From NCBI GenBank assembly GCA_903813345.2, contig CAIIXF020000011.1, positions 23,293,754-23,357,753 of the forward strand: a DNA stretch of 64,000 nucleotides, in the 5' to 3' direction. The notes under the pieces were generated by a model, which did not search any database, was not told the origin of the DNA, and saw nothing but the letters and a program-made list of their open reading frames with translations. This document shows, in pieces, positions 1 to 64,000 of the stretch. Source of the stretch: Owenia fusiformis. Lineage: Eukaryota; Annelida; Polychaeta; Sabellida; Oweniidae. The number at the start of each line of letters is the position of its first letter. Position 1 is the stretch's first letter. Made by a program: the position numbers and the translations under genes.

Positions 1-1099
1 TCTAGGACTAAATCGACTTAGAAGTCCAAATCTGAAGGTATGAAGTATCTCATCTTTATTACGCTTTGTTTATAAGAATGATTTTGAGTGTAATATGTAA
101 CTTATTAATGCTTGTTGAAAGTTTCTCTGTTTATGAACTTAGACAAAAACATTCAATTTGATTATAAATACCACTCATACAATAAGCTGCATTCTCTGTG
201 TTGCGTCTCTGTCTGTCTATTTACGGAGAATGTTCCCATTATAGGTGGAGCATGGTGATGTTTTATCTGTGATATTCGCACATCAAACCATTGTAGGGGG
301 GATAGCGAACGAGATTAGTAACGCCCAATCCCCTGTGTTGAAGCCAGAACAATACTATAAAGTTTTACAGAATGGGCGATATTTCGTTGACGACACCACC
401 GTTGGAGACGTTCTCAATATGAATCCCAGTGATCTCTATATAAGAGGCTATGCATTGAGACCGCTGCTTTCCTACGGTAGGTTGCAGCTGTGACACGTTA
501 TACAATATCCCATTCCACGCTATAAGACAATTCGATCGTTGATATTGGAATAGGGTAAACGATTTCAGGATGTGCTACCAACTGACCAATGAATGTACAA
601 TTCGATCATAAAGAGAGAAAACGATATATGCATTTTGTACTAACGAATATACTTTTTTACTGTTATCTTAATTTAATTTCGTTGAATGCATTGTGTTTTT
701 TGTTTGGTAGCATTACTGAAATGAATAGTCGCTTCAAGACCCTGGACACCCCTCCCCTATCTACTTCAACAACAGGTTATAAAGTATATGGGGGTCCAGG
801 GTGCTGAAACAAGACTGAAAATAGGCACAATTTCCTTTAATATTTCAGATAATCCATCAGAAATTATATCTACTGCAACAAAGGTGGCGACACACTCGAC
901 CATCGTTGATCATGTAATCAATGAATTGACGTGCAGAAGTAAAATAGAGTGCGCTATGATTTGCCTTAAAGATATCCGTTGTCTTACCTATAGTTACACT
1001 AAGTTGACGAGGAAGTGTGTGTTGCATGATGTCGACGACAATGACAACTCTTTGATTAAATCAAAGCCTGGAGCAGATTTATATTCCATTATACTATGA
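1..1099 (+). CDS. PAN/apple-domain protein, 3' end only
   Basis: Three exons join in phase: 1-37 (open, continues upstream, donor after base 37), 245-476 and 849-1099 (stop TGA 1097-1099). Phases are 0 and then 1, and the split codon at 476/849 gives Asp. The last exon encodes a PAN/apple-like module with the spaced cysteines CRSKIECAMIC, RC and KCVLH, ending GADLYSIIL. The preceding exon (about 77 residues, VEHGDVLSVIFAHQ to RPLLSY) matches no family I recognise. PAN modules bind protein or carbohydrate and are usually in secreted proteins; the signal peptide would lie outside the window. The PAN call is moderately sure. Overall function is unknown. Confidence 0.65.
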
Positions 1100-1155
1100 C
1101 ACTTTCCCTTTGACTTATTGCACCCTATATTCACCCACTCAGTAGTTGAATAGTA

Positions 1156-1161
1156 AATAAA
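1156..1161 (+). terminator. poly(A) signal of the PAN-domain gene
   Basis: AATAAA lies 56 bases after the stop codon of the PAN gene, the usual place for a polyadenylation signal. No cleavage site can be fixed from sequence alone. Confidence 0.5.
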
Positions 1162-2097
1162 AACAAACTCAAATCTTCCACTGTATCTGGCCTGTAACAC
1201 GCAGTGCACTGAAGCTTAACCGATTATAACCCACTCACTCAGTTACATGTCAACTCACAACACCTCCAGTTGAATACTCAATGCAAAAGATATCAAATTT
1301 CCAGATTAGATCGTGGACCATTTACCTTTTATAAGAGTCAGTGTGAAGTTTACGTTGGATAAACATTTCGCATTGGGTCTGATGAGAAAACGCCTATCGG
1401 CCCTTAACTATTATTTCACATAATACCCGAGGCTCATTGTTTATCCGGAATCTTGACATAAACATTGGAACATTGGACTTCTGCTATATTATATTGCAAA
1501 TCAAGTGTGCCGATATACAAGTTATTATATGATGTGATTAATTATAAGATGCACCAATACTAACTATTATCATATACATATACGTGGTAAAAACCATGCT
1601 CATCCTGTTAATTTCTATATTATTGGTTTTGATCGTACATTAGATCACATGACAGTCACATGTTATACTACATATTGACACACATCTGGGCCTCTGACCC
1701 AATTCTACTTTATCTGCTCCAGATGTTTTATTTGTGTACATAGTGAAAAGTAAGGCTAAATACTTTTCCTACGGCTATGAAAAAAGGAGGTACTTACATG
1801 TATGTACGTATTCATGTTCAACTGACAGGAACTTCAACAGAGTAGTAGGTATGTGAATCGTAATTCCTCTGTATTTTGTACTAGGAAACCCAAACTAAGC
1901 TGCTGTCTCAATAAAGGCCGGTCGCTGACTAGATGTATCTTCGAGCAGTTTCTGTCAGCTTATTATTTTGAAACGGGGAACTGTTACTCTTAATACATTA
2001 GAAAGAGAAAGATACTCAACACCAAAAATAAAAAAATAAATAAAAAAAGAATTGACGCGGGAGAAGATTTCAACCTAGAAAGCCTCCAGCTCTCATA
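1162..2097. other. Intergenic, no gene seen
   Basis: AT-rich DNA without a supportable exon. An A-rich run near 2020-2050 precedes the foldback element. I see nothing else in it. Confidence 0.5.
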
Positions 2098-2842
2098 TAA
2101 AGGATTGGTATCGATATGGTGAACTGAATTCAACAATGTTTTTCTCTTAAACCAATTATTAAAAACATTCTGTAAAAAAACACGGTCCTTTAGGTAATAT
2201 TTGACCGATTGTAATGACCGATTGGCAACAGTTTAATGCAAAAATTATTTATATATATTTTATATAACTGTTTTCGTTAACATTTTTTGTTTTTAGTGCA
2301 ATTGTTTTTTGTTCCTTTCTACCAATTCTTGAGAATGAAATAAAATGTCTTTCCGAACATTGTTGGAACAAAATAGCATATACATTTTCTTAGACCTCTC
2401 AATATTATAGTTATACAAAGGAAATGTTGGTTGATTTTACAAGTATGCAAAACCTTAAAGCAATACCCCCCAAAATAGATACATATTAAGATAAACCTTT
2501 TGATTTCATTAACAAGACACTTTTTAAAATCAACCAAACTTTCCTTTGTACAATTACAATATTGAGAGACCTAAACACATTGTGTTTGTCGTTTCGTTCC
2601 AATGAGCTTCGAATAGATGTTTCATTTCATTTCGAACATATGATATCAAGAACAAAAGAAGTTTTTTATGTGTTTTCTAAAACAATATAGAGAAAAGTAT
2701 ATAAATATATTTCAAAGTATAATGTTACCATTCCAAAGATGACCATTAAATTGACGATGTGTAAAATTTTCAGAATGTTTTGATAACTGGTTTAAGAGAA
2801 ACGCGTGTTCAAAAAGTTCACCATATCGATACCACTCCTTTT
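2098..2842. repeat. Long imperfect palindrome (foldback DNA element)
   Basis: The ends are inverted copies: GGTATCGATATGGTGAAC at about 2107 returns inverted near 2817-2834. The match extends through most of both arms, for example the TCTCAATATT / AATATTGAGA pair near 2397 and 2562 and the ATTTTTAACCAAC-type blocks at about 2430 and 2530. The whole 0.74 kb could fold on a centre near 2480. It has no coding capacity. A related arm lies at 9972-10110. Confidence 0.8.
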
Positions 2843-3084
2843 AGCTATTATCGACCCTCTATTTGCATCATTTTGCATGGCGGTTTTGTTGTCGCAGGTA
2901 AAACTTTCGATATATGATAATAGTAAGGCTTTCGATTACGTCCTCCTATTACAGAATATTAGGCATGTACTCAGAATTTATTCCAATTATCCTTTAAAAT
3001 CGGCCAAGTCCCTTTTCACCCTGATCAGTGTGATCATTTAAAATCAACTCATTTGAAATCAATTCTCTGGTGTACTAGTTAGAA

Positions 3085-3165
3085 TAAGCTGGATTCTGTC
3101 GCTGCAGGCTGGGATTGAACCCAGGACCTTGGCATCGGGAGTCCCGTGTGCTAACCTAAAAGTTT
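3085..3165 (-). repeat. tRNA-derived SINE fragment or tRNA relic
   Basis: On the minus strand the stretch reads GGTTAGCACACGGGACTCCC, then a B-box-like GGTTCAATCCC followed by CAGCCTGC. This is a pol III type internal promoter with a T-arm. The A-box half and acceptor stem are missing, and no clean anticodon stem can be drawn, so it is not a functional tRNA gene. A truncated tRNA-derived SINE is the likeliest reading. Confidence 0.55.
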
Positions 3166-3433
3166 GAGATTTTCTGTGAAGTTGAGATGTTTTCTGTAAT
3201 TATGATCTCTTAAGATGAAACATAGGGAGCTCTGTCATTTATATTATATGTAAAATTTAATCTACCCCAGCATCCACACACTTTTAGATAATCACTATTA
3301 ACAATAATATGTATTTTTAATACATATTTATTTTAGTCAATACAAAATATTTATTAATACAGCTACAGTTTTGTCCAGACTTTAGGGAACAAAATAATTG
3401 AATATAATGTTGTAAAGTCAATCTGTAATCACG

Positions 3434-3560
3434 GAAAATCAGTTCATTCTAAGCTTACGTTTAAATGATCCCGTTTATCTCCTCTACCCAGTGGGCATGC
3501 CCACCCCCCCCCCCCTGAAAATCAGTTCATTCTAAGCTTACGTTTAAAGGATCCCGTTTC
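3434..3560. repeat. Short direct duplication around a C-run
   Basis: A block of about 43 bases (GAAAATCAGTTCATTCTAAG ... ATCCCGTTT) occurs twice, at about 3434-3480 and 3517-3560. The copies are separated by CCCACCCCCCCCCCCCT and differ at very few positions. It lies some 250 bases upstream of the first P450 start codon. Confidence 0.7.
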
Positions 3561-3811
3561 TGATTCAAAATCTCTCCCACCCCCTTTGTTAGCTTCTGGA
3601 TCCGCCACTGCTTGCTACACTTAGTCTAATTTGTAATAGATTGATACGTTTAGCTTAAAACCTCTAAATATTTGTTTCACCCTAGATTTATATGTATTTT
3701 GTAGGCCAAGGTGAAAATCGGTGTGAAACCATTTATAACTTGATGTACATGAATACTATAGTTCTAACGTTAAAGAAGTAATAGTATACACACTGGCTGT
3801 CGAGTTCAAGA

Positions 3812-6800
3812 ATGTGGATTTTTTCGTGCATTTTCACTCTTGCGATAGTCTTTCTTCTCAGGCGATACTTCGACCCGAAAAAGAGGATCTTATCCCGGAT
3901 ACCTGGTCCAAAAGGAATACCGTTTCTCGGAAATGCGCTACAAATAGATCCGATCAACATTCACAGGGATCTGTTGTCATTGAAGGAGACCTATGGGGAG
4001 ATATTCAAACTGGACTTTGCTGGCGACCAAGTGGTGGTTTTAAATAGTCATGCTGCCATATACGAAGCTCTTGTGACAAAGTCTAAGGAATATGCAGGTA
4101 TATTTGTATTTCTACATTTGTTGATTAGTGGGTGTTATTTAAGGTGGGTTAAAGAATCAGAATTATGGGGAGGGGTGGCAAAATTGCAAGCAACGTGTAC
4201 AACTGACTTAATATATCCTTACTCTCTCAAATACAATAGCTTCCGAAAGATCCGCATTATGTCTGTATATGAATTGATTATTAAAGTTTCAAAGTGCAAA
4301 ATGGGAAACATGTTTAAATTCTCCCAAATAATAAATACGGTAGAAAAAATAATACATTATAAAAAGCTTTAGTCTTCCTTGATGCACTTGACATATATCG
4401 AGGAATGATATGAGGCGAGCCCAAGACTATTCTAAAATTGAACATTTTTATTAAGCTTGCTCGCTAGATCTGATTCTCCCTTTAAATGTTACAAAACAGG
4501 AAAACCTTTTATTTGAACTATGGCTTGTGGTTCCTCATTTCTCTCATTGCGTGAATACAGAGTGCACATATACAGGGTGTTCCATATGTTTCAGGAATGA
4601 TGCTGTATTTTAGTGTTTGTCTTTTCAATCGATCTGAATTTTTTAAAAAAATGTGTCCAAATATGTTGTGTTTAAGTTGGGAAAGTTTCATATCATGAAG
4701 CTCAATAGATTTAATGATACCGTTGCTATAGTAACCCAGGGGTAAGGTAGGTGGAGCAGGTGTGGCAACGAGCAAAACATGAAATATTTGTAAATTAACA
4801 GTCGTTTTTTGTATCAAGTGTTAGAAAGTATTAGGTCGTCAAAGTTACATCAAAATTGTCAAAAATTAAAGCAAAAATTAAAGTGAATTCTTTGAAATTA
4901 AAATAATTGTCATTATTGATGGTATCACAATTGACACCCATGGCATGACATGACATGAGTCACAAATGAGAATGATCACTGGTCATTTTGGCTGAGCGTG
5001 CAGCCACATCAGATGTTTTGGATTATCTGTCTCAGATTCCCTTGATTTGAATCCCTTGTAGTTGTACCGCTCATACACTCTTGAGGTTGTTGTCATTAAG
5101 TCCCCATTTTGGACTGTTGTGCGTTACCTAACACCCCAGTCACATTTCCTACGGCGACCTTGCGGTCTATCATTTCTGCGGCCAGTAGCTTTTCTACGCT
5201 CGCCGCAGAATTGCTGCGCTCTCATACTTTTGCAGTCACATTTCCCACGGCAGCCGCACGGTGAATTTTAAATTTCTATTAATAAATAGTAGTTTTTTTC
5301 ATTTTATTTACATCAGGACACTTTATAAATGTTATTCAAAGTGCTAGGATGTAATATCAAATGAAAAGTGATCGTGAAACATTGACAAATAATGATTCAA
5401 TCTTTTTGAGCCAGTTGATTTCTACGGAGACCACAGAAATGAACAAATATTATAACTCCGAGTTATAATTTCTACGCCTTCCCTGCGGCCTGTAAAAATC
5501 TGCATACGCCGTACGGAGGCCGCAAGGCGAGCGTAGTTTTTCTACGCTCGCCGCAGAAACTCACCGATTTAATTGTTCTGCGGTCGACTTGCGGCCGCCG
5601 TGCAACAAATGTGACTGGGATGTTAGTTGAAATTTTATCTTTTACTAATGACATTTTCACTTTTCAAGATTGCCACTCAGACAAAATGACCTGTGATTAT
5701 TCTCCTTTGGTACCCATGACATGACGGGTTTTTCAATTGTGATATATCATCAATGATGACAATTCTTTTTAATTTCCAGCAATTCACTTTCATTTTTGCT
5801 TAATTTTTGACTTTGAAGCAACTATGACAACCTAAGACTTACCCACACTTCATACAAAAAACGACTATTTCTACAAATATGACATATATTTTGCCGGTTG
5901 TTACACCTGCTCACCTACCCTATCCCTGGGTTACTATAGCAACCATATTATCAGGTCTATTGACATTGATGATATAAAACTTTCTCAATTCATTCACAAC
6001 TAACATGGGTACATTTTGTCAAAAATTCAGCTAGATTGAAAAGAAAACGACTAAAATACAGCATCATTCCTGAAACATATGGAACACCCTGTACACACCC
6101 CATTCTCTTATACGTCGTAACACCGGAAGTTTACGGCGACATACAAGCATTTCAGGCGGGAGATATGTAAGTACTCATTTATTTCGACGTTTTGACAGAA
6201 TATGGTCATTTCCCTTTCGTAAAGACATTGTCCATACCATGCAGACATACCTCTAGTATCAGTACGTCTCGACATCTTGTTTGAACACGGTCTAAAACTT
6301 CCCAAACCTTCTACACATATCAGACTTATATCAAAATAGCTTGTCCCAATCTTCTATTCTTTATTGTGTGCACAAAACGTATGTTTTGGACCAGTTAGCT
6401 ATTTTTCATATATATATTCAGTCTATTTCAGATATCGTTCATACCACAAAACATAAACATGTCCATTGAAAATATTTAACCGTCACAATCTTTTAAGATC
6501 ACAACTCCTGCAACATGTTGTAAGAAAGTCTCATTTGCTCAGTACGAGTGTTATGTGTCAGTGTGATTGTTCATCCTACACTGAAGATATCATTAGCAGA
6601 TAAAGTCACAGACTACCACATATTCATGCCATGTTTCGATTTTTAGCAAGTTGAATGGCCATAAAACCTTAATATTGTATATGAGTAGAAATGATGTATG
6701 TAAATACATGGGCTTTGAAGAGAAAAGCAGATGGTACTTATCAAGGACTTTGAAATCGTTGAGAATAACTCTGAAGGATATTATCATAATTTAGATTCCT

Positions 6801-9800
6801 TTTCATTAACTAAATGCAACATATATACAGAAAATAGTACGTCGCATAATAACTAATTTAAAGAATTACTTCGAATAGTGCAATTCAATCGTCCACAAGA
6901 CAAAATAAAATCGAAAACAAAGCTCAATCAAATAAATCTATGTAGGTACATAACAATAACAAGTTGCCTTTTTAAAACCATGATATATAGTAAAAGTGTT
7001 TGAGATATGTATGGGATAATTGTTTTTCAGGGAGAGTCACAGACACGTTTAGGACTAAATATGCAGATGCACACCAATCAATATTTTTTCGTGATTTCGA
7101 CAATGAATTCGTTAAAATTAAGAAATATCTTCGTAGTGCAGTAAAGATGTACGATGACAATAGTGAAAAAGTCGTCCACAGAAGTAATGCGGAAATACAG
7201 TGCTGCATGAACAAGTTCAGTGTTTACAATGAGCAGCCATTTGACCCAAACAAAGACATCTATAAGACCCTAGTCAACATAATTACTGAATTGGTAAAAT
7301 ATGTAAATTTTTTTAATGTATTTTTTGTTATATTTAAAAAATATTATATTTATTTTGGATAACAGATCAATTGATCTGCGCTTAGCCTACATGAAACACA
7401 TTCTATTTAAGGTATATATATTTTTAATTTAATTATTTTTGCATCTATTTGTAGTTAGCGTCTAATCGTTTCGAGGACGATGATTCTGAATTGAACGATA
7501 TCATAGAGTACCAGCGCGGATTTTCGGAAGCCTTGTCTGCCGGCGTGGGAGAAGAACTCGATATGTTCCCTTGGTTACGTTATTTTGGAAATCAAACGTT
7601 CAAGAAGATGCAGTTCTCTGTAACAATGAGGAACCGGATAATTGGCGGATGGGTGGAGGAACATAAGGTAAGTCCCTATTGGGAAGAACATAAGGTAAGT
7701 CCCTATTGGGAAGAACATGAGATAAGTCCCCTATTTGGAAGAACATAAGGTTAGTCTCCTATTTGGAGAGACATAAGGTAAGTCCCTTATTTAGAGGAAC
7801 ATAAGGTAAGTCCCCTATTTGGAAGAACATAAGGTAAGTCCCCTATTTGGAGAAACATAAGGTGGAACATAAGGTTAGTCCCCTATTTGGAGGAGCATAA
7901 GGTCAGTCCCCTATTTGGAGGAGCATAAGGTAAGTCCACTATTTTGAGGAACATAAGGTATGTGCCCTCTTTGGAGGGGGTTTAAAATCAGGAAAACATT
8001 TCAGAAAAAACATGTGGGTAGGTTGTTTGCATCTACCCTGTCCCAAAGTCGAAATTATTTTATCATCTCTCCTGGAGGTAATGCATTGGCCTAACATATG
8101 CAATTGTTTAAATCCTCAGAAAATGACCAAAATCCAACATATGACTGCCAAAATCTGTTGCGCTAATTTCCCTCTTCCTTTCCTTCAAGACAGAGTAGAA
8201 AGGAGAGTATGTGAAAAAAAATGTTTGTAGAAAGGTTCAAATTAAGGATATTATCTATTGCAGAAATCGTTCAACAGAGACACTATAAGAGACCTCATTG
8301 ACGCCCTACTAAGAGCGAGGGAAGATGGAGATGCAACGTTCAGTGATTTCAGAATAATTATTTTGGGTATGATTGTATTTGTCAAATTGTCATTTTCTAG
8401 GCCTGTTATAATGTTTACAAGGTATACGATCCGATACACTTAATTTGAGAAAGGGTATTATACATAATATGTATGCATTAGCATTTTGAGAAATACTGAA
8501 ATATTTACTTTTTTAGATCAAATACTGTATAAGTGGTATTTAATCAGGGGCCAAATGGTCAAATTTTATCATTTTCCTAATTTTAATTTTCCTAAATGAC
8601 AAGAAACTTCCCATTGGATAACATTATGAACACAATATTTCCGACATTTAATTTTCCGAACCTGGCAAAAATTAGACTTAGGCAATATAACCACATGTGT
8701 GGCAGTTTTGACGATTTTCAATCTAATTCATAAATACACTTGAAAGCAGTGAAAAATTTCAACTTAATGATAGTCACATTTCAAAATCGTTTTTCCTTTT
8801 TGTCAATGAGGGATTTGATAATATGATAATATCACCAATAAGTGTATGTATATGTACATGTATACAGGTGATGGTATTATGTTTTTTACTTACAGTGGAT
8901 GACATGCTTGGAGCAGGCATACTGACCACTCAAGTTGTAGTTTCTGCCTTCCTCCAGTTGATGATACTTCACCCTGAGATACAGACCCGTCTACAGCATG
9001 AAGTTGACTCTGTCGTTGGGGCATCTAGGGCGCCATCTATCGAGGACAGAGATGCCATGCCAGTGTTACAGGCGAATATACATGAAATACTGAGATATGT
9101 GTCACATATTCCCATTGCTGTGCCACACAAGACTACTACAGATACTTCAGTCGGAGGATACGATATCCCGAAATCCACGCAGGTTGAACAACGTCAGACA
9201 TTAAACCTTTTGACATAGGATTTTTCATTTTTGCAAAACTAGTGTAGGATTGAATTTTTGTGGGTTCTTATGATTCTTCAATGAATATATGTAATTTTGA
9301 ATTTATTCGTTAATTGGTATCATGATACAGTTTGTTTGGTAATTATTACTATTTGTCACGAATTCTTTCGGATTCTGAATGATGTAACCGTTTTGTGTTT
9401 TAGATCTGGATCAACCTGTTTGCATTACACCATGATGAAAATATATTTGATGAACCATGGAGTTACAAACCCGAGAGATGGTTAGACGATTCAGATCAAT
9501 TGGTGTCTATTGAAGAGAGAAATAAGTATGAGGAAGATGTCCTACTGTATTTGACGTTAAATATTCTGTTTGAATTAAGATGAAGGGGGTATTATAAAAA
9601 GATAAAAATAGTAAACTGGTAATTAAAAGGTACAGTAGTATCATTTGATATATTTCAGAACCTTTCCATTCGGCGCAGGTCGTAGAGTGTGTGCAGCAGA
9701 ACAGTTTGCAAGAACGAGGGTGTTTCTATTTCTCGCCAACATACTACAAAGATTCACAATCGTTCAACCTGAGGACGCAGAGCCATCTAGTGCTGACCCC

Positions 9801-9866
9801 AGGGATTATACACTTGGTCTCGTTCTCAACCCAGGACAATTTACAATCAAGGCCATACCACGCTAA
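3812..9866 (+). CDS. Cytochrome P450 (clan 2-like), complete, 7 exons
   Basis: Exons 3812-4097, 7031-7293, 7455-7667, 8264-8366, 8896-9182, 9404-9525 and 9659-9866 total 1482 nt, a 493-residue protein of normal P450 length. Every intron is GT-AG and every phase agrees. Landmarks: N-terminal membrane anchor MWIFSCIFTLAIVFLL, hinge RIPGPKGIPFLGN, I-helix GAGILTT (294-300), EILR (ExxR, 352-355), PERW, and the haem loop FPFGAGRRVC with ligand Cys436. P450s are ER-anchored haem monooxygenases; the substrate cannot be told from sequence. One oddity: the usual acidic residue before TT in the I-helix is Leu298. The start is supported by the paralogue at 23195-27726, whose protein begins MWII. Introns carry a foldback element and a splice-donor minisatellite. 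Confidence 0.95.
4571..6093. repeat. Foldback/TIR element in P450 intron 1
   Basis: The left end TACAGGGTGTTCCATATG is matched inverted by CATATGGAACACCCTGTA at the right end. The repeats continue for over 40 bases (CAGGAATGATGCTGTATTTTAG), with further inverted blocks inside, such as the TATTACC/AACCCAGGG and TCATTATTGATG segments. No transposase reading frame is visible, so it is a non-autonomous DNA transposon about 1.5 kb long. A second element is nested inside it. Confidence 0.8.
5129..5627. repeat. Nested GC-richer MITE with GTCACATTT ends
   Basis: Inverted ends TAACACCCCAGTCACATTT and AAATGTGACTGGGATGTTA bound about 500 bp of much GC-richer DNA (CTACGCTCGCCGCAGAA repeated in both orientations) than its host element. 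It sits within the foldback at 4571-6093, so it inserted later or is its loop. The same GTCACATTT terminal motif bounds a separate element at 63371-63514. Confidence 0.7.
7653..7978 (+). repeat. 27-28 bp minisatellite of the exon 3 splice donor
   Basis: About twelve tandem units of GGAAGAACATAAG followed by GTAAGTCCCCTATTT start exactly across the exon 3/intron junction of the P450 (exon ends 7667). About six units retain a perfect AAG|GTAAGT donor; the others carry GTTAGT, GTCAGT or GTATGT. The first unit is 27 bp, so use of the second donor would add nine residues (VSPYWEEHK) in frame; later units are 28 bp and would shift frame. Confidence 0.9.
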
Positions 9867-9971
9867 CGTATTCTAGTCAAACTTTTGCAAGGATCGATAG
9901 TGTATGCTAATGACAGGGGATGTTATCGACTAATTTAATCAACGTGATGGAGAAGGCTGTTTTAACAAGAA

Positions 9972-10110
9972 AGGAGTGGTATCGATATGGTGAACTTTTT
10001 GAACACACGTTTCTCCTAAACCAGTCATCAAAACATTCTGAAAATTTTACACATCATCAATTTAATGGTCATTTTTGGATGGTAACATTATAATTTGAAA
10101 TATATATACT
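9972..10110. repeat. Solo arm of the 2.1-2.8 kb foldback family
   Basis: GGAGTGGTATCGATATGGTG and the following GAACACACGTTTCTCCTAAA closely match the right arm of the element at 2098-2842, read in the opposite direction. It lies about 105 bases after the P450 stop codon and is probably within its 3' UTR. No second arm is seen nearby. Confidence 0.75.
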
Positions 10111-10522
10111 TTTCTTATATTCTTGTATTTGATATTTGTAGCTTTTATTACACGAACATAATATTGCATTTTTATTTTATCCTCATCGTTAAATGATTGG
10201 ATACAATAGTAATATTTTAGGAATTACTGTCTGTATGTTTAGTCTGTTGCTCACGAAATCAAATGGGATCTCTAGTTACTCATATCATAAACAAAAATAG
10301 ATATTAAAACGTGAGGATTAAAAACGTTTAAAATCCGTCATCTCGTTCATATCTTTGCTCACCGAATTGTAATTACATAGGGTGCAATAAATCCCCGGTT
10401 CTTGTCCATCTTGTTTTGTAATTACGATCAGTGGTGATATTGTTGAATCTAGTACATAAAAACTCGAAACAGGTCTTGTCACTTGTAGTGATAATATTGA
10501 ATCCTCATGTTCTTCATTCTTA

Positions 10523-13205
10523 TCAAGTTGTGCTGCTTTGGCGCTCACAAATATAGCCATCTACTATGAAGTCTGAACAATTGATATCATACCAAGTGTA
10601 ATGGTTCATCATTACACAATTTTCAGTTATACCACCTTGTGGTTCGCCTACATACCAGCCAAAGAAGGTAGCCTGTACAAAGGACCCGGTCCAGACGAAT
10701 TGGTTTTCCACAGCTCTATCATTTAGGCCGATATGAAATGTTTTATCTGCGTGACAATGAGAAAACATAGATAAACAAAATAACTTCGTGAACGCTAGAG
10801 AGTATATGTAAGAGTGTAGTGCTGTCTTCTTTGATCGATGTGTTAGTCTAAAATCTCAACAAAACAACCTTTATCTTTGTATCTCTTTCATATTTATATC
10901 ATCAATTGATTGTTTTGTATAACATGCCTAATAATGCTTAACGCACAGCCACTACGACATGTGTATATATTTACTTTGTTGTAGTCTTTGTATGAGGGAT
11001 ATGATTCTTAAAATGTATAAGTATACTAAACTGCATTCTGATACTCATAGCATCTCTCTCTGTTGCATCCAGAAGGATAGAGATGTAGAGGGCGTGGGCG
11101 TGGCTTACCACAAAAAACTGCTATTTCAATGCGAACGAATCGGAACAATGGCGAAACAGAAGTGTGCTAATATAAATATTATACTTTGGATTTAAGTACT
11201 CAACAAAACAGCCAAATTATACTCTTACCACGAAGCTCGTCATTACTCAGCAAGTAGTTGGCCAAGCCTGTTTGCTCGTCTTCAGTTTCTATGGCAACCA
11301 GGGTTGACCCATCCTCGATGCATTTGTTTTCTGCGTCTGTCCAGTATAAAGGTCCTTGATTGAAACAATAGGTGAACCCATTGTAGAAGTATTCGGAACC
11401 ATTTTCACATCCTAAAATAAAAAGAACGGATTATCATGTCCCATCATGCGATTGTTGATTTATAAACGTAGTAGGTTTTTTGTGGAAATAACATTTGGAT
11501 GGCCTCGTGAAGCTGAAAATAATGGGTAGTCTGAGTTATCTCCAGTTGAAAATAGCATGGAGAATGTTGATTTCCACTTTATTCTTTTAAGATGTGAATC
11601 GTATTTGTATTTTAAAGGCAGAATCAGATCTCCTAGAACCCGTTTAACAGAAACTATATTCCTGGTTACGTATTTTCCAAATTTCTGAGTAAGTTGTTCT
11701 AAGAAAAATAAAAAAGACATGCGAGTGAAAATGTAAGAAGAAATTGCTATACTCGTAAGTAAATGTGGATATCTTCTTTCAATTAATTATTCATGCATGT
11801 TCTTTCTTTGAACAAAAATTTGGGTCGAATTGATTGATCTTTGAAACTGAATAAAGATAGTAAATATGTTTCTTATACAGGGTGACCCAAAAAAATGCAA
11901 CCCTCCATTTCTTCAATATTTTTCTTCAATGGAGGTTAATTGCTCTGAAATTTGGCACACAAGGACTTCATTCAATGTGGGATCTTTTGACAAAGTTTCA
12001 ATAATCCCAGTCTTATATTGATTGAGTTATGGTCGTTCCAAAATATGCTTCAAATGTCGTCCATTTCCCATATTAGGTTTTCGGATGAATCACATTCCCT
12101 TCTTTCTGAACATGTAAACTCAAGAAATAATGTGTTCTGGGATCACAAATTGCAGATGAAGTGCTTCAAAGGCCCTTTCATTCTGTTAAATGCACAGCTT
12201 GGGCTGCCAATTTCCAAACGTGAAATCATCAGTCCCTTTTGGTTTGAGGTTGATAATGGCAACACTGTTACTCTTAACACACAGCGCAATATTGGCGTTC
12301 CCAGGAAGTTCTAGGCAGTTCTAGAGTGACATGCAGGCTTCAATAAACACGAACAGTGGTTCTAGAAGGATGGAGCTACTCCTCACAATTCTAATGATAG
12401 CATAGCCTGGCTCACTAGTCATTTCTATGGAAGATTATCTCTCCTAGGACAGAGAACCCATGGTCATCCCACAGTCATGATCTCAATGCCCCTGACTTCT
12501 ATATATGGGGTTCTTTAAAGGATAATGTGTATGAAAATAACCCTACCGCATTTGCAGAACTCCAACAAGCAATGGCTGCAAAAATTTGAGCCATACCCAT
12601 GGGGAAGAATGCATCTGTGTTATGAACAGTTTTCCTTGAACATTGCAAGTTTGTTTTCAGCGAAATTGACGATATCTGGAGCATATTTTGGAACGACCAT
12701 AACTCAATCAATATAAGACTATGATTATTGAAACTTTGCCAGAGGATCCCATATTGAATGAAGTCTCTGTGTGCTAAATTTCAGAGCAATTAACCTCCGT
12801 TGAAGAAAAATATTGAAGAAATGGAGGGTTGCATTTTTTTGGGGTCACCCTCTAGTAAAACTCACGGTTTTGTATCATGACGTAATGATGATGGTCCGGG
12901 CTATATTCTGTTTGACCCGTGGCCCAACCAAATAAATCACAATTCCATCTTCTTGCTCCTAGCTTCTCAACATTTGTTTGTGCACAGTAAGGTGTTTCTA
13001 CACATTCGATGTTGCATTCTGTTGCAGATTGTGCTTCAATAGATTTCAAGTGTCCATATCCCAATAAAAAGGTGTAGTCGGGTATGAACTTCTTATTTCT
13101 TTCTTTTTGAAACAATTGATGACGATATTCAGGTGAATTTAAACTTTCTGCCATGAAAATACACGTCATCATACATGTGCCTATGAATACAAGTAAATTG
13201 TGCAT
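10523..13205 (-). CDS. Secreted PAN plus C-type lectin protein, 3 exons
   Basis: Minus-strand exons 13205-12866, 11411-11229 and 10746-10523 total 747 nt (248 residues). Both junctions are phase 1, and the split codons give Arg114 and Asp. Residues 1-19 (MHNLLVFIGTCMMTCIFMA) are a signal peptide. Residues about 40-113 are PAN-like (ATECNIECVETPYC, NCDLFGW). Residues 115-248 are a C-type lectin fold: CENGSEYFYNG, YWTDAENKCIEDGSTLVAI, HIGLND, EPQGG, ENCVMM, WYDINC, ICER. The Ca/sugar motif reads EPQ instead of EPN or QPD, and WND is WYD, so sugar or calcium binding may be altered. Likely a secreted recognition protein. Intron 1 holds a mariner relic whose end lies 13 bases from the exon 1 boundary. 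Confidence 0.93.
11878..12852 (+). mobile_element. Decayed mariner-type transposon with long TIRs
   Basis: The element is flanked by TA (11876-11877 and 12853-12854). Its ends CAGGGTGACCC and GGGTCACCCTC belong to inverted repeats about 190 bp long. The interior, in broken plus-strand frames, carries mariner-type DDE transposase traces: FSDESHSLLSEHVN, ISPFWFE, then a KDGATPH-like block (QDGATAH in active relatives), DFYIWGSLKDNVYENNP and LQQAMAAKI. Stops and frameshifts make it inactive. Family placement rests on these motifs only. Confidence 0.85.
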
Positions 13206-14866
13206 GTTTTTTTCTTCAAAATCAGTGACTTAGTATTTTTTTATGAATCAATCCCGTTTATTTGATTCAATCCAACGACATATGTCTGCTCTCATAAATG
13301 GCGTAGACTCAACACATCCATGCAGTTGATGCTTATCAAAATAGATATAATTACCCAGTTCAGAATAGGAATCTTTCATCAACATTTGGTTACACTTTAA
13401 ATTGCAACCCATTTCCCTTTTATGAATCACTTCGGTCAATTTTTTTTATTTGGCAAACACAGATCCATTACACACAATCATAGAGAAAATACTTATGTTG
13501 AGGAGCCTATCTAAAAGGTTGACGATGATAAATTATATGGTTTAATCCGTATTAATGATATAAAATGAACAATTTCCCCAAATTAAGGTTCTTTATTATC
13601 TTTATGTTGGAAAATAGCAAAATGATACAAACCAAAACAATTCTGATTCTACTGCCCATTTACATCTTATTCCGAATCGTTATATTTGTTTCATCAATAT
13701 ATTGCATTGAAAAGGGAGCAATTACAATATTGTTAATGTTTTAAAGTGTATAATTACACTCTGACTCAAGCAGTAGAGCTTGTCGATAAACGTTCACAAT
13801 GCTTTAAAATGTTTCCACGGAACAGACTGTTTTGAGTCCTGCGCTCCGAGGATGGATGGCGCCTGGCGAAAACCTTCAGTACATTGGACAGCCATAGAGT
13901 CAACTTGTGGATATATAGATGGTTGTAAGGGACGGTATGGTGTTTCATATGTATATATGTATGCACCCCCCCCCCCTATAAAATCATACATGTAGCATTG
14001 CCTATCATGTTATTTATCATTTTGTTCCTTATGAAAAGTTACATAAGATTGCCCTCGAAATGACCAGAAATTCCTCTCTAAATTGACCCGTATCTTTTTC
14101 AGGGACATCACGGGAATCTGAAACTTTACAAACTTAAGTAACTTTCCATAAGGTACAAAATAATTATAACATGATAGGGTGGCAATACTACATGTATGAG
14201 TTTATGGGGGGCGGGGGGACGCTGTATACATAGGACACACACATGTAGTGCAGAGAAATCGTAACTTTTTAGTGGCTCCGGGAAAAAATAAACAACATTA
14301 AGGGCCACCTTAATTAAGCCTACTAAGACTATCGTTTCGATCATTTCATAATACGTCATATTTCTGTTATTCCAATGGCCTTAAATCCTGCAATGGCAAC
14401 CTTGTACACAGTGACCATAATCTGGGGATAATCCAATATTCCAATAGAACATTGAAAGAAATCAAATCAAATGTGTCCATTGTATAGTTGATCGGGTCTT
14501 TCAGAAAGGATTACCATATATCACGTTCAATGCCAAGCTGTTTATGATGATAAGAACTGTGGACGTAAAACAAAATGGAGAAAACAAAACGGTGAGGAAA
14601 AAACATTCTTAAAATACACGTTAGTATATATAAGTGTTTAATGAAATTAGATTAACTTATAAAATAATGGTCATCTATCTGTACACTAACTTAAAATCGT
14701 CTCATTTAAGTTCTAAAATGACCTTTTAAATTTAATTCACTCACAAATGTTTTTCAGGTGTGAAAATGGCTGATTTGTGATCTGACAGGTAGTTAAAGCA
14801 TTTCATATGGACCCTACTTCTGATGTAGATTGATAGCAAACACTCACAGATACATGTGTTAAATCT
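13206..14866. other. Intergenic, no supported gene
   Basis: This separates the divergent lectin (-) and sushi (+) genes. It contains short open frames only, a C-run near 13970 and a G-run near 14205. One minus-strand frame at 13248-13439 is cysteine-containing but has no clear splice sites. Promoters for both neighbours should lie here, but no TATA box stands out. Confidence 0.4.
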
Positions 14867-15799
14867 ATGAGAAATAGTGAAACAACATACAAAATGTCTA
14901 AATCAATCTGTTTTCGAAACATTCAAAATACTATTTGTGCAATCATCCTCCTGGCGATTCAATGGGAATTAGTAAATTCTTCAACATGCACGAGGCCAGT
15001 TTTAGGCTTAAATATGTACAGTCTCAGCATTAATAAAACGACGTACGCCCAAGATGAAATGTACGACGTGGTGTGTAGCCCAGGGTACGGCTTGGATGCT
15101 GGACTGTCGATCACTGGGGCGTATGAGGCAACAATGACGTGTACGGCTGCAGGGACGTGGGATATTGGCGTTCCAGAGTGTTTCAAATCAGGTGTGTAAA
15201 GCAAAAAAGCTTGATCGTTATTTATACATAGTGAGACAGTATATTATAGGCCCATTAAACTTTCTGACTTCTCAGATCATACTAGTAGTATACATGTAGC
15301 CAATTGAGTTTCACTGACATGACAGGGGAATGTGTCATAACAGAATTCAGCCCGTTTCAAGGGAATTCATGTTCGTGTACAAAATGACTAACACCCAAAC
15401 AAAAAACCAGAATAAAAATCTAAAAAAGAAACTATTGACTGTCTAGCTTACCTTATGTATAAAATCATAGATTCTACATGTAAATTAATTGTTGATGTAA
15501 TAGACCGACAAAAATGGGACTGCTTTCTGTTATATCGTTTACGTTCTCTTTCAGAGGGCAGTTACCCATGGTACGTGTTATTCATTGGTGTCCTTTGTGG
15601 GTTGTTAGTGATCGTCTGTATTCTACCCCGTATTTGGTACTGCTGTTTCCCATACAAAGTCCCCGAGGGTAAGCTCTATGAAAAGGGGCGCCGGGCAGGT
15701 ACACCGATCGATACAGAACGACAAGAGGCTTTCGAATGGGGAAGAGACGATTATGACTCGGAAGCGATCAAACATTCGAAGAAGGGACTGGACTTTTGA
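14867..15799 (+). CDS. Type I membrane protein with one sushi/CCP domain
   Basis: Exons 14867-15191 and 15555-15799 join in phase 1 to give 189 residues. Met10 (MSKSICF) is an alternative start and precedes the hydrophobic signal segment ICAIILLAIQ. Residues 41-105 form a complement-control/sushi module: C41, KTTYAQDEMYDVVC, PGYGL, TMTCTAAGTW and C105. Residues about 113-131 (WYVLFIGVLCGLLVIVCIL) are a transmembrane helix, followed by CC and a charged cytoplasmic tail of about 50 residues. Single-CCP membrane proteins are common adhesion or recognition molecules; the ligand is unknown. Intron 1 is 363 bp. Confidence 0.85.
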
Positions 15800-16279
15800 T
15801 ATGAACAAGGAAAAAGACAATTCGCTTCTTACATAAGCGACATCTCAGAAGAGATTGATTACAATTTGACCAAATAGCGATAAACTGGATTTCATGTATT
15901 TAAATTCAAAGATTGATTTTGTTTTCGACTGGATTACCTTTCATTCCATTATCTTAATGTTATTTTGAAATGAATGTTTACTAATAATACTGTATAAATG
16001 GGCCGTTGTCATGCCACAATAATCATGTTATGATGATAATTAAATTATTAATTAATTATTGTATATAAAACTAAAGAAAATGTATTATCCATACAGACCA
16101 CAGAAGGGATAAAACATTTAAAAACAGAAAATACAGAACATATTGAAATTTTGCCAACCACATGCAATAAGAAGCTCGATTAAGACCATGCTGCCATTAA
16201 ACATTATTGATATGCATATTCAAACCGAACCTTTCCAAAAGATTCTCAACATTCGGTTGCCTCAGTAGGTAAACAGTGT
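15800..16279. other. Convergent 3' spacer
   Basis: The spacer lies between the 3' ends of the sushi (+) and ankyrin/SOCS (-) genes. It is AT-rich, with ATTAATTAATTATT near 16045. I see no gene, and no clear AATAAA in either orientation. Confidence 0.4.
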
Positions 16280-17599
16280 TTAAACGTAAGTCGTTGGCCA
16301 TACAATGGGTGTATAAATTCTTGCAGGTTGGTTAGAATTGTTAGCACTTAAATTAGCCGCGATGTTCGAAGTTGATATATCATCATCTTCATCCGCTAAA
16401 AGATCAATATAGCTTTTTAAAGGTAACGGCAAAGGAAGTTTGTAAATTCCAATCGGCAGCTGCAGATTCACGTAGAGGGATTTCCTTATCGCACACCTGC
16501 ACAGGTGAGTTAATTCTGAGGGTTCTTTATACCTCTTGCTATGAATCCAAACTTTCCAGTCGGTCCCGTGTGGGTTTCCGAAATGACGTGGCTGTAACAA
16601 ATACTCCCGCAGTTTCATCTCAAGCAGATCGATGTTGACTCGTGGTATCGCGCGCATTATATACTTAAGAGCAGCGCCGTAAGCTTTATCACAACCCGGG
16701 GGAGGGAGGGCCACCCCGTGCTGGGCATACTGGTACTCAAGATGCCAACGGCTGTTGATCAGACGAGCTAAGTAGGAAGTCATTTTTGACATGTTGGAAT
16801 CGAACTGAGTTGAAAATTGAGCATTCGCTCCAAACCGCAAAAGAAGTAAGATCGCCGCCTCATCGCCAACGTCAACTGCAAGTGACAGTGGAGTTTGCTT
16901 AGCATAGGTGTTTCCCTCTATCGGTAGGTCTATAAACCTTGTCCTCGCCCCCTGATGATCCTCCATTATCATATCGTTGGTCAGGCGAAGAATGTATTCA
17001 AGACGTGATGGCCCCTTTCTCTTTATAGTAGAGCTTTGATTGGCGGAATGTATGTCAAACAAGCAATGGAAGGTGCCACTACAAAATCTGTAAAATTGTC
17101 TCAAAAGACTTTGAAAGACATTTTTATCTCCGAAGTTATACCACCAACATATATCCGATATAAAGCTACGTAGGAAATGATAAGTGTAAAAACAGGGTGA
17201 CTCCTTGTTTTTCGAAAACTCCACTAGATCTTCCGCAAGGTCGTGTAATGATTCCCCGGTGACCTGGACAACTTTTTCCATATGAGAATGTATACTGTAT
17301 CGCAGATCGTACTCGTCATTACCAAACTTTGCCCTCAGGTGTGATTCCAATTCATCAAATATATTGCGTTCTACTATTTTAACACTATCAATGCTTCTTG
17401 AGCAAATTCTTCTATTGTCCTTAAAGGTGCTTTTCAGCAAGATATTGCCCCTTAACGGGCCTGCTCTGGTATTTGAGTAGTAACGAGGCATCGACACAAC
17501 ATGGTCATGTTGTGTGCTGTCTGAGCTAGCAGATCCAGATAACGCATCCTCAAACGTATCATCTGAATCACTCGGTTGTGGTGCTTGTTGTGAAGACAT
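16280..17599 (-). CDS. Ankyrin-repeat and SOCS-box protein (ASB-like), single exon
   Basis: An uninterrupted 439-codon frame. The N-terminus is acidic and Ser-rich (residues 1-35). Residues about 228-262 contain an ankyrin-type repeat (QTPLSLAVDVGDEAAILLLL, then RFGANAQ). Residues 358-401 fit a SOCS box: PSELTHLCRCAIRKSL, a short link, then LPIGIYKLPLPLPLKSYIDL. ASB proteins recruit substrates through the ankyrin part to a Cullin-5/Elongin B-C ubiquitin ligase through the SOCS box. Only one repeat is clear; diverged repeats may flank it. It resembles the ASB family in layout, and I do not assign an orthologue. The gene is divergent from the membrane-protein gene that starts at 17896, 296 bp away. 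Confidence 0.92.
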   Translation of the reverse strand: MSSQQAPQPSDSDDTFEDALSGSASSDSTQHDHVVSMPRYYSNTRAGPLRGNILLKSTFKDNRRICSRSIDSVKIVERNIFDELESHLRAKFGNDEYDLRYSIHSHMEKVVQVTGESLHDLAEDLVEFSKNKESPCFYTYHFLRSFISDICWWYNFGDKNVFQSLLRQFYRFCSGTFHCLFDIHSANQSSTIKRKGPSRLEYILRLTNDMIMEDHQGARTRFIDLPIEGNTYAKQTPLSLAVDVGDEAAILLLLRFGANAQFSTQFDSNMSKMTSYLARLINSRWHLEYQYAQHGVALPPPGCDKAYGAALKYIMRAIPRVNIDLLEMKLREYLLQPRHFGNPHGTDWKVWIHSKRYKEPSELTHLCRCAIRKSLYVNLQLPIGIYKLPLPLPLKSYIDLLADEDDDISTSNIAANLSANNSNQPARIYTPIVWPTTYV

Positions 17600-17895
17600 G
17601 CTTATAGATGATACGATGTTACTTTAGTCGAACAGCTGGTAATTGATAATACCTCTGTATTGTTTGCTACTGCAGTTCGTTGCTATGCTAAATGGCTGTG
17701 ATGTCATTAGCGTCACAAATGGGTTCCTTAGGTAAAATCGTGTAGTCATAATACCAATTGGATACTTTCCAAATAGTATGTGACGTCACATGTGTTGTTG
17801 TCTTCCCCGTACTGGCAACAATGCCAAAAGTAAACAAACATCCAAACCACTCTGAAACGATATGTAAGTGAGACTGATGCAATGGGGAAAATGTC
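17600..17895. promoter_or_regulatory. Putative bidirectional promoter
   Basis: Only 296 bp separate the start codons of the ASB-like gene (-) and the membrane-protein gene (+), so both promoters must overlap here unless 5' UTR introns exist. The stretch contains TGACGTCA (about 17780), a CRE-type palindrome. I see no TATA box. Confidence 0.45.
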
Positions 17896-18557
17896 ATGCT
17901 CATCACGCTTTCACTGGCATATCTTTTAGGTAAGTTTAAACACTAATTCTTCGAATTTTACGGTCTTTATCTGCTAGCACCAAGCATATAATTTGTTATG
18001 ATTAATCTCGTCTTCAAATATTTTCCAATTTGCTTCCAGTGTCTTTCTTTGATCAGAGAAACGAAATGTTGGATTTATGGACGTGGGAATGCCCATCGTG
18101 TCTGTCAAGGGCGAGCTTCCAGAATGCCTTAAATCAACTACTTCCCGGAGATTGCATTCCGATGGTTCCTCTAATCGCTTCATGGATCTTTCTTATTGCT
18201 GTCTTCAATTTGGTATTTCCACTACTTTTACAAAATATGTTCCGAATTCTACGTATAACACTTCCGTTTGGAGTTAAACTAACAACACCTTTTATTCTTT
18301 ACCGCTTCCTTTGGGTCCCACTGAACTCTACTCTACATTATTTGATGAGGATAAAATTCGGATTCCCTGATGATTACGTCGATAGTGTTATCCCGTTCCT
18401 CTCCATGGTTATCGCCATTGGCCTGTTGGTATGGTCATTATATATCCGCAACATACGACCTTACTTTGCCTTAAACAGAAGATACGGATGGGGGGAATTC
18501 CGCCACATTCGCTCCTATTTGCCAAAAAGGACAAGACATGGAACTATTTATGGATAG
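17896..18557 (+). CDS. Small membrane protein, unknown family, 2 exons
   Basis: Exon 1, 17896-17929, encodes a leader (MLITLSLAYLL) and ends at a GTAAGT donor. Exon 2 is 18040-18557, and the join is phase 1, giving 183 residues. After a short cysteine-containing segment (WTWECPSCLSR) come a hydrophobic span (IASWIFLIAVFNLVFPLLL), another weaker one (TTPFILYRFLWV), a third (IPFLSMVIAIGLLVWSLYI) and a basic tail ending KRTRHGTIYG. The arrangement suggests a multi-pass membrane protein. I do not recognise the family and assign no function. The short first exon rests on phase agreement and leader-like composition. Confidence 0.72.
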
Positions 18558-18858
18558 GACGCCATTACGCTGACTTTTGATTTTTGGATATTAACATTGA
18601 ATATAGTTTACTTTGACAATCAACAGCAACTGTGACAATTGTAAAAGCATGAACATGTACCATCTGATTTGAATATTGTTTCCGCTCACTAGACTTTTAT
18701 CTTATTCTAGTAGAATTAGCAACTGCAATAATTCATTAATAGTATCTAACCGAACAGTTCGACTTTTCTTCATCTATTCTGCCTGGAGACAAAAAACAAG
18801 ACTTGTTTACATGTTTGATATATAACAATTTTTTGGAGTATATTTAAGGTGAAATTTA

Positions 18859-18864
18859 AATAAA
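18859..18864 (+). terminator. Poly(A) signal of the small membrane protein gene
   Basis: AATAAA lies about 300 bases after the stop codon, downstream of a T-rich stretch. It is the first good match on this strand. Confidence 0.45.
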
Positions 18865-19251
18865 CCATTTATGATGATGATAAACCATTGATAAAGATTA
18901 TTCTTTCACGCATATTGCGATGTGTATATTTTTGCTCTTTCTATCACGTTTATGGAAGGAACCAAAGAAAAAAAGAAAAAATATCGATAATAGATCTATT
19001 TGCAATATTTGGAAATGTTAAATGAGCCTGCGTGTAAAATTTCAAAAAAATTAGGTCGTTTGAGAGAACCTACTGTTCCATCAGAACTAAAAATAAACTA
19101 AAGAAAAACCGACGTCCTGATTCATTAAATGTTAAATATATAATATTAAACGTCTCTGTATATATCTGTACTCTGTACTGTTTGTGTACTTTTGGTTAAA
19201 CCAATTAAAACATCAGTGAGGTTTAGCTACACGTATGTAGTAAGAGAAAAT

Positions 19252-22200
19252 GGAGACTTTAAGCTAGCGATGTTTTTCACAACGTAACCGTGAACGCAAA
19301 GTCAATGTATCAAAACAGTAATGTCGCCCCTTCACTATTATAAGGTTCTCACTACCAATATGGGTCAAACGCATGTGAAAGTGGATTTCCCATAAATTCA
19401 CCATGCTCTTTCCAAAGATTAAGCTTATAAAGCTGTATCTCCAACAGAAATAGGAGATTTCTAATGCAATAAGTTTCTATGTCCTTCATTTTAAAAATTA
19501 AAGTTAATTACTTCTACATGGTTCTATCTCTTGAGATAAAACTTTTTAACATTCAATGTCATGATTCAAATTGAAGATAAAACCTTTTTACTGACATTTA
19601 ATGACATAGTATATCCAGTGTGAGACAGACAAAATGCCACCCAACACATAATGTTGCATTACTTTTTTATCTGCATAAATTCTGACTTGTCCTTTTGCAT
19701 AGTAAAACTTTACTCCATGGAGCAGCTCCAGAGGAAGGTTCAGATTACTAGCTAAATTAGATGCACCTTCATGAGCATTACAAGATGAGTGGTCTATTCC
19801 TTTGCAGGCACGCCTGGATTTTCACAAAAATGTCACCCACCTTTTGAAACAGAATTTTGTAAAAATGTTATATAATGACTTGTCATGTTCGATCTGGATA
19901 TATAAAAGGTTACCCTTCGCAATAGTGTGGCTTGCTTCACTGTATTCCAGGGAAAGAAAAGGTTCTATCTCCATCATTTAAACTCACTGTTGACGCAAAA
20001 GGTCTCCAAAACTATTTTTCTTTAAAAAGTAGCCTTAAACATTGGTATTTCTTGCCATCCTGATCAGGAATGATTCATCTTGGCTATATGATGCATGGGC
20101 ATTCATGACAAAAATCTACTTTACTGTATCACAAAGATAGAGTTACAACAAGCGCTACTTAGTCTACTTCAGATACCCGATCAGCTTCAGTTTCCTGTTT
20201 AGAACTGATTTGCATTTTCACGCTAGCGTCAACGAGAATCATTATACTCTGTCTCATGTCTATTGAATACTATGCTGGCAATTTTGATTTCGATGAACAG
20301 TTTAATGCTTTCTGCAAGAAATGATGTATACTAGTATCATACATGTTTTAACTCCAAATATGATACGAAACGTGTTTGTTTAAAATATGTATCATAGAAA
20401 CCAGATATATAACTATCAATGGCATATTACACGATGATGTGGGACTAAGTAAACACTGTAACTGAATTATTGTTTATATGATAAAACTACATGCATTTGT
20501 AAAGGGCAATTTGAATGTACAAGTTGAGGTTTCGATTTTATATGCATTGGATTCCTTTCTCCCGCGCAACAATTGGTAACTAATAAAATTTTCCTTACAT
20601 CCTTATACTCAATCGTGCAAGTAAATACAACGAATTTGAGATTAATCCCTAAAGCACCATAATTCTACACATCCGTGTAAAAGTTCTCTTTTTCACGTGT
20701 AGCTTAATCTCTCAGTTGTCACATCGTCGCATGAGAATAACTTTGTACTATCTCACATTTTTACGGAACTGAGAAATCAAGGTTTGAAAGTTTAGAGGTC
20801 TGTATCTTACTTAGTATTGCTATGTGAAACTTGATTTTTTGTATGTCACCTGGTCTCACCCTAGAGATATCTTATATGAAATATCACACCTTGAAACAAT
20901 TTACAAGATCCTTTTTTAAAACTATGGAAATGGAGTTGATACATTTTCCCACCGGAATAACAGCTTATTTCTAATTTCAAATTGTCATACTGTTTCAACC
21001 AATCAACTCTCTAAGAATTGGTCATGTGACTTGCAAAACTTGGAGTTATAACAATCTTATATTAAAACTAAGTATGCCAATATGCATGTTATTGTATCTA
21101 GAATGAAAAATAATGTTTTGCTTTGTAAAAAAATCTTCAAAAACCAAAGAATATTATTTAATAAAATAAAGAAAATTCAATTTATAAAACTTTAAAATCA
21201 ATTTCTCAAATAAGTACAATTATTTCTTAATTTTGGAATCTCAGGACACCCTTCAAAAAGAATTTATTGCCTTTGAATTGAAACTAAGGCAGAAGTACAA
21301 TGCATTGAAACCAATGATGCCAATACGGTCCGCCACATATTTCCCTCGGTATAAACCCTGTAGCCTAAACCTCCCAGCACATTACAATGTAGCCCCTAAG
21401 GGCTGGTCCGCTGGTCATTATCAGGTTATTTCTGATACAGACCAGTTGATTTTTTCACTGGGTATAGGAGAATAACATTGCAAGTGGTCCGTAATTCCAT
21501 TTTGACCAGCAGGTTTCAGATCCTTAGGGCCTAAGACACAACCAATTTTTATTACATGCACATGGAAGAAATTTGAAAATAGAAAAATAATTTCTAATTC
21601 ATTTTAGATTAATGAAAGTGATGAAACCTCGATTTAGGTAATCACATTTTGTTCATTGGGATGCAGCTATCATTATCCATTCATGTTCTGTTGTTTGCTA
21701 CTCTGTGGAGTACAATTTGGAACTGAAGCAATTGTAGAAGTGGAGACTAAGAGTGGCTCTTTGTAAAGAAATTGAACCAATTTGTTACTTTTCCAAAATA
21801 AAATGTAGATGATCTAAAAACAATGATCCCAAAAATGCAAAAGAAAGGACAAATCTGAAAAACATACTAGTAATAAAATAACTAAAAAGATCCCAGATGT
21901 TCATTGAAAAGCGCAAAGTAAATCATAATTGAAGAGAAATAAAATAAGTGTTTTAAGGGACTATACTAACATAAAGATAACTCCTTATTGATATAGTGTA
22001 TGGTCAGTAAATGTTAAAGCTAGTTTAAATAGATTTAGCTTTTTTCCACAAACTATAAAACATCATTTTGAAAGAGATTTCAATAGTATACAGACAGTGA
22101 TTGCCTTTGAGCAATGTAGTGCAAAATATGACAGTTACTATAATTTGTTTTGATTACTATATCTAGTATATAACCTATTATTATGTACTCTATTTGAAGA

Positions 22201-23122
22201 AACAAATAAGTAGTCTTTCATTTTCAACATTTAATGATGACAGCTTCGTTTATGCATTTCTATTGCATTTGGCCATTCAAACCCCTATAAGACCTGGTAG
22301 CAGGGAAGATAAAGGGTACTTTTGACTGCTCACATGATCTAATTAACTGGTCATTTGTACTTTTCATCCTCCCTGGTAGCAAGGATTTAGCTTTTCGAGG
22401 AAATTAGTAATTCTATTTCATATCATGTGGCCATGTGAATAATCCAATGAGCATCCATAATACAAAGAGTAATTGAGGGCATATAATTTGAATATGCATG
22501 GGATTACACACACTGTATCATTTTATTTTTTTGATCTACTTGTAATAGTTCTAAAACTAAAACATGAAAGGCCAGGCATGCAAACTGGCATGGTATTGTG
22601 TTACAAAACATTATTTCATTCTAGATACAATAACATGCATATTGGCATACTTCGTTTTAATATAAGATTGTTATAACTCCAAGTTTTGCAAGTCACATGA
22701 CCAATTCTTAGAGAGTTGATTGGTTGAAACAGTTGATATCAGATATGACAATTTGAAATTAAAAATAAGCTGTTTGTCTGGAGATGGTACAATTTCACAC
22801 TGAATTCTAGCTTAATGAGAGGGAATTGAGATGGGGCATGTATCTGAGATGAAAGCCTGTGTTTCAAATAGTAAAATTCCATGTCTATCTCAATTTTTTT
22901 GAAAATGGCAGTTAGTACAAAGTTATTCTCACGCGACGACATATAGTTAAATGCATGTTATAAACGAATGAAGGTGAACCACCAATTGAGACATTGAGTT
23001 TCAGGTTCCATATAAAATCGAAACGCCAACCTAAACACCAACCTAATCGCCAATACAAATGCATCGCTTAAATATTTTCCGTTCACGTTTAGGTTGTGAA
23101 AAACATTGCAAGCTTAAACTCT
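19252..23122. repeat. Large inverted-repeat (foldback/TIR) region
   Basis: The outermost ends are inverted copies: a block around 19258-19295 with GATGTTTTTCACAACGTAAC and its inverse near 23070-23118. A second, longer pair of arms runs from about 20725-21120 and inverts at about 22600-22945. It includes GAGAATAACTTTGTACTA and a 150-bp nearly exact stretch around CCAATCAACTCTCTAAGAAT. The loop (21.1-22.6 kb) has one 80-codon open frame at 21233-21475 without recognisable homology. It is probably a non-autonomous element, possibly nested. I see no transposase. Confidence 0.7.
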
Positions 23123-25708
23123 CTATGAATTCTTTGGTATATGTCAATAATTTATTTTCAACATTTGTTGTCTTTATGAAATGAATTCGCATTGTTAACG
23201 TGGCATGGCCTTAATTGTGAATGGCTGTGGGGAGAGAACGATGCCGAGTTTATAGTGTCTGGGGTCAACACTAGGTGCCTCTGCGCCCTCGGGTAAAACT
23301 ACACTGAATCTTTGTAGTATGTTGGCGAGGAACAGATATATCCTTGCTCTTGCAAAGTGCTCCCCTACACACACTCTGCGACCTGCTCCAAAGGGAAAGA
23401 TTCTGGAATCAAAAATACAAATGCATTAAAGATGTACACGTATCTCTAGATCGTTGAAACCCCTTGCATATTCTATCAAACGTTCGTAGTAATACTTAAT
23501 TAATACTACACAAACAATTAAATACTTCTTATAAACGGTAAATCCCTGTTGGAACGGTTAATTTTTAAATTAATGGGTAGTTCATACTTATTTCTTTCTT
23601 CAACCGACAACAATTGTCCTGAATCATCCAGCCATCTCTCAGGTTTGTAACTCCATGGTTCGTCAAACATTCAAACATATTTTCATCGTGGTGCATTGAG
23701 AATAAGTTCATCCAGACCTACATGCATAGGATGAGGCAAAGATTTTATGTCACTTCAAAAATAAACACTAAAAATTTCTGCTCTCTCTCTCGCCTTGGAA
23801 TCATATTTTACCTGTGTGGATTTCGGGATATCGTATCCTCCGATTGAAGTATCTACAGTTGTCTTGTGTGGCACAGCAATAGGAACATGTGACACATATC
23901 TCAGTATTTCATGTATATTCGCCTGTAACACTGGCATGGCATCTCTGTCCTCGATAGATGGGGCCCTAGATGCCCCAACGACAGAGTCAATTTCACACTG
24001 TAGACGGGTCTGTACCTCAGGGTGAAGTATCATCAATTGGAGGAAGGCGGAAATTACAACTTGAGTCGTCAAAATGCCAGCACCAACCATCTCATCAACT
24101 GTCAAACAAATCAAAGGAACCGGTGACAGATCTTACGTTCATAAGTTATTGCAATAACTATTATATATTGTCATATTTCATCTGAAGATGTATATGCTTT
24201 TGGCTACTCAAAATAATGGTTAAAGGGCAATAACATTGTATCTTAATATCAATAATATTGTATCCTACTTAAGTGCATAATAATATCATCACTGAGTGTA
24301 TCATCTCCATCTTTCCGTGCTTTAAGTACAGTGTCTGTGAGGTCCCTGATATCATCTCTGTTGAAAGTTTTCTGAAATTAGTTAGGTTTACTCCATAGTA
24401 AACATTAAACGCATACTTAAGCCGGAAATATATCCCAAAATTAGCAATACTAAAAAGAGGGGGTACCACATGGTTCAAAGAAGCCACGCATCTTCAATGA
24501 AAGTCATATGAGGGCCCATCGTTGCTGATTGGTCAATTGACAGGAAAGACGTCGTGTTTTATATTGTAAATATCAGAGATTTTTTTCATATACTATTATA
24601 CGATATTGTGTTGATTAACAAATATACGTGCATTGCTTTCCCCTTGTGTTACCCCTGATATAGTCTATTTAATTAAGTCCAATGGGTACGGGTACATTGT
24701 TAATGTAAATGGTTTCCAGTAAAGACCTATGAATACCTTATGTTCCTCAATCCATTCCCCAATGATCTGCTTTCTCATTTTCACAAAGAATTCCATCTTT
24801 TTGAATGTTGTGTTTCCAAAATAACGTAACCATGGAAACATGTCGAGTTCCTCTCCTGAGCCAGCTGATGTAATATCCGAAATCGCTTGTTGATATTCAA
24901 TGATATCTTTCAATTTAGGGTCGTTGTCCTCAAAACGAGTAGACGCTAACTAAACAAAGATAATAAGTTGGACACTAAAATTACAAATATTGGTCTAAGG
25001 AATATTCATGTCATATAACGATTTGTAAATTACGATGCACTAAATAAATATAATACACGAAAATACATAATGCAGTTAAAGATTTAATTGAATTAAACCG
25101 CGACTAAAACTACACTTTTACCAATTCGCTCATGACATTTATAAGAGTTGTGTAGATATCAATGCTTGGATCAAATGGCCGTCCATTGTAATCATCGAAC
25201 TTCTTCATGCACCATTGTATTTCAGCAGAGCTTCTGTGTACAACTTTCTTTCTATTGTCATCATACATCTTCACTCCAGTATGGATAGTTTTCTTAATTG
25301 TTGAGAACTGATCGTTAAAATCCCGAAACACAATAGCATGGTGAAGGTTTGTGAACTCCATTCTGAAAGTGTCAGTCACCCTCCCTGCAATATCATATTA
25401 TTAACATGCTATAGTATGTTACACTGCTTCAAAGCAACCAGTTTCAAGAACCTAAAAAAGATTATTATGCAATAACATAGAAAAATATATTTATTCAGCA
25501 CACAAATGACATTTGTATATTTAAGATTATTTAGTGTTTAGTGCAATTAGCCTATGCCCTCTAGTAATTTGAGGCCTGTCAGGCATGTTATTTTTTCAGA
25601 ATTAAAATGGCAGAGGAGCATCAAAATATAAGAATTTTTACAAGAAAATTTACAAGCAATCCAAGATATACAAATGTCATTCATGTGCAATATGAATATA
25701 TTTTTCTG

Positions 25709-26545
25709 TACAGTGCGTATCAAAAAAACGCAGCAGATTGTTATCTCGAAAAAGCACAACACCAGTGATAACAGCATTGATTTCATTCAATGCACCATAA
25801 AGCCATGTGTCTCCTCTTTACAATGATATATCATTCATTGATATTTGGTCATGGTTGGGCGAGTAATCATTCCATTTGCAAAGTGGGCCAAAATTAGCTT
25901 GGGACCAAGTTATAAACATCGCAAAAGTCAGTGTACGGAGCCCCATGCAAAATTGGAAGAAAACATAAAACCAATGCTGACTGCATCCTTTTCATTCAAT
26001 GTACCAAAAAGCCAAATTACTGCTTTTTGCAATGGAATATCATTCATTCACAGGGAGTCATCTCTGGCCGAATAATCATTAATTTTGCAAAGTGGGGCAA
26101 AATTCAGCTCGGACCCAAGTTTCAGACATAGTAAAAGTCAGTGCAAGGGGCATAGGGGCTATTGGAAGAAGGTGTGACAGGTGTGGCATAGACAGTAAAG
26201 TGTTCATACTCATACTCTTGCAAGAATACATTCTATACCCCTCCAAATTGCCAACACTTCCTTGCACATAAAAAAAGTCACAACAATTCAAGTCAGGGGA
26301 ATTTCCATTGGCACTTATCCCTGGCACCGATTTTTTCAAAACTTGGTCCAGAGCCGATTTTGACCCACTGTGCAAATGGAAGGATTTCTCACCCAACCAT
26401 TACCACATGTTAATGAATGACATATCATTGCAAAGAGGAGAGACGTGGCTTTATCATATGGTACATTGAATGAAATTGATGTAGTCATCACTAGTTTTGT
26501 GATTTTACGAGATAACTACTTGTTGCGTTTTTTAATTAGTATGTC
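25709..26545. repeat. TIR element with internal tandem duplication
   Basis: The left end CAGTGCGTATCAAAAAAACG and the right end TTGTTGCGTTTTTTAATTAG belong to imperfect inverted repeats of about 150 bp (TATCATTCATTGA... and its inverse near 26410). Inside, a block of about 205 bp is directly repeated: CAAAGTGGGCCAAAATTAGC at about 25878 and CAAAGTGGGGCAAAATTCAG at about 26088. It lies in intron 1 of the P450 paralogue and shows no transposase. Confidence 0.7.
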
Positions 26546-26795
26546 TTTCTTAAGCACTTCACTATGAATGCAATTTGATAGGTGTGTTAGGGCCTGTTTC
26601 TTCATAAATTAATTCTGGATAATGCATGGGAGTTTGCGTCCCTTATACTGGATGATGTTTATTTTTCTTAATGTGTTTTGTAACACTCCTTGGTCTGTGT
26701 ATTTCTGCAGTGTTCTCATCGAAATGTCTCTGACCGTCACATATATGACCTTCACATATAGAATGATCACGCATAACATCACAGCGCACCTACCA

Positions 26796-27274
26796 AATTA
26801 AGCGTGGCAGTTGAACGCGCGGGGTACGGTCAACACGAGGATGATGAAATCTGAGCAAACATATGTTATCATCGTTTCAGAGAGATCTGGTCTAGTTTCC
26901 AAATATTCTTATATGTGAGTGTCTATAACAACATCCGAGACAGTGAACTTCAAGGTGAATTCCATAGCTTAACCTACACAAACTCCGAATGTAGTATTAT
27001 GGTATAACGCGCGGGTAAGATACGGTATCGCAAATTCCAATTACTTGTGTTGTACCTTACCGTTACCGTGCGTTATACCGTATAGTTAATGTTTATTTAT
27101 GAAATTCACCGTCAAGTTCACTGTCAAGGATGTTGATACAGACATGATTTACATATAACAATATCTAGAAAATTTGACCACATCTTTCTGAAACGATGAA
27201 AACATCTGTTTGCACACACTTCATCACCCTCGAGTTGTACCGTACCCCGCGCGTTCAACTGCCACGCTTAATTA
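26796..27274. repeat. 480-bp foldback element
   Basis: AATTAAGCGTGGCAGTTGAA at the left end is inverted at the right end as TTCAACTGCCACGCTTAATT. The arms continue for about 95 bases with few mismatches (GCGCGGGGTACGG / CCGTACCCCGCGC). A second inner palindrome carries GGTATAACGCGCGG and CGGTAACGGTAAGG motifs. It is also in intron 1 of the P450 paralogue. Confidence 0.8.
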
Positions 27275-27726
27275 AAGTAAGCCAATCATTTAAAACGCCA
27301 TAGACCTTAGAAAAATTAGTATTACTCAAATCTATCTATAAGTTTTGATCAATCTATGGCTATCTTCTCGGTCCATGTATTATGTACCAAGACCCCACTT
27401 AAGATATTCTAACAAGGTAGAAAAAATACAGAGTGAATACCTGCAAAATCATTTGTCTTTGTCACTAAGGCTTCATATATAGCAGCATAACTATTCAAAA
27501 CCACCACTTTCTCACCAGCGAAGTCTAGTTTGAATATTTCTCCATAGATCTCCTTCAATAACATCAGTTCATTGTGTAAGTTTATTAGATCAAATTGCAG
27601 TAAATTTCCAAAGAGCGGTATTCCTTTTGGACCAGGTATCCGGGATAAGATCTTCCTTTTTGGATCCAAAAGTCGCCTGATTAAAAATATTATGACAACA
27701 GTAAGAGTTACTGTTATAATCCACAT

Positions 27727-29851
27727 GCTATTTGTTAAGACTATGCATACTGTATATGATGAGACAATTTTGAGAAAAGGTTGCCGTTCAACATGTTCAA
27801 GGTATTTTTCTTTTATGCTATTTAGTGCTACATACACTTGAGAGCATTGACAGCGCTTATGACAATGCCGTTACATATGGAATTTTTTCTGCATCTTTAT
27901 TCGATTTTCACACTTTTGTATTTGATTACAACCATTCGATATTCCACTCTATTAAAATAATTCGAAACACGTAATAAATTTGTTTGTTTTTACACATTTA
28001 TATTTGATTTATGTCCTATATATGCGGTACATGCACTTGTATATGCGGTTTATGTTATTCAATGTTTGGTAAATGTCACATATTTAAGTCCATGTACACA
28101 CACGAACAAAGACGGTTGACACATATATTTAGAATTCGCATCAAATACAAATACACTTTAGAACCAAACAATGTTCATTTACCGAACAATCAGAGAGTAC
28201 AAAATAGCACGGACATATAGTTACTTACCCCACATAATTAATGACATGTACTTTCGCATAAAGTCACGTGACTTACCCCACATAAATGACACATGCATGT
28301 AGCATAAAACCATTCGGTAAATCACGTGACCAGTGACGTAGAAATAATTTCAAAATGGATGAAACAAGCGAGGAAAAAGAATTTGAACACGATTCATATT
28401 CACAATTCAGAGGGGAAATTGAAGTTATTAGATCATTGCAACAGGCATGAGGCTACAAGCGATCCTTTCTTAATAGAAGATACGTGTTCGCGATTGGAGA
28501 ATCACACCAGAGCTCTTGGAATATATAGATGGCGCGTGACTTACCCCACATCAAAACAGTGAACATTGGTTTATATAAAATCATTCGGTAAGTCACGTGA
28601 CTTACCCCACACATTAATATGTTTACCACAAATGAATATGTTACCCAATACGAATGGTACTTGGCATCGCACATATTTAAAATTTAAAATACTTATCAAA
28701 TTTATATTTGATCGTGTCGAATACAGTTTGAAGCATCTTACATATTTGTTGTGTAAGACAGTCAATTATATGTGGGATAGTAGGTACCATTTGTTGTAAC
28801 TGGTTTTGTTTATGTTCGGTTTAACTCACTCCTTGGGGTAAAAACCGAAGATATTAATGTTACGAATATTGATGCAATAAATACACTATAGTTACATGTC
28901 TCTTCAAATGATGTTTCAAAACTCTGGGGGATATCAGAACTAGGTCAAGGAGGTACACAAGGATGTACGTATGCCTCACAGATAGCTCAATGTATTCACT
29001 CTGATATGATTTGAATGTATGGATGATTTGAGCTATGCTATTACAAAAAATAATTTTGTCTGCCTACTCAGATACTCAAAGTTTAAATAAGTATATTTTC
29101 CCCTGGATTTTGTAGACGCTACTTTATTCAACAAATTTTCAATTTTGATTACTACCTTTGTAAAGTACATGTATGTAAACAATTTTATTCATAGAGTCAT
29201 TTATTTTTAGTGAAGTTCAAAACCATTCTTTTTTGTCATTCACAAAAAAACGAGATCCTAATTTACTTAATCCCCCTCCGTCACAAAATGGTTCACTTGT
29301 AGACAACTTCGTACCTCCATATACAAGCTTAAGTCAGATCCTCAAAACTATAACTTTTACTTTACTCCGCATTGAACATATTGCATCATTTTTAACGAGG
29401 GACATATTTTGAAACTATCTTTCGCTCAGTAAAAGAGTTATAGTTTCTTTGCCTTCAGAAACCGACCCTTTGTTAATCAAGTGCGGGATTTATTAGAGCA
29501 TTGACTCAAAAGCTTAGCTTAATTGTTCTTGAAACGTGAAGGGAATGATGTTTTTATGCAATATGGGAAGAATATCAAGGATATCAACATAAAACAATAC
29601 ACAAAACAATGTAATTACACTTTACCCTCAATGGCAAATAGGTGGCCATGACATAATCATGTAAATATTATTCATACAGTAGGACGACACAGCATTGTTA
29701 TTTCAGTTTGTCAGTTAACGAATCAAAGTGGCGTTTCGAAGTTAAACAATAGTATTTCTTATTTCGCATTTTTGAGAATTTTATTTTTTAGTGTGATTTG
29801 AACTCCGATTGGACTATTTATAAGGTCCTACTTTCCAGGGAATTTTCCCTA
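27727..29851. other. Intergenic, with a CACGTG repeat cluster
   Basis: No convincing gene. Within 28215-28615 the word GTGACTTACCCCACA recurs four times with small changes (about 28224, 28270, 28537, 28596). Twice it is preceded by CATTCGGTAARTCACGTGAC-like sequence, so the palindrome GTCACGTGAC recurs. A short ATG frame at 28354 (MDETSEEKEFEHDSYSQF, stopping after 32 codons) is coding-like in composition but unsupported. The rest is AT-rich and featureless. Confidence 0.5.
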
Positions 29852-30197
29852 ATAGACTAGATGCGAGTAGAAATAATCTTGATTCACGTCATTAAATATT
29901 CAAAATTCAGTCAAACTGATGCCATATTTGAAATCTACATGTAAAAGTACATCTAGGTCCCATGTTACAAAATCACAAAAAGTGAAATATCTTTTCTCGT
30001 ATTGGACAGATAACATTTTCTTTTACTGGACACATTTTAATTTGCATAACTATTAGATACATAAGGGGGATATAAAAATTGAACTACTAAAACAGATGTA
30101 ATTTAAGTTAAAGCGAACTTTCTACTATACCCGCCATGCTACCTGACCCGAACGAACCACCTGGTAGTGAAACTGGTAACTACCTACTCGCATCTGC
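29852..30197. repeat. MITE copy A, AGATGCGAGTAG ends
   Basis: Inverted ends AGACTAGATGCGAGTAG and CTACTCGCATCT bound about 345 bp. The interior, with ACAAAATCACAAAAAGTGAA and GATACATAAGGGGG, matches the copy at 36731-37282 along its length. It has no coding potential. Confidence 0.8.
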
Positions 30198-31883
30198 GTT
30201 ATCAAAATTTATTGCTATTTATCTTTAATTACACACCATGATTGACAAACCCGAATAGGGCAACATCAATTTGAATATTGAATATTACCTCCAAATTCCA
30301 GACAAATACGAAGGAAAACCTCCAATTTAATTTTGCAAATTATCTCACAATAGCTTACAAGACCAAAAACTGTTTTTTGGCACATCTCGTCTATTGGGAA
30401 ACAGAGAATAAAGGAAATTACTTTATGAATATTCTATACAACTATATGAATGACAGTGGGCCCAATCCATTTACGTCGTATAAAGTATTTTGAATGATAA
30501 TTTAATCATCTTTTGTGCCGTCCGACTGCACACGTACACTTGGTCCGTAATTGGCACATTCCTTTGTTCAAACATAATCAGAATCCGTGAGAATAATTGC
30601 ATGACATTCAATCGAACCGTGTAGAAAGGCGTTTGGATAAATCTATCAACACAAGACGTTAATAGTATTTATCTGAACGTTTCTAGAAATAAACACATAA
30701 GGAGTACAGCTGGTCACAAATTTATCTGAGTAATTGAACGGATGATTTAAAACTAAGTACCTAATGAATTAATCTACGTTGGATTTAATAAACTAGTGTT
30801 TGCATGAAATCATTCTACCGAGAGGCGCATGTGAAAATATATCATTAGCATTCAAAAAACGAGTGCTCTAAGTCACTTACCCAATTTATATAGTCATGTA
30901 CTTGTTTTTTCTCGCACATTGTAAAAAATAAAAATGCTCAACAATATTCTTCAAAATTGTTGAAATTTAACAAAAACACATTCGTATTCTTGGGGTTTCG
31001 TAAGATCAATAGTTCCACTTGTATAATCACTTACTTGTCTAGTCATTATGGTTCATGTACAGCTTGTTAACGCTCAATTATTATGTTTATCTAAACATCT
31101 CAATTTTACAATCCAGATTTAGGATTGTGAACTAACCTGGAAAGCATCAAAAAGTGTGGAGAATCATTCCACTGTTGAGAGGTCATTGAGAGGTCAAAGC
31201 CTCATTCTGAATATCCCATGACTTAATAATGTAGAATCAAAATTAAATTTGAGAAATCATAACATTTTTCTTCAGTTAAAATCGCAGTCCAGTGAAGGTC
31301 TTACACAACGCAGATCATTTAAACCCTTGTAGACCATGTTGCTTTAAGAGCAGTTGATAGTAAGTAATATATATTATATGTTCTACATGGCTTATATGGT
31401 CGACTAACTTCCTTAAGCGGGATTATCCAATACAAATATGGCATCATAGATAAAACATGACACTGGTATGGGGGAGTTCCACGAGGTATGACTATCATTA
31501 TTTTGCAGCGATCATAAATACGCAAAAATATTTGTTTCGAAACAAAGGCGAAAGAAAACATCTTGCATTGAAAGTAAGTCATTCAAAAATGTGTTTCTTA
31601 GTATTTGTATATTTGAAAAATATTTTACATGGAGAGCAACCGTTAGAATATGATAATATTGTTATAAAATAATTATAACATGTTTCTATATTATGTCAAA
31701 CATGCCAATATTTATCAAGAAGATATTTTTGCTCTAAGATAAACATTACAGGTTTTAATATTCTAAACACTATATGTGTTTTTGTAACTTTGGTAGGAAT
31801 CTGCATTAATTATTAACCGTTCATATAATATTTGATGGCTTTTGCTGATGAATGAGACCTACCATGCCTTTTGTTTATTACAG
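30198..31883. other. Intergenic upstream of the chitinase
   Basis: No exon recognised. The chitinase start codon follows directly on an acceptor (TTATTACAG|ATG), so a non-coding first exon must lie upstream. A candidate donor GAAAGTAAGT occurs at about 31571, but nothing fixes the transcription start. Confidence 0.4.
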
Positions 31884-34800
31884 ATGTCCTGTCTTAATTT
31901 TGTCGTTGTCATGTTGATGGTGGTTGTCATTAAGGTCAATTCTGAAGGTAGGAAGTAACAAGTTGTCTTTAAGAGTGACAGGTGAAACTGAATGATCGCA
32001 ATTCGCCATAATTTACAAATCGTACTTTCTTACAGTTCTACTTGTAATACGAACTTCCTACTATATATTACAAACTGGACACTAATACAACACTATGCCA
32101 AGAATAACAGTAATTTATGACTGAGGAATGCATTTGCTCAAATTATAAACAAGGCTGTATAAAATAATGTTCATTATAAACTAATCGAACTCCTTGACAA
32201 CTAATGACGTAGTGCGCAAACTTCTTAAAGCCCCCGTATGAAGTTTAAACCACTTTTGCTTATATTGTTGTTTTACCAAGTGTTATCAAAGTGTGATATG
32301 TGAACTTTTTTTTTTGGTTCATAAATAAGCGAGAAATGAGCTCACACATGCATGCAAATGGTTCAGAGAAAAGTGCATTTCAAAATGTCAATTCTCATAG
32401 AAACCAATGGTACAATAATATTTAAAACATATACATTCTTTTTTAACCTTGCTTGACAATCAACATTGGTTTATATTTAAAGGTTATACGTTTTTGACAC
32501 CTGAGTGATATCATGATGATGTCACTTAGGTTGCAAAATATTTTTGATATGCTAAGACATTGAAGGCACATTAGATGTGTGTCATTTGTTCAATCTTTGC
32601 ATTGGTGTTAAAATGTTAATGTTTTTGCACTGTATGGTGTGATATTTGATGAGTAAACAATTTACTTTTTTTTAAAAAAGCGAGAAATTTGAGTATTTGA
32701 GAAATGGAAAGTCATGACAAATAGTCACGCCTAACCATCGGCGTCAAAAAATAGCGGAGTACAGTTTTTTGTACGGTGACGCAAATCGACTGCTTTGGAG
32801 CAAAAACTATGACAAGGGTTCTAAAAATTAATTTGATGAAAACAAGTGCGATTTCATGTGAAATAAAAACAGCATTCTCTTAGAAATGGTTTTAACTTTC
32901 TAATTATTATATACTTTTTACGAGCACTGTTCGGATTTTTTCTGAGTGAATCGGCCCACATAATCGACCCAAGTGAAAAAGGTTGTCTTTTTCACATTTC
33001 TTTTGGTTTTTGTTTTCCCTGCCGTCTGAGAGTATGGATTATTTTTATGAGAATATGTATTTGTTAAATACACATTTTAGAACGGGCGAAGATTCAACAA
33101 ATAATCATTCATTGTGTATATTTAAAAAAGATCAGATTTGTACTCTGACGCATAAGCTGTACGGTGACGATTCATTATAATTTGTGAGAAGTAATATAAA
33201 GAACTCATTATTTATTTCAAATCGCATAAGTTTTAATGTGGAAGTTCAAATGTTGATCCAGTCCCTCGTATAAATGTTGTCAAATGATCAGTATCAGGCG
33301 AAAGTTACTGCAGTCACTTTTGAATTTAAGATGTTGGAAAGGAAGTGTCGATTTCGATACTTTTAATTTTATTCGAATTAAACTTCTTTATAGTTTGCGT
33401 TATGCTTTGATGATCTAAATGAGACTAAAATGAAATGAAATGGAAGTTCTGGAGTATGATCATTTGTTCATATATAATGCATGGGTGCCACAGTTCAACG
33501 ATATCTTCCACAGCTTAATGGAAGGTTACTGGAAATGTATGATACGGTAAGAATCATGAAACCAAAAACTCAGTATATTTGTTGCTATGCTATTGATGTT
33601 TTTAAACAAGTGATGTCACAAGTAAATCACATCTTGCACGTGTGACTTTTTAGGATGAATGTATGTATGTATGTATCTTTATTATTCCCACATCGAGGTG
33701 GATTTCATTTTCATTTATAATTATATTAGGCTACAAATACGATTTTGCTATTTAATAGCATAAAAATATAAAAATATAAACAATAACTACAATAACCTGT
33801 ACAAATTCAACGAATGACATGAGAACAGACTTATGTTCAATTTAAGTGTTTGGAAAGGGAGGTAAAAGAAGTATGTTGCTTTCCCTTATCAGTTGATCAA
33901 TATACTTTATATACATAACAGTTATTGTTGTGTTATCTTTGTTGAAATCTGATGTTCCGCAGATCATAGCACTGATGCTCGGTAGTTGTCTCAGTTCTGT
34001 TCCTTGTTTTTGGATTATTGACCTTATGATTACTTCTCTTTGAGAGTTGAAGTTGGTACAATTCTGAGAGATATGTGTCATGGTATCAGTATGTATTATG
34101 CCACAATTTTCGCATAGGGAATCCCTGTTTTCTAAAGGCAATGAGATCACTTTCGCCACTTTCAAATGATATCAAAGCATATCGTCAACTCTCAAATAGT
34201 TTGTTCCATGAAAACTAAAAAAATTGAAATTAGTACTTCCTGCCCGCCGCCTTAAATGCAAAGGTGACGGCCGTAACCTTCCCTTGATACTCACCAGTGA
34301 TAATGTACATGTAGATCTGACAAGTCTTTACCTTTTGTTCAAACAGGAAGCTTAGAGTTGAATGTGTTTCAGTATTTAATCCTTGTTATCAGAAAGGAAT
34401 GGAAACATAAGAATTGATCAGAAACAAGTCAAATTCTTTACTTCAGAGAATATTTTTATTTTAGAATTGATCTTTTACAATGTTGAATGGGATTCAACAT
34501 TTGAATTCCACACAAAAACTTATGGAATCTCAAGCTAATATATTACACTTCATAAATTTTAAGGAATCGTCACCGTACAGCGTGCGTCACCGTACACATT
34601 TGATCTTTTTTAAATATATACAGTGAATGGTCATTTGCCAAATCTTCATCTGTTCTAAAATGTGTAGATAACAAACACATATTCTCATTAAAATTATCCA
34701 TACTCTCAGACGGCAGGGAAAATAATAACCAAACGAAGTGAAAAAATGGGCCGATCCAGTCAGAAAAAATCTGAGCAGTGCTCGAAAATCTTTTATCATA

Positions 34801-37800
34801 ATTAGAAAGTTAAAACCATTTCTAAGAGAATGCTGTTTTTATTACACCCGAAATCGTACTTTTTTTCATCTAATTAATTTTTTTAAAACCCTCATAATAG
34901 TTTTTGCTTTAACTCAGTTAATTTTCGACACCGTACAGAAAAGTGTACTACTGTATTTTTTGACGCTGTACGGTGACGCCTGCTTCCGCGATGGTTAGGC
35001 GTGATAGTAAATGAATTATAAAAACTTAGTTTAAAACTTGGGGACTTGGGGACACTCTCCGAGATCTACATTTATCGCCAAATCATTAATATATTATGAA
35101 ATTGTTCTATGTGCGTGGATTCACCGATATCTGAGGTAACAGGGCGTTTGCGATGTGATTCATTTATGAGAGTCCACGTTCATATTGAATCACCTACATG
35201 TTGGATGAAGACTATATTTCATTCTAGGAACAACCAATTACCAATTACGATAATCTTCTAAACAAGCATCATGTACATTTATCATTTAAGAACAATTGAT
35301 GCCTCACAGACAAGTGCTCTGAGATGAAGTGTAATAATTTTGTTTACACGATCATCATCAATATCAAAAATCTAATGCATTACCTATGTTATTACCTATG
35401 CCAATGCAGCAAATGTATTCCCAGTGCAAATAGAGATTACTTATTGTAGTATCTATTAAATAATATAAGTGTGAGAGAAAAATTTGCTGTGTAAAGAATA
35501 TATACTATCAGCATGATCAACATGAAATAAATTGAGGTTATTTTATGGGAGGGGTGGAATATGAATTTTATTTCGAGGGAAATATGATATTGACCAAGGA
35601 AAGTATCATATTGACCGAGGGCGACAGCCCGAGAGTTAATATGATATTTTCCGAGGCAAATATCATATTTTATCGAGGAAAAATTCATATTCCATCACCT
35701 ACGACCATCGATAACCTATTTATTCCATAATATTTTTCTGAAACTTGCTTTGTATGTCGTCACCCAATGATGGGTTTTGAATATCAATTTTATTCCCTGT
35801 TATTTTCCCGGGGAAAACATGTTATTATGGAATAAATACAAATAAACACATTACAGCGTGTATTTATTTCAGTATGCATGTATATAGAATACAGGGCGGG
35901 CAATTGAATGCATCACATTTTTTGCTTAACTTACGTCTTTGATTTGAAGTTTAACATATGTAGAGAAATTTTCAAATTTTATAATTCCTAATTTTCATGA
36001 CATTTGGTTAATATCTGCTCTTTTAAATATAACATGTGTAAGTGTTCCATTTTTATTTGCCAACCTTGTATATAATTTTTAAGCAGACACCCTGATTTTG
36101 TAGAGTACAAAAAGGTATGCTATTTCACAAGTTGGTCACAATACAGACAAGGACCAGCGAGATTTATTCCTGAGAATATCGACCCGTCTCTTTGCACGCA
36201 CATCATCTATGCATTCGCTTACATAGACAAAAGAGCAAGTGATTACAGTAAACTGAGAGTGTTTGAACACAACGATGTTTGTAAGCATTACACTACTTAC
36301 TTTCATGATAAATCATAGCATTTTTCTCTCTCAAAGCAGGAATTCTATGATTCACGAAAATGTCCTGCATAACTTTAGAAAGTTATATATTCCGTAATCA
36401 AAACCTTATTGTATAATCATATCCTGAGATAAATCACAGATTCATCGCTATATGTACCAACACACTTTATACTGTACTTAAAGCTGCTGATGACAATTAA
36501 AAACCGATCAAATTTTCGATTGAAATTAGGAATTCTATCTCATAAACATCGTTGATTTATCATGCTTTCTCATTCATTCACCCATGATTCAACCTTGAAT
36601 TCAAGCCCTTGAATAAATCATTGAAAACTTGAAAAAACAATCGTTGAAAAACAACCTGTTTAAATATTACAATGTTATTTTGCTATGCCACTGTCAATGT
36701 CCAATGTTCATTATCAATGCACTAAATACAATAGACTAGATGCGAGTAGAAATCATCTTGATTTACGTCCTTAAAAATTACATCTAGAAAAGTGGTTTTG
36801 AAAAGAGTTTATTAACTTTGAAAATTACATTTTCTTTGAAAATGTGACTTCTAGGTCGATGAGATTCCTCATACACTGTTGATCCACTCGATTACGCTGG
36901 TTACCTCGTGGAACATCGAATGTACGATTTTTCTTTTTTTCTTATTTCACAAGTTGTAGGCAGAATTCCCACATGTTTATCACCTTCGACGTTCCGACAT
37001 TTTGTTACCGAAACGGCGTAATCGAGCGGATCACCAGTGCAGACCCAACATTGTAAAATCACAAAAAGTGAAACATCTTTTCTTGTGTTGGGCAGATAAT
37101 ATTTTCTTTTAACAGGACATATTTTAATTTGTATTACTATGATACATAAGGGGAATATGAAAAGTGAACCACTAAAACTGATGAATATTCAAGTTTTAGA
37201 GAACTGTGTAATACCCTGCCATGTTATTTCCCTCGAATCAACCACCTGGTGGCGAAACTGGTAACTTCCTACTCGCATCTGAGTAATTCAATGATGTTAT
37301 TTGCTCTTAGATTCTTAGATCAGAGAATAGTGCTTTCTCCAAAAACAACACATCTTGCATGGGGCAGATCCGTAGTAGGTGGGAAAATCAACTTAACGTT
37401 AATTTATTACAGCAATGTATCAAAGGATCAACTCTCTAAAACGACGTAATCGCTCACTGAAGACTTTGTTAGCAGTTGGGGGCTGGAACCACGGATCAGG
37501 TCCTTTCTCCATTATGGCAAATAATGCAACCAAGCGAAGAAACTTTGTGAAAAACTCCATTGCGTTTTTAAGACGGTATCGCTTTGACGGCCTCGATTTG
37601 GATTGGGAGTACCCAGCCCAACGAGACAGTACTAACATAAATACAGATAAAGTTGCCTTTGTGAAACTATGCAAGGTAAGAATGTAGTCCTAGATATGAT
37701 AGTAAATGAACACTTTCCAAGGACAAGTCGAAGACATAAAACAAAGCAAAATGCATATCATTGGAACAACCAAAGTTTCGTTGAAACAGGCATTATTGGG

Positions 37801-40800
37801 ATCTCGATCAATATAGTAGTTTCAATATAGTTTTGAAATCTCGCTAATTCTCGTCGTTTATCGTGTGATTTTAAGGGACTTGCACTTTAAACCTCTCACG
37901 ACTAACTTTTCTTTTTGAGTAGCATATTTGAAGTCAGTGAAAAGTTTTCCACAATAATTACTTTGATTTATACAGTTATGTCATTTAAATAATTTTCCAT
38001 GACCATGACATGAAAAATTTTAGGCCAGATCCCCATTACCGCAATGTAAGATTCTTTAAAACCAAGGTTTATTCGTATGACAACCAAAAACAGCATGATT
38101 CATCACAATATGTACATTGACAGGGTTTATTTAGTTTAATCTGTATTATCATCGAAGTGATGAATTCTTAATTGCAAAATTGATTTCTTTTTCAAAAATA
38201 CATTTCGTAATGCCATCCAATTATCTAAGACATGAATTCAGATTAATTGGCATAATTGATTAAAAAAAAGTCGCAGAATGTGATGCAGTATTACTGAAGG
38301 GCAGCTTAACATTGTTTTTCATTAATTAAATAAGATTATCAGTTTAGATAAATATCCTTGTTGAAAAATAATATTGTTTGGTTTGTTAAGACACGCAAGT
38401 CTATTTAATCGGTAAAGAATACAAAGGGTGATTTGCATGACATGTACCTACAACATTGTTCCGTTTTCTCCGTTCTATGGATGAATCAAACCAAGTAGTT
38501 TTTGGATCATTATCATATGCTTCCTCGTTAGAAGTTTATCTCTTAAATCATTTTTCATTTTCCAATTTTAGCGAGTGACACGTGTTTTTGAAATAAATTC
38601 TTCAAGTCTGTTTTAATAAATGATAAAGCACAGATAGCCGTCGCTAATCTATTAAACGCTATATATATTGATGTTGCATGTATAATCATATACATGTATT
38701 TAACATGATGTTTTCTCTTGAATAAAGGACCTGAAGAATGGTTTCCAGCGAGAAGCAAGATCATCTAGAAAACCTCGTTTATTACTGGCTGCTGCAGTTG
38801 GATGCGGGCCTCGAAACATTCATACATCATACGATGTGCGATCAATGTCAAGGTATGTTTGGTTAGTCAAATAAACTTACCGAGTTTTCCGTCTTTTCAG
38901 GAAATGATTAAGTTAGTTCAAATGTCAAAAATTTAGCGACGCCCCCTTCAAGCCTTCACTTTATTATGTGATCTACTTCATTTGATATGACACGTTGTAG
39001 GCACTTGGATTTCATTAACTTGATGACGTATGACTTGGCTGGCCAATGGGATGGTAGAACTGGAATCCATGGAGCTCTTCATGGTGCACCTGGTGATGCA
39101 TCATACGAACTGAATCAGGTATTGTGTAGGATGAATAAAATATTTCTTCATCCTAGGTATTGTTTATAGTTTGCAATTTGCTTATGGAACTTATGATTAA
39201 ATGGCATCCCGAAATAGTGTAAATTTGAAATCAAATGGTCAAAATATTCTTGTTGAGAATCATATCTTTGCTTATATATCATTCATTGCCATGCCTTTTC
39301 TAAAAAATCAAAACTTTTGTTTTTATTTCGATTTCCACAAAACACAACGATTGATAAGGGTGCCCCTTTTAGTTTAAACTCAGCATACCTTCGCTGTGTC
39401 ATGAATCTCACCGGGTACTACTTGTGACCGTCTAAGGTATTGGATACACGTTACTTTTAAGGAATGGTCGGTAAATAGGTATATCGAACTTGGTGCCCCA
39501 AGAAAGAAACTGGTGCTTGGAATTCCTATGTATGGTCGATCATTCAAGTTGACAAGTGGTAGTTCAGATGTCGGTGCACCTGCAGCTTTCTCGGGTGCAA
39601 TTGCTGGTCCCTACACAGTACAATCTGGTATCATGGCCTATTACGAAGTAGGTTGTATTTTTTCAATGATTTGGAATACAAGTCAAATTTAGCGAATGAA
39701 AGCTATATAGAGGTTTTAATCATTTGATAATTTCTGTATAATGTTATTTATATCCCACCCTAAGCAGACTTTATTCCGCAGAAATGGTATGAATAACACG
39801 AGGGAACGATGCGGAACCAGTGGTCTTTTACAATCATGTTCATATATGATCGTTGACACTCAATAAAAAGGAAATAGTGGAAATAATTTTGTAATTAATT
39901 TCAAGATATCTAAAATATGATCCTCGGCTACTAACCTATAATACCGTGTGATATGTCTCGATGTATCACTTTTAAATAGGTTTGTGCGAAGATCAAAGCA
40001 GGTTGGGAGTACAAGTTTGACCCATTGCGGATGGATTCATACAGTTACAACGGCACAGACTGGGTAGGATTCAGTGACAAAACCAGTGTTGCTAAAAAGG
40101 TAATTTTACCACAAATGCATTTTTTCCAAAAAGTAGCCCAGGTGCATAAATAGAGATTATCCTATATGAGGTTCAGGATATTGGGATTATCCCGAAGCCA
40201 ATATAATATATCTGCCCGAGGGCCGTAGGTCCCGAGGGTAGATATATTATATTGGCCAAGGGATAATCCAAATATCCTGAACCGACTATAGGATGATCTG
40301 TTTATCCCATACCAATCACATTTTTCAATTGGCCACAGTTCAGAAACTTTGCAACCAACTGTGGAATTATTTTTAAATATTCATGTCCAGTTTTGTATTC
40401 TTGTCCGTAGCCGGATTTTCCTGTTCAAATCTTTGATTATTAACGGGGCATACTGCCCCTTCCCTACTTTAAAGCATCAAACAGATCGCGATTGTCTGCG
40501 TTTTTGTCCATTGTCGTTTACAATATGCGAGCGTTACAAACAAAGAACCAATACGACGGGAACAGCGATTATGACGTAGCGGGCAGATATACTATATCTG
40601 CCCGCTAGGAGCGGGACGTAAAGCTATATCTGCCCGCTGATGAAAATATAAGTTTTTACAAACCGGCTTTATGTACCTGTAACACCTCCAAGTATGGGAT
40701 AAATAATTGTCTCTGTGCTTGTTTCTGTGTTTTCAAATTATTAAACGGCTGCAAATAGAACTAATACAATTATAAAATACGTGACAAAAACACTATATAT

Positions 40801-43800
40801 TTTTCCATAAATTTGAACATAGGCTGAGTTCATTAAGGCCAAACGTCTTGGTGGTGCCATGATCTGGTCACTTGATTTTGACAATTTTAAAAGAAATGCG
40901 TTATGTAACACGGATAAAGAAGATTTCACCTTATTGAAAACGATCAATAAGGTCTTAGATGGAATAGTTGAAACAACCACTGCAGCAACTGTAACCACAA
41001 CAACAGAGCCAGAAGACGTTGGTAAGTGTGTTCATAATATTTATCTTCAAAGTGTTTAAGGTATATCCTAACTGGACTACCAAAGAGTGTTACAAAACAC
41101 AACAAGATAAGGGAATATCGGGGGAGTGTCTAAAGTACAAGTATTATACAAATAGTGACTGCCATTGAGGGCAATAGTGTAAATTATTTCCCCGAGGGAA
41201 TATCCTCTACGATGTACTATTCCTGAAGCCGCAGGCTGAGGGAATAGTACATTGTAGAGGATATTCCCAAGGGGAAATCATTTACACTATTGCTCGAAAT
41301 TAGGCAGTCACTATTTGTTTTATTATATATCCTATGCTGACTCTTGTCCCGTTTCCTCTGCGAAGGCCAAAAAGGCTTAGAAAGCCCCCTCCCCGGGTCC
41401 ATTGTTAGCATTATAAGCTGTGACGTCATCAGATGCTCAACAGAAATTTTTGCCTCTGAGACTCTCACTTGACAAATTCAATCGCGTTTAACACGCGGAA
41501 TAGATTATCATAACACTCGAAATTACACAGACGTATTGAGCTTAGGGAACTTTATACACGTTGCTTATATTGTATCGTTCACGCACGTCTGTCATGGTGA
41601 ACGGAGTTGATTTGTGTTTGTGCTCATCCTCCATTTTTCTGTTTTTCGTCTGCGCAGTGATGATGCGCAGACGTTTCCAAGGGTAATAGAAGTTGCAATC
41701 GTGACGTCAGCGGGCAATAGTTCAAATGTATATTCCCGCTGACGTCACATTTGAGGGAATATAACTTTCCGAGGGAAATAGTAAATCTATTTCGGAACAC
41801 GTGACTAGGTATTGACCAATCAGGATTAGTGTTACATATTGGGTATATAATAAAATGTAATAATTGGGGAAAAACTCAATATATCAAACTTTGCTCTGAA
41901 TTCTTTGCACCACCCGACCCTCCGCTCCATTCAGGAATAATTATCACAATCTAAATCCACGAGACAATGGGGCATTTTATTCATTTCGAACTCAAAACAA
42001 ATCGTAGGGGTAAGGATGTTAATCTTCATCTCCAGAACTCAAAAAGGTGTGCTATTATACAAGTTGGTCACAGTACAGAAAGGGAGCTGGACGGTTTCTG
42101 CCTGAGGATATTGACCCATCTCTATGCACCCATATCATTTATGCATTCGCTTACGTGGACACCAGGATAAACTCTTACAGTTATAGTGGACTGAAGGCCT
42201 ATGAATACAATGATGTTCGTAAGTATAAAAATGTCGATTCAAGGATTTCTACAATTAACGTGAGTCAACATTTGGAGTTCAATGAGTGGCCTATTTTTTA
42301 CAATTTTGAGTTTCATGAATTGAAAATATTTTAAAAAGTACATCTTCCGATCACAGGGCTTCAAAATCCAGAATATCTTCTTTCTTTTTACCCCCTGCGA
42401 TAAGCAGTTAGCATTTCCCCGATTAAGAACTCGCAATTTGATTCGCTGTCGCAACATTGCGACAGCAATCAAGTTTACGTCATCGGCGTATAGTTAGATC
42501 ACGTGATTCAGTTTTATCGGGCGCTTCCAAAGTGGTTATAGCAGGGGGAAGAAGGAGGTACGGATTCTTGACACCTGCTTAAGAGGATGAAAAAGTAAGA
42601 TTATGGTAAGATTTAAGCATATTTTCAAAGATCTAAACTTAGGCAATGGCCAATATGTTCTTTCAGATTTTAGGGAACATAAAACATTAAATTCCTATTT
42701 TTCACTATCATTTGTTCTCATTGAATTGTAGAAATGTATGAGAGTATTAACGCCCTGAAGAAACAAAATCCTTCACTGAAAACATTGTTAGCAGTGGGGG
42801 GCTGGAACCATGGATCTAAACCATTCTCCTATATGGCTAACAGAATGGCCAATCGCAAGAATTTTGTGACAAATTCTATCAAGTATTTGAAACGGTATGG
42901 CTTTGATGGGTTATCTTTGGATTGGGCATATCCAGGACAACGAGATTCAAACAGCAGTACTGATAAAGCCGCTTTTGTAGAACTATGCAAGGTATGAATA
43001 AAAAAGTTTCATTTTTGAATATTTTAAGAGTATAACACTGCAAACATTTCTCAGGGTTGATTGAACATATCAACCTTAATTCACCCTTGAATTTCCCCAA
43101 GTATTACTTTAACCATGATTGTGTGTTTTCAATAATTATCAAATTATAAAGTATGTAGTCACCCTCCTTACTTAATCATTTGCAAATTGCAAAATGTCAG
43201 TTTTGGAAAGGTAATATCAATTTAAAATATTTTTCCTTAATCAAGGACATGAAAGCTGGCTTCGAGAAAGAAGCAAAATCCTCTGCTGGACCTCGCTTGA
43301 TATTGACTGCCGCAGTTGGATGTGGACCTAAGAATATTGAAACATCATATGATGTACCTGGAATATCTAGGTATGTAGCTTTGTTTTAAAACAAACCCCA
43401 AATATCCTAAACTATGATCTTCAGTTTTGCATTGTATAATCCAGATTGTTATTTGTGATATAACATATCACTTTTGTAGGTATCTCGATTTCATTAACTT
43501 GATGGCTTATGACTTAGCTGGCCAGTTTAGAACAGGGATCCATGGAGCTCTTCACAGTGGACAAGGGGATGCATCGCTCGAGCTGAATCAGGTATTGCCT
43601 TGGCCTGTGAAATAGAAATAGAACATTTTTCGATGTTTTTCATTTTCCAGGGTTTCCATACATTTATAAAGTGACCTTGTTCGATTGATTAATAGTACAA
43701 AAACGTCATTTCGAAGGACAATATGGTGAAGTTTTGGACCGAGCGCCGTTACCACCGTTAATGACCAGGACAGAAACAACGAGAAAATCTTACACACTGA

Positions 43801-45859
43801 ACGATATCTAATTTCACGGGAAAAATTGCTGGTCAAGAATGCAATTAATTCATATTGCTCAGGTCGATATAGTAAAATAAATACCTTCTAAACTAACACT
43901 AAAACCCCTAGAACTGTCCCGGGAAGGTGGTAATAATAATACGTATTCGGTGCTCTTAAAAACACCGATCCAGATTTAAATTGAAAATGAATATTGACAT
44001 TAAAATACAAATAGCATCCTTTCAGGAATGGTCTGTAAAAAAGTTTATCGAATTGGGTGCACCTAAGAAAAAGCTGGTGTTGGGAATTCCTTTGTTTGGT
44101 AGATCGTACAAGTTGAGAACTGCAAATTCAGCTATCGGTGCTCCTGCGACTACAAAGGGTGCTATCGGTGGCCCTTACACAGTGGAACCTGGTTTTATGG
44201 CATATTACGAAGTAAGTTAATTTCCTAACAAACAAATATTCAGTGCCTTATTGCCAAGTGCATGTTGTTGTTGTTTTCTATTCATTCCTCAATCTGTGCA
44301 TTAATATTGTCTTTTAGCTCATTAGCCAATCAAAATCAACGTTTCGTTGAAGTAGCCCAATTAACATCTAGAATATCATGAATATAAAACGCGCGTCTAA
44401 AAACGCAACAAACCATTGGTACCTGTTACACTGCTGGGTTGAGTCTAACGAAGCATTTTTGTAACGAAGGTTAGCGAAAAAATTGTGTCCACACTGGCTT
44501 TATCCAACCCTAACGAAGCAATTATTTGGTGTTACACTGCACTTAAAATGCTTCGTTGCGCGTGCGCATTACTCATCTGCCCCACCCACTTATTATGATT
44601 AATATTTCTATTCTTTTGATATAAACCATTGATCAAACTCAAAAATCTAATTTTTAATCTTTATTTTAACAAATCAGCACAGAAAAAGACTAGTTCAAAA
44701 TTCTCGGGAAAATAAAACAAGATGAATGTGATCATTCCGTACACTTGTCCATACATTTTCCCTATCATTTCGATTTTTATATATTTCAGCTGTCAATACG
44801 ATTACAAGTATTGTTTTCATTTTCTATCATTTCCTTTGGAAAACATGTGGAATAAAAATAGGCCTATGTTAATTACTAGGAGGAATTGGATTTGGGGTTT
44901 ATTCAGACGACTAGTATGTAATATCGTATAAAAATGTTCAATTTCCAAATAGACTTCTCAGTTATATTTCAAATAGTGTAGCCATTACTAAAATATCTCG
45001 GTGTTCGGCTGGTGGTTTAACTCACGCGGTCCTAACTTCGATCGTTAATTTGAATTTTCGACCTACCAGATGTGAAAATCAAGGATTGCGAGTCTCATAC
45101 TGCACCGTTTTTCTTCAAACCTATACCATTAAAAGCAAAACAAAATTCCCTTTCTGTCGGTGCATTACTTTATTGTAAAGAGTCCCTCATTCTAGCAGCG
45201 TTTTGGTCCCCAGTTGTTAGAAGGCCTTCTTACAGCTGGGGACCAAAATGCCGCTGGAAGTAGGGACTCTGTTTAAGAGAATAATGTACCATCAGAAAGG
45301 GATTTTTGTTATGCTTTGAATGGAACAAGTTTGAAGAAAAACGGTGCAGTATGAGACTCGTAATCCTTGATTTTCAAACATCCGGTAGGTCAAAAATTCA
45401 AATTAACGGTCGAAGTTAAGACCGCGTGTAACTACTATTTCATGACCAATTCATTTTAATATGAATATTACCCGTCTCGCCAATACTCCATGCATATTTG
45501 AGTGAGTTTGACATAAATTAGTATGTTAATCCATAAGCCGTCTGTTGAATTCGAAAATGGCGCAAATAGGAAGAAACTTGAATATCAGTTGTAAGCATCG
45601 TCTTACGACACATCAATAGTGTTTGGGGCTGGCCTTAAACATGCAGCCTCTCTGTGGCAAATATCTGTCGACAAGAAACAGTTTTGGCCACCGTTCCTTG
45701 TCCGCAGGTTTTACGGAAGTTTTACGGAAGTTTTGAAACGTAATTAATTCAATATATTTAAACATGAAGTTTAAATTCAATTACAATTTAAAATCGTCGA
45801 AGAATAAAATAATGGAACGACTATTTTCGAATCAATCAAATCGGCTATATTCCCTGATG

Positions 45860-45890
<31 letters not shown>

Positions 45891-48800
45891 GAATTTATTC
45901 ATTCAAACTTATTAGCAAATACATAATTCCAATCGCCCGAAGGCATTATAGGAAAGATGGACATTTAAACAATATATATTAATACATATAATAAATCATA
46001 ATAGTACACTATACAACAGGTTAAAGGGGATGCACTTGTAGGGTGGGGATAGGGGAGGGGTGTTTGGAGGGGAGACTAAACAGGTTCACTTTAGGAGGGA
46101 ATTCAGATATTGGCAGAAATAAAATCAGCCACTTTGGACAAGAGTTGCGAATTTGTTTCTAAAGGTAGATCAGGATCTCCATAATAGAATAAAGAAAGTA
46201 AATCAGCTTGATTTTTATGTTTATTAAAGGCTCCTGGTGCAATCAATTCAATGTCATTTTTTAATGTTTGAAAATTCAATTCATTATTTGGACATTTCAG
46301 AAAAAAGTGCTTTGGCGTACTGGTAGCTCCACATGAGCAATTTGGGCCATCAATAAAGGTAAAGTTATGGGCGTATAGTTGAGCCCTAAAAAGTAAATCA
46401 GCTCTAAGTCTGTTTATGATTATTTCTTGTTTTCTTGTCAAATTAAGAAAGGTAGATGGTAGAGTGAGTTTTTTGGGAGCAAAATAAGTTTTTTGATATT
46501 TTTTGAAAGTCTGAAGTGTCTTCTTTTCCCTGATATATGATGGCAGCATTGACCATGAACTGATTGCACCTAGGACTGCCGACTCCAAGAATCTGTTGCT
46601 ACAGCGGATAGGTAGCTTGAAGTCAAAAGTGTTACGATTAGTTCTAATGCTTTTATTTTTGTACTTCTCAAAGATCTCATTTAGATATACAGGATTTGTT
46701 CCATTGACAACCTTGTACATATTCCCTGATGTGATTCACCGGGAAGCAATTGTATCAGTATCATGGTATTAACACCTTTAGAACACGGGCTTTAGAATTA
46801 CATTCAAGGTATAATTATTCGAGGCGCAAGAAAAAATTAATATTAAACATGTATGCCACAACTTTCTATTTAGTAAGCATATCTTATGTAATTTCAAAAG
46901 TTTACCCTTCCACACTTGAGACGGAGTTTGCCGAAAGAGGGACATTTAAATATTCTAGGTTTATTCTCTAATAGATCAGATAAACGTTTCAAAACTACCG
47001 TATACATATACGGTAAAACCTGCGTTTTTTAGATTTAATACTTTTTGTCATATCAATGCGAGGAAAGGCAGGGAATCGAATGAAATGCTACGAAAGACGG
47101 TAAATCACATTTGTACGTGGCGTTTAGGGCTTGAGTTAGCGTCAATCAGTGACGCAAATAGGTAATTATTTTAATCAAAACGTAGCATTATAATAATACG
47201 TACTTAAAAACATGCTCTTTCCTCGCGATTCCTCTCATTTAATACAAAATGATGAATGTGCTCTTTATTACGCGCATGCGCAAACCGCCAACTAAGCATT
47301 TTCTAACGAAGCTACCTGTTACACAGGCCAAAAAAGCTTCGTTGGGAGCTAACCTTCGTTGAATTTTCTACTCAATTGCTTCGTTATCAACTAAGCTTTT
47401 CCAACGAAGGCGGAGGTGTTACACTGGCCCAAAATTGCTTCGTTACGAAGCTTTTTGTCAAATTGCTTCGTAACGAAGCATTTCAACTGGCCTGTGTAAC
47501 AGGGGTCATTAACTCGTTATACCAAAAAAAACATTCATCATTTCCTTCAATGAACCAGTAAGTAACTTCCCTACTCTTTGCAATACTATTACTATTCGCA
47601 ATAGTATGTTATTGGTTCACATCGTGTCATGGGTGACCGGATAAGCTATCGTTTTACATAGTAGGCAAGAATCTGCCCAAGACCAAGTGAAATACAATTG
47701 TAAAAATCAGTGCTGATGGTAAGGCACATCCTTCTTCAAAGGACTTCATGTAAATTAATGGAAAGAAGTGGAATACCCACGTGTAGGACATAGACCAATC
47801 AGAGAGTGAAGAATATGACAGTGATATGATAATACTTGTCGCTTGACTTGAATAAAAAAGTTTTCTAAGAATACCATATTTCTCATATTACTAGGTTTGT
47901 GCCAAACTTAAAGCAGGTTGGAGGTATAAGTTTGATTCGCAGCGTGGAGACCCGTATGCTTATTCTGGTTATAACTGGGTAGGATTTAGTGACAAGACCA
48001 GTGTAGCAAAGAAGGTAATCATTACACAAATATAAAGCCTCTGACCTACATTCACAAATATGCCTGGAAAAAGCTTTTCAATAATGCTCCATATACCACT
48101 GTCTCAAATCAGGGAAAAATTCCCATATGTGCGAACAAATTTCACGAAGTAAAATCTTATATTATATATTGCATACACGTACGTATGTCCAATAATGTAA
48201 ATTAAATATATTTCTTGTTAAGGCTGAATTCATCATAGATGAAGACCTTGGTGGTGCCATGATATGGGCCCTCGATCTGGACAATTTTAACAAAGATTCA
48301 TTGTGCAACACGGATACAGAGGATTTCCCACTGTTAAAAACCATTAATAAAGTCTTTGACACTGCAGGTATATACACAACAACAATATCATTATGCAAGT
48401 GGATCTCAGTTAATCAAAAACATTTTCATTTTTATTTTAACAACATAATTTGTTATTTGAAATCCTACCTCTCTTTCAGTACCACACCAAAATAGCTATG
48501 AACCATGGTAATGAATATAAAAACTAGATAGTGTGCTAGGTAATCAGTATTAAGAATCGTACAAATTCTTATGGGATCAGCTGAATCAGCACAAAAAAAC
48601 ATACTAGCTGGATACTTTGTCTGAACGCTTTAACATAATCGAACGCATTTTACAGATCAACGGAAGTTGTTCAAATGTCCATCCACACCAGTTTATCGCA
48701 AGTACCAGACCTCTGATTGTACAAAGTACGTTACTTGTCTTAATGGGGAAAACTATGGAACCAAGCCCTGCAGGAGTGGTCTACTTTTCTCCGAGTCCAA

Positions 48801-51800
48801 ACAACGATGTATTAGCAAAACCTATGTCAAATGTGGTAATAATCCATTGTATTCTTTATACATTTTTTTTATTGCATCTTTCTTACACAAAACATTATAC
48901 ATAATATACATACAGATCAAATCCATATACATTGAATATTCAATAATATTATTACATATTTATATTTAACAATTATACGTTTTTACGCTTTTCAGACCAT
49001 CTCCATTCAGAGTATTTAATTTAACTTAATTTAAAAGGGTACCATTTGAAATACAATACATGCAATACGATTATCTTTCAATCGTATTGGGCTGACAATA
49101 TTTTAATATAAAGGGTATAAAATAAAACAAAAAATTCAATGCTGTTGGTTTAATCTATCTATAACCCATCTCCAAGTCTCGCCGAAACTTTCCAGTGTGC
49201 CATTTAAGTTTGCAATATTTCGTTCGTCATTGATTTTGTATTTTATGATTTCTTTTATTTGCATAAATGTTATTTTACTATTAATGAGTCTTGATTTATG
49301 TATTAAGCTTTTTATATACAATATACAAAAATTAATTGCTTTTGAAGTGTGGTCCCGTTCTTGATCTAATTTCCCGACAATTATGTCTTTAATTGTAAGA
49401 TTAATATTGAAAAAAATTTTAAAGTCATCCCAAATCTTGGCAGAGTTTGGGCACTCTATGAAGAAGTGTATCGTATCATCTATTTTATTTTATCGTTTTT
49501 ACAAAAGTCGCATAAATTTGAATTTTTTATTTTCTTTCGAGTTAAAAAAGTGGTTATTTGGTGTAACGTTTAAAACAAGTTTGTATTGAAGGCATTGTAT
49601 TCTCGGTTCTCGAACCGTCTTAAAAGGTAATGTAAAAATGTGTTTCCAATCTTCTTCTGTAAAGTTGAATTTTGAATTTAGATATTTTTTCCCGTTGGGT
49701 TCTTTAAATAAATTATCTACGAGAATCCAATATATGGTTTTAGTTGTTATAGATTTGACGTTTATTGTCGTGTTTTTGATTTGGAGTTCTTCGTCTTTAA
49801 GTGCCTTGTTGCTTCGATTGTTTTTAATATGTTGTTTCCAGGAGTGTGGAATTGCATGAATTAAGCCATAGAAAGTAACGAAAGGTGTATTAATATTATA
49901 TTTCAAAGAGAAATCTTCGAAACCTAAGAATTCATTATTGTTAACGAGATCTTTTATTTGAAGGATTCCTTTACCTATCCAGCTTGCATAATTTAGGGTT
50001 TTGTCGTTAATTTTTATGAACTCATTATTCCAGATATACTCTTTTAAAGCAAGTTCTTTATTATAGGGCTCTTTATTATGTAATAATTTCCAGGTTTCCA
50101 TGATATTATAGTAGAAAGGGGGTAACCTGGCTAACTTGTCATCGGGAAATTTTGAATGAAATATTGTGTCCGAGTCTAGATTAGGAAAAAAGCTGTAGAA
50201 ATATTGCTTCCATTTGCTAGGCTTCTTCTGGTATAATCTTTTTACCCATTGTATTTGTAAAGCTTTTATTTGCGTTTCAAAATGTAAGCTCTTGATTCCC
50301 CCTTTTTCAATTTTTCCTATGGTTGTTAAATTACTTATTAATGGAGGTTTTCTGTTCCATAAAAAGTTATTAATGAGATTTTGAACATTATTAATGATGT
50401 GTTTTGGTACAAGTATGGCTGATGCTAGATATGTTAGTTTTGAAATCCCTAGAGCTTTGATCAACACGTTTTTTCCTATTAAGCTAAGGTTCCTCCATTC
50501 CCATATTTTAAATAAGTTTTCTATAGATTTAATCTTAGGAGAGAAGTTAAGGTCATTCCGTTCGTTTATATTTTGACTAAACCATACTCCAAGGGTGTAA
50601 AAATTTTCATTATTGATTTTAATTTTTGAGACGAGACTTTTTGGTGCAATTTGTGGGGGTGATGTTTTAAAGAGACCTAACCATCTTCCTTCTGTTTTCT
50701 GAAGGTTGGGCTTGAGGCCAGAAATTTCAGAGAATCTTTTTAGAATCTGAAGGGCATTTTCAGTTGATGCAATTGAATCTAGGAAAAAAGTTGTATCGTC
50801 CGCAAACATTGAAAGTTTAATCTCAGTATTATTCAAAATAATGCCTTGAATATTTATATTTTGTCTCTAGATAAAGCTAGTATTTCCGCCACTATTATGA
50901 AAAGGTATGCCGATAGGGGGCATCCTTGTCGGACTCCCCTAGAAGGTGAAAACATAGTCGATTGGTATCCGTTGTTTGGATATACACGTTTGAGCGTTTT
51001 TGTAAAAAGTTTTTACCCATTTGATCAATGTATTACCAAAATTGAATAAATTAAGAGCTTTCTCGATGAAATTCCAGTTAACGGAATAGAAGGCTTTCTC
51101 AAAATCGATTTGAAGGAGTATTCCGTGGATGTTACCTTGGTCTGTGTATTCTAAAATATCTTCTATAATTCTAATGTTTTCCCCTATGTATCGATCTGTT
51201 ACATATGCAGATTGGTCGGTATTTATTATGGATGTTAAGGTTTTCCGTATTCTGTTAGCAATTGATTTGGTGCCTATTTTATAGTCGGTGTTTAAAAGGG
51301 TAATTGGTCTCCAATTTTTGAGGAATAATCTAATTTTATCTTTTTTTGGAATTAAGGTGACAACTCCTTGTTTTTGTGAGATAGAGAGTTCTCCAGACTC
51401 AAAGCCATAATTCAAACTATCGACAACTAGATCTTTAATATTAATCCAGAAAAACTTGTAAAAAGTTAGTTGTGAAACCATCAGTACCAGGAGACTTATC
51501 ATTTGGCATATTTTTGAGAGATCGAGCACATTCTTCAATCGTTAACAAGCCCTCGCAAGACACCTTTTCATCTTCAGTTAACTTTGGAATATTCAATTGT
51601 TCAACAAAAATATCTATGTTTGGCGGTAGGTCTTCATTATTTAACCTTTCAGTGTACAAATTTTCGTAATATCTTTTTTGTTCATTTAAGATTTCTTTAG
51701 GGTCGTTTATGATTGTACCATTTTCAGTTTGTAGTTTTTGAATGGTTTTGTTGATGTAGTTGCGGTGTTCTAAAGTAAGGAAAAATTTGCTGTTTATTAT

Positions 51801-54800
51801 GTATTCTTTATACATGTAGCACCTTTCTTGGTACCCCATTTTCACTTGGTACCCCATTTTTTTAAATCGCGTTCCTTGAAGGAACTGGTCAATAGAATTA
51901 TAAAATGGAATATGTTTTGCAATATTTATTACAATTATTTATACTTTATACTTATGGGTTATTACTGGACAACGAATACCTTTTGTGTTTGCGCATTGTA
52001 AGCGTGTTGAAATGCTGCACTTTTGAAACTTCCCATTTACAGTAGCATACCAATGTTTAAACCCTTACAAAAATGAATGACATTAATGTGACATTAATAT
52101 ATTTTGCTCGTGCATGTATTGTCAATATCTCATGCAATAAACTGACGATTTGAACTAACTTATATTTAATTCATATCTGCCATCATGTGTAGCATTATCT
52201 GTAACAAACCACGTGATTTAAAGATGTGTCCTGTTCAAATGACAATATTGCAGCTGACCTTGAAGGTAAAGCTCTTGAGCCGATCTCGAGGGTAATGATT
52301 TCTGCAAATCAATAGAGAGCACGAATAGAGAATTTTATTTAACATGTTTCTAATACAAAAAGTTGAACTTGAATATTCAATACATTTATTTCCCTTAATC
52401 GAACAATTATGTTTGGGTGGACTTATTAAAGGACGGCAGGTGTTATGTGTGAAAATGTCTTTTAAAGTTAAAAGAACATCATACAATCAGAAATGTATTT
52501 GTCAAATTCTGATAAAAGCCCTAAAACACTCGATGTTTTGATTTTTGTCAATTTAAAGTCCCAATTAATATACTTCTTCTACATTAAATAATTTTAACTT
52601 ACTTTTTGCGCATCATGGGAAATCTTTCGATTCAGGAACTTACGAACAAAGTTATTCCTCCAATGTCTAAAATACATTTAACATAACACTTGTTGTCTTT
52701 TAATACATTTGGGTTCTTAAAAACTTTGAATTAATCTCTCCATAAGTTTGGCAACTGAAAGTCCTATTTTGGATGACTCATCCAAGCCGTTGATCATTGT
52801 CGATTAGGAAATATTCATCAAATTTGTCAAACATTTTCAAGCTATTGTACATGGTGTTCCAAAGGTAACAAGGCTGGTGCTGGCATTCTGTCAATTCTGC
52901 ACCGAGTGTCTTCAAATTTTCACAAATTGTAATAAACTACAATGCAACTAAAATTGTTAAGTCTCGAAAATAAATTATTAAATGCGGGTAAAGTTGTGGC
53001 TACTATAGTAACATGACATCACAATACCCGGGGCAACTTTTTCATGAAAATGTGTTATCCAATATTTTTGTATTACTGAAGATAGTATCTAATTCACCTA
53101 TTACAATACAACATTTCTTGTTAGTTTTTAGTTGCTTTGTTGTAATGGTGTTGCTATAAAACTCAGGTTCAAGTATGATTTCATAATAATAATGATATTT
53201 TTCTCAATTTCCGGGAATATGACTATGTATAGCAGTTTGCAAAATTCACGGTTGAGTTCTTGAAAAGACCCAATTTGAAGCCAGTCATCCACCTTGATAA
53301 CGCGCCTGTCCGCAAGTGAGCATTAAAGACAACTACAGCTATAGAGAGGCAAGGTATTGAGGTCTAAGACCATGCATCATACTTTTCTGATCATGCAATA
53401 TCAAATTTTTACTTGTATGGAGAATGGAATGCTAATCTTCACGGTAAGACCATTTAAAGATGAGAATGGCCTTCTCCAAGCTGTCCAATTGATCCTGCGT
53501 GACATGTCATTAAATGGGTTCACTCATGTGTTTGAGTCATGGATACAGAGTGCTACTCTTGTACTGACAAAAGAGGAGCCTACTTTTCAAAGTAGAGGAT
53601 ACATAGAAATATCAAATGATGTAAAGCAAATGCAATCCCGACCAGTTGTTGCATTTCAACTTTGATATGGGATATACAAAATTGTTAAAGTCTCTGTACC
53701 TTTTTGCATGCAATGTTGCCCAGGGTATTGTGATGTCGTGTTCCCGTAGCAACCATAACCCTACCCGAGTTTCATAATTTCTGTCGAAACGTTGCTGTTT
53801 TAATTAGGATACATGAAAGTACATTCTGGGAAATTTTAAAGACGATTGATGCATATTGAACAAAATACCAGAACCAGCCCTGTTACTTTTGGAACAGCCT
53901 GTAATCAATATATGAAATTGAGATTCAAACGTTGACATTCGTTGATATGATATCGAATGAAAACTTCAAATTGCCAAACCTATGGAGGGGAGCGTAAAAG
54001 ACCTTTGGAATTGACTATAAACAGAAACAAGGTATGAAGTAAAATAACTCTTTGTAATAAAGTCAACATTGAATTGCAGAAATTATAACTTTGAAATGCC
54101 ACCCTCTAACCTTGGCATATTTCACGTGGATATTGCATGTCAACAATTTGATACTATTTACATATATGTCCAAATAAATCAAATCAAAGAGGAAACAGTA
54201 AAGTATACTTGTTTAAAGCCACCCAGGAGTTGTCAAATTCCAATGAAGGAACAAGTTCTTTAAATCGATAAGCAATTCAAAACTATTAATTTCTATATTT
54301 TTCAAACACTGTATTAAAAAATGTTCCATTGTAATTCAAAATATGATGTTAATATGCTGCAGTCTTTTTAGGCAAAGCGTGGGAATCGCTTGTCCCGTGT
54401 GGTGAAAAGAACTTTGGATCAACTGTAAATAAACCAATATATAGAAATAAACAATTAGAATTGAGTATTCAATTCCCGGTTGTTAATGAAAAAATATCAT
54501 TGCATCAAATTTGGATTTTATTGTTGCAGATGATACCACAACTGTCAAACCAACTGTCACAACAGTTCCGCCAACCCCGTCCACGAAAGGTAACTGTTAG
54601 TTTTGCTGCTAGCCTTTATTTAAAGGTACCACACAGAGTGGGCTAAAATCGTCCCTATTTTTATTGAGCGATTAGCTTTTAAATAACTATTACGGATTTT
54701 CACCTTCGCAGAACTCAAGTAGTTATAAGTAAAATAAAACAAAACCCCAAGTTATCTAATGTATATTAAAATGCAATCGTATCTTGATTTTATTGTTTCA

Positions 54801-55450
54801 GCCTTTACTTCACCAACTACCACTACGGTCTCACCAATTACAGCAACCCAGGCAAAAGAAGGTATGTTTTGTGACAAATGAAAAATTCAAGGTGGCAACC
54901 TAAATATTTTGAATATTGATCTCAATGAATTCCGACCTTTATGAACACATTTGCCAAATCATTTTTAACTTAAAATTCCGACCTCATGTTTTACAGATAG
55001 ACATCAACGAAAATCAAGTGAAGTTTTCAAATGTCCATCCGGACCATCTGCACCAGTTTACAGAATGTACCAAGATCCTAAAGACTGTACTAAGTTCATA
55101 ACTTGCCTCAGTGGCACAAACTTTGGTACCCAGTCTTGTCCGAGTAGTTTATTGTTTTCCGAGCCTAAGCAACTGTGTGATAACAAAGAAAATGTCAAGT
55201 GTGGTGAGAAATTGTTGACGTAGCAAAATATAGATAGCGTTTGGTACATCGGGTGTCCAAAAAGTGAATCGCTTTTTGACACGCATTTTCTCAGGAATTA
55301 ACTTTTTTGGTACACCCGATATATGAACATGTTATTTTAACTATATGTATACTACCATTTGTAATATGTTACTGTCTGCATTTGGTTTTTCATCAAACAA
55401 TGCTGACATCATGTGTATCACTATATCATTCTTCTTGTATTTCAGTGTGA
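31884..55450 (+). CDS. Tandem two-GH18 chitinase with two CBM14 modules, 20 exons
   Basis: Exons: 31884-31947, 36104-36280, 37413-37675, 38728-38852, 39001-39118, 39462-39647, 39980-40099, 40823-41021, 42036-42218, 42732-42991, 43246-43370, 43480-43591, 44026-44211, 47895-48014, 48223-48367, 48656-48835, 54530-54589, 54802-54861, 54997-55203, 55446-55450; 2895 nt, 964 residues, phases agreeing throughout. Order: signal peptide; GH18-1 ([21 protein letters not shown] 139-146; [12 protein letters not shown]); Thr linker; GH18-2 ([21 protein letters not shown] 537-544; [12 protein letters not shown]); CBM14 (C-P-S to VKC, six Cys); two Thr/Pro linker exons; second CBM14. GH18 hydrolyses chitin with the last Glu of DxxDxDxE as acid; domain 1 keeps it (codon 37607-37609), domain 2 has Ala (42926-42928). 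The two halves are joined because the second has no signal exon and enters in the phase left by the first. The short last exon is the least sure. Confidence 0.83.
32722..35006. repeat. 2.3-kb foldback element with about 450-bp arms
   Basis: AGTCACGCCTAACCATCG at the left end is inverted at the right end as CGATGGTTAGGCGTGA. The arms match for about 450 bases with moderate divergence (CCCTGCCGTCTGAGAGTATGG and its inverse, AGAAATGGTTTTAACTTTC and its inverse). The word CACCGTACA recurs in both arms. The loop carries a LINE fragment. It sits in intron 1 of the chitinase. Confidence 0.8.
33660..34170 (-). mobile_element. LINE 3' fragment (ORF2 C-terminus)
   Basis: A minus-strand frame of about 107 codons contains a C-x2-C-x8-H-x4-C zinc-knuckle-like motif ([19 protein letters not shown]) followed by FNSQRE, typical of the C-terminus of non-LTR reverse transcriptases. 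It runs into a 3' end bearing AATAAAGATACATACATACA, i.e. a short microsatellite tail as in CR1/RTE-type LINEs. The reverse transcriptase domain is absent, so this is a 5'-truncated copy lodged in the loop of the surrounding foldback. Confidence 0.6.
35555..35694. repeat. Hairpin repeat with CGAGGG...CCCGAG core
   Basis: TGGAATATGAATTTT is inverted as AAAATTCATATTCCA, and the centre reads CCGAGGGCGACAGCCCGAG with ATATGATATT blocks on both sides. The unit is about 140 bp. Related hairpins with different arms lie at 40155-40298 and 41149-41317. Confidence 0.75.
36731..37282. repeat. MITE copy B with a nested palindromic insertion
   Basis: It has the same AGATGCGAGTAG inverted ends and interior as copy A (29852-30197) but is about 200 bp longer. 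The extra part is a separate inverted-repeat unit at about 36879-37034 whose ends are TTGATCCACTCGATTACGC and GCGTAATCGAGCGGATCA. The copy ends 130 bp before GH18 exon 3. Confidence 0.75.
40155..40298. repeat. Hairpin repeat, second copy of the CGAGG-core family
   Basis: GATTATCCTATA is inverted as TATAGGATGATC, and GTTCAGGATATT as AATATCCTGAAC. The centre reads TCTGCCCGAGGGCCGTAGGTCC followed by CGAGGGTAGATAT. It is in chitinase intron 7. A small related palindrome (GCGGGCAGATATACTATATC and its return) follows at about 40579-40605. Confidence 0.75.
41149..41317. repeat. Hairpin repeat, third copy of the CGAGG-core family
   Basis: CAAATAGTGACTGCC is inverted as GGCAGTCACTATTTG, with GCAATAGTGTAAAT and ATTTACACTATTGC inside. 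The core is TTCCTGAAGCCGCAGGCTGA. It lies in the intron between the two GH18 domains. A further palindrome, GTGACGTCAGCGGG ... CCCGCTGACGTCAC, is at 41701-41748. Confidence 0.75.
42341..42589. repeat. MITE with CATCYTCCGATCACAGGGC end, longer copy
   Basis: CATCTTCCGATCACAGGGCT at the left and ACACCTGCTTAAGAGGATG at the right form short inverted ends (CATCYTCC / GGAGGATG in the cleaner copy). The 249-bp unit lies between GH18-2 exons. The ends match the 71-bp copy at 55899-55969. Confidence 0.7.
45018..45431. repeat. 414-bp palindromic element
   Basis: Two arms of about 205 bp are nearly perfect inverted copies (AACTCACGCGGTCCTAACTTC at the left; TTAAGACCGCGTG at the right). They meet at GGTCCCCAGTTGTTAGAAGG and CCTTCTTACAGCTGGGGACC near 45206-45246. 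This low divergence suggests it is young or maintained. It lies inside the 44422-47503 element. Confidence 0.85.
45860..46718 (-). mobile_element. 5'-truncated LINE insertion with target-site duplication
   Basis: A minus-strand open frame (46103-46720, 205 codons) is the C-terminus of a jockey/CR1-like ORF2: [10 protein letters not shown], then [10 protein letters not shown] and the knuckle [16 protein letters not shown]. It is followed on that strand by a 3' UTR and a poly(A) of about 26 (T-run at 45860-45887). The 13-base ATATTCCCTGATG is duplicated at 45847-45859 and 46719-46731, bounding the insertion. The intact frame, long tail and perfect duplication indicate a recent retrotransposition. 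Confidence 0.88.
49120..51860 (-). mobile_element. Decayed LINE ORF2 (L1/Tx1-like reverse transcriptase)
   Basis: Minus-strand frames 51857-51441, 51538-50939, 50836-49499 and 49321-49136 are consecutive parts of one reverse transcriptase separated by frameshifts. Motifs in order: [56 protein letters not shown] (bridging two frames near 50930), [11 protein letters not shown] (catalytic DD kept), then HFFIECP and a C-terminus ending VIDRLNQQH. The endonuclease region is missing, so it is 5'-truncated as well as frameshifted. It lies in the 5.7-kb intron between the first CBM14 exon and the linker exons of the chitinase. Confidence 0.85.
52850..53901 (+). mobile_element. Decayed mariner-like transposon
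   Basis: TA dinucleotides flank the element (52848-52849, 53902-53903). Ends CATGGTGTTCCAAAGGTAAC and GTTACTTTTGGAACAGCCTG are inverted. The interior, in broken plus-strand frames, retains mariner transposase pieces: VIHLDNAP, then [19 protein letters not shown], then [12 protein letters not shown]. Frameshifts and stops abound. It sits in the same large chitinase intron as the LINE at 49120-51860. Confidence 0.8.
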
Positions 55451-56150
55451 AATGGATTCCTGGAACGGATACTTCGATGTGATGGATTTTTGTTATATAT
55501 GTATGTCTTCCATGTAAAATAAAAATGAAATAACAATGTTGAAGCTTTGTACAATTATCTTCTTTTTTGTTATCCACCCAATGACCAAACAGTATATCCA
55601 GATAACCATAATACCTTTTAAATGAGGGAAGTTTTACTTTAATATTTTCCCTTTAGCAAAGCTGATCGTTTTATATTCCGCACAGTATGAATATTTCATT
55701 GGGGATACCCTGAACAGTAAACTTGGTGGAAGATTCAGTTTCATATTCCAGATCTTAAGATTTTATAAATTTAATATTTAAGCATAGATGCCAAAGGGAA
55801 ATGATTAAAGATTGTATAGAGCACAGCAAGAAAAGGAAAAGTTTAAGTTTACTGTAGTCATATAAAGGAAAACAAAACCCAACTGTCTCAAACAAACGCA
55901 TCCTCCGATCACAGGGCTTCAAAATCCAGAATATCTTAAACGGATTCTGGACACCTGCTTAGGAGGATGAAACAAATGTAGATTTGACCATGTTTTTAAT
56001 CTCTGACCTCAGCATTGAAAATACATACATTGATTGAACATCTTGAAATTGACCTAAATGAGACCATAACTGTATCATGCATCACCCAATGAATACTACC
56101 TAAATAGAACCATTCAATAGTATTCACCATAATAGAGAATGTTATTCAAA
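55451..56150. other. Spacer between the two chitinase genes
   Basis: It holds the 3' UTR of the first chitinase (AT-rich with TAAAATAAAAATG near 55515) and a 71-bp MITE at 55899-55969 whose ends, CATCCTCCGATCACAGGGC and CTTAGGAGGATG, match the element at 42341-42589. No exon is seen. Confidence 0.5.
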
Positions 56151-56325
56151 TATATAAAGGGCATTGTATGTCTGGACCACTCTGTTTATCTCGTTCAAAA
56201 GAAAGTTCTTTCGGCTTTTCGCTTGGATATATAGTGACTCTATGTTGAAGTTCCTCCACAGTGTGCCGATTAAGCAATTAATGTAGAAGACCTTTTAGAT
56301 GATTGGGGGTAAAGCGAAATTAAAG
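56151..56325 (+). promoter_or_regulatory. TATA box and non-coding first exon of the second chitinase
   Basis: TATATAAAGG at 56151-56160 is a good TATA box. About 165 bases on, TTAAAG|GTAAGT gives a strong donor at 56325. The start codon at 56727 directly follows an acceptor (TTTTTAG|ATG), so a 5' UTR exon of roughly 56180-56325 spliced to 56727 fits. The transcription start is inferred. Confidence 0.5.
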
Positions 56326-56726
56326 GTAAGTTGTCGAAAGAAAGAAATAATCTTATTTGTAATTTTGAAATATATATTGTTTTAAGAGCACAACTTTTAA
56401 TTTATTTTTGGAAATACAAATGCCAAAAATAATTTCATATTTTTCTATTTTTTCATTTCTTGTATCTTTTAATTTTTTACGTGTACCATTTTATAATCCC
56501 TAGTAGAAGTTTTTATGATTAACTAAAAATTTAAGATACCAGGAGTATGTCTACATTCATTACATAAAATTTCGTTAAAACATTTCAAAAATTCAATGGT
56601 TTTTCTGTCATAAAATATATTTTAGTAGAAGTGCTCTCATTTTAGCAATAGGAGCGTAACCAGAAACCAGGTAGATAATACTTTGAGCTTCCTATGTTCG
56701 TCACTCAAGTTGTTCTCTGTTTTTAG

Positions 56727-59700
56727 ATGCCCGGTCTCAATGCGGTTTTTGTTGTAGTGACGATGATCATCTTCGGGGTCAACTCTGAAGGTAAGGACTG
56801 ACTTAATCATTTATACGGTTCTGACAAATTATAAAAGCTCCATTTAATTGAAAACACGGTATCATGGATTAATGAATTTAACGCTGAGAATCTCAAAGAC
56901 AATGAATTAATGCTCTCTTTCATTCTCCTGTAGGATACAAAAAGGTGTGCTATTACACAAGTTGGGCACAGTACAGGCAAGGAGCAGCGATCTTTGTACC
57001 TGAGAATATTGACCCATCTCTGTGCACGCATATTATCTTTGCATTCGCTTACCTGGACAACAGACCTAATGATGACAGTACACTGAAGATCTATGAACAC
57101 AATGACGTCGGTGAGCATTTACTATATTTTACCAAATTTAAAACTGAACTATTGTCCTGAAATAAAGTCAAAACTGTCTTTTTAGAAAATAGGCATGACA
57201 TGGAATGGTGAGAACAAATAATAATTTGTGTTTCGTTTTGAAACTTCCTCTCAACGTTTCTCTATCATTTCTAGTGCCTACAAATTTTAATCTCTACAGA
57301 GAGAAAAATATAATTACTTTGACTTTATCGAAGAAATGTATGGAAGAATTAACGCCCTGAAGCAACAAAATCCCACATTGAAGACATTAATAGCAGTTGG
57401 GGGCTGGAGCCATGGATCTAAACTTTTCTCCGATATGGCTAACAGCGTAGACAAGAGAACGAATTTTGTGACGAATTCCATTGCGTATTTGAAACAGCAT
57501 GGCTTTGATGGGTTAGACTTGGATTGGGAGTACCCAGCACAACGCGATAGTTCTAACCCAGGAACAGATAAAGCTGCTTTTGTTGAACTATGCAAGGTAA
57601 AAAAGTTCCTGGTTCAATGTTGAATTACGGTTTGCATGTTAGCATTGTCCAAGATCGATGAGGTGTACTTCTATGAATATTTACAATGTTCAAGTCTGAA
57701 GTCGACATCTCTCTTTATTTTCTTTAAAGAAGACATAAACAGGTGATAGTTCCGAGGTAGTTGCATGAAAGTTACACTTATACTATTTAAACGAATAACT
57801 GGTAAATTGTGGTCCATCTATATTGGATTGAAACGTAAACATAATTCATAACTATATTTACTCGGAATAGGTCTATAAAGATCGTCCATGATGTGTATAC
57901 TATATCAAACATTTTTCAATTCCCTATTTTACCTAATGTATAAAGGATTTGAGGGCTGGTTTCGAGCAGGAGGCGGCATCATCCGGTCAACCTCGCTTAT
58001 TGTTGACTGCAGCGGTTGGATGTGGACCAAAGAATATTGATACATCATACGATGTACTTGAGATATCCAAGTATGTAAATATAACAATAAATCAAACGAT
58101 ACATGTAGTATGATATCAGTAAAAAATTATGCTCATATAAAATGTATTGTTTCATGTTGTAAAGTTAATATGTTTTCAGAGTGGTTTCTATGAATATAAA
58201 TGTTGTAGGCATCTTGATTTCATTAACTTGATGACGTACGACTTAGCTGGCCAATGGGATGGCAAGACGGGAATCATTGAGCTCTCCATGGTGGACCCGG
58301 TGATACAACTGGGCTGAATCAGGTTGCAATGTTTGGAATATTTTATTGGGTTCATCTGATTTATAATATTATTCAAATAAATAAAATCATAATTAATGAA
58401 AGCTTACAACCATAATTATGAAGTATACGATACGGATGTATTGTACGTTATTCAAATTATACTCTTCTTTGGACAGCACCCGTTGTCTTGTCCCTTATGT
58501 TGAGGACGATTTCTTTTTAGGAGTGGTCGGTGAATAGGTTTATTGAACTGGGTGCACCTAAAGAAAAGCTGGTACTTGGAATTCCAACGTATGGGCGAGG
58601 ATTCAAGCTAACAACTTCGAATAAAGCTGTCGGTGCCCCTGCAGCTACTTCAGGAGCTCTTGCTGGTCCTGATACAAATGAAGCTGGCTATCTGGCATAT
58701 TACGAAGTATGTTCTCCTTTGTATTCCGGGGTTACTCAAGATAGTCTCAAAGTGCAATGTTCTCAAACTTGTTAGCTAAACAGAAGTGAGTGTGATGGGC
58801 TAGATTCGTTTGATGATATCGAGTTTTAATTTATTTAATTCTGGATTAATAAAATGTCCGATCGTGTTCTTGTCATGGCTTGAGTTTCTGAATGTAAGAG
58901 AAAGAAGTTTGGTCATAAGTTCCGGGGATTTGTTTTCCTTATGACTGACTGGCACTGTGTTCTTCTTGTGTTTCGGATCTCGGTCTTCTTCCCGTTGGTA
59001 CATGTGCTTACATATCTTATATATATGTGCCCTCTTTCTTCCTTTGGTACATGTGCTTACATATTTCATAGATATGTGCCCTCTGTCTTCTTCCCTTTGG
59101 TACATGTGCTTACATATTTTATAGATATGTGCCCTCTGTCTTTCGAACTTTGGTTCACGTGCTTACATATCTTATAGATATGTACCCCTGTCTTTCTCCA
59201 TTTGGTACACGTGCTTATATATTTTATAGATATGTACCTATATCAAAGCAGGATGGACTTACGTATATGATACTCAGAGTGAAGATCCATACGCTTATTC
59301 TGGTAGTGACTGGGTAGGGTACAGTGATGTGACTAGTGTTGCAAAGAAGGTAGGCGTTTCCCAGAGAAATAATCCATTTTATAATTTAGATTATTGTAGA
59401 CTATGAATTATTTGGTCATCCATTCTGGCCGGTTTGTCAGATCCCTTCAAGATTACTTGTCATTTCTATAAACTTATCCCTGGAAGTCATCGTTAAATTG
59501 CTTTTAAAAGCATTCATCGCATTGGGAGTTTTTATCCATCTCATATCCTGTAATATATATTTGAGATATTGATTCCTTTAAAGGCTGAATTCATCAAAGA
59601 GAGAGACCTTGGTGGTGCCATGATATGGGCCTTGGACCTTGACAATTTTAACAAAGATTCATTATGTAACACGGATACAGAAGATTACCCCTTGCTGAAG

Positions 59701-60813
59701 ACTATAAATAACGTCCTCGGTGGTGCTGTTGTCAATACACCAATAGGAGTAACCACAACAACTAACGCAGGTATAACTACTCCTTTACAAATATAATTGG
59801 ATGTGTCATTCTTACCGATTTCATGGTTTCACCAATATGGTTAGGCATGGGCTCTACGTCATGTAGGACAATATAGTGAACATTATATTAACTTTCATTT
59901 ATTTACTTCAAGTCATTCTTTCCAGATTCTGCCAGTAGTACACCGACTACAACCACCAAATCAACTTCAACAAATGAAGGTATACAATTAGTTTATCTTT
60001 GATGTATCCATATTCGCATTCCACTATGACAATTACGGGAGAAAACGTATACAGTATATCTAAGGCGGTGCCCCTTTACTTTGGCTCTCTTATGGATAAG
60101 GAGATTGGTTTTTGTCCAGTTTAACATCTATTGAGACTTAATTTTTCATCTTACATCGTATGAGTACTTGTATCTTCTTAAATGTAAGATCTTTTCAATT
60201 TTTTCTTTAACATTTACTCCATGATTGCAATATGCATAGATTGTCTCTTGGTCGTGTGATTTTTCAATCATGGTACTGATTTATGAATGGTTAGGTATGA
60301 TCGGAGCTGTTAAACACTGTAATATTTGTGAGTTACATGGTTGGTTTGATATACCCCTGTGTGCAGACTATAGAACCTCTCTTCCGAGATGCAATATCGA
60401 ACGAATGCAAAGGATATTGTTTTGAATGCTTGGAATTCATATTTTGATAGCCCGTTGTACTTTTAAGTATTTATTTCCCCCGTGTTTTTAATATTAAACG
60501 GTCTTCACACGTGTGGCACTTGTACCAACATACGAGGGGTGATCAGGAATTTTGGGACTATTGGCTCTGAATTTCTCTTGTTGACTTGGATAATTGTAGC
60601 ATTGAATTCTTGGAATTAGTAAACTGCAGTGGCATTTGGTTAATTTTAGATTTTTGCACTCAACGGACAGATGGACTATATAGTGATCCTAACGACTGTG
60701 CCAGTTTTATAACCTGTGAAAATGGGATTAATCGTGGCGTCAACACCTGTGGCCAAGGAACTTTGTATTCCGATACGTGTAATGTTGTGACTGGGTAGAC
60801 AACGTTAATTGTG
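56727..60813 (+). pseudogene. GH18 chitinase plus CBM14, frameshifted twice
   Basis: Exons 56727-56790 (signal peptide MPGLNAVFVVVTMIIFGVNS), 56934-57110, 57334-57596, 57946-58070, 58209-58322, 58521-58706, 59230-59349, 59584-59770, 59926-59979 (Thr linker) and 60650-60813 (CBM14) mirror the exon plan of the first chitinase. [13 protein letters not shown], the active motif DGLDLDWE and [12 protein letters not shown] are all present. Exon 58209-58322 has lost one base near 58275 relative to both paralogous domains and meets TGA at 58315-58317. The CBM14 exon meets TAG at 60796-60798 just before its sixth Cys, which remains in another frame (DNVNC). It is a pseudogene, a null allele or an assembly error. 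The exons otherwise look constrained. Confidence 0.8.
58991..59240 (+). repeat. About 50-bp minisatellite of the exon 7 splice acceptor
   Basis: About five tandem units of TTGGTACATGTGCTTACATA, then TTTTATAG|ATATGTGCCCTCTG and a C/T-rich tail. The last unit is the real acceptor and start of exon 59230-59349 (ATATGTACCTATATCAAAGC). Earlier units keep the TATAG|ATATGT acceptor-like core except the first, which reads TATATAT. Confidence 0.85.
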
Positions 60814-61219
60814 GTAGGTAGTATGAAGTGTGACCAAACGCTATTTTTAAATATCTGTGCAATCAATCATTTAGTACAAAGAGTTAACTATATTAATTAC
60901 AACATGACATCAAATTCTTCAACGTTCATAGTTCAATGTGCCATGGACAATCAAAATTGCACCAGCTAATTTGGAATCTGATATAACTGATAATTTTAAA
61001 GTAATTATACGACACGTTTTGGTCAGTCATGCTTTTGGGCCACCCTTTACTCCCTCTTCTCTTTCGATGAACATTTTGAACACCGAGTAGATTAACGAAC
61101 TCGAATCACCGGTGCGTCTCTTGTGTTTTCAATTTAGTGAGAATTATGTTCGATAAAAATGTTGCCCAACTCTTCCATTTATAAGTGAACACTTACAGTT
61201 AAGTTGTAAATCATTATAG

Positions 61220-63756
61220 ATGTTACGTATTCTTCAACATCTTCATCTACGACATCAACTGAACTAACTAAAACACCAAGTGAGTCAACTACGACATCAA
61301 CTAAACCAACAACAATAACCGATCCAAGTACAGCACCAACTGAACCAACTAAAACACCAAGTGAGTCAACTACGACATCAACTAAACCAACAACAATAAC
61401 CGATCCAAGTACAGCACCAACTGAACCAACTAAAACATCAAGTGACCCAACTACAACAGCATCTAAGCCGTCAACAATAGTTACCGATCCAACGACAACA
61501 ACTAACATATCAACAGTTGATACTGGAGGTATGAATAGTGAAGCCGGTTCAACCATGTCTTAAAGGGTGACGATTAGCATCCCGTATAAAAACAATATGG
61601 CGGCTCCAGGCGAATCAACTGGATCAGTCCATTTTTAAGAAATAAGGGGAGTTCTGTAAAATCAAGTTTATTGAAATTGTCTTTGAGATAAAGTAATCCG
61701 TTTATAATGATTTTGAAAACGTTATCCAAAGAGTGATTGCGTTCAAAGAATACATGTACAACAGCCAATATAAATCCTTGTATTAGAAACCGGTTTGTCT
61801 TGCTTTGTTTCATTTGTAGGATATTTCATATGCCAAGCTTTGTGCTATTACGTTATGGGGAAATTTAGATGCCACTTTTTCCTTATTATACACAAATAGA
61901 AGATCCTGAAACTTCACCCATAAATGTGGAATTGATTTGTCAAAATAAAAATCACCCTTTTATAAATGTGTGACGATCTATAATATACTTATGCTATATA
62001 ACAGTTAGAGGTGTTGACACAACGACCTCGAACCTGTGAACCCTTGAGTATTATTCCGGGATCGGGCCTTTTATACCGAACGGTGAGCAACACCAGAAAC
62101 GAGCGTTCGATTTGCTAAACGATATGCGTCACCCTTTAAATGAACTCGTATGAACTCGATGGTGGCGTGTTCTTCATATCTGTCCCGTTGGTGTGTGGAT
62201 TGTGAATAAATATTGGTGTCAAATATTCTAAATCAATAACTAAAGCAAAACCAGTTCTTTTTTAAACTCTAATCTATTACATGTACAATGATGCAATATC
62301 AAAACATGTAAACTATTCATTAATGAATAAATTTAATCTTGGAGATTTTTGTAATTTTCATGTTAATGTATACAATTTAACCGATAGGATTCCCCACCTG
62401 TCCCGAAGTCCATAAACTCATTAGAATGTAAAAGTGTATGAATCCTACTTACATTTTAGAGGCATTTGGAACATTTGACTGTAGACGTGAGAATACTGGA
62501 TGTCAAAATGGAGGAGCGTGTAACTGGATTACATATCCTGGTTCGTGTGAATGTCTTCCTACGTTCTTTGGATTTGATTGTAGTGTTGCACAAGGTATGT
62601 CAACAGGTCAAGTTTATATTGTCTGCGTTTAAAATGAAATATATGTTTTGCTATGAAGGTAACCTTATTCACGAAATTGACTTTTTAAAAGTTGAAGACT
62701 ATAACAATATGTCACCACTTGTGGCGGTGACATTATAATCTTCACAAGATGTGAATTATTGTTGTACTGGTAGTACGATCTCCATCTTTTTGTGGACGGT
62801 ATTTGGCGGTTGGTTTTCGGCATTAGGTGGTTGGCCGTCTGTAACAAATGATAGGTGGTGACAGTTTGCATGTCGATGCCTTGTTTTTATTCAAACTATA
62901 GGCTCTGGGCTCAGAGTAGTTCATGTGTGTGACATGTCTTTTTCAGACAGTGTAACGAGCCCTGACCAATGTTATCCCAAATGTGTGATGGAAAACACCC
63001 TGGAATGTGTTACAACTGATCAAGGGTCGGAATGTGTTTGCAAGTATCCTTTCACTGGAGCTGATTGTTCAAAAAGACGAGGTGAGTTCTCAATTCAATC
63101 AATTTAGGCCTTTATCACGTATTAGAATAAATCACGAAAAATGAACATTTCAAGTTACTCATGTTAGATCTTACTCATGAAGGCTAACCATGCCTTTAAC
63201 AAGTGTTATAAGAGTTAAGTAAAAACTTATAAAAAATAAACACGAGAAAGCAAAAACAATCCCCAACGTCAAAGACAACAATCTAACGTAAAAGTTTTTA
63301 TACCCCCCCCCCACCATTCAGAATCCAATATCTAAATCTAAAACCTCTAGACATAAATCAATCACACATTAATGCCTGGGTCACATTTGATCCGATCCAT
63401 CTGACGGCGCCCGGCCGATTGAGTGTTCTGTTCAATATTGTATTCAATTTTGAACAAAATACTCAATCGGATGGGCGCCGTAGTGTAAATCAGAGCAAAT
63501 GTGACCAAGGTATTAACCATGCACTGTAGTTGACAATGGAGCTCTGTACATATTTTCAGTTAATGTTGAGTGCTCTGCCACAGACATGACAATAACAGTA
63601 ATTCCATATCCGGGAACATCAGCATTTACTGGCCGTGTATTCATTCCAAATCATCTGGACGCGCCTTGCCAATTTGACGTACAATCAGGAGCATATGTTA
63701 GCGGCAAGATTGCACATTCTGAATGTGGAATAGTCACCAAGACTGATACAACTATG
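61220..63756 (+). CDS. Mucin-EGF-EGF-ZP exons, 3' incomplete
   Basis: Exons 61220-61528 (103 residues, Thr/Ser/Pro-rich, 81-bp tandem unit), 62460-62594 and 62947-63081 (one EGF-like module each: CRRENTGCQNGGACNW ... CECLP ... DC, and CYPKC ... CVCKYPFTGADC) and 63560-63756 (start of a ZP domain: VECSATDMTITV, FTGRVFIP, APCQFDV, SECGIVTKTDTTM) are linked by phase-1 introns. EGF-ZP proteins polymerise through the ZP domain in extracellular matrices and include mollusc shell matrix proteins. No signal-peptide exon was found between 60814 and 61219, and the first exon begins in the phase the preceding CBM14 exon should leave, so these may be the C-terminal part of the second chitinase gene. The rest of the ZP lies beyond the window. 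Confidence 0.78.
61560..62139. repeat. MITE with TTAAAGGGTGACG ends
   Basis: TTAAAGGGTGACGATTAGC at the left is inverted at the right as GCGTCACCCTTTAA. It is about 580 bp and fills most of the intron after the mucin exon. The family is not recognised and no reading frame is present. Confidence 0.65.
63371..63514. repeat. 144-bp MITE with GGTCACATTTG ends
   Basis: AATGCCTGGGTCACATTTG and CAAATGTGACCAAGGTATT are inverted ends. Inside, CCGATTGAGT and ACTCAATCGG form a second palindrome with GCGCC on each side. The terminal GTCACATTT is shared with the nested element at 5129-5627, suggesting one superfamily. Confidence 0.75.
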
Positions 63757-64000
63757 GTATGGAACTCCATTAGTTTCCTTGTGTTGTGAAGTTCTGTTTC
63801 TAAATTGATTAGAGATTTTCTATACTGAGTACTATATCTATTATCTATTTTTATATATATATATGTCAATACACAAAATTCTTTGAATGTTCAAATAATG
63901 AAATGATTTTTTCTCATTTTTTCTGATATTTTACAAGTTATGTTTAAGTTTATTTTATAGGGAAGACCTTAGTTTTTATGATTTTTAGTTTTAGTTCGTA

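Follow-up and report, generated by a model that had tools for sequence, protein, structure and literature searches.

Introduction

The insect group II chitinase (ChtII/Cht10) OfChtII of Ostrinia furnacalis is described as having five GH18 domains, and three of these (N1, N2 and N3) are presumed to be dead. In the dead domains the catalytic Glu is changed to Val, Asn and Gln, and they have been proposed to serve as anchors; an active-domain Glu-to-Leu mutant was crystallised with substrate bound (PMC5827449). Other insect chitinases are reported to combine a pair of catalytic GH18 domains in a single polypeptide (PMC5786006, PMC5891080). The oyster Ca-Chit, called 'molluscan chitinase 3', has a tandem N-terminal GH18 pair and a Thr-rich region in one cDNA; both of its centres are described as active and the protein as membrane-anchored, and the consulted parts of that report do not mention CBM14 (PMC4457423). 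The oyster protein Cg-Clp1 is given as a homologue of CHI3L1, and the opossum gene model c_214.85, a non-arthropod two-GH18 model joining a chi-lectin and an active chitinase, was aligned to two human genes (PMC1945033). Among the titles and abstract openings listed from an open-access library, none described a mollusc chitinase that pairs a live GH18 domain with a dead one. Full-length vertebrate AMCase and chitotriosidase consist of GH18 plus CBM14.

Here we analyse a DNA stretch of 64,000 nucleotides (the window) that contains a cluster of GH18 units. With some reserve, we favour the reading that two of these units form a fusion of a live chitinase with a pseudoenzyme that has been retained, probably secreted, in which the dead barrel and CBM14 would tether the active barrel to chitin.

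Results

Gene model

The gene was rebuilt at 31884-55450 on the plus strand with 20 exons and 19 introns, all 19 of them GT-AG, and its exon boundaries were picked at GT-AG sites that match homologous blocks. Every donor of this fused model is GTA or GTG and none of the 19 is GTT. The reading frame is closed and continuous over 964 residues plus the stop, and the encoded protein ends with NVKCV. Its domains follow the order signal peptide, GH18 domain 1, Thr-rich linker, GH18 domain 2, CBM14, Thr linkers and CBM14. The features of the gene and of its downstream neighbour are:

31884..31947, + strand, coding exon 1, signal peptide (21 residues), ends in phase 1
36104..41021, + strand, GH18 domain 1, seven exons (36104-36280, 37413-37675, 38728-38852, 39001-39118, 39462-39647, 39980-40099, 40823-41021), from Pfam PF00704 and the match to AMCase/chitotriosidase; the last exon also encodes the Thr-rich linker
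41022..42035, + strand, intron between the domains, with one AATAAA at 41849, a hydrophobic ATG stretch at 41594-41672 and a foldback element at 41143-41323
42036..48367, + strand, GH18 domain 2, seven exons (42036-42218, 42732-42991, 43246-43370, 43480-43591, 44026-44211, 47895-48014, 48223-48367), from Pfam PF00704 and a PDB search
48656..48835, + strand, CBM14 module a, CBM_14 profile match
54530..54861, + strand, two Thr-rich linker exons (54530-54589, 54802-54861), each phase 1-1
54997..55203, + strand, CBM14 module b, CBM_14 profile match
55446..55450, + strand, last coding exon with the stop, followed by AATAAA at 55518
56727..59770, + strand, gene 3, the next tandem GH18 unit, which has a signal exon of its own (56727-56790) and serves as the paralog control

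Both GH18 domains match nearly the whole PF00704 (Glyco_hydro_18) profile, at 317 bits for domain 1 and 289.3 bits for domain 2 (curated cut-off 29.6 bits). The two CBM14 modules of the first-pass annotation were recovered as two stretches in the C-terminal part of the protein, which scores 58.7 bits against PF01607 (cut-off 22.1). That annotation had also joined the two GH18 exon sets into one 964-residue frame with a single signal peptide. The frame could be rebuilt, but the argument from exon phases proved weaker than stated (see Discussion).

An acceptor-like TTTATTACAG lies immediately 5' of 31884, and the homologous exon 56727-56790 is likewise preceded by CTGTTTTTAG; a 5' UTR exon upstream of 31884 is therefore likely. 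An alternative in-frame start at 31848 was dropped because the acceptor-like site abuts 31884, as at 56727.

Catalytic residues

The positions that distinguish the two barrels, with domain 2 losses in chitotriosidase numbering, are:

37586..37609, + strand, intact catalytic motif DGLDLDWE of domain 1
42905..42928, + strand, dead motif DGLSLDWA of domain 2 (D136S, codon 42914-42916; E140A, codon 42926-42928)
43526..43528, + strand, single F where W-D-G would follow DLAGQ in domain 2 (position of W218), two codons shorter overall and still in frame
44095..44097, + strand, Y267F in domain 2 (GIPLFGR versus GIPMYGR)

Domain 1 carries DxxDxDxE with its catalytic Glu, together with MTYD, and is predicted to be an active chitinase. 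Domain 2 departs from this motif and, judged by its residues, would be a GH18 family barrel minus the catalytic Glu. Reading the codons directly bore out the earlier description of both motifs, including the loss of the middle Asp and the catalytic Glu from domain 2; of the WDG reported missing after DLAGQ, the absence was real, but a single F replaces it. Where the two paralogs have GAT/GAC for the lost Asp, domain 2 has TCT (2-3 differences); for the lost Glu it has GCA, versus GAG (2 differences). With at least two changes per catalytic codon relative to both paralogs, a simple base-call error does not account for the dead motif.

Domain 2 retains 114 of the 120 sites that are invariant among CHIT1, AMCase, domain 1 and gene 3, and four of its six losses fall on catalytic or cleft residues. 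Fisher's test gives p 0.002 for four losses among 15 listed cleft positions and p 0.009 for four among 21 (every listed invariant position); these values are descriptive only, as the cleft list is our own compilation, put together after all four losses had come to light. The positions Y27, W31, F58, W99, N100, M210, Y212, D213, R269 and W358 are kept, and W218 and Y267 are changed to Phe, which may weaken sugar binding in domain 2. For the checked cleft residues, the chitotriosidase numbering and the sugar-contact roles are those that we assume.

Relationships and selection

Gene 3 is a third unit with an intact catalytic motif. It also shows apparent frame shifts. Domain 2 shares 77.5% of its nucleotides and 73.4% of its residues with gene 3, versus 73.4% and 70.9% with domain 1. 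Unlike these identities, by which domain 2 is nearer gene 3, a five-sequence protein tree placed domains 1 and 2 together with an ultrafast bootstrap of 88. The best solved-structure matches of both domains in the PDB search were vertebrate AMCase and chitotriosidase, which are ~44-49% identical to the window's three GH18 units. Domain 2 also matches CHI3L1, and the PDB searches of the domains returned 5wup and 5wvf, which we take to be domains of an insect two-GH18 chitinase. Viral contigs scanned with domain 2 yielded no relative.

The estimate of selection used only the three paralogous units of the window (domain 1, domain 2 and gene 3), after removal of 40 of the 397 codon columns because of gaps or the gene 3 stretch after the frame shift. 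The dN/dS ratio (omega) of domain 2 was 0.20, with a profile interval of ~0.13-0.32, and omega=1 was rejected (2 delta lnL 31.6); domain 1 gave 0.19 and gene 3 0.29. The first-pass annotation had named a ratio near 1 on domain 2 as evidence against its retention, and the estimate from the three paralogs lies far from it. The domain 2 branch as a whole is under purifying selection. At most ~16% of this branch could be neutral, and relaxation may be limited to its latest part, up to that share. Domain 2 had been described as keeping its fold motifs and an open frame; its seven exons contain no stops and no frame breaks, and the domain shows no visible decay.

Discussion

We infer a single mRNA across 41021-42036. 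Exon phases are weak evidence for it because boundaries throughout the cluster (signal exons, linker exons and CBM14 exons) are in phase 1, by which neighbouring units would tend to join in frame anyway; matching phases were dropped as proof of fusion, since the cluster's signal and linker exons end in phase 1. The same phases would allow two adjacent genes, an active chitinase and a chi-lectin in which domain 2 has its own start, to be falsely joined, and the opossum model offers a precedent, its two GH18 domains belonging to the separate human genes CHI3L1 and CHIT1 (PMC1945033). The intronic AATAAA and the hydrophobic ATG stretch at 41594-41672 also speak for two genes. The stronger point for fusion is that domain 2 is without an evident start: its first exon contains no in-frame ATG, and the frame is open upstream only to 42023. 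A GTRNG donor filter would miss 7 of the 19 fused-model donors, and the signal-exon argument is therefore based on all four ATG-to-GT phase-1 candidates of 41022-42035, taken without that filter. Only the stretch at 41594-41672 is hydrophobic, and it would require a GTTTCC donor, against GTA or GTG throughout the fused model and at seven of eight gene 3 donors. The remaining gene 3 donor, GTTGCA, is a GTT precedent in the exon carrying the frame shift. Both known signal exons (31884-31947 and 56727-56790) are strongly hydrophobic, with donors GTAGGA and GTAAGG. Moreover, a tblastn search (E up to 1) that took the CBM14 modules of the window as queries found no CBM14 exon for a first gene between the domains, and we consider two separate genes unlikely. 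Comparably doubtful is one gene with several isoforms, namely a short active form using a polyA site in the intron after 41021, a chi-lectin of domain 2 only, and the full form. All relevant junctions are in phase 1, and exon 1 could thus be spliced directly to 42036 to give the domain-2-only protein. Read-through past 41021 meets a stop ending at 41059, which together with the AATAAA at 41849 means that a short GH18-1-only form could exist. However, AATAAA occurs ~1.28 times per kb on the plus strand, so one copy in an intron of ~1 kb is expected by chance.

The loss of the catalytic Glu and the middle Asp, with W-D-G reduced to F, would also suit a domain 2 that was recently killed and is decaying while carried by the joined live domain, and the apparent frame shifts of gene 3 suggest that decay may be under way in the cluster. 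We regard this as very unlikely, as the omega of domain 2 is close to that of domain 1 and below that of gene 3, both catalytic codons have moved by two or more changes, and the frame is intact over seven exons; in simulations with substitutions alone, 9.8% of 1000 trials still had an open frame after 0.05 neutral substitutions per site. The gene 3 frame shifts could alternatively be base errors and point to an imperfect assembly, but an artefact joining two loci or haplotypes is highly improbable: the window contains no N, the domains are regular in order and orientation, and the coding bases that align between domain 1 and domain 2 differ in ~27% of cases, so that the two are not haplotypes.

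In the favoured reading of a live chitinase fused to a pseudoenzyme, two tandem chitinase genes would have merged into one. The front gene would supply the signal peptide, the active GH18 barrel and the Thr-rich linker, and from the rear gene, without an evident signal exon, would come the other GH18 barrel together with the CBM14 tail. That rear barrel has replacements at the acid/base Glu, at the middle Asp and at two more cleft residues, and it mostly keeps the other sugar-contacting residues examined; for these reasons it is not expected to cleave by the GH18 mechanism and probably still holds chitin chains. Binding of chitin by domain 2 is thus probable from its residues, and the domain would act in cis. 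The most likely product is a secreted chitinase in which the active barrel is held on chitin by the dead barrel and both CBM14 modules. More tentatively, read-through may have joined two tandem genes, a live chitinase and a chi-lectin, whose phase-1 exons are symmetric, in an event separate from the origin of the arthropod multi-GH18 chitinases; the dead barrel would then have been remodelled at its catalytic centre but not in the remainder of its cleft, to give a chain-holding clamp with which the active barrel could attack a single chitin fibre again and again.

If expressed as read, the gene is a natural single-polypeptide test of the effect of a dead glycosidase domain on a live one, with barrels ~71% identical and gene 3, whose motif is intact, available as a further unit to compare. 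Should the animal be a non-arthropod, it would represent another lineage with a live-plus-dead chitinase, which bears on whether pseudoenzymes are kept for binding.

The locus shares features with each of the described systems. The chi-lectins CHI3L1/YKL-40 and Cg-Clp1 have a GH18 barrel that lacks chitinase activity, as is predicted for domain 2, but they are described as separate proteins, whereas the dead barrel here shares a chain with an active one; the motif of YKL-40 differs from that of domain 2. Vertebrate AMCase and chitotriosidase have only one GH18 domain, versus two here. As in Ca-Chit, the gene model has two tandem GH18 domains and a Thr-rich region. Ca-Chit is described as having two active GH18 domains, a Thr-rich region and a membrane anchor (PMC4457423). 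Here, by contrast, the second domain is dead, and the model stops beyond CBM14 with no anchor seen by eye. The insect two-GH18 chitinases are described with both domains catalytic (PMC5786006, PMC5891080), and here one is dead. OfChtII as described (PMC5827449) likewise carries Glu-replaced GH18 domains alongside active ones and chitin-binding modules in a single protein. The locus nevertheless falls outside the insect group II type, defined by five GH18 domains with dead N-terminal ones and CBM modules, as it has two GH18 domains, the dead one is second, and Asp136 is lost besides Glu140. The dead-plus-live GH18 arrangement is thus already known in insects, and the present gene is a variant of it.

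Exon structure and domain order

The exons of the putative fused gene, the 20-exon chitinase model at 31884-55450 (+), were rebuilt from splice sites and conserved protein blocks, and the resulting model encodes 964 residues and a stop with 19 GT-AG introns. Its domain order is a signal peptide, GH18-1 (domain 1, the front barrel with DGLDLDWE; seven exons), a Thr-rich linker, GH18-2 (domain 2, the rear barrel with DGLSLDWA; seven exons), CBM14, two Thr-rich exons, and a second CBM14; the final coding exon has five bases, and AATAAA lies at 55518. The two barrels share their exon structure, with near-equal lengths in exons 1-6 (GH18-1/GH18-2: 177/183, 263/260, 125/125, 118/112, 186/186, and 120/120) and a seventh exon of 199 versus 145, the difference being the linker. 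Pfam matched both GH18 domains across the profile and CBM14 at two stretches. AMCase and chitotriosidase were the top solved-structure matches for both domains, with CHI3L1-type chi-lectins and insect chitinase chains among the further matches.

Catalytic and cleft residues of domain 2

Residue positions of domain 2 follow chitotriosidase numbering, mapped through the alignment. Domain 2 carries S at 136, A at 140, and F at 267, a single F at 218 replaces W-D-G, and D138, Y212, D213, W31, W99, R269, and W358 are retained. Relative to the paralogs, the Asp codon has two or three base differences, and the Glu codon has two. Of the 120 sites at which CHIT1, AMCase, domain 1, and gene 3 (the next tandem GH18 unit downstream, a paralog control) all agree, domain 2 keeps 114, having lost D136, E140, W218, Y267, F271, and K348. 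A similar count gives 114/118 for domain 1 and likewise for gene 3; thus, the losses of domain 2 are unusual by location, not by number. Cleft residues were lost at 4/15 sites versus 2/105 elsewhere (Fisher p 0.002), or 4/21 versus 2/99 (p 0.009) when every one of the cleft list's 21 invariant positions is used, values that are descriptive only because all four losses were spotted before the list was made.

Selection on domain 2

A codon model of domain 1, domain 2, and gene 3 (357 complete codon columns out of 397) gave omega values of 0.19, 0.20, and 0.29, respectively; as a comparison of paralogs rather than orthologs, it is blind to very recent change. A separate omega for domain 2 was no better than a single omega for all (lnL -2947.39 vs -2947.42), and fixing it at 1 lost 15.8 log units, with a profile interval of about 0.13-0.32. 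The exon pair bearing the catalytic motif, analysed alone, gave 0.26 for domain 2. A neutral terminal part would occupy at most about 16% of the domain-2 branch (lnL drop about 1.9). After 0.05 neutral substitutions per site, the domain 2 frame stayed open in 9.8% of 1000 simulated trials, and in 0.2% with indels at one tenth of the substitution rate.

One gene or two

The first-pass annotation joined the two exon sets by their phases, which do match. However, the match carries little weight, since phase-1 boundaries are found on the signal, linker, and CBM14 exons of the cluster, so adjoining units would tend to fuse in frame regardless. The absence of an evident start for domain 2 is the better argument for one gene. 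Its first exon has no ATG in frame, and that frame opens only at 42023. Within the joining intron (41022-42035), an ATG leads to a phase-1 GT in four stretches of 31-139 bases, and the single hydrophobic one, 41594-41672, would use the donor GTTTCC. Donors are GTA or GTG in all 19 introns of the fused model and in seven of eight in gene 3, the exception (GTTGCA) belonging to its frame-shifted exon. Strong hydrophobicity and good donors mark both of the real signal exons, at 31884-31947 and 56727-56790. Across the + strand of the whole window, six candidates passed a filter for hydrophobicity and a GTRNG donor, three of these rows being the two real signal exons and none lying between the domains, although the filter would drop 7/19 fused-model donors. 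Gene 3, with its clear signal exon, thus illustrates a separate unit in this cluster.

A two-GH18 gene model in opossum is reported to represent CHI3L1 and CHIT1, which are distinct genes in human (PMC1945033); this calls for caution in reading two GH18 domains as one gene. A short isoform terminating inside the joining intron is possible, with a stop ending at 41059 and AATAAA at 41849, and exon 1 could possibly be spliced directly to 42036. No CBM14 turned up between domain 1 and domain 2 when the CBM14 modules of the window served as tblastn queries (E up to 1). A foldback element also lies in the joining intron; its arms, 41164-41230 and 41234-41300, are 85% complementary.

Gene 3 and other features of the window

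Gene 3, at 56727-59770 (+), is the third GH18 unit; it has a signal exon of its own, and its DGLDLDWE is intact. Its frame shifts in exon 58209-58322, which is 114 long where domains 1 and 2 have 118 and 112; either gene 3 is a young pseudogene or its sequence contains a base error. Two features follow it.

60650-60813 (+): CBM14 exon, in which a stop precedes the expected module end, that end lying in another frame
61220-63756 (+): exons read as phase-1, encoding a repeat array (81-base unit, Thr-rich), two EGF-like stretches, and a cuticlin N-terminal/ZP-type-like stretch (Pfam matches all below cut-off)

The former shows an apparent second frame shift. EGF and ZP modules may once have been part of a gene 3 chitinase, or 61220-63756 may belong to a different gene that the window truncates at its end. 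Elsewhere, the window contains the following.

3785-9863 (+): cytochrome P450 gene (Pfam on one frame, 3785-4369; other frames by eye)
7654-7977 (+): 28-base unit with AAGGTAAGT, repeated in tandem about 11 times across two adjacent stretches
10526-10855 (-): frame with a C-type lectin domain (Pfam Lectin_C, 2e-06)
16286-17623 (-): 446-residue open frame with a SOCS box near the C-terminus and no other Pfam match above cut-off
23198-27870 (-): cytochrome P450 gene (Pfam on one frame, 23758-24132; other frames by eye)
46103-46735 (-): retroelement-like frame, by eye
49136-51938 (-): reverse-transcriptase remnants within the intron that separates the two CBM14 modules (RVT_1 match over 49499-50866 at 4.9e-05, under the Pfam cut-off; the rest by eye)

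The two P450 genes face opposite orientations. The 28-base array sits between frames of the first, and AAGGTAAGT resembles a consensus splice donor.

Proposed function and comparison with known chitinases

Judging from its intact residues, domain 1 would cleave chitin by the usual GH18 mechanism. Domain 2 should not, because its proton donor is lost; most of the cleft residues examined are retained. By analogy with insect ChtII, the most likely role of domain 2 and the CBM14 modules is to keep the enzyme attached to chitin. In ChtII, GH18 domains with a replaced Glu lie beside active ones and have been proposed as anchors, and an engineered Glu-to-Leu mutant of an active domain was crystallised with bound substrate (PMC5827449).

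From its sequence, the fused gene combines a predicted live first GH18, a predicted dead second GH18, and two CBM14 modules. The opossum model aside, no such gene outside arthropods appeared among the titles and abstract starts listed in searches of an open-access library, which does not prove absence. Chitinases with multiple GH18 domains in crustaceans (PMC8002005) and with dead ones in insects (PMC5827449) are already known. The oyster Ca-Chit, a single cloned cDNA, encodes two GH18 domains with two active centres, along with a membrane anchor and a Thr-rich region (PMC4457423), whereas the fused gene would pair a live first domain with a dead second one.
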